A stretch of DNA of 64,000 nucleotides, taken from the NCBI RefSeq assembly GCF_963675165.1, contig NC_087391.1:1755001-1819000 (forward strand), read 5' to 3'. The DNA is from Halichondria panicea. Taxonomy: Eukaryota; Porifera; Demospongiae; Suberitida; Halichondriidae. The notes beneath the pieces were generated by a model. That model made no database searches. It was not told the origin of the DNA and saw nothing but the letters and a program-made list of their open reading frames with translations. The position numbers and the translations under genes are program-made. Positions 1 to 64,000 of the stretch are shown piece by piece; positions within the stretch are counted from its first letter, which is position 1, and each line of letters begins with the position of its first letter.

Positions 1-377
1 GAACGGTGACGATAGTTTTAAAAGATAATAAATTATATGCTATTCAACAGTACACGTGGCAATTTTGGTGAGTGCTCCATTAATTATTATGTTCAGGATG
101 GTTCTTGTAGTCAGCACTATTGAGTTGAGCAGTGTGGACACCTAAGCACCCTCACTGACATGCAGTCATACAATGAAGATTTATGAGCATTGGAGGGCCA
201 CAGTACATATTACGTAACTATTTGCAAGAGTTTTAAAACAAGCTCTTGCTGAGATTGTTCATTTCTAGGAAAATGTAGAGCTCATAAGCACTAGTTTACA
301 ATAACAAACATGTTAGAATAGTTTTTTGTGAAAATAATCTACTCATAGTGAGTAGCCTCGAGTTTTACTATATATAA
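1..377. other. Non-coding left edge, probable intron
   Basis: I see no conserved coding segment here. It is AT-rich and is probably the intron upstream of the aldo-keto reductase terminal exon that follows. Confidence 0.4.
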
Positions 378-390
378 ATGATCCCTATAG

Positions 391-539
391 GAATCATCCC
401 CAAGGCATCCAGTGCTGCTCGTATCAAAGAGAACTGTGAACTGTTTGATATCAAACTCTCCCAGGAAGATAAAGACACACTCAACACCTCTTTGGATGAG
501 GGATACCATTTCTGCTGGGACCCTAATGGAGTCACATAA
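391..539 (+). CDS. Aldo-keto reductase, C-terminal exon only
   Basis: The plus strand reads through a short segment containing IIPKASSAARIKENCELF, then FDIKLSQEDKDTL, and a stop at 537-539. This is the typical C-terminal stretch of NADPH-dependent aldo-keto reductases: the VIPKS-like strand followed by the R-I-x-E-N helix that binds the adenosine phosphate of the cofactor. An acceptor-like tatag ends at 390, so the exon probably begins at 391, and all other exons lie outside the window. The penultimate stretch (GYHFCWDP) matches the short variable tail of the family. The substrate cannot be inferred. The next gene, on the opposite strand, converges on it with about 150 bp between the stops. 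Whether the full gene is intact is unknown. Confidence 0.7.
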
Positions 540-690
540 ACATCAATGCATGATTGGTGACTCTTGTTACTGTGTGAATTATGATTATTGCACACACAAT
601 GGCATTGAATGAATACTGAAACACAAAAGCAAAGTAAATAATTATATACACAGTGATCCGACCTTATGTATGCAGTACATTATTGCGTAG

Positions 691-1103
691 TCACTGTTTC
701 AGGGCTCCAATACAATACTCTTTCATTAGTTCTCTAGCTTGTGCAGTATGACGACCTATCTCCTCAAATACACCACTCGTATCTGTTCCTGCAATAAATA
801 CGGGAGATTCTGCTGTCATGTGCGTGAATGTGTGTAATGTCTTTTAATTCATACAAGTTAATAATTTAGTACCTGCAAAATCTATTAGTATTTTTGCTCC
901 TCCTGGGTGCTGTGTGGTGCAAAAGTATAAATATAAAATATAATGGCGACTATAAATAAGTACGTCAACATAACTTCAGATCGAACTACCTTATGAATAA
1001 ACTCTGTAACATCATAGACCTTGCTATAAATAGCTATCCAGAAAGATATGGAGCTATTATGCTGTGAGATCTCCTGTAGTGAGTAGCAAGCATCTTCTGA
1101 CAT
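691..1103 (-). CDS. Small soluble cytochrome b5-like heme protein, three exons
   Basis: The exons are 1103-990, 909-873 and 788-691 (minus), joined by GT...AG introns in matching phase to give 82 residues. The product has the cytochrome b5 fold signatures: YSLQEI near the start, KVYDVTEFIHK, then the axial-heme HPGG motif (split exactly by intron 1) and ILIDFAGTDTSGVFEEIGRH with the second axial histidine. It should bind heme through bis-histidine ligation and carry electrons. There is no C-terminal membrane anchor, unlike microsomal CYB5, so it resembles a soluble or stand-alone b5 domain. I chose the ATG at 1103 because it directly precedes the conserved core; an in-frame upstream extension exists but looks non-conserved. 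It is head-to-head with the BEACH gene, 243 bp between start codons. Confidence 0.85.
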
Positions 1104-1346
1104 AGAGTCTGTCTTAATTTTTGTCTTGATCACAATAATACACTGCAAATGAGCAATAAAACGATCTTTACCAAACATTGAGAATTGGAAAGCATCAACA
1201 GCTAGAAGCAATACCATAATGAGAATCTATTATCAAGCACCTAATGGAACAATCTTTACCAAACGTTGACCTTCTGTACTCTGCTCGGACCCCATGATCC
1301 AAGAAAGTTATACATGCAGTACTATACTATACTGTAGGGAGCTAGG
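1104..1346. promoter_or_regulatory. Putative bidirectional promoter between cytochrome b5-like and BEACH genes
   Basis: The two divergent start codons are separated by 243 bp with no other coding sequence, so both promoters and 5' UTRs must lie here unless upstream non-coding exons exist. I cannot assign a TATA box or initiator with confidence. Confidence 0.45.
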
Positions 1347-24883
<23,537 letters not shown>

Positions 24884-24964
24884 GACTTTCAATCGCCCGC
24901 TTTAACTTTGTGTTATTTTGTGTATACTTGCACTGTGTTTGTTGTCAGTCGTTCTCTGAACAAG

Positions 24965-24970
24965 ATTAAA
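24965..24970 (+). terminator. Candidate polyadenylation signal (ATTAAA) of the BEACH gene
   Basis: ATTAAA, the commonest variant of AATAAA, lies 82 bp after the stop codon in AT-rich sequence, followed by T/GT-rich sequence. Confidence 0.5.
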
Positions 24971-26979
24971 CTGTTATAGTGTTTAAAATTTGTTCATTGC
25001 ACATGTCTATATTATTTATAGACAGAACTTATTATTTTAATGTGACCAACAGCAGCAATACATGTAGATTTCTTATGAAAATGAGTAAAATAATGACATA
25101 GTAACTTGCACTGTGTTAATTTGTTGTCAGTACAAGAATGCTTGTTTCAATGTGTAAGATAATGGCGTTTGTAATGTATAATTATAATTATAGTAGATCA
25201 GTCGATGATTGATATCTAATGCGCATATACATGTACGCACTATTGAATGATCCTATATGCATCCCCTAACAAATACATATAGGTACATACGCCTGCTCTT
25301 GATTATATATAATTATATATTCAAGAGCTGAGCATGCAGGCGTATGTCACTCGTATATTGTCTGTATGCAAGGTTCACATTCCTGGCACCAGTTGCAAAA
25401 TTATTCATGCATGGTAGAGTTTTGATTGTTCAACAATAACTTTTACAACATTTATGGTCTAGACTATAGTGCCTAGTTTGCTGTGATGGTTTCTACTTCT
25501 CTTCTGCTCTAGCTCACGCTCTCTCTAGTGTTGAAAAGTCAGGTTTTGTCTTCTTTTGTACTGAGGTAGAATGGTGGGTGTTTTTCTGTCAGTACCGACC
25601 GGCTCTGGCAAGTCTACTAGATCGACTAGCCATGTCAATCTCTAGCCCTGTACTATCACGATAGATATATACTGCAACTGAGCTCTCTGAGTACACCACT
25701 ACACACTGCACATGTATTAATTTGCAAGGTTGATTGGAGGGGATAGATATTAAGCATGCCTTTAGGTCTACCTAACACCTGTCTATAGTACTACTAGACG
25801 GGCGTCGCTATGGCAAGCCAATTGCAAGTGTAACAAAATTACCAAACAGTTACCCCGGGGTGACGATTACCCTTACTCTGGGGTGAAGGATAAGTTTACG
25901 TAGGGGTAAATCCACCCCGGGGTAGATTCTCGTGTTTTTGCGCATGCTCAGTGTGCTAGTACCAAGCAGCCCCACCCCTCTACGGTTGTTGTAACCTTTA
26001 GAGAAATTACCCTACAACCCCATGCAGAGAACCTCTGCTACAATCCACACTGTCAGACACATGACAATCAAAAAATGCACTTCGAATACAAAGTTGAGCG
26101 GTAACTGTCAAGTGTATGATTTGCGACAAGAAAATGTTTGATGGAAACTGACAGTGTGTAACAACGTGTACCCTCTATTTTGTTTCACTGCCAACAGAAG
26201 AATGCCACGTACACTGGTCATCCTATACAGGGGTAAGAGAATAGATAAAACGGTAGCTGCAGAATTAGTGAGTAAAGAATCACAGAATCACAAAAGTTCG
26301 AAGAACGACATTTAAGACATTATGTCATGAAAAATCTATGTAGACAGTTTTAATACTTTCCTATCGACAATGACCTATAAAGAATTATATATTTACATGG
26401 CTAAACTGTATTGTACTGTAAGAGCTATATATTTGATGTGTTCAAACATCCCCAGCAAAAACTCATGGGCATCTTCTTGCTGATTTGGTCTCCAGCGAAT
26501 TAACAACCCTTTCATTCAGAAATTAGGTGAGAGGTATACGTACTTATGTCTAGAACGTTTATCTGATCTTACTTTTCATATTAGAATATACATACAGCTG
26601 ATGGACACACGACAGAGTTTTGCTGATATTCATTTAGAGACTTTTCAAAGCATACACCATACAAAACTGGCCAATTTCATGACAATGCTCTGATTGAGTA
26701 AACGTGTACATTTATTTTAGTGTGAGTCAGATGTTTGTAATGTCTCACTATCACTAATTATTTTCCATAAACCAGGGGTATAGAATACACTCTGTATCAC
26801 AGAATTTGCAAAACAGGTGTTCCCCCCATGTTCTGCAGCCCTCCTATAGACATGATCAGGAGTGCATGAATATTCATGCACTCCTGGACATGATTAGTGG
26901 GTTCAGGACTATTATGTGAGGGCGGCCATAACCTCAAAAGGGCTGACTCAGCAGTTGGAATCATTCCTGTGTACGTACG
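24971..26979. other. Intergenic region, no gene recognised
   Basis: I see no conserved coding segment. It contains a short imperfect hairpin (25285-25347, arms acatacgcctgc / gcaggcgtatgt), a tract of related GGGGTGA/CCCCGG motifs around 25852-25925, and a perfect 30-bp palindrome at 26857-26886. Confidence 0.6.
26857..26886. repeat. Perfect 30-bp palindrome
   Basis: The half-site caggagtgcatgaat is followed directly by its exact reverse complement with no spacer. The flanks catgat and atgatt are also partly symmetrical. Confidence 0.9.
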
Positions 26980-27762
26980 TAGCCTCGATCCCAGGCCTTA
27001 CTTTTTCTTGCTGTTGTCACTGTTCATCCATAAATCATAAGAAAGACATAGTGAGGCAGCAAAGAAAGAAATGGGCGTACAGTTAAGAAAAAGTAAGGCC
27101 TGGTTCGGGAAATCGCGTGATCCGCAAGGATTTTTATGAACGTGGGCGATATGTAGCCCACAATCGTGACGTAAGATATTCTCCCACGCATTCAGAGTTA
27201 ATTAATAAGACTGTACGTACTGAGACAACCACCAAGCTGTGCTGCAAGTCAGATCAGAGAACCAGCGTGGCCAGCTCTGGTGGAAGTAGCTACCTGCTAT
27301 ATGATAATGATGACTAGATCTATACTATCAGTAGACTATAGTATGTAGAAAGACACAAGAAAAGGTGGATAGTCTGATATAATCTGAACACATAACTAGT
27401 AGATCATCTAGCTAAGCCTAAGGTATAGCTAGCTATAGTGCTTGCAAACTTCCAGTTCCAAGTCCATGTCCAGCTTGCTGCAGGCAAAGTTTTATTAGTC
27501 ATAGATCTCTGCGTGGGCAGTCCAACATCTCTAGCTCAGCATGCCCACGCTCATTTTCACCCTTCTACCACCCTTCTACCCTCACGCGACTTCCCGATAC
27601 AGGCTCTCCTTTTTCCTACTCTACGTCTATTTCTTTCTTTATTCCTCCAATTAATACCGTATTTTATCTCATTGAACGATTAATACAGTATTTTATCTTA
27701 TTGAACGATTGTGATAACGATTGTGATAAAGAACAGAAAAAGGAGAGCCTGTGTAGAGGCTA
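26980..27762. mobile_element. TAGCCTCGATCCCAGGC-ended element, copy 1, with 9-bp target-site duplication
   Basis: The element begins TAGCCTCGATCCCAGG and ends GAGAGCCTGTGTAGAGGCTA. It is flanked by gtacgtacg at 26971-26979 and at 27763-27771, an exact 9-bp duplication. The 9-bp size and non-coding interior suggest a Mutator-like non-autonomous element; that class is inferred. Internal blocks (gaacgtgggcgatat, cttctaccacccttcta, aaaggagagcctg) recur at 56252-56744. A small open frame at 27117-27317 lies inside it and is not treated as a gene. Confidence 0.75.
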
Positions 27763-27865
27763 GTACGTACGTACGTATGTGTTGAGCCTTCCTGATCCTC
27801 GGAATAAAGGCCGTCGAGTCACAGAGATCCAGAGCGAAGGGAGTGCTTCCAGTCTACCACTGGAT

Positions 27866-29053
27866 ATGAGTAATTACAAGTTAAAGAAAACATTTATCGG
27901 ATCTTCTTCATTGGTAATTATTTTGATTGGTATCTTCTATATCCATCAATACACTTCACGGCCACTCAATGTATTTGCTCGTTCAGATACTGGTACTAAC
28001 AGTTCAGAACCAAGTGATTCTTCTATGGTTATTCGATCAGCATACATTGACACACGTGCGAGAAATGGTCGCAAACACCCTGTGTTAGTGATTTTTGCAG
28101 AGACCTCTATGGAAATACGCAAACATGGGTTAATTGAAGGCTGTGGTGCTGATTCCATTAATGCTAAAGCTTTCGAGATTTCTACTCTTTACTTTCCCTG
28201 GATTAATCAACATTACCCAAAACTTACTCATGAGGAAGTAATGATTGATTGTTACGATCTTGAAGTCCATGAAAACAGCACCGCTTTTGTGCGTTACCGT
28301 CCACTTCCAAACTCAAAAGAAGCAATAACAGGTACTATTGACATTACATACCCTGCACGTAGAGATGACTATAAAGACAAAGTTGTTGTTTGTACAAACT
28401 GCTTTGGCAAACCACCTTGGTTAAGTGAGTGGCTGAAATATCAGAAGACTATTGGAGTTGATTTGGTTCAATTATATGTTGAAGAGCAATTTATGAGTGA
28501 CAATGAAAATCTCAAAATTGTTGAAAGTTATATTCAAGAAGGTTTCCTGAAAGTAGAAAATCGCAAAACATATTTCGATACATCACAGATTAACTACCAC
28601 TCACAACTTCTAAACTATCATGATTGTTTGTATCGCTATCGAGAAGTGTTTGAATTTGCCTTCTTTTTAGATACTGATGACTTTTTTATCCCACGTTTTC
28701 CTAACAAGACTAATGTACACGACTATGTCAACCAATTTTTTACTGAGGACAATCAAGTATCAGCTGAATTTGTATGGCTCAAATATTTTCCTGATTGTGG
28801 CTTAACACAACCGTTATCAAATTTGAAAGACGGAAATATAACACGCTTACTCAAAGTTAAAGAATTCTGGACGGCATCGGAGAAAAAATTTGTTTGTAGA
28901 CCAACCCTGACGACATCGGTTGGAATTCATTCTACAGCTGGAATATTGGAAGGAACAACAATCGTTCATCCACCTGGCAATGTAGCTTACATAGCACATG
29001 TTAGGGCTCAGGAATTACTACACCTACCTCGTAATGCTAATTGCAAAACTTGA
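27866..29053 (+). CDS. GT92 (DUF23) family glycosyltransferase, type II membrane protein, copy 1
   Basis: The single-exon frame of 395 residues starts at the ATG equivalent to that of the tandem copy; the in-frame upstream extension to 27779 abuts the preceding transposon and is not conserved. A short basic N-terminus (MSNYKLKK) is followed by a membrane anchor (about residues 10-30, SSLVIILIGIFYI) as in Golgi type II enzymes. The catalytic domain shows VVCTNCFGKPPWLSEWLKYQ, then the metal-binding DTDD motif in FAFFLDTDDFFIPR, and a C-terminal HPPGNVAYIAHVRAQELLHL. GT92 enzymes transfer galactose in known cases; the acceptor here is unknown. Relative to copy 2 it lacks about 35 stem-region residues between TGTNSS and EPSD, so it may be a shortened allele that is still open and possibly functional. 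Confidence 0.85.
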   Translation: MSNYKLKKTFIGSSSLVIILIGIFYIHQYTSRPLNVFARSDTGTNSSEPSDSSMVIRSAYIDTRARNGRKHPVLVIFAETSMEIRKHGLIEGCGADSINAKAFEISTLYFPWINQHYPKLTHEEVMIDCYDLEVHENSTAFVRYRPLPNSKEAITGTIDITYPARRDDYKDKVVVCTNCFGKPPWLSEWLKYQKTIGVDLVQLYVEEQFMSDNENLKIVESYIQEGFLKVENRKTYFDTSQINYHSQLLNYHDCLYRYREVFEFAFFLDTDDFFIPRFPNKTNVHDYVNQFFTEDNQVSAEFVWLKYFPDCGLTQPLSNLKDGNITRLLKVKEFWTASEKKFVCRPTLTTSVGIHSTAGILEGTTIVHPPGNVAYIAHVRAQELLHLPRNANCKT

Positions 29054-29433
29054 CTGATATCACAGCTATAATGATATTTATAATTATATGCATATCAGTT
29101 TTGAGAAGATATACAATAACGAGTATATATTGCAAGCTGTGCTGTGCTAATGCCTCTCAACTATAGTATTAGTTATTGCCCAGCACGAGTGCAACATGCC
29201 ATAACTAACTTGTTGCCCAATGACGTCAAACTCTTCTGATCGGTCAATTTTTCCCTATATAATTGTCATGTGTTTTGAGGTGAATTCATTAGTTTAGCTA
29301 GTAAATTTTTGGTTTTTTTCCCATAACTATAATGAGAAGGTAGTAGCCTATAAAAGGACCAACTATATACTGCTCTGGCTGTGTACACTAGCTACAGCTA
29401 GTACATAGTGTACACAGCAGTGGGAAGTATGGT

Positions 29434-29560
29434 ATAGTGATGCAAAAAGCCACGCCTTTCAAAATATTTATAGCAGATAATTCTAATTAAAGAACAATTT
29501 TCGTGATAGCAGATAATTCTAATTAAAGAACAATTTTCGTGGACTGGACTTCTTCTAGCT
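29434..29560 (+). repeat. Fragment of the CCGTATAGCG MITE family with internal 34-bp tandem duplication
   Basis: The segment gccacgcctttcaaaatatt followed by agcagataattctaatt and aacaattttcgtg matches the interior of the complete copies at 52266-52482 and 62455-62687. The unit tagcagataattctaat...ttttcgtg occurs twice in a row, and both ends of the element are missing. Confidence 0.65.
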
Positions 29561-29706
29561 AGCTGGCTGCCAGCTAGATTAGTACTGCATGTGCTTGTTA
29601 CCACTATAGGCCCTGGGCAGTATGTGATCTGCCTGTTAATTGTAGCCCAAGAGTTAATCAGTTCATTAGGTTTTTCTTCTGAACAAATTCTAGACTACAT
29701 TGATCT
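29540..29706 (+). pseudogene. NLR NACHT-domain fragment fused to a reverse transcriptase
   Basis: The stretch CLLIVAQELISSLGFSSEQ and QILDYIDL is homologous at DNA level (about 130 bp) to the reverse complement of 34140-34270, which is part of a NACHT pseudogene. It runs in frame into the RT segment that follows (open frame 29591-30019). This is a dead fragment carried between the two GT92 copies. Confidence 0.7.
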
Positions 29707-30660
29707 ATCAGAACTAGTCATCAGCAAAATTCTGGAGAGGCACTTACTGAGCGTCATGACAACCCACCTCAATACTAACTCTCCCCTGTCCTCTCAACAA
29801 TGGGGATTCACTGCAGGGAAATCCACAACTGCAGCCCTCGTATCTTTTTCACACGACTGCCTTGAATCCCTGGATGGGGGTAAAGAGATGTGTTCTGTGT
29901 TTTTCGATCTCAGCAAGGCCTTTGACTCAGTCCATCACCTTCCTTTGCTAAATAAACTAAAACAAATTGGATTAAACCCATTCATCACCAAAGCTATCTA
30001 TCGGGAAGGCTCCAGCTAGTTGTTCTTGATGGTGTAGAATCAAGCCTCCTACCTGTGATTTCAGGGGTCAATTCTTGGCCCTCTACTCTTCTTAATCTAT
30101 ATTGATAAGGCCGCCAACTGTGTGTCATCGAGCAGCATAGTAATGTATGCTGATGACATCGCGCTCTACAGGTCAATCAGTTCACAATCTGACTACTCAA
30201 AACTCCAGGATGATGTGAACTCACTCTGCCACTGGATATCCCACAATCACTTGAAGTTAAATGTTGCTACATGACCTTCTCTAGGAAACACTCACCCACA
30301 CTTCCGAACTCCCCTCTTACTATTGACGACAATTTTTCTCTCTCAAATACCTTGGTGTCAACTTCTCAAGTGATTTCTCCTGGACCAAGCATATTACTTC
30401 TACATGCAATAAATCGAGAAAACTTATTGGCATGCTCCACAGGAGCTTTTACAAATACTCGAAATCTGACTCTACCTCAAAATTATACAAATCACTAATT
30501 AGACCTCATCTAGAATACGCCTCTGCTGTCTGGAGTCCCCACTTGGCTAAGGACATCAAGTTACTGGAGGATACCCAGAAGTTTGCCCTAAAAGCGTGCA
30601 CAAAGAAATGGGATGAGAATTATGAGACACTGCTAACCATGTGCACCAGGCCTTGTTCGC
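29707..30660 (+). pseudogene. Decayed non-LTR retrotransposon reverse transcriptase, fragment 1
   Basis: Recognisable RT blocks in order: KILERHLLSVMTTHL, WGFTAGKSTTAALVSF, VFFDLSKAFDSVHHLPLLNK, the catalytic YADD box (MYADDIALYR near 30144-30176), and the thumb region SKLYKSLIRPHLEYASAVWS. These are typical of jockey/CR1-like non-LTR elements. The blocks fall in different frames, so several frameshifts have accumulated. No endonuclease domain or 5' end is present. It lies between the tandem GT92 copies. Confidence 0.8.
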
Positions 30661-30703
30661 CTAACCCTTATAAAAGCGAAAACTCGGCCTGGGATCGAGG
30701 CTA
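30650..30703. repeat. Terminal fragment of the TAGCCTCGATCCCAGGC family
   Basis: The sequence ends ggcctgggatcgaggcta, the family terminus. The adjacent hAT-like foldback is inserted in or beside this terminus. Confidence 0.55.
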
Positions 30704-30706
30704 GGT

Positions 30707-31002
30707 TAGACTTGCAAGCCGTCACTGTTGCAGGCGATCAGTAGACTGGTCAAACTCCGTGTTGAGACTTGTGTTGCACAGTCAGCATATCAGAAAATAT
30801 TTTAAGTGGCTGCGGTTTTCGTGACGTCAGTATACTGCATGTGATACGTAGAGTTTTCTAGTGAACGTCACTATCATTGATCTTGTGGTAACCGCATGTG
30901 GTTAGTTGCCACAAATATTGTGGCAAACGTTACACAAGTCTCAACACGGAGTTTGACCAGTCTACTGTTCGCCTGCAACAGTGACGGCGGCTTGCGAGTC
31001 TA
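30707..31002. mobile_element. hAT-like foldback element with 8-bp target-site duplication
   Basis: Arms of roughly 70 bp begin tagacttgcaagccgtcact and end agtgacggcggcttgcgagtcta. The central part includes a second small snapback (gtggtaaccgcatgtggtta). The element is flanked by ggctaggt at 30699-30706 and 31003-31010, an exact 8-bp duplication, which is the hAT signature. It is non-coding and sits directly upstream of GT92 copy 2. Confidence 0.8.
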
Positions 31003-31116
31003 GGCTAGGTAGTAGCTACCATAATATATCCGTCCAGAGAAGATATATATATATCTACGGTTGCTCAATCGCCGTCAAGTCACAGAGATCCAGAGCTCAG
31101 AGTGAAGGGAGTGGTT

Positions 31117-32416
31117 ATGATTAATTACAAGTTAAAGAAAGCATTTTTCGGATTTTCTTCATTGGTAATTATTTTGGTTGGTATCTTCTATATCTATCAA
31201 TATTCTTCACGGCCATTCAATATATTTGCTAGTTCAGATACTGGTACTAACAGTTCATCACAAATAGAAGGTACTCCAGAACAAAGATTAGAAGCCGTTT
31301 CTAATGGTACTCGAACTCAGAAGCAAAACGTGTTCCTCCAACAAGTTCATTCAGAACCAAGTGATATCCATTCTTCTATGGTTATTCGATCAGCATACAT
31401 TGACACACGTGCGAGAAATGGTCGCAAACACCCTGTTAACACAGTAGTGATTTTTGCAGAGGCCTCTATGGAAATACGCAAACAAACATGGGTTAATTGA
31501 AGGCTGTGGTGCTGATTCCATTAATGCTAAAGCTTTCAAGATTTTTACTCTTTACTTTCCGTGGATTAATCAACATTACCCAAAACTTACTCATGAGGAA
31601 GTAATGATTGATTGTTACGATCTTGAAGTCCATGAAAACAGCACCGCTTTTGTGCGTTACCGTCCACTTCCAAACTCGAAAGAAGCAATAACAGGTACTA
31701 TTGACATTACATACCCTGCACGTAGAGATAACTATAAAAACAAAGTTGTTGTTTGTACAAACTGCTTTGGCAAACCACCTTGGTTAAGTGAGTGGCTGAA
31801 ATATCAGAAGACTATTGGAGTTGATTTGGTTCAATTATATGTTGAAGAGCAATTTATGAGTGACAATGAAAATCTCAAAATTGTTGAAAGTTATATTCAA
31901 GAAGGTTTCCTGAAAGTAGAAAATCGCAAAACATATTTCGATACATCACAGATTAACTACCACTCACAACTTCTAAACTATCATGATTGTTTGTATCGCT
32001 ATCGAGAAGTGTTTGAATTTGCCTTCTTTTTAGATACTGATGACTTTTTTATCCCACGTTTTCCTAACAAGACTGATGTACATGACTATGTCAACCAATT
32101 TTTTACTGAGGACAATCAAGTATCAGCTGAATTTGTATGGCTCAAATATTTTCCTGATTGTGGCTTAACACAACCGTTATCAAATTTGAAAGACGGAAAT
32201 ATAACACGTTTACTCAAAGTAAAAGAATTCTGGACGGCATCGGAGACAAAATTTGCTTGTAGACCAACCCTGACGACATCGGTTGGAATTCATTCTACAG
32301 GTGGAATATTGGGAGGAACAACAATCGTTCATCCATCTGGCAATGTAGCTTACATAGCACATGTTAGGGCTCAGGAATTATTACACCTACCTCGTAATAC
32401 TAATTGCAAAACTTGA
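31117..32416 (+). pseudogene. GT92 (DUF23) glycosyltransferase, copy 2, frameshifted
   Basis: It is very similar to the copy at 27866-29053, with the same N-terminal anchor (MINYKLKKAFFG), the DTDD motif in FAFFLDTDDFFIPR and the same C-terminus. It keeps a longer stem with QIEGTPEQRLEAVS and NVFLQQVHSEPSD that copy 1 lacks. Around 31479-31488 the sequence reads acaaacaaac where copy 1 has acaaac. This four-base duplication shifts the frame so the first half stops at 31500 and the second half is open from 31454. Without it the frame would be 432 codons. The 3' flank also matches copy 1 for some 450 bp, so the duplication unit extends past the gene. Confidence 0.85.
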
Positions 32417-32817
32417 CTGATATTACAGCTATAATGATATTTATAATTATATGCATATCAGTTTTGAGAAAGATATACAATAACGAGTATATATTGCAAG
32501 CTGTGCTGTGCTAATGCCTCTCAACTAGTATTAGTTATTGCCCAGCACGAGTGCAACATGCCATAACTAACTTGTTGCCCAATGACGTCAAACTTCTGAT
32601 CGGTCAATTTTTCCCTATATAATTGTCATGTGTTTTGAGGTGAATTCATTAGTTCAGCTAGTAAATTTTTTGTTTTCTTCCCATAACTAATGAAAAGGAG
32701 TAGCCTATAAAAGGACCAACTGAGTTATTGGGTAGGTTGGTGGGCATATGTCCTAAAAGTAGATTTATTTCTCAAAATCTACTGTAGTGCAAGTGCATAT
32801 AATCCCAGTGGTATGGT

Positions 32818-32971
32818 AGTGATGCAAAAAGCCACGCCTTTAAATATTTGCACGTTTAGCAGATAATTCTAATTAAAGAACAATTTTCGTGAACTTAAAT
32901 TTTCGTGTAGGATTGCTAACCCACGAAATCCACGAAAATTAAGCCCCTCAAAAATTTTGCGCTATACGGTA
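32818..32971. repeat. CCGTATAGCG MITE family, right-end partial copy
   Basis: It shares aaagccacgcctttaaatat, ttttcgtgtaggattgcta and the terminus gcgctatacggta with the complete copies. The left terminus is missing. Confidence 0.7.
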
Positions 32972-33125
32972 GATACATCACGTACAAACAAAGGATAGAC
33001 GTAAAGATATGTGGTAAAATACCATTCAAAATCTGGTTAAAATATAGCCCCCGAAAGGCCGAGGGGTACATTACCAGTGTTACCTATAGTACCTACACGT
33101 ACCTATACACTGCATGTACATTACT

Positions 33126-33850
33126 ACGGTGGCCCTGAGGTATATACCTACTCTATTTTGCATTTGCAGTTCATTTCGCAGTTCACCTGCGCTTCTGCAG
33201 GCAGTTGACTTCTGCATGTTCACAGTTGACTTTTGCAGTTGCCCACAATTCAATATGATTTTACAGCATTAAGGACATAGAAATATTGTACAGCAGGACC
33301 TAGAAATGCTGATAGCAAGCCTGTAGAAACAGGTTACCATAATTATATAATAAACAACAATAATAATTAGATGTTGCAACAACATATATTTCAAAACAGG
33401 CAAGCCATGCAATGATTATGCTGGCTAGCTAGCTAGCTGTGTCTAATATCTCTGCTGTACGTGTCTGTCTGTGTTTGAACGATTATTTGTAAGGTCTCCA
33501 CGAGTAAAAGTATTTCATCAACACTGAGATATGTTGAAATGGGGTATTCAATGTCTGCATAATAATTATATCCTATTACCGTATACTGTTGAGTTGTTGC
33601 AAATGTGCCATGATAAAACACAGACAGACACAGCAGAGATAGTCTACATGTATTAGAATTAGACACAGCATAATTATTCTCTTGTCTGTTTCTTATTAAA
33701 GAACATGTTGATGTCATGTGATTATTATGAGATTGAGCAACTGCAAAAGAGAATTGCAGAAGCGAACTGCAAAAGCGAACTGCAAAAGCGAACTGCAAAA
33801 AATGAACCGCAAACGCAAAATGGAGTAGGTGTATACCTCAGGGCCACCGT
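33126..33850. mobile_element. hAT-like 725-bp foldback element with 8-bp target-site duplication
   Basis: The terminal inverted repeats are acggtggccctgaggt and acctcagggccaccgt, an exact match, and complementarity continues through the gaactgcaaaagc-type repeats and inward to the paired gtctgtctgtgttt / aaacacagacagac segments. The flanks acattact at 33118-33125 and 33851-33858 are identical, an 8-bp duplication. No transposase is encoded. The tail cagggccaccgta recurs at 33970-33982. Confidence 0.88.
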
Positions 33851-33974
33851 ACATTACTATGATTATGATGTAATACACATTAGTCTAGTGTGATGTAATG
33901 CAAGGAATAGTTATACCAAGAAGCATCCAACTATCAAGTATAGCTAAGGTGAACTACTCGTATAGCGCTCAGGG

Positions 33975-34866
33975 CCACCGTAGATTATACTGTTGCTATT
34001 CTCGTGGTTTTCTCTGTAAACTTCAACTACAATTCTGGCATGAAGAGGGTTATACATTGCACTAGAGATACGTGGATTAGAGTCACATAGTTCTGATGGA
34101 GCCCCATCTTTGATCATTAGATCAATGTATTCTCGAATTTGTAAAACCTAAGATTTCAATGAACTGATCAACTCTTGGGCTACAATTAACAGGCAGAGCC
34201 CAGGGCCTATAGTGGTAACAAGCACATGCAGTATACTAGCTGGCAGAAGAAGTCCAGTTATTAGCGTCATAAACATGGAGTCCTTTTCTGTATAAAGGAT
34301 TGTGCATGGTAACTCATCCAGGCCTTCCAAAATTAAAAGTACGCCCTGCCCTTGATTCTGTTTCGATTAATAGTATAGCATCTTCACATTGAAATAGATC
34401 AACTAATTCTACAGCTTCCTGAACATTCTCGAAGTCTGAGCAATACAACGAGGGAGTAATCTGTCCAAACTTCACCATTAGCCCATTGTCTGCACAGTTC
34501 CCATGACAAATTTAAAGTCGTCTTACCCCCTCCCAGGGCCCTGCCCTCCTTAATGACAACTAGTTTCGACAATTTTCCTTCTACTTTGGAAGCTATTTGA
34601 TCCATTGTGATTATCTCTCTAGGAAATCTATCCCGATCGCCCTGAACTATTAGTGACCAGGACTTTTCCATTTCCTTTCTCGATAAATATTTACTTACAT
34701 CGGCACATTCTAGGTTATTAACACACTGGAGAGGATATTTGTCATCAGCAGGGAGGGGATCTTGTATCGTAAATACTAGTTGAGTATGATCGATAAATTG
34801 CTTCATCTGGTTGGATGGTGGAATGAGTATACCAGATATGAGTTCTATACGTATACTAAAGTTCAT
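33975..34866 (-). pseudogene. NLR-type NACHT domain pseudogene
   Basis: Reading leftwards: an N-terminal stretch (GILIPPSNQMKQFIDHTQLV, YPLQCVNNLECADVSKYLSR), a P-loop region (GGGKTTLNLSWELCRQW), YSLVVLLRLRE, the Walker B-like GVLLILEGLDELP, then LIVAQELISSL and finally AMYNPLHARIVVEVY. This order matches the NACHT NTPase of NOD-like receptors, which are expanded in sponges. The parts lie in at least three frames: one shift follows LLRLRE near 34420, another precedes GVLLILEG near 34350, and others lie downstream. The P-loop also looks one residue off. No death-fold or LRR region is visible. Confidence 0.8.
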
Positions 34867-36250
34867 TAATATAGGCCCTCCAAATTATTACCTCCACTGC
34901 ATGTGCTTTCTTCCCCAAAGCTTTTTACAAATAAGAGACGTGTTTTACTCTATCACCACCCACGCAAATTAAAGTGATTCCACTCACTGGTTGTGCATAA
35001 TTTTAGCCTCATAAATGATCCAATTGAAGCATCGTCAACCGAGAATAGGCAATTACAATTGGTGACTATACGAAGTACCATCTAAGTTACGTTGTAGTAG
35101 TAAACTATCCATTCAAATAATTATGTGCTTAGCCTCATCCAAGAATATGTGGAAAGGACTTAATTACTAAATGAAACTATGGTTTTAGATAGCTTGTGAT
35201 CTGTCGTAAATAGTGAACTGTCACTATTATTATTGTAGTTCTAGTGGTAGCTTTGGTTCAGGTTTTCCGTAACCACATGTAGTATATACAGGCTCTTAAG
35301 CTTTACACACATGCAACTGTTGCAAAGATTCTGTACTGATGTGGCCTATGCCCCGTAATAATATTATGCTCTGTATATAATTATACCAAGTATGATAAGA
35401 AATATTATGCAATTATTGGCGTGTATGCTTCACTAACTCACAGAAAAAAGTTTGGAAAAAGAGTATGTATCCGATGGTGACCATATAAATGAGGTAGAGT
35501 TGGTAGAGAACAGGCCAGGGTGATCAACACAGATGCAAGGCTGGCCCAGAGCTGCCAACTAGGCTTACGGAAACCAGAGTATAATATCATCTGTGGGTCT
35601 TGTATAATTATGGGTGCATATCCTCCTCTTAGATATGGTATATATCCTATATATAGAATTAACTTACTTTGCATGCATGCATGTCATTGGGATTTTTAGA
35701 ACATGCAGTAGCTTAATTGTTCCACATATTCATCTGATTATTAGACTAACTGTATACTGGATGCCATATTTGATTGCTATATATAGGCATGTATACAGTC
35801 AGTGTGTTGTTGTTGAAAAGTGAATGCAGTTTATGTTATGATCAGCTATAGTGATTAAAACATTAATTAATTATCTCATATTGTCAAAGTAATGCCCCAC
35901 CTCCCCCCTACGGGGATAAGTGGGGATTAGTTGGGGATTAGACTTGAAGTTGCTCCCCTACCTAGGGGAATTAGACAGATCACCTGATGCATGCATTGGG
36001 TCAAAGGTCAATTAATAGCTAGATTGTCAAAGTTACCTGCATGCATGTCATTGTTTTGTTGATACGTATAGTACATTATACATGCATGTACCGTATATAT
36101 GCCTTGCATTTTTTATATATATTTTGTTGTATATAGTCCTTGCGCTGTTTTTATATAGCAGACCCATTACTATAGAAGTTGATAGATGTCCGCCCATGCA
36201 TTGAATGGCTTTGAATAATGATGTAAAATGTAGTACATGCATGCTTAAAT
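34867..36250. other. Intergenic region, no gene recognised
   Basis: It is AT-rich with no conserved coding segment that I can see on either strand. Open frames here are short and low-complexity. Confidence 0.55.
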
Positions 36251-36302
36251 GGTGAGTGTTCTCATAATTGATATGGCTCCTGCCTGGTTCAAGTTCTAGC
36301 CC

Positions 36303-37879
36303 TTAATTGATGATAGGTATCGATGATAGGTAACGGTCGTAAACCTCTTCGATAATATGTTGAGGCACAAAACCATCGTCTCTCACTCTTCTCTTGTACC
36401 AGTGAGCAAGGAGGCAGTGAGAAATAAATCCAGTAAAAGCCAGTACAGTTAGAATTGTTGTAGTTATGATGGAGTTATGTTCGTCCCAGCAACTGTTGCA
36501 CTGTATTTGAGGTTTTCTTATAAACTCGCGTATCAATTCACTTAATAGGATACAAATAGATATTGAAAGCAATACCAGAAAATGTACATATCCAGTTAGT
36601 AGTCCACGCATGTTGTATGGAGACTGAGAACATACAAACTCATTCATAGTAGTAAGTAAGAACACAGTGATAGATCCATTGAGAACGTTCAGCAGGGCGA
36701 TTGTTATGAAATGTGGATATGTAATATCAACTGGTGATATGATAGATATCGCAAGGTAGCCTGAGCTTGTTAGCAATGTAAAGAATCCTACAATTCCAAA
36801 GCGTTTGAGAGTACTTAGTGCTAGAACAGAGTTGTGTAGTAATGGATAGAGCGCAAATTCATAGGAAACTACTGTTACAATTGTACTCCACCATGAGCTG
36901 TAGCTAAAACTGTATATGAGTGCCAAATAGCATGAGCTTATGTTGGAGCTGTTTGGTATTGGCATCATCTTCATATTGTCGTACATAGATCCTGCCCAGC
37001 TTAGTGATGTTATGAACATGGGAATGCAAATGACCAAAATTTTCAGAAAAGTTTTCACGTCTTCAACTTGTTCTGCAGTGAAAGGTCCACCATACTTTGA
37101 CTTGCCCAAGTCCATTCTTGAAGGTATGTCTTCCTCCCAGTATGTGAGAGCACTGCGATTGAGGGGAGCCTTGTGTTGCTTAGCAAACTTGAGAACTTGG
37201 TAGATAGTTTTCACGGATTGAGGACAGTTGGGCTCAATAGTCAGCCATTTTGGAGCGAGAATAAACAATGAACAACAGACAATGGTCATACACAGTGGTG
37301 GAAAAATACTGAATAATTGGATATTATGGTTAGCTGTGCAATTATACATTAGTGAAGATACTGTGTCAACAATCCAAGCACCGAAACCCATAGAAAAAAC
37401 AAACCAGGCGATGAAACTACTGATGTTAGAAGAAGAAGCATCAGGCATTTGATCTAGCCCTAGCTGCAAAGCTATCACAAAACATGCTGTAGCACCTATA
37501 ATCACGAATATAAACAGTATACTTGCTACAATAGCCAACTCTAGCCCAGGAGACCAAGAATAGGAGTGACAAAGACAAAAAACATAGACGCAAGTACAGC
37601 TGCAAAAAATAAGACGATAGAACCGAATTTGAAGACTTTGTAATTTCCGTATTTTGCATCGGCCATCCATCCGAAGAATGGTATACAGATATAGAATGGT
37701 GCTGGTAAAATAATCTCCACATAGTGGTATCTCGGTAATATCTTGTTGATTCTAGTACCAAGCACTGCTTGGCACCCCCAAATAGTAGCACTGATCAGTG
37801 TTGTCCATATTAATACCAAAAGTGCTCCTTTAGAATAGAAACGTCTCACTCTGTACTTGCAGCACCTTTCCTGAGCCAT
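36303..37879 (-). pseudogene. SLC15/POT-like proton-coupled transporter, left copy, frameshifted
   Basis: It is homologous throughout to the copy at 59183-60760. The product starts [20 protein letters not shown] and shows many hydrophobic segments, the POT-family signature [17 protein letters not shown] after TM2, and [20 protein letters not shown], comparable with the DQF-like motif of peptide transporters. POT proteins import di- and tripeptides or related substrates with protons; the substrate here is unknown. An extra eight bases (agaccaag at 37551-37558, plus-strand reading) relative to the other copy break the frame after FVFVTPI. Removing them would leave 523 codons, close to the other copy's 526. 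The gene is nested antisense to the decayed ERO1 exons to its right. Confidence 0.82.
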
Positions 37880-38076
37880 AATCATTCTTTATAATAATAA
37901 TTATTATGAGTTGGCAAAAATATTTTATTCTCGCTTATCTAATATCCCCATAGGATTACTCTGTTTTGTATTTTTGAACCTGAAACTGGAAAAGCTTTGT
38001 GACTACAACATTTGTGAAAATATCCCAAATTCTGTATTGACAGCAGCTTCTGGCTGCATGGCTCCTGGCCATGGCT

Positions 38077-38240
38077 GGCTGACATACACAGGTCCTGGCT
38101 AGCTCAAAAACTTGTACTTAGCCTATAATTATACCTCCACCTCCGAGTGTTGAGGGTTTTATTAAAACGAAGCGGTATATATTGGCAGAGCTACCAGTTC
38201 AACAAGACAGAAGACATGGAAACCAGGAACATGGTGATGG
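38077..38240 (+). pseudogene. ERO1 pseudo-exon (GPGWLKNL exon), left arm
   Basis: It begins acaggtcctggctagctcaa and ends catggtgatggagatcat, matching ERO1 exon 9 at 56934-56775 (minus). Internal small deletions and stops (for example ttagcctataattatacc) destroy the frame. Confidence 0.8.
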
Positions 38241-38511
38241 AGATCATTAATATAAATAATTGGTATCAACAACCGTGCATATACCTTCATTAATCTCTTA
38301 TTTAGTCACTTTGAATTGGCCTCTCGATCTGCTCTTTGTGTGTGAGCTGACGCTGTTTTATGAGTGTGGATACGTTTTCATCTTTGAATTTGCTGACGCT
38401 GTTTTATGAGTGTGGATGCGTTTTTATCTTTGAATTTATACAGTGGCTGCTCTAGTTTGTTTGATGAATGTCAATCGATGCATGGGCAACACTTCAAAAC
38501 TGCTGCTCTTA

Positions 38512-39168
38512 TACAGTGCATCCAGTCTATAGAGAATATAGATTACCACAAATATGTACTTATATCGATGTAAGAAAATGTGCTGCACCATTGTGCATGA
38601 GATAAATAAGCTACAAAAATAATGTTTCTATGGCAACATATTGTAGTGAACCATGGAACCATGGAACGCTTAAAATCATGGAGTAGGAACCATGCAACGC
38701 TTGAAACCATAGAACAATATATAGTGACGTGGGTAATCTGAAAAGACCAACAGTTTTCGGCTATATTATATGAAGTCTGGGATTTTGTCACAACTTCTAT
38801 ATAGATAGAGCGGGTTTGGCTATGTTATGAAGCTATAGGGTTTGATACTACTTACATCCTATACACATCCTCTGCAGGGTAGATTACCACAAATGTGAGT
38901 ATAGTTGTACTTAAAAAATATTTCCCCAAAGTTGTTAGGTGTTTAACAGTGCGAAATCCAGAGGTCTAAAATTACACAGAAATGAATGTGATAAAAAAAA
39001 ATGTGTCCAAAAACTTAGTTTCAGAGAAAATAATAGATGATACATAAAAAATTATGATCACCCCGTTTTCACCTAAATGGATTTCACACTGTTAACAACT
39101 AACAACTTTGGGAAATATTTTTTCACATTTGTGGTAATCTACTCTCTATAGACTGGATGCACTGTAAA
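38512..39168. mobile_element. Foldback element inserted in the left duplication arm
   Basis: The ends tacagtgcatccagtctata and tatagactggatgcactgta are inverted repeats, continuing into agattaccacaaat / atttgtggtaatct. A nested inner hairpin joins aaatatttccccaaagttgt to acaactttgggaaatattt. A related piece occurs at 39540-39735. It is absent from the right arm. Confidence 0.75.
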
Positions 39169-39319
39169 GATTTATGCCGCACAAGAACTTCTGTGGGGAT
39201 TGCCAATATACAAAAACGCCTACAGTACAGTGTCCCAGTGAAAGAGTTGAACACATGACGTTTAGGTACACACTAATGCAGTATGCACATATGCATGTGG
39301 TTTTAGATCTAGTTGTTTT

Positions 39320-39510
39320 CGCAAAATGGTATAAAAACATCTCTCGGATTATGGATTGTGTATAGGCTATAGGCTTTGGGAGAAGTTATACAGGTATGTT
39401 TTTCAAAACTTAAGGTATTGTTATCAAAATAGCTTTATTATCAGTACAAAACTCTGTTAATTCAACATCCCCTTTCCACCCCACTACCTCTTGTAGGTGA
39501 TTAATAGAAC
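39320..39510 (+). pseudogene. ERO1 pseudo-exons around the inner active site, left arm
   Basis: The frame reads [10 protein letters not shown] and then stops. The intact right-arm exon continues with [10 protein letters not shown], so the CxxCxxC inner active site has been deleted here. The acceptor has changed from ttcgcag to ttcgcaa. The following intron end (catcccctttccaccccact) and start of the next exon match the right arm at 55021-55060. Confidence 0.8.
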
Positions 39511-40187
39511 AGTAAACGTTAATTATATTGGGTAGTCGGTTAGTGAGAGAAAAGACCAACAGTTCCAGCTAATGTCCAAAAATTACACATGAGTAAGCTT
39601 GAATTGTCTATATAGCTTTTGATTAGAAAATTTGTCCAAAACGGCTTGAGATAAATAAATTTTTGCACATATTTTTTTACGATCACCCCCGTTTTCACTT
39701 AATGGATTTCCCACAATAACAACTTTTGGGTTGTAGCTTATTCATTCACCAGAAATGTTCCATTTTTGATATATTTAAGTATACAACTACTCACAGGTAT
39801 TACTCAGCACTGTAAATATAATATGGCTTTTTGAGGGAGATCGCTTTGAAGGGAAATTGGACATAATTATAGTTCCATGTATACTATACCTTAAGGTGAC
39901 ATATTTTCGCGGGTGTTACTTTTGCGAACGAGAGTAAAATAAGAGTAAAATCGCAAACATTTGTATATACTCGCAGATAATTGAACTCCACTTGTGAGTA
40001 ATTAGAAACGCTATGAATAACATTAATTTCACAACTTTAGCAGAATTTAATACCAGCAAATATGAGCTAAACAGTAAAATTTCAGACAAATCTACCTGTG
40101 AAATATGTCACCATAAAGGTAACTTAACAGGTCCTCAGCTCCCTATACATATTAATTATGCCTCGAGGCGTAGCCGCACGAGGGATA

Positions 40188-40244
40188 CGGTAAAGCTGAC
40201 TGTGTGTGTCTGTCTGTCTGTCTGTCTGTGTGTGTGTGTGTGTA
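40188..40244 (+). repeat. GTCT/GT simple repeat in a tail motif
   Basis: A gtctgtctgtctgtctgtgt and gtgtgtgtgt run follows gcctcgaggcgtagccgcac, which looks like the end of a dispersed repeat. Confidence 0.7.
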
Positions 40245-41589
40245 TTCCAGCTATAACTGCTCAACGGTTACAATGCGACGAAAACTAACAGCTTCTATAG
40301 GCTTCTAGCCACGTTCTCTTGGATTTTGATTTGTGGATTAGCAAACTAAAGCTTCTTTCTCGAGTTATGGCTAGTTTTACTCACATTGAAGGCTGTTGCA
40401 GTCTCTTCAGAATCTTTCATAGCATCATCTGTTCGCACAAACTTTCTATTCAACTTATGAGTTAGCCTTGCACTAAAGCGCTAGCTTTTTGTTGGCTACA
40501 AGAGTTAGAAAGAGCTGCTAAAGAAGCTAGCTATTTTAGTAGCCATTATTGATTGAACTGCAGACACACCCCTTAGATCTAATGCGCATGCGCGCTCAAT
40601 ACCACGGTAAGAGAATCCATTTTGCAGAGAATCAGCTTTGTTGAGGTCCAGGTACTCAATTTATATTATTCGTTACTGTGTTTAATCAATTGCTAACACC
40701 TATTCTGTCAATTTGAAATCATAATTATTGCAAATTATTAACCTTTCTAATACTTGTGAGCGAAAGCAAAAACATGGCGAGAGGCATTAGCACAGCGCCA
40801 GCTTGAACACTAGTTGTACAAGTCATGCAAGTTTCAGCTCATATCATTTTGCCAAATTGAAGCAAGCAACAAGTTAGCTGAGCTACCATCGCAATCACTA
40901 GTCAGACGAAATAAATTATGAGGAGAGTTAATTGATGCATACAACTGGAAAATTTGGTGGATATTATAATTATTTGGCGAATGAGCCATTTGAGCCTTTT
41001 TAATTTGGCACCGTCTCAGGCGTGGCTACTGCAGCAATGACGTTGTGTCCACCGGAAAACTTTAAGTTGGTAAAGTCTTCAGTAAAATTTGCCAGTCACC
41101 AAATTAAAAACACCTACCAGTTACATAGTGTATTTAAGGGCGCATTTTACAGCCCATGCATGACAATTCCGAGTTAATATCTTAACCCTTTACCTACCAT
41201 GCATTTGAGTCATAAACGCGTACCCAGCACTGTGTCCATCAGAAAGGTCACAGATAGAACACTGTATGTGACCTCACAAGGAAATACCACCATGACTAAA
41301 CACCATGACCAGCAATCTGCACACCAATACAAAACCCTTTTGGGACTAGATTAAAAGAATAAGGAATGGAATCACTCGTATCCCTGACCTTTTCTATCAG
41401 GACCAGTCATTTAGAGAAGTTGCTGACAAATTAAGCCATTGCATTCAATTGCTACTTTTCACCAAAGAAAGCATGAACCAGTTAACTTCCCCATGCAGGA
41501 ATTTCACCATACCCTCAAGTAAGCTTGAAGATGTGAAAAGGAAGTCTACGAAGCACTTTGTAGGATCAACCCCGCAAAATCTTGTTGAC

Positions 41590-42790
41590 CGGACAACATG
41601 CATCCCTGGGAAAATCAACCCTTGTTGAAGCAGCACTATATAGAGACTCATAAACCACTCACAAAAAATATTCAACATGTCCATGAGAACAGGAAAACTC
41701 CCCAAAGACTGGACCAGAGCGAATGTTACTCCGATCCACAAAAAAGGCTCAAAACATCAACCATTACCAGTAAGTCTCACTATAAAACATGTCATATACG
41801 ATAAAATATATTCCCACTTATCAACAAGCAGAAAGCTATCGGCAAATCAACATGGCTTCCGCAAGGAACACTGCTCAGCTACTAGAGTGTGTGGATCACT
41901 GGGCAGAGTCACTGAACAACAGCTCCTCAAAGCACATCGTATTTCTTGACTTTGCAAAGGCATTCGACTCTGTCCCACATAATTACTCAAACAGATAACA
42001 TCGGCATTAGACCATGCCACTTCTCACATGGTAAATGCCTTCCTCACTAACCGTGCACAGATCGAGAGTAGGCATTGTATCTACAGTAACATCTGAAGTT
42101 CCACAAGGTTCCACCCTATAGGCCTTCTCCTCTTCCTCATCTACATTAATGACATAGGTAAAGGGATCTCTTCCGAGTGTAGACTGTTTGTCGACAACTG
42201 CACAGTCTACAGATGTGTGAACAGTCAAGATGATGTGACGTCAGTCCAACGAGACATAACTATACATTCTATTGCTGGTCACAAACTAGGCAACTACCCT
42301 AATTAAATCTGAGCAAGAGCAAATGTCTCGTCATCTCAAACAAGCGTACTCCCCCACGGCCAGTCTGTAACTACAAGATCAACAACACTACTCTAGAGAA
42401 TGTGAATAGTTTCAAATATTTAGGTGCGCTGATCGACACCAAACTGAAGTGGTCAGCGCAAGTGAATGCCTCAACCGCCAGAGCAAACCAAATCTTCACA
42501 ACCTCTTGCAAAGGAACCTTCGAGGCTCATCCAAGTCCATCAAAAATAGATCCTACCAGGCCCTTGTTCGTCCACACTTGGAGTTGTGTGTACCCGTGTG
42601 GGCACCCCACCAACTAAAAGACACAACAGCATTGGAAAAAGTAGAAAAGGGCAGCAAGATGGGCATGCGCAGTGTGGAACCCCATCACATTTTCCTGGAA
42701 CAAATCCTACGAAGCGTGCTGCGAGGAAATATGCAATGGACAATGCAGGGACCTACTCGCATTGCATGTACCAAACGTACAAGATAGTGG
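41590..42790 (+). pseudogene. Decayed non-LTR reverse transcriptase, fragment 2
   Basis: In order: KLPKDWTRANVTPIHKKGSK, SANQHGFRK, IVFLDFAKAFDSVPHN, IYINDIGKGISSECRLFVDN, FKYLGALIDTKLKWSAQV and YQALVRPHLELCVPVWAPHQ. The order is that of a non-LTR RT plus thumb. The YADD-type box has become FVDN, and the blocks lie in different frames with internal stops, so it is inactive. It sits in the spacer between the arms of the inverted duplication. Confidence 0.85.
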
Positions 42791-43739
42791 ATTGCATAGA
42801 CCCTATACTATACACTACTTGCACAATAAGTCATCAACAAAAACACACAATTTATCTTATAACCTGCTATAATTCTAGAATAAACATAATTATAGGCACT
42901 CTTTTTTTATTAGAACACCTTTCATGTGGACAATCTGCCTCTCTCAATATAATTATGCTCTAGTGCATAATACAACGATTCCTAGAGTGAAGCAAAACAT
43001 TCTTTTCAGAACTGACCCACAGTGCAATATGCCGTAATTATATTCTTCAATCTCAGAGGTCAAAAGGCAACAATATTGATTAACACCATGCAAGAGAAGA
43101 GAAAAGTGTCGAACTACCGATTACCTCTACACAAAAATTGTGCACAAAGTAACGTGACATCCTGCCAATTGCACGTGAGCAACTCGCAATTGATGACGTT
43201 TGCATGCGCAATCATACATTATATACGCAGCGCACATAATTTGTTAACAGTGGAGGATCAACTCGACTATTGTCTCTATTTAGATGGTTTTTGTGAAGAG
43301 ATCGTCTCCGCAGTGAGCAGCTCTAAAATGTTGAATGCGAACGACTAGCTAGAATGAGATGTCATTGTTCAATTACCACACCCCTAAAAACGTCACGACT
43401 AACATTTACTAGAAAATTACTACAATATACTTTATCACGTGAAGTCGTGTTACTTTGTACACATGCAGTTTTTGTGTAGAGGTATCGGTATAGTTCGACA
43501 CTCTTCTCTTCTTTTAATTATACTCTTATAAATTATACGTTTAACTGAACCAAAACATGGCGAAAGGCATTAGCACAGCACAGCTTGCAACACTCGTTAT
43601 AATTAGTTGACTTTGTTCTATGCTTATACAAAAATAAATACTAGAATTTCACCCTATCATAAATGATTAACCAATTATTCTTTAGACACCTACAGGTATA
43701 TAGCTATTATCGGCTAAAATTATTCCAAGCATCATTTAT

Positions 43740-44720
43740 CAGGGCCTAGTTATGTGCCAAATTGGACAACATTGGTATAAGGAACAACTGGATTAAGGCA
43801 TTCCTCGTGCAGTGACTGCCAACAACGCGTTCTCCTAGACAAACAAAGCTCTACAGACTACATGGTCAACTGTCACAGCAGATGTTCCACAAGGGTCTAT
43901 CCTAGGGCCTTTATACTGTTTCTATAGTCTATGTTATCGACACCAATGCCAAAAAACTCAGACCAGGCTATTCGCCGATGACTGTACACTCTATTGAAAG
44001 TGCATGTAGATCTATCATGCAAACAGGACTGCATTTCCCTACAGAAGGACCTCACCGTCAAAAATCTTCTTGTGGTCACTAACATAATTATACATGGTAA
44101 TTATCCTTTAATATCAAGGTTCTATGCATATCAAACAAACGTTCACCCCCCAGCTACACTTCTACATAATGAATAATTCTCTAGTGGAATTTGTAGACAA
44201 TTTTAAGTACCTTGTCCTATAGGAGTACATATAGACAGCCAACTAAACCTTTTTGCGCCGATCAATGTACATACAGATGCAGGAGATCAGCCAAGAAAAG
44301 AGCGTTCACATTGCAGCTCTGTTTTATCTGGAGTATATATGCCACACCGTTATCATTGAGTCCCCATTCAGCCACTGGGAAAGCTGAAAGTTCAGAGGAA
44401 AGCAACCCACTGGATTTGTTCCAAGTAGGACAAACATCATTACTGTAGGACAAAATCATACGACCAAGCCCGACTACATACAAGATTCTAAACTCTCTCG
44501 ACTGCAATAAATATTTCAGACTATGTACTACAAACACAATTAAGGCATCACCACCTCGAACTCACGCTATGCTGAACAGTTGAGAATTGACAGTCAGTAC
44601 AGGTAGATCTATTCATATTTTATTAATGCCCCGCACTTATGGAACAGTCTACCAGAAGGCATTGTAAGCTCAAGTTATTCAAAACTAAGCTACATGACTT
44701 TTTTAGAAAATGTAGTACGT
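43740..44720 (+). pseudogene. Decayed non-LTR reverse transcriptase, fragment 3
   Basis: Blocks in order: DVPQGSILGP, LFADDCTLY near 43970-43995, FVDNFKYL near 44189, and a C-terminal APHLWNSLPEGIV near 44630. The intervening sequence is frameshifted, and the 5' half of the RT is largely gone. Like fragment 2 it is preceded by an aacatggcgaraggcattag motif. Confidence 0.75.
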
Positions 44721-45010
44721 GTTTGTTTGTGCTCTTAGACCCGGACTCTTATAGGTTTATTTAAACCTTCTGTAACAGTGATAACCCGATAAAATTAGTA
44801 TCATAACATAAATTGCATTCACTTTCAACAAAAACACTGTTACTGTTAAAAAGCGTTTCTATTTAGGTGCTGTAGAGCTGGTAAGCTCCAACCAGCTAAA
44901 AGTTAGCATTTCCATCCTTGTCCACCACATAAAGCATAAATGAAGCCATAATAATTGACCGCATAACTTCCGGGGTCAAACTCGACTTTAATATCTATAG
45001 ACTACATGAC

Positions 45011-48000
45011 ATGCAAGAGATGGCTAGAATCACTGCTTCTGAGTTGGAGCAGTTCATAGTCGCTACAGTTGAGTTGACTGGACGTGCACTAGGAGCAGGT
45101 ACTTATGGCAGTGTAGAAGAGGTAGAGATACCTGGAGCAACGGTAGCTGCCAAGAAATTACACCAACAGCTTGTCAACCTGGGCTCTCCACAGCAGGTAG
45201 CAAGATGTACACTGTTATTTGGCATAGCCAGCATAGACTAATTAGATCTACTAAGTCTATAGTTGTACAATTTACTGGATGATTTTTGCCCACATTGTAC
45301 AGATTGAGAAATGGGTGACTGATTTTGTGGAGGAGTGTAGGCTGATGAGCCAGCTCCGTCACCCTCACATAGTACAGTTCCTGGGGGTGTGCTATCTCCC
45401 TGGAGCCCAACTCCCCGTTTTACTGATGGAGAAGCTACAAACCAGCCTCGAAAATCTTCTGGAAACCAGCCCCAGAATTCCTATTGACCTCAAAGTGCAC
45501 CTTCTGACGGGGACTGGCCGAGGGGTGGTCTATCTGCACAGCCGCACTCCACCCATTTCCCATTGCAATCTGACAGCCAGAAACATTCTAGTCGATAATG
45601 GTCTCAATGCCAAGGTAGCAGATTTGGGTGTTTCTAGGATTGTGAACATTCAACCTAGCCGGCTAGCTGCCTGCGCCTCAATGCCAGGCACTGGTGTGTA
45701 CATGCCACCAGAGGCAGCTCAAGAGGAAGGCGTCACACGATACAACACTGCCATAGACATTTTTTCTTTTGGTGTAGTATCTCTGTTCACACTGACACAA
45801 ACCTTCCCCAAAGATCTCAAACCTGCTGCATATTATGATCCAGTTACTCAAAGGGTCTTAGGACAAACGAAAATTGAACGTCATAAAGATTACATGGTTC
45901 CAATGAAAACAGCTCTTGGTGAGACCCACCCCCTAGTCCAGTTGACCCTCGATTGTCTTGAGTTCCTTCCTGAAGATCGACCACCTGCTGTGATGGTGTT
46001 GAGACGATTAGAGGAGGTTGGAACAACACTTTCTCAGAACTGCACCCAGACCAAGCTGGAACTGATTCAACAGGTTGCTGGGAAGGAAGAAGAGGTACAG
46101 CGAGTTGCCGCAGATGCTGAAAGAGTAAAACAAGGCGCAAATAAAGTACTGCACTTGGAGGAAATGAAACAAAAGCATGTTGAAATCAATCAACTTCAGA
46201 AAGAATTTTCAAGTCAAGTAAATCAGTTACAAGGAAGTATCGATCGTCTTCAAGCTGAGAAACGAGCCCAGATAAATGCACTTCAAGCAACTGTTGATGA
46301 GAAACAAGATCAAGTTTGTGGACTGGAAGAACTGACCACTCTCCAACAAGAGCAGTTGGAAGTTCAACGCAGAGAAATTGATCGTCTCTTCAGTTCAGTG
46401 AGGTCTCTACAGATACAGCAGGGCTCAGGGCAGGTGAGTGGGTGTTTGTCCTTCTGTAAGTCAGTTAATTGAGTGTGCTTTTGGTAATATTTGCCAAAAA
46501 GTAGGCAGTTGATGATGACAGTGTGGTTTGGCAATTGGTCTACATATTATACCGTATAGCGGCAATTAAATTTTTGTGAAGTGCGTTTTTCAAGGGTAGA
46601 GTAGTTAACGCGAAAATTAAAGCTGGGATAAAACTCCCACGCATCGGTATTTCATATATATGCAAAGCTATTGGTGGGTCCAGTCCAACAGCAATAGTGC
46701 CTGTGCATGCTCCTACGTGGAGTTTTATTTTCTCCACGAATATATTAAATAACTTTTTGCAATTGCTTGCACCAAACTCGAATTTTTTTATAACTCTTCC
46801 CTTTGCAGTTTATTTTTGCAAGGGGAAGAGAGTTATTAAAAAAATGCGAGTTTGGCTTCCTGCACCATTCTACCATACATGGCAGGATCTAAATTTAGCC
46901 TTAGAGCCACTGCGGGGCATTGATTGGAATGTCAGTTTTGGTAAAATTAAAACCCTTGCGTAAAGTGCACTGAACAATTGTTTTGGAGGTATGAGATGAA
47001 TTTTAACATGTTGAGTGCCCATCCCATAATATTATTATTGATGAACGTGTGTATATAAATATTTTTTATGTCGATTCATTAACGGTCGAGAAATGTGTCG
47101 TTGAAAATGTTGTATAAATAGCACTAGTGAAGAGAGACGTGAACACAAAGTAAGTTACATTTTGTGTATTTCCTCCAACAGATGTCCTCCTCAATGCATT
47201 CCAAGCATCGTCCAGATCATTAGTGTACTTGCATTCTGTGTGGTGCAAAAACTATACTTCATTACGGGTAAAAATAGTGCTTAATGAGTTGAACGGACCA
47301 GCTGTATATGCTTAGCCTACTTTAGAGAAGCTCGACTAACCTACCCAGCTTATTTAGTACCTATATACATGGAAGAAAACTGGTTATCGTATGAAGTGTG
47401 TCTATCCTGAATACCCAACATTACCGAGCGACAGGTTAATCTCACTGTTCTTTTCCACAGTTAGTGAACTTTTAAACGTTAGCAGCAGTGTGAAACAGCC
47501 ATTACTGTGGCTTAGACCAGGTGAACTTGCAGAGATTGTAAGAACATCGAAACGAACGAGCCGGAAATTGAATTAGATTAAAGACAGTGAGACCAGTGAC
47601 AGTGACAAAGAGAACATAGAGACAGGAGTCATGACTGCCCTGGAGTATAGTAATAAATTATTATGACGAACTGATAGATATGCATGCAAACGTTACTGAA
47701 TGTTTAGCCATAGATAATGGTTTTACTATGCTTTTTGTATTGTTTACACGATGTAGTACCATCTACAAAAGTCTACTGACAAATTGTTTTGGAGGGAAAT
47801 ACACTTGCAAAACCCTGCATGCACTTAGCTTAATAACAGATCTACATAGTTTAAAATTGTGTCCCTGGCATAACAGACTAGCTACTCCATGTAAAAGCCC
47901 AAAAGTATGTGCACAGCAATGGCAATTTTGGCTACACTACTCAACAAAACTCGCTTCAACTTAAGAGTGTTCCCTTCATTTCAACCATGTACTTACAAAA

Positions 48001-48661
48001 ACAACATATGTACTTACCTTTTGAGCTTTAAACAGCTACTGAAAGTAGTCTGGATCTATGCTAAACAGCTTTTGCTACAGGCAGCTACTCACTACATGCA
48101 TGTCACCAGCTATTGCTTCCGGACACGCCCACTTGCTGGAAAATAAAACCTTCGCAATTATTTCATTTACTGTTCAACTGGGTCTGGTTTCCTGGCATCG
48201 TATTATCATCCATGAACATTTCCTCTAGGGCTCTCTAGCTAAATAGTGAAAATTTGCACCCCGCAAAAATGTTCACGGTAAACCTCAATTGACCAAATGC
48301 ACCTCAGCGTACTGAATTACATAATTATAATGTACACTTAGGAAACCACAAAGAAAACCACAAAAGCAATCAAGAGTATTGATTCGAGCACTGGAAACGA
48401 ATTACTACCACACAAATCGACCACACCACAACCAACTGTTCCTACTGCCATCACCTTCAACTGGACAAGATGCAAGGACATACCACGGAAGATGGATGTG
48501 ATGGGTCAGCCTGTGGCTATCAATGGGAAGCTGTACATGAGGGGCAGGAGTAATTTTGCTGAGACTGTACATGAATTAGGAGATCTCAAATCTTTATTGG
48601 CCAGCAACAGTATGGTTCAAGTTCTGGCAGCTGAAGAAACATCATCGGATGATGAAATATG
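45011..48661 (+). CDS. TKL-like protein kinase with coiled coil and kelch start; catalytic Asp replaced
   Basis: The exons are 45011-45196, 45303-46433 and, phase-compatible, 48342-48661. Residues about 20-300 form a kinase fold: glycine loop GAGTYGSV at 28-35, lysine in VAAKKLH (K48), HPHIVQFLGVC, then SHCNLTARNILVD where HRD is HCN (149-151), DLG at 169-171, GTGVYMPPEA and DIFSFGVV. The catalytic Asp-to-Asn change predicts little or no phosphotransfer, so this is a likely pseudokinase. Residues 305-435 are coiled coil rich in Q, E and L. The third exon has a Thr-rich linker and the start of a kelch blade (MGQPVAINGKLYM). Related sponge-type proteins continue with kelch repeats, which here resume only at 52503. 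The true 3' structure is uncertain. Confidence 0.75.
46550..46625. repeat. CCGTATAGCG MITE family, left-end fragment
   Basis: It starts taccgtatagcggcaattaa, the family terminus, and contains gcgaaaattaa before losing similarity. Confidence 0.5.
46772..46855 (+). repeat. 84-nt intronic hairpin
   Basis: The arm ccaaactcgaattttttt..., about 36 nt, pairs with ...aaaaaaatgcgagtttgg with a few mismatches around a loop of about eight nt. It could be a snapback element remnant or a small-RNA precursor; the sequence alone does not decide. Confidence 0.6.
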
Positions 48662-49738
48662 GTATGTACAATGACCTCTCCATTAAAAACAATCATGCAT
48701 TCTACTTTATATTCTATAGGTGTTCATGGTCTATGCATGTTAACCAGCTTTGTAGGTCATACTTGTTTTACACTTTACATGATTATAACTTAAAGCAAAT
48801 ACACCGTATCAGTTATAATATACATGTATATAATTATATATATATATCGCCAAGAGAGGTTTGGCAAATGCGGTTCTGTGTTTACTACAGCAGTTCAACC
48901 ATAGATAGAAAAGTAAAAGGGATCAGAAACAAAAATGTTTGCGTGAAACACTCCGCGTTATAGGGTGTGGCTAAAACTATGAATATACTCAGCATGCTCA
49001 TTACCTGTCTTGACTGCCGTACAATGTGCTGTACACACAAATAGTGAAATTGATCACTATTCAATCTTGATTATGCTAAAAAGTAAAGAGAACCTAGCTC
49101 TAAAAGGTTGACTAAGCCACTCAGGCACTATCACTAAACAAATAAATGCTATACAAGAAGGAACGCCCTTACTATGAAGTCGTGGAGGGTAGGCCCGTGG
49201 TGTGTCTAAAAGTATACTAGAAGGACTATACTGTAAACGTTTATGAACTGCTAGTACAGAGCATGAAGCCATTCTATATAGCACTTAGATACATAATAAC
49301 CAAGTCAAGCAATATCCTTTACTGTTTTGGCTTCACAGCAGGGAAATAGAAAAGAGTAGTTCAAGCTAAAGTCAACAAAAATTGAAAACTTACTTCTCTA
49401 GAGTACCTCCCAGCCCCTGAGTGATCGCTAGTGGATAAGAAAGCTAGGAACAGTCACAGAACGGTCAACCACAAAATTATTTGCGATCGCTAAATGATAA
49501 CGTGGAGTATTTCAACCATTTAGTGGCCCTTTACTTTTCTATCTATGGTTCAACACTCTTACTCTTATCTGCTCTTGGCATCACTGGTGTATATATAGAC
49601 TGTATAATGTAATATACCTGGTTTGTTTTGCAGGTGTTGCTTATATACTTGTGCCAATTCTGTAAACCATGCCTGTACGTATAATGTATAATTGTGTTAT
49701 GTTGGTGAGTGTTGTCATGGTAACTACGAATCCTGCAG

Positions 49739-52028
49739 CTCTAGTGTGACGGACGCCCACGCCCACAGACCTAGTAGGGCACTCTTTGATGCCGCCAAAA
49801 GGGGGAACATTGCTGAGGTATATTGTTAATTATAGAGAGTCAGTGTCAACAGATCTGCTATCATATCCTGTAATTTCTATGTTTTCAGGTGGGTTGAGGG
49901 AATATGCTGAGAGTGTAAAGCATAAGTTATAATTAAATTACTGCTGTATCTGCTGTATGTACGTCCAACAGTAATTTAATTACAACTTGTGCATGAGCAA
50001 CTTTATACACTCTGAAGCATCCCTCAATCTACTTGAAAACCTCTGTATCAATAAGTTTCGTATGAGCATGAGCACTTCAGATTTAGAAGTAGACAGCACA
50101 GCACCTAGAAAAATCGTCTATAAACGAGACAAAGTAACGTTTTCCAGCGATTAATTCGTCTATGGGTCCACATACATCGCTGTGTACTAGCTGGAGCTTT
50201 CGACTTGAATGGTGACTCTCCCACTGATTTAAATGATAAATGATGCATTTTACCTTCCACACAGCCTTCACAGAAAGACAATCTGGGTTCACTCGGTAGT
50301 TTCAATCTGGTGACCATTTGCTTGCGGGAGAGATCAGCCATGTACTTTCTATTTGCATGCCCAAGATGTTGGTGCCATAAATCAGCACCTTGTTCACAGG
50401 CTGCACTTGCTTGTTCCGTCAATAGGCTCACAGTTAAGATGGTACAAGCCTCCATTCAACGAACCCATACCAAGGAGACCACCATTCCTGTTCCTAATCC
50501 AACATCTTGAGGAGCCAAACTTCATGATGTTTCCTTTCTGTACTGCAGACTGGACTGAAAATAGATTGCCTGCCAGTTGGGGCACGTAGAGTACCTTGTA
50601 CATCCTTGCCTATTTTCAATTTGAATAATTGCATGTTCAAATAAACAGTTCCAGTTCCAACGGCATCGACTATTTTCCATCATCAAGCCCAACTTTTTCT
50701 GTAGCAAATGGTTTCAAGACAACAAAGTAGATTACATGGCAATTTGTGCTTTGTGCCACAATTAAAGCTGCTTGTGCCACGTAATTACTTTACAGTTTAT
50801 AATTCAGAGCTGTATATACCTAGTAGGCTTGTCTAACCTCCCCTCTCCTCCCCTCCAGGTTGAGAAGCTCCACAGTAAGGGAGCCAAACTGACGGCGACT
50901 GATATTAATGGTTGGACTCCCCTACATCATGCCGCCCGACTACAAAAGAAAGAAGTGGTCCAGTACATTGTGAATAATGGTGCGTAGTAGGTCAGGTGTC
51001 TGTCTGATGATGCTTTGGCTGTTCCTGTATTGTAACAGTCGATCCCTATCAAAAATTAATGCTACTGCTCATGCATGCATGCTTTGTGTTTGTACTCAAT
51101 CCTGTTGTAACAATCCTTTTGCGTCCAAATATGTATATACATTTTCACTCTATCATGTACTCTGTACAATCACATGACATCATATGCTGGGTACTATGCA
51201 CACACACACACTGCCTACAGTGAGCAAAACCACTCTAGACATTGCAGAAGACGAAAGGCGAGTTTTGTAGACTACATTACATCATCTGTTATTTATTTGA
51301 TTGGCTGAAATCAGTAGCAGTATAGATTATATGGAAGTATAATTTTACTGGAAGTGGACGGTATAATTCTACAGGAAGTTCTCAATTTAGTGAAATTAAC
51401 AACTGTTTGCACTGCATGAGTGTCGATGTCATGAATGTACATTGTACGAGTGTAATTACTTCCAAACTGCCTTTAAATGTTTCTAGAGTCCAAACTGCCC
51501 TTCATAAAGCGGCCTGGTTTGGGTATGTGGACATCTGCAAGATTCTAGTGGAGGCAGGGGCCTCTCTCGACCAACAGGATTATAAAGTAATTTGTCAAGT
51601 GTATATAGCTTCTTGTATATACAGGGTGTCATACAGGATTTTGAAGTAGAGGGGGGAAATGAGAAAAGTAACCAGAAAATGTTGCTACAACTGTTATTTC
51701 AATACCCAGCTATGGACACTCAGTCATAATTGAAAGGGGGGGGGGTTGGAGCTGGGGGGATATCCCCCCTTTCCCCTGTATGACACCCTGATATAGCTTC
51801 TTTTTTTGTATAATTACTATTTTGCTAACCCGTATATATACTATTTGTACCAGCTGCATGGCTTATTGCAATTGCCCATTTTGTATGTATACTTAACTGA
51901 ACTTTAATTTGGACTCCATTTCTCGCTCTTTCTACATGCAGGGTAACACTCCCTACGACAAGGCCGTGCAGAGTGGAGACACAGAGTTGAGGATGTACCT
52001 AAAACCCCTATCTATGCTCAAACGTTAG
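49739..52028 (+). CDS. Ankyrin-repeat exons, resembling the C-terminus of type IV diacylglycerol kinase
   Basis: The exons are 49739-49817, 50859-50979, 51221-51257, 51487-51586 and 51942-52028, all in matching phase, with the first compatible with the exon ending at 48661. The product includes ALFDAAKRGNIAEVEKLHSK, DINGWTPLHHAARLQKKEVV, TALHKAAWFGYVDICKILVE, AGASLDQQDYKGNTPYDKAV and DTELRMYL, then a stop. The last ankyrin repeat with VEAGASL and a following GDTEL-type helix is like the end of DGK zeta/iota, but no DGK catalytic exon lies upstream here, so that link is tentative. The third exon uses an AG|GCGAGT donor at 51258. Whether these exons belong to the kinase gene, to a separate gene or to a translocated gene fragment is open. 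Confidence 0.7.
49881..50040. repeat. 160-bp foldback element in an ankyrin-gene intron
   Basis: The arms gttttcaggtgggttgaggg and ccctcaatctacttgaaaac are inverted repeats and continue through taattaaattactg / cagtaatttaatta. Confidence 0.8.
50083..50740 (-). pseudogene. Ty1/copia retrotransposon pol fragment
   Basis: Reading leftwards: AVGTGTVYLNMQLFKLKIGK, KVLYVPQLAGNLFSVQSAVQ, the GAG-pre-integrase zinc-binding area LWHQHLGHANRKYMADLS and SFCEGCVEGKMH, then the integrase core start LQLVHSDVCGPI and YFVSFIDDFSRCCAVYF. This is the usual order for copia pol. The pieces fall in different frames and both ends are missing. It lies antisense inside the intron between the first two ankyrin exons. 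Confidence 0.85.
51258..51486 (+). other. Predicted GC-AG intron in the ankyrin gene
   Basis: The exon GTG AGC AAA ... GAA AG is followed by gcgagt and must leave two bases to join A GTC CAA ACT GCC of the next ankyrin exon. No in-phase GT donor exists there. The donor hexamer is identical to that at 19613 in the BEACH gene. Confidence 0.6.
51622..51790. mobile_element. MITE with CAGGGTGTCATACAGG ends
   Basis: The terminal inverted repeats cagggtgtcatacagg and cctgtatgacaccctg are exact. The interior is non-coding with G and C runs next to the termini, as in the element at 11098-11230. Both flanks carry an atatagcttct...tgtata sequence, a possible long direct duplication. Confidence 0.82.
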
Positions 52029-52265
52029 TATTTCATGTACACGTCAATCAATGTAGGGTGTATACATCTAGAACCTTGATCTATATACCATCTTGGAATG
52101 TTTATAATCAGGACTTCAGTATATACACGTATATAATTATACCAAAAAGCTTGCATGTATGTAGCTCTCTTTCCTGGTTTGCTAAATAAATTACTAACAG
52201 CTATAAAATAACCCAAAAGGCTGTGGATTGCTCCTTTACCACTGCCTATAATTATTGCGACTTAT

Positions 52266-52482
52266 TACCGTATAGCGCGAAATTTTCAAGGCACTTATAT
52301 TTCATTGATTGGCCTCTTTTCGTTGCATTTTCGTTGCACAATGTTCGCGGAATGACTTACCAGAAGCCACGCCTTTAAATCTTTGCACGTTATAGCAGGT
52401 AGATTCTAACAATTTTCGTGGACTTAATTTTCGTGTAGGATTGCTACCCACGAAATCTGCGAAAATTTCGCGTTATATGGTA
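52266..52482. mobile_element. CCGTATAGCG MITE family, complete copy (TA-flanked)
   Basis: It runs from taccgtatagcgcgaaattt to aaatttcgcgttatatggta. The outer TA at each end could be a TA target duplication, as in mariner-like elements. It ends some 20 bp before the kelch block that starts at 52503. Confidence 0.78.
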
Positions 52483-52502
52483 TAACAATAATTACTATAC
52501 TA

Positions 52503-53222
52503 ATGCACACACCAGATCAAGGTGAGCTTCCACCCCCTTCAGTGAGTGGATTCACAATAGCAACACTGAGAAGTCAACTGCTAGTGGTCGGAGGTCGGGA
52601 CAAGTCTACTAAGGAGAACACGAATACTATCCTAACATTCGATGAGAGCTCTCGACAATGGGTCCAGTCGTTTCCCCCCATGCCAAAAGCAATAACTTTG
52701 CCAAAAGTTGTTGGCTATCGGAACCATCTGATCGTTATCGGTGGATATGACTCAAACAGCACTAGGATAGCTGATGTGAGCATTCTAAACACAGGTAACA
52801 AATGGATCACAGTCAAACCACTTCCCAGCACTGATGACTACAGCACTTGCCTAATTGGAGACACACTGTATCTTGTAGGTCAATCCACTAAAGAAGTGTT
52901 TCGAGCTCATGTACCCTCCCTCATGTCACGAGCCAGTTCTGGTGTGTGGGAGTCTGTCGCAAGTGTTCCTTTCTATTGGTCGTCTCTCATCGCCATCGGC
53001 AACACCGTCCTAACTGTGGGAGGTAAGGATAGTAAAGAGCTACGAGGTATGGCTATCTCAAGCATCCACCTGTACAATCCCATCAAAGACCAGTGGACAC
53101 AATGTGGTAACCTTCCCGAGAAAATGAAGTGTCGCTATTGCATTGAACTATCTGGTAAACTGTGTGTACTTGGTGGTAGTTCTTTGTACACATCAATTTA
53201 TATCACATCCATTACACACTAG
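52503..53222 (+). CDS. Kelch-repeat C-terminal block
   Basis: The open frame of 239 residues shows four to five kelch blades: LRSQLLVVGGRD, YRNHLIVIGGYDSNSTRIAD, IGDTLYLVGQ, IGNTVLTVGGKDSKELRGM and LSGKLCVLGGSS, each with the hydrophobic-GG pattern and followed by W-containing strands (RQWVQSFPPMP, DQWTQCGNLPE). It ends soon after the last blade at 53222. It lacks its first blade, which looks like the segment ending the exon at 48342-48661. No acceptor is visible directly upstream, where the MITE at 52266-52482 ends. It is probably the missing 3' part of the kinase-kelch gene, cut off by intervening sequence, but a separate small gene starting at 52503 cannot be excluded. Confidence 0.7.
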   Translation: MHTPDQGELPPPSVSGFTIATLRSQLLVVGGRDKSTKENTNTILTFDESSRQWVQSFPPMPKAITLPKVVGYRNHLIVIGGYDSNSTRIADVSILNTGNKWITVKPLPSTDDYSTCLIGDTLYLVGQSTKEVFRAHVPSLMSRASSGVWESVASVPFYWSSLIAIGNTVLTVGGKDSKELRGMAISSIHLYNPIKDQWTQCGNLPEKMKCRYCIELSGKLCVLGGSSLYTSIYITSITH

Positions 53223-54487
53223 TACGTAGTTTGTATAACTTTATTGTAATTATTTATTATTATCACAAAATAATGTACATTTGATCTGAATGTTATATGT
53301 CAGTTGTACTGCATGACCATGCATATATAGATACAGGAAAAGGAGGGATTGGTATATATATGTACCCTCGAGTAACATCCCGCGGTTCAAGGTTGTGTTA
53401 ACAAGCATATATATAGATGGGTGTGACCTGGCTAGCCAAGCTGCATGACGGCCTATTTCTACATGCACAAGTCATGCAGTTCTATAATAAACCACACGCA
53501 AATGTGCTTATTCTGTGCAACTCACTTCTATTTAAAGGTCTATTTATATATACCTATATGGGTGATTATTTAAGATGAGTGTTTATTGTCAAAGACAGAG
53601 CTTTTACCCTGGGCGTTTAAACGAGATGGGCGTTTATACGGTATACACATGTAGCGTTGACACATCCACCGAGGCATCAGTACCCGCGGTTCTTTCATTA
53701 TGACAGCACCACCTCCAAAAAATGATAATGTGACTGTGTCATACCGCACATATATAGGGATGAACCTCTGTCCTCTATTATAGCTCCTCGAAATGCAGCT
53801 ATAAATACCACCTCTAATCACCTCCTTCCCTAAAATCCTGGCTATACTACCCCTGGAACCATGCACGGTAGTGAATTGTGGTAGTAAGGTGAGTGCATGA
53901 GGATAACCATACATGCATAACAAACTGCAACCTTTTTGGTGACCCAACACTAAAAATGTCAACACAGTATGGAATTGCTGTTCACAAACACCTTGCTTTA
54001 AAAGGCCTTGCCGTCCGTTTTCATACGCAGCTTCCGGGAAAATGGCAAGTTATCATGGAGAAAATTATTCTTTTAAATTATGAATATTAAATGTGCATGC
54101 CTCATAATCTACCAAACCCTTAATGTTTCCCCATTGACTCGGACCCAAGTCTGTGTGTGTAGATAAATAAGTTGTTTGCACTTTAATAATGAGGCACTGA
54201 GGTAAAATTGACATTAAATTCTATAGTTCTGATTTGTTCGATATACTGTCGTTCGATGGGTTTGAGTTAACCTGCAGAAAAACAATTGGCGTTTTATTAG
54301 TCTCGCACCAGCCCCTAATTTTTATTGCTCCTATAATAATTTATATAATTATATGCTGCCAGCGAGCTTCCATGCATGCTCACACTTACTACTGCATTCA
54401 TTAATGGTATCACTCGTTTAATAATTTTAAGGATAATTATTTATGTCAACAGCCGAGGGTTTAGCATTTCAGTACTTATAGTTATAG
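53223..54487. other. Intergenic region, no gene recognised
   Basis: I see no conserved segment on either strand. Open frames here are short and look random. Confidence 0.5.
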
Positions 54488-57400
54488 CTAGTACAAAGTA
54501 CTCACCTCCATTCGCCTGAACATTTCTAAATATTGAATGCTACTAGAAAACCTGCAAAAAAAGATATAAACAAAGTTAAATACAATAATTATGATACCAT
54601 TGAATCAATCTACATGCACCTCCTTTTCATGCACACAATATCAGGGCATTATATAGGGGGAAGTTGAATATACTTCCCACTCAAGTTTATTGTAAGGACA
54701 TTAATTTTGTTATAAGGACTGTAATACACTGCACTACTTACTTAATATTCACAGGTAGATTTGTCTGCGATTTCACTGTTTAGCTCATGATCATTTTAAT
54801 TGCTGGTATTAAATTATGCTTCTGCTCAAGTTGTGAAATTAATGTTACTCATAGCGTTTCTAATTACTCGCAAGTGGTTTTATTACATTTAAGGTATACA
54901 CGCTGACTTACTTCCCCAGTACATTGAACAGGGCAATTGCTTCTGTTCTAGTCAAACGTAGAGGAGCTTTGTTCCTGCGATTGGAGAAGAGGATCTTCAA
55001 AGCTGTTCCTACACCCTTCACCTGCACAAGAGGTGGTGGGGTGGAAAGGGATGGTTAGATTATATATACGCATGCAAAGAGAGTTTTCTCTCCTCGTTAA
55101 AAATACATTTCGACATTACAAAATTAAATCAATGGCCATTAAGTTTGAGAAACATATACCTGTAACTTCCCCCAAAGCCTGCACTTGTCACAACCCACAC
55201 AATCCATAATCCGAGAAATGTTTTTGAAATGAGCCTTGAAGTCATTCTGCGAAAACACTTGATAAACCACATGCAAACTGTATAGTTAACACCATAACGT
55301 CATGTATTCAAATCTCTCAATGGGACACTGCATGCATACTGTATATTAGCCTCCTTCACCGGCCTTCATAGAAAAGAAGGCCTGCTATCGACTGCTTGCG
55401 CATGCGCACAATTATTGGATATTTTTTCCCGTAAAATTTCCTATAATACAGAATTCATCAGAGAAAATATCCTAAAAGTCATACACAGAGCTATATAGCT
55501 AGCTAGCTATAAATAGAGACAGAGCTGTGTAGGTTTGTTGTACAGCTATTTTCTTCCGGTAGCAGTAGCATAGTAGACTTTCACCAAAGTTAATGTTAAA
55601 TGGGCGTGGCCTGTCCTCTTGTCAGCTTTCACTCCGTTCAGACGATTGTCATCCACACTGTTGCAGGCTGTGAGTCTTTTATTAACATAGCAGGCTAAGG
55701 GTAGCTATCAGAGAATGCTATCCGATGGGCTAGAAACCTTCAATCGAACTTTTTATCTACTTTCTTCAATCCACTTCCGTTCGTTGTGATGTCATAGTTT
55801 TACTGAGCATATATACGATGTTATCCAAAGCCCCCAGATACCGGGGGGATATTAGCGCATGCGCAAGCAGTCGATACCAGGCCCACTTCCCTAAGTGAAG
55901 TGGGAAGTGCGGCCTGGGATCGAGGCTAACTGTATATAGGTGTTGGCGTTTCTATACTTAATAATTATACACTACTTTGTTGTATAATTAATTATATTGG
56001 CATCCCCATAGAAGTTGTGTGCATGCGACACAGACCTTTAGCAGTTCTGAAGTGTTTCCAGTAAACATCATCGACTCATCAAACAAACTAGAGCAGCCCC
56101 TGTATAATTATATAATAAATGCATGCATACATGTGAGTGCTCACACATTTTATTATATATGCCACATTAAAAACAGCATCAGTTCACTAAGAGCAGAGGA
56201 AGGTCGATAATCAAAGGACTAAAAAAGCGGGTATCATGATTGTTCACTATATAGCCTTGTCCCTTATCCCCATGCAGGCTTTCCTTTTCTTGCTCTTGTC
56301 TAGCTCTCAATATAAAATATGATGGGAGACAGTAACGAAGGAAATGATGGACGTTGTAAAACCTGCATGCACATGTATACATTTTTATGAACGTGGGCGA
56401 TATTTAGCCCACAATCATGATGTAGGGTATTCTCCAACGCATTATTAAAGACACTGCTAGTTCCTAGGTAGATTTCTAAATCTACCTAGGTACCAATTAA
56501 GTACCAAGTCATGCAAGCTCAGTGCAGAACCAGCGCATGCACCAGTCCTGATTTAAGGTGGGCAGTCAAATATCTCAACCTTTACCCATGCTCAAATTTC
56601 ACCTTCTACCACCCTTCTATATACCGTCACGCAACTTTGTATCCCAGGCTCCTTTTTTATAACTTTCCCTCTTTATTCCTACCGTATTTTATCATATTGA
56701 AACGATGACAAAGAACAGAAAAAGGAGAGCCTGGGACCGAGACTATATAGTTGTTCACCAATTTTATAACTAACTTTGCTGCTTGTATGATCTCCATCAC
56801 CATGTTCCTGGTTTCCACGTCTTCTGTCTTGTTCCCCGTGTAGAACTGGTAACTCTGCCAATAAGGCTCCGTTTTAATGACAGCCTTCAACACAAGGAGG
56901 TAGGCAAAGTACAAGTTTTTGAGCCAGCCAGGACCTGTGTTTATGTATATAGGAGAGTGTGCAGTTAATGCATTATTACCCAGGGCGCGTGGGCGTCCAC
57001 GGGTATACCGTATAATATACTGCTTATCTTCGAGGCACAAAAATTGGTTTACATCCGGTATTGAAACCTCTCTACTGTAGGGGTGTGGTCATTTGAAGCT
57101 CTATCCTTAAAAATAAAATCCTCAAAATGTTTAGTTTGGGTAATCCGCAAACATTTAGTGCCTCGAAAATAACCTGCTATATACGATAGTATAGACAATA
57201 AGTATAGTCATTATGGTTTGTCTGTCTATCTGTTGACGATTTTTGAGCCTGCTCACCTGAATGCCATACATATAGCGGTGCGTTTACAGCATGGATAGCC
57301 TTCACATAACTACATAACTCCTCAAAAAGGAGGCCTGCAACTGACTGTTTGCGCATGCGCAAAATTATTGGATAATTTCCCCGTAATTTTCCCATTAAAC

Positions 57401-60400
57401 TGAAATTTACCCGAAAAATATCCTGAATAACAAAAATACTACATACACAGAGCTATATAGCTAGCTAGCTAGAGACAGAGCTGTACATTTGGTTACAGCA
57501 GCTATTTCTTCTGGTAGAGTCTACATGTAGACTTTCACCAAGGTTAGTGTCAGATGGGCGTGGCCTGTCCATATAGGCTATTGTCAGCCTTCCCTCCGTT
57601 CAGACGATTGTTATCCACACTGTTGCAGGCTGTGAGTCCTTTGTTAACATAGCAGGCTATAAGGGTAGCTATTAGAACGCTATCACACGGGCTAGAAACC
57701 TTCACAATCCATAGGTGCCAACTGTCCCGAAACTCCCAGGACAGTCCCGGATTTGGAGGCTCTGTTCTGTGTCCCGTCCGGAAATTGCTATTTACCTGAA
57801 ATGTCCCAGATTTTCAAGGTTGCTGCTCCTACTGGGATAATACAGTCCGAAGAAGCTCAAAAATACTGCAACTATGGCTTGAAAGCTTAAATCATGAGCA
57901 GAATTCAGTTTCCTGAATTATGCTATCTGTCTATTGCTACAATCGGGTTAGAAAAAAGGGGTGGGGCTGCTGCACTGTTTTTGTGGGTGGGGCTCTCCAG
58001 AAGATCATACTGAGCATGCGCAGAAAGCAACCGCTAACAACAAATTTTTTGTCCGGGAAATTTTTCTTTGGAGGTTGGCACCTATGACAAACGCACTTCT
58101 ATCCACTTTCTTCAATCCACTTCTGTTCGTTGTGACGTCATTGCTTTACTGAGCATTATACAATGATATCCGGAGTCCCCAGTTTCTGGGGATTATGTGG
58201 CGCATGCGCAAACAGTCGATACCAGGCCCTCTCTTCTAGGAAGAGCGGCCTGGGATCGAGGCTATCACATAACATGTTATTAGTTTTAATAGTGGCAGAT
58301 TTTGATGTTAAAGTTTCGCTGTCAAACAAAAGCTAAAAGCTTGAACCTGCACGTTGGTCATTAGAAAATATAAATTCGAGGCATGCACTATAACATTATA
58401 TTACACATACGTGCCACATGGATACGTATTTGTTTATGGGAAAAGATTACTGGCTTCTTTGCTGGCTGTACATGTTGCCTTTACACAACAAGTTATTAGT
58501 TTTAATAGCGACAGATTTTGGTGTTAAAACTTCGTTGTCGAATAAAAGCTTGACGTTGGCAGCTATATACCCGACCTTTATTCTCAAGGTAGGCCTATTT
58601 TATGTACAGCTGAAGTGATCCCGTACCAAGAACAACGGAAAAGGGTCACTAAAGTAGAAAGCTAGAGTTGTGACTGGTTTCTTTGCTGGACTCTGGATCC
58701 TAGCACCAGGACCATGCATACTTCTCTAAGACTCCAGGCTTGTTCACTGTAATCATAGTTCACAGTGTATGCACTACTCAAATGTTTCAGCATGCATGTG
58801 TCCAGTCTGGGTCTATTGCTCCTGCATGTGCTAGACAGCTCAGTCATACATACTACATGCACTGCCATTATATCACTCCTCTGGTTTCTTTATAATCATG
58901 TCATCTGCCGAGGGTTTGCAAATCAGTGCTCTAGTTGTTGTAGCTGCTGCATGTTAGCACGAGACTTTTAATTTGTTGTCACATAAAGCAAGTTTGTCAA
59001 TTACCGTACATGGGGAAGGGCTTCAGTTTCAAGTTTAGATTTACACCCACGCACAGTGCAAATAACACAAAACAGTGCTATACTACGGGGGTATTTGTTA
59101 ACGGCAACATTTACTATAATCATAAGCAAAAATAAAGTTGAGCTCTGAAGAATAAGCAAACTAACAGTACACCAAGTACTTCATGGCTCAGGAAAGATGT
59201 TGCAGGTACAGAGTGAGACGTTTCTATTCTAAAGGAGCACTTTTGGTATTAATATGGACAACACTGATCAGTGCTACTATTTGGGGGTGTCATGGAGTAC
59301 TTGGTACTAGAATCAACAAGATTTTACCACCGAGATACAACTATGTAACAATTGCTGTACCAGCACCATTTTATGTCTGAATACCATTTCTAGGATGGAT
59401 GGCCGATGCAAAATATGGAAACTACAAAGTCTTCAAATTCGGTTCTGTTGTCCTATTTTTTGCAGCCACACTTGTGTCAATATTTTTCGTCTTTGTCATT
59501 CCTATTCCTGGGATAGAGTTGCTCAAGGCTATTGTAACGGGTATACAGTTTGTAGTTGTAGTTGTAGGTGCTACAGCATGCTTTGTGACAGCTTTACAGC
59601 TGGGGCTAGATCAAATGCCGGACGCTTCTTCTTCTAATATCAGTAGTTTTATCGCCTGGTTTGTTTTTTCCATGATTTTTGGTGTTTGGATTGCTGACAC
59701 AGTATCTTCACTAATGTATAATTGCACAGCTAACCATAATATCCAATTATTCAGTATTTTTCCACCACTGTGTATGACCATTGTCTGTTGTTCATTGTTT
59801 ATTCTCGCTCCAAAATGGCTGACTATTGAGCCCAACTGTCCTCAATCCGTGAAAACTATCTACCAAGTTCTCAAGTTTGCTAAACAACACAAGGCTCCCC
59901 TCAATCGCAGTGCTCTCACATACTGGGAGGAAGACATACCTTCAAGAATGGACTTGGGCAAGTCAAAGTATGGTGGACCTTTCACTGCAGAACAAGTTGA
60001 AGACGTGAAAACTTTCCTGAAAATGTTGGTCATTTGCATTCCCATGTTCTTAACATCACTAAGCTGGGCAGGATCTATGTACGACAATATGAAGATGATG
60101 CCAATACCAAACAGTTCCAACGTAAGCTCATGCTATTCGGCACTCATATACAGTTTTAGCTACAGCTCATGGTGGAGTACAATTGTAACAATAGTTTCCT
60201 ATGAATTTGCGCTCTATCCATTACTACACAACTCTGTACTAGCACTAAGTACTCTCAAAGGCTTTGGAATTGTAGGATTCTTTACATTGCTAACAAGCTC
60301 AGGCTACCTTGCGATATCTGTCATATCACCAGTTGATATTACATATCCACATTTCATAACAATCGCCCTGCTGAACGTTCTCAATGGATCTATAACTATG

Positions 60401-63400
60401 TTTCTACTTACTACTATGATTGAGTTTGTATGTTCTCAGTCCCCATACAACATGCGTGGACTACTAACGGGATATGCACATTTTCTGGTATTTCTTTCAA
60501 TATTCCTTAGTATCCTATTAAGTGAATTGATACGGGAATGGACAAGAAAGTCACAAAAACATTGCAACAGCTGCTGGTATGAACATAACTCCATCACAAC
60601 TACAACAATTCTAACTGTACTGGCTTTTACTGGATTTATTTCTCACTGCCTCCTGGCTCGCTGGTACAAAAGGAGAGTGAGAGACGATGGTTTTGTGCCT
60701 CAACATATAATCGAAGAGGTTTACGACCGTTACCTATCATCGATACCTATCATCAATTAAGGAGCTAGAACTTGAACCCGACAGTACAGTAGTTATTATT
60801 ATTATTTTACAGTGTACACAGTACATGCGTGAACATAACATACATTTACACTTTCACCTTAATAAATCATTATGGGTCTGTTATGAACAGCACTAATAAT
60901 TATGGCAATGTGCATATTACCTTTGTTTATATACGCTCGTACCTTGTCCGTTCGTAGTTTCAACATCAAATCTTCTAACAAACTCATTAAGATTCGGTCC
61001 AAACTGCACATCTTCTTCAGCTTTTCCTGAATACAATAGAAACTTGAATATAATTATGTGCACGACCTTCAATACAAACCTTTCCTTGCTTGTAAAAATA
61101 TGTGCAAAAGGAAAGCAGAAATTGCATGGTCTGTAAACGCAGTACGTGTGCATGTACCACCATGCATGGTATATGTAATAGATATACATGTAGAATGAGA
61201 GCGAGTTCATTGCCTGTATATAACACATGCTAAATGTGTTTTAATATCACGATAACAAAACAATATAACACGGAAGGGACTGTATGACTTTATTAACCTT
61301 GACAACGTGATATAATTATAGTTACACAATAGTCCTATTCGTTTAAGAGCCTGGAATTTTGATTGCTTTTTAAACGCCCACTAACTACTTCCTGTATAGC
61401 TTCCGCAGTAAAATTGTGCTGAGCTGGCACACCCTTTTACATTGAAGTCATTGTAAAATCAATGCGTTTTTGCAGCCTCTGCATTCTGCAATGCATGCGC
61501 TATTATTCTAGATAAAGGAAGTTTGTGAAATATTGAAGTAAGAGCTACACAATGGTTTTTGTCCCAGAGAGTGTTTGTCAACTGTCAGTGAGCTAGCTGG
61601 TCTTGAAGATACCTACTATACACACAGTAAGTGCAGTAGTAGTAGATCTAAGAGGTAGTCTAATGCTCAAGGATGATGGAACATCTTATATACATAGTAG
61701 GCATCTGCAGAATTGTGTAGAGGAGATGTTCCACTATCTTGGAGCATTAGTTTACCTCTTAGATCTACTACTACTGCACTATACTGCACTTACTGTGTAT
61801 ATGGTAGGTATCTTCAAGACCAGCTAGCTCACTGATAGTTGACAAACACTCTCTGGGACAAAAACCATTGTGTAGCTCTTACTTCAATATTTCACAAACT
61901 TCCTTTATCTAGAATAATAGCGCATGCATTGCAGAATGCAGAGGCTGCAAAAACGCATTGATTTTACAATGACTTCAATGTAAAAGGGCGTGCCAGCTCA
62001 GCACAATTTTACTGCGGAAGCTATACAGGAAGTAGTTAGTGGGCGTTCAAATAGCAATCAAAATTCCAGGCTCTTAAACGAATAGGACTATTAGGTTAAC
62101 ACTCACCAAGAAGGTAGTTAGCTGACAGGTGAGTGTTGATACTGGCATGGAGACCAGACACGAGTCTGTAGAAGGCTCTCTTCTCAAGACACATACCTAA
62201 AGGAGGGAGTGAGGGGTAGCAACAAGATGACACACAGAATGATAAGTAATAATCATGGCATGTTCTTTATCGAGAAGATTTTACTTATTTCATTTCAGTT
62301 ATTTTTTCTGCAAGCACACGTACAGGACATACACTACAGTACTATATAGTTGTCAGGCACGTACGTACCTTGCAGCAGAGAGGGATGGAAGAGTGGAATG
62401 GAGGTAGACTGGTCCACTCTCTCTGGTCTGTAGGAAAGTAGTACCATCATAACATACCGTATAGCATGACATTTTCAAGGGGCTTAATTTTCGCTGATTT
62501 CGTGGGTTAGCAATCTTACACGAAAATTAATTCCAAGAGAAAATTGTTAGAATTATTTGCTATAACGTGCAAAGATTAAAGGCGTGGCTTCCGGCAAGCA
62601 GTCATTCCACAAACATTGTGCAACGAAATGCTTTTAGAGGCCATTCCACGAAACATAAGTGCCTCGAAAATTTCGCGCTATACGGTAATACATGTATATA
62701 CATGTATAGTCTATGGTAAGGTAGAAGAAACTAAAGACGGAAGTAGAATCGTGAAAGTGAGAGGGTTTGGACAAAAAGGTGGTGAACTGACAATACACCT
62801 GAAGCAGTTTTCGTGGTAGATGGCCCTCCATATCCGCTGTGCAGAGTGGCCAGAATAGCCGGTGTACCTCTCAGGGTTCAGGGTGAGGTCAACGTACCGC
62901 AGCTCACTGGAGGTCTCGTCTGTAATTTAAAGAAGTTTATGAAATGAACGAAACATCCAAACTCACCTTCAGGTTGGCAGAAATTGTCCTCTGTCTCATC
63001 GTGTTCTTGCCAGATCAAAAAATCCTCCAGCTGCTGGATGCTACATGAGAAAGGGGGGTAGGTCGAAGGTACATGTATATTCTGGCTAAGGAGTGCTATA
63101 CCGAGTACCTGATGGTTTTGTCTATTGTACTGAGACTCTCCTCTTCGTCCGAGACCTGATCACATGACTCGATCACATGGCTGCTTACATCAGGGACATT
63201 AGTCTGAAAAGAAGTCAGGGTACATTTCAGTCAATGTTAATACGTATACTTTTGGTCAAAGAACAAGTACCAAAGAGGAAGTAGCATTTACACAGGAATT
63301 AGTGGGGTTACTAGTGGCCAGTGATTAAAACGCTCGACTCAAGAGCAATTTTCGAGTCCCACCAGTACTAGAAACTTTGTCAGTTTATGATGAGTTACTC

Positions 63401-63900
63401 AACAATACAGCAAGAAGTAACTTTGGTGGCCAAGCTTGCATTCACCAAAACTATGGGATTTTCTAAGGAGTTTACTCAGCTTTGCCCTGCACGGGGATCT
63501 GTCTCGACAGTAGCTTACTTCAGACTTCAGACCTTGTAGGCAGCTCTCCTAATTGCTAGTATCTCTGTGGCTACCCCTATGCATGCATACCCTCCAATCT
63601 TGATCTTTCCTCGCTAGCCACAACAGTGTTAAAAACCCGGTATAATCAAGACTCCTCACAAACCTCAAATTCTTGCATGGTTTGTTTCAGGTATCCTGGA
63701 ATTTCGTCCTACATTGAATCAACAAACACTCGTATACACACTTCATACACAAGTAACTACTGTACAATAACAGCTAATAGTAGTCCCACCACATTCTCAC
63801 GGACACACCCACCCACCTCGGAGCACTCCTCCACTTGACAGTCTCTCAGGACACAGCGACCATCGTCCGGCCAGAAGGGGCAGTGGCGATGGAGGTTCAC
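54488..63900 (-). CDS. ERO1: ERO1 endoplasmic reticulum thiol oxidase, 13 exons, 5' end beyond the window
   Basis: ERO1 is an FAD enzyme of the ER lumen that reoxidises protein disulfide isomerase with oxygen. Exons (minus): 63900-63817, 63708-63664, 63203-63109, 63040-62967, 62919-62799, 62427-62369, 62196-62107, 61026-60943, 56934-56775, 56099-56036, 55246-55160, 55021-54912, 54551-54506. All phases agree, giving 373 residues. Signatures: [11 protein letters not shown] then DCQVEEC (outer shuttle CxxxxC pair), [98 protein letters not shown] (inner CxxC) and GTALKILFS. The last exon may read through to the TAG at 54490-54488 (five more residues) or splice on at a gtgagt donor. The signal peptide and first exons lie to the right. 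The 4-kb intron 60942-56935 contains a transporter on the other strand. Confidence 0.93.
55347..55928. mobile_element. TAGCCTC...GAGGCTA element, copy 2, with 9-bp target-site duplication
   Basis: It starts tagcctccttcaccggcctt and ends cggcctgggatcgaggcta. The flanks actgtatat at 55338-55346 and 55929-55937 are identical. Subterminal gcatgcgc-containing blocks (ctgcttgcgcatgcgcac / gcgcatgcgcaagcag) are inverted. It is non-coding and lies in an ERO1 intron. Confidence 0.88.
56252..56744. mobile_element. Relative of the 26980-27762 element
   Basis: It shares in order tttttatgaacgtgggcgat, caccttctaccacccttcta, accgtattttatcatattga and agaaaaaggagagcctggga with copy 1. The ends tagccttgtccc and gggaccgagacta are diverged, and no clean target duplication remains. 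Confidence 0.65.
57311..58264. mobile_element. TAGCCTC...GAGGCTA element, copy 3, with 9-bp duplication and a nested insertion
   Basis: It is homologous to 55347-55928 (gtttgcgcatgcgcaaaatt, agatgggcgtggcctgtcc, cttcaatccacttctgttcg, cggcctgggatcgaggcta). The flanks tcacataac at 57302-57310 and 58265-58273 are identical. A 375-bp element at 57711-58085 interrupts it. Confidence 0.82.
57711..58085. mobile_element. MITE-like element nested in copy 3
   Basis: The short terminal inverted repeats are ataggtgccaac and gttggcacctat. The segment is absent from the otherwise collinear copy at 55347-55928, so it is a later insertion. Confidence 0.8.
59183..60760 (+). pseudogene. SLC15/POT-like proton-coupled transporter, right copy, one in-frame TGA
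   Basis: The frame of 526 codons is collinear with the left copy: [20 protein letters not shown], the POT signature [37 protein letters not shown], about ten or more hydrophobic segments, and a C-terminus [19 protein letters not shown]. The only break is TGA at 59378-59380 (codon 66), where the left copy has TGT (Cys) in FYICIPFFGW. The frame beyond is open to 60760, so a start at the methionine of GWMADA (59399) would lack the first transmembrane segments. The gene is nested antisense in an ERO1 intron. Readthrough, sequencing error or a recent loss are all possible. Confidence 0.82.
61328..62092. mobile_element. 765-bp near-perfect foldback element in an ERO1 intron
   Basis: The left arm (61328-61686, starting aatagtcctattcgtttaag) and right arm (61723-62092, ending cttaaacgaataggactatt) are almost fully complementary over about 360 bp, with a loop of about 36 bp. 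It encodes nothing recognisable. Its right end lies some 13 bp beyond the ERO1 exon 7 donor. The flanks agttacac and aggttaacac are similar but not an exact duplication. Confidence 0.92.
62455..62687. mobile_element. CCGTATAGCG MITE family, complete copy 2 (TA-flanked)
   Basis: It runs from taccgtatagcatgacattt to aaatttcgcgctatacggta. The interior is in reverse orientation to the copy at 52266-52482 (gcaaagattaaaggcgtggc). It lies in the ERO1 intron between exons 5 and 6. Confidence 0.82.
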
Positions 63901-64000
63901 CTGCACAGTAATAATGAGTAAGAACAAAAATCGTATATTTAATTTTGTAGCCAATGCTTTTTATACTCCACACACAGTACAAAATGAAGCTGCTTTATTA

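Follow-up and report, generated by a model that had tools for sequence, protein, structure and literature searches.

The window, the whole stretch of 64,000 nucleotides that was analysed (contig C15, positions 1755001-1819000), belongs to a genome of 131,455,214 bases in 39 contigs, which was searched with its parts. An ERO1 gene lies on the minus strand, with 16 exons in one frame of 472 codons including the stop (471 amino acids; splice sites were listed for 14 exons), and an SLC15A4-like transporter copy lies on the opposite strand in its tenth intron. Part of this arrangement recurs in inverted orientation to the left, and a third transporter copy is found on contig C2. The features of the right arm and its gene are the following.

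54221-54271, minus strand, ERO1 exon 16 with the stop codon (splice sites)
54506-54551, minus strand, ERO1 exon 15 (splice sites)
54912-55021, minus strand, ERO1 exon 14 (splice sites, ERO1 model)
55160-55246, minus strand, ERO1 exon 13 (splice sites, ERO1 model)
56036-56099, minus strand, ERO1 exon 12, missing from the first-pass annotation (splice sites)
56775-56934, minus strand, ERO1 exon 11 (GPGWLKNL), intact (splice sites, ERO1 model)
56930-56960, plus strand, ERO1 exon 11/intron 10 acceptor sequence, shared by the region next to the C2 copy (pattern search)
56935-60942, minus strand, ERO1 intron 10, host of the right transporter copy (splice sites)
57038-58937, plus strand, repeat-rich stretch enlarging intron 10 (self-BLAST, genome search)
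59183-60760, plus strand, right transporter copy, SLC15A4-like, intronless frame, antisense in intron 10 (family relation via the C2 copy)
60943-61026, minus strand, ERO1 exon 10, the donor of which bounds the host intron (splice sites)
62107-63900, minus strand, ERO1 exons 9 to 3 (gene model)
64017-64124 and 64734-64871, minus strand, ERO1 exons 2 and 1, past the window end with the numbering continued beyond it

The joined ERO1 protein matches human ERO1-alpha with 393 bits over residues 41-455, and in this alignment CVGC is present and CVLRDC stands opposite CGRRDC. We take CVGC to be the inner CxxC and CVLRDC to be the outer cysteine pair of ERO1, the catalytic cysteines, which gives the right-arm gene a full-length ERO1 frame with both motifs. 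One exon frame scores 44.5 bits to the ERO1 model PF04137, with a cut-off of 27. The genome search with this model, which may miss weak or short pieces, yielded five matches among six candidates scored, all five of them in the right-hand gene and above the cut-off, and no left-arm match at E<=0.001. The transporter frame (59183-60760, plus strand) is wholly inside intron 10 (56935-60942, minus strand) and is therefore nested in ERO1. This intron interrupts the coding sequence in phase 1, within the Gly codon that precedes PGWLKNL. Within the intron, 57038-57181 and 58560-58936 are dispersed repeats, and 57325-57704 and 58088-58264 are related to 55372-55928. The neighbouring intron 9 contains a palindrome at 61328-62092 with 311-nt arms that are 98 % complementary, 143 nt between them and an inner pair of 65-nt arms; it occupies about 70 % of the intron, ends 14 bp from exon 9 and is probably a fold-back transposon.

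The left arm contains a second transporter copy followed by remnants of ERO1, as listed here.

36300-37879, minus strand, left transporter copy (sequence alignment)
38086-38247, plus strand, decayed remnant of ERO1 exon 11 (130 of 150 aligned bases identical; indels break the frame)
38436-38504, plus strand, decayed remnant of ERO1 exon 12 (46 of 64 aligned bases identical, with indels)
39228-39413, plus strand, decayed remnant of ERO1 exon 13 with adjoining intron (55 of 80 aligned exon bases identical, with indels)
39470-39500, plus strand, end of ERO1 intron 13 and the first approximately 4 bases of exon 14, the last secure homology (arm alignment)
39988-40102, minus strand, dispersed-repeat copy with its partner at 54748-54877, uninformative about the duplication

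Self-BLAST of the window aligned 59183-60784 with 37879-36280 in minus orientation over 1610 columns at 92.4 % identity. A more sensitive arm-against-arm BLAST (right 54000-62300 against left 35000-42000, both strands, E<=0.01) returned six matches, right-arm positions first below.

54748-54877 and 39988-40102, inverted
55018-55050 and 39470-39500, inverted
55139-55330 and 39228-39413, inverted
56040-56107 and 38436-38504, inverted
56787-56940 and 38086-38247, inverted
59183-60784 and 36280-37879, inverted

All six are inverted and collinear, which is well beyond chance, and the inverted duplication with parts in equal order that the first-pass annotation had described from the letters alone is borne out. 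Its arm limits (36250-40118 and 54755-60790) hold as to the arms and fail at the outer ends, where the outermost block, which it called a conserved intronic block, proved to be a dispersed repeat with at least 40 matching places in the genome (40 scored of 232 candidates, both window copies included). Six places elsewhere outscore the left-arm copy of this block when matched against the right copy. The block was dropped as arm homology, although it may be a co-duplicated copy after all. Because a dispersed repeat does not set the arm end, the secure outer limits were placed at approximately 55018-55050 and 39470-39500, the latter alignment having a score of 52 that was reached by none of 1000 shuffles (highest 33). 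On the transporter side, clear homology between the arms stops 24 bases past the transporter stop codon. The arms therefore extend from approximately 36280 to 39500 and from approximately 55018 to 60784, with equal part order and opposite orientation. Exon 11 and the transporter are ordered and oriented alike in the two arms, in agreement with the earlier proposal that the nesting predates the duplication.

ERO1 is intact only on the right, as had been stated before, with a 16-exon frame there and remnants with indels on the left, where the open frame of a functional ERO1 is absent. Exons 9, 10, 15 and 16 had no match in the left arm in the arm-against-arm search (E<=0.01), and exons 3-8 had no left-arm match in the self-BLAST of the window, a comparison that covered the gene from exon 3 onwards. 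Only a portion of ERO1 was copied into the left arm, so decay there needs no special explanation; the claim that selection on ERO1 persisted in one arm alone agrees with the intact right-hand gene and is near-trivial, the left arm being a partial copy.

In the assembly both nested transporter copies are broken, at different places, a feature new relative to the first-pass annotation. The right copy has an in-frame TGA at codon 66 (59378-59380) and the left copy a frameshift near codon 111 (approximately 37540), lesions that would presumably abolish function. The C2 copy has a 526-amino-acid open frame, the sole open frame of the trio, and is identical at 89.0 % of DNA positions to the right copy and 89.6 % to the left. 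In a PDB sequence search, residues 62-371 of its protein matched SLC15A4 chains with a best E of 4.3e-11 (PDB 8p6a), a relation in sequence to the SLC15A4 peptide/histidine transporter. Unlike members of the POT/SLC15 family, the transporter copies scanned did not match the Pfam POT model (which we take to be PF00854), either for the nested copies (E up to 5) or for the C2 protein and one further family member, L006 (E up to 0.1). For this reason the transporter is named SLC15A4-like and is not filed as a POT member; the earlier label, POT-like transporter, is upheld by the SLC15A4 likeness and lacks the Pfam model. The family has at least 94 matches in the genome (92 of 609 candidates scored), mostly of one long frame each. 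Protein identity to the right copy is 88-89 % for the left and C2 copies, 42-54 % for the other listed members and 45 and 56 % for two short family pieces. SLC15A4-like genes are greatly expanded in clusters on contigs C5, C10, C14 and C15, many of them having open frames above 500 amino acids.

The C2 copy, which the first-pass annotation lacks, shares more than the transporter with the ERO1 locus. With exon and coding sequence removed, its 5' flank aligned with the right flank (58938-59182) at a score that no shuffle out of 1000 reached in any of three scoring schemes. Of 1000 shuffles, 1, 0 and 0 reached the corresponding left-right score under the three schemes and 0, 4 and 0 the left-C2 score; over a longer stretch the left-C2 score of 37 was below the shuffle maximum of 41. 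The retained C2/right flank consists of 58938-59182 and the acceptor region. A longer C2/right 5' flank, 58732-58937, was dropped as dispersed repeat (58560-58936), and a left-right flank score of 75 was set aside because some 44 bases of exon 11 contributed to it, the weaker exon-free result being used instead. The sequence shared by C2 and ERO1 comprises approximately 5 bases of exon 11 and the acceptor. Aligned by itself, the C2 acceptor stretch gives a borderline result, its score being reached by 0, 1 and 5 of 1000 shuffles in the respective schemes, and its weight derives from a genome-wide count in which the 21-letter pattern AGGACCTGTG...TAGGAGAGTGT occurred at two places, the ERO1 border and C2, and its reversed control at none.

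On the 3' side, a weaker similarity between the left and C2 flanks is supported (0 of 300 shuffles) and extends past the clear left-right homology, and the left-right (113 of 300) and right-C2 (32 of 300) comparisons are not significant. A second left/C2 3' stretch (score 69, with 60 shuffles reaching up to 59) was dropped, having no BLAST match at E<=0.5, and a genome search with the left-arm 3' piece did not recover C2. No ERO1 exon was found beside the C2 copy past the approximately 5 bases when 3,970 bases upstream were compared with both arms and approximately 4,100 downstream with 60785-64000, and the matches at E<=0.5 all lay outside exons. A dispersed repeat of about 350 bp (L007:5854-6204), with copies about 90 % alike (40 scored of 798 candidates), lies directly 3' of the C2 copy.

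Given that the acceptor pattern occurs at just two places in the genome, ERO1 intron 10 is most likely the source from which the C2 cassette was copied, a direction that depends on the intron being taken as older than the cassette. The reverse history, in which the C2 copy was the source and the transporter moved into ERO1 with the shared acceptor carried along or coincidental, is considered unlikely. It would accord with the location of the only open frame of the trio on C2, with a large wider family located elsewhere and with the borderline result for the acceptor stretch when aligned alone, but it has to account for the bases of exon 11 that C2 shares together with the acceptor, in a pattern confined to these two sites.

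The transporter arms are a mosaic, a property absent from the first-pass annotation and hidden by the overall identity of 92 %. Synonymous divergence between the right and left copies is 0.335 in codons 0-170, 0.029 in codons 170-280, 0.025 in codons 280-400 and 0.219 in codons 400-530; in the same blocks it is 0.17-0.27 between right and C2 and 0.17-0.36 between left and C2 (excluding codons 100-122 near the left frameshift). Counted with gap columns, and in segments chosen after seeing the data, the arms differ at 77 of 520, 11 of 680 and 35 of 375 positions. Difference-free runs of 189 and 131 bp occur, and the longest run of right-left identity among the variable sites had p=0.0043 in 10,000 shuffles. 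Identity is thus patchy and synonymous differences are erased within the patch, the pattern of ectopic gene conversion. Since constraint on the protein would spare synonymous differences, gene conversion between the inverted arms is the explanation that best fits the mosaic. As a consequence, dating by identity per segment, which had been proposed earlier, would give unlike ages for different parts of the arms. Outside the converted tract the trio is nearly star-like, and for that reason either the left-arm or the C2 event may have come first.

Substitutions assigned to the three branches (with five no-majority codons omitted as well) gave nonsynonymous to synonymous counts of 25:16 for the right copy, 21:29 for the left and 34:47 for C2, and 22:14, 17:27 and 20:20 respectively outside the converted tract. 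The neutral expectation is 2.45-3.18 (kappa 4 to 1), and all three branches fall below it, which suggests purifying selection on all three transporter copies. From these counts, which are blurred by the tract, the nested copies were probably selected for most of their history and broke late. The right copy may have been under relaxed constraint (Fisher p 0.056 against C2 and 0.093 against the left copy). The same low ratios would also be expected if conversion had never occurred and the likeness of the transporters came only from purifying selection on the protein; this is quite improbable, because in codons 170-400 the arms differ at synonymous sites by only 0.025-0.029 and C2 differs from both by 0.17-0.27.

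The preferred reading, a nested transporter carried in an inverted duplication, with conversion between the arms, late breakage and a copy on C2, is given a probability of about 0.76. It would begin with the arrival of an SLC15A4-like gene, its frame without introns, antisense in ERO1 intron 10. Intron 10 and the transporter within it, together with exons 11-13 and the exon 14 acceptor, would then have been duplicated locally in inverted orientation, to a site about 15 kb away, where the partial ERO1 copy, being nonfunctional, would have decayed. The transporter copies would have remained under selection for most of their history, the central approximately 680 bp being exchanged between the inverted arms by gene conversion, and each nested copy would later have broken, by the TGA on the right and the frameshift on the left. 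A third cassette, consisting of the transporter and intron 10 flank, would have been copied to C2, where the open frame was kept.

A different origin of the host intron would have the transporter cassette inserted into ERO1 coding sequence and spliced out since, so that the guest created intron 10. The homology between C2 and ERO1 starts approximately 5 bases inside exon 11, and at the opposite end a weak alignment that lacks significance for the C2-right pair suggests an extent to within about 20 bases of the exon 10 donor; if this origin were true, the cassette would nearly coincide with the whole of intron 10. It is regarded as a long shot. An assembly artefact in which an uncollapsed haplotype of the right arm appears as the left arm, as the near-identity in the middle of the transporter (11 differences over 680 positions) might suggest, is very improbable: the arms are inverted on one contig, the exon remnants, where aligned, show 13-31 % difference and many indels, most ERO1 exons are missing from the left arm, the right flank 60761-61060 matches itself alone in the genome, and the left flank 35640-35870 matches only itself and a piece of approximately 48 bp at 44800. 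An independent transporter insertion into each of two ERO1 segment copies already present, with guests that the many-membered family could have supplied, is considered exceedingly improbable given the same intron and orientation in both arms, the related left and right 5' flanks (1, 0 and 0 of 1000 shuffles) and the grouping of both copies with C2 at 88-89 %, with the other listed members at 42-54 % and the two short pieces at 45 and 56 %.

In ectopic gene conversion, sequence exchange between duplicates keeps parts of paralogues alike; compared with known cases, the tract proposed under the preferred reading lies inside a nested gene and between inverted arms. Antisense nesting with joint duplication is described for LRRTM genes, which lie in alpha-catenin introns, were co-duplicated with their hosts with later losses of either, and are retained as three lrrtm/ctnna pairs in most jawed vertebrates (PMC3933685). 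The present locus is like that system in having an opposite-strand guest in a host intron duplicated with its host, and differs from it, as there described, in that the host was copied partly, locally and in inverted orientation and both nested guests are broken (PMC3933685). DNA-mediated intrachromosomal duplicates in inverse orientation, partial ones included, are also known (PMC4546093). The ERO1 copy resembles these in being on the same chromosome, inverse and partial, and departs from them, as far as they are described there, in carrying a complete foreign gene that is still recognisable beside a decayed host fragment (PMC4546093). Among sponges, 2432 nested genes (12.4 %) are given for Aphrocallistes vastus, and in other sponges the number differs greatly and is annotation-dependent (PMC10282587). 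Genes within introns of others, the arrangement seen here, are frequent in some sponge annotations, whereas the pair described here differs from the nested genes reported in the available text in that host and guest were duplicated together (PMC10282587). Among the papers listed in the literature search, none reports this locus and none concerns SLC15A4 with Porifera.

Each element of the locus is a known process, and the combination is tidy. It constitutes a small natural experiment, in that the duplication took in a nested gene along with part of its host and their fates can be compared: the host fragment decayed, and the guest was apparently selected, appears to have swapped sequence across the arms and been copied to another contig, and broke at both nested sites.

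The spacer between the arms had been described as full of retroelement debris. In a Pfam scan of 10 of its 17 frames of at least 100 amino acids, this agreed with one retroelement frame and disagreed with three others, one each of kinase, Kelch and ankyrin type.

45255-46472, kinase-domain frame, 405 amino acids (PF07714, E 5.5e-26)
50105-50455, GAG-pre-integrase fragment (PF13976, E 6.9e-12), the sole Pfam-supported retroelement piece among the 10 of 17 frames scanned
51326-51649, ankyrin frame (PF00023)
52428-53222, Kelch-repeat frame, 264 amino acids (PF01344, E 1e-18)

To the left of the arms, a direct repeat joins 28003-29506 and 31350-32892 at 92.6 % identity, with similar frames at 27764-29053 and 31009-32416 that are presumably glycosyltransferase-like, judging by the motif FLDTDDFF; the frames between these two appear by eye to be reverse transcriptase-like. 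Overlapping direct self-matches of 92-95 % identity at 23893-24135 probably represent a short tandem array.
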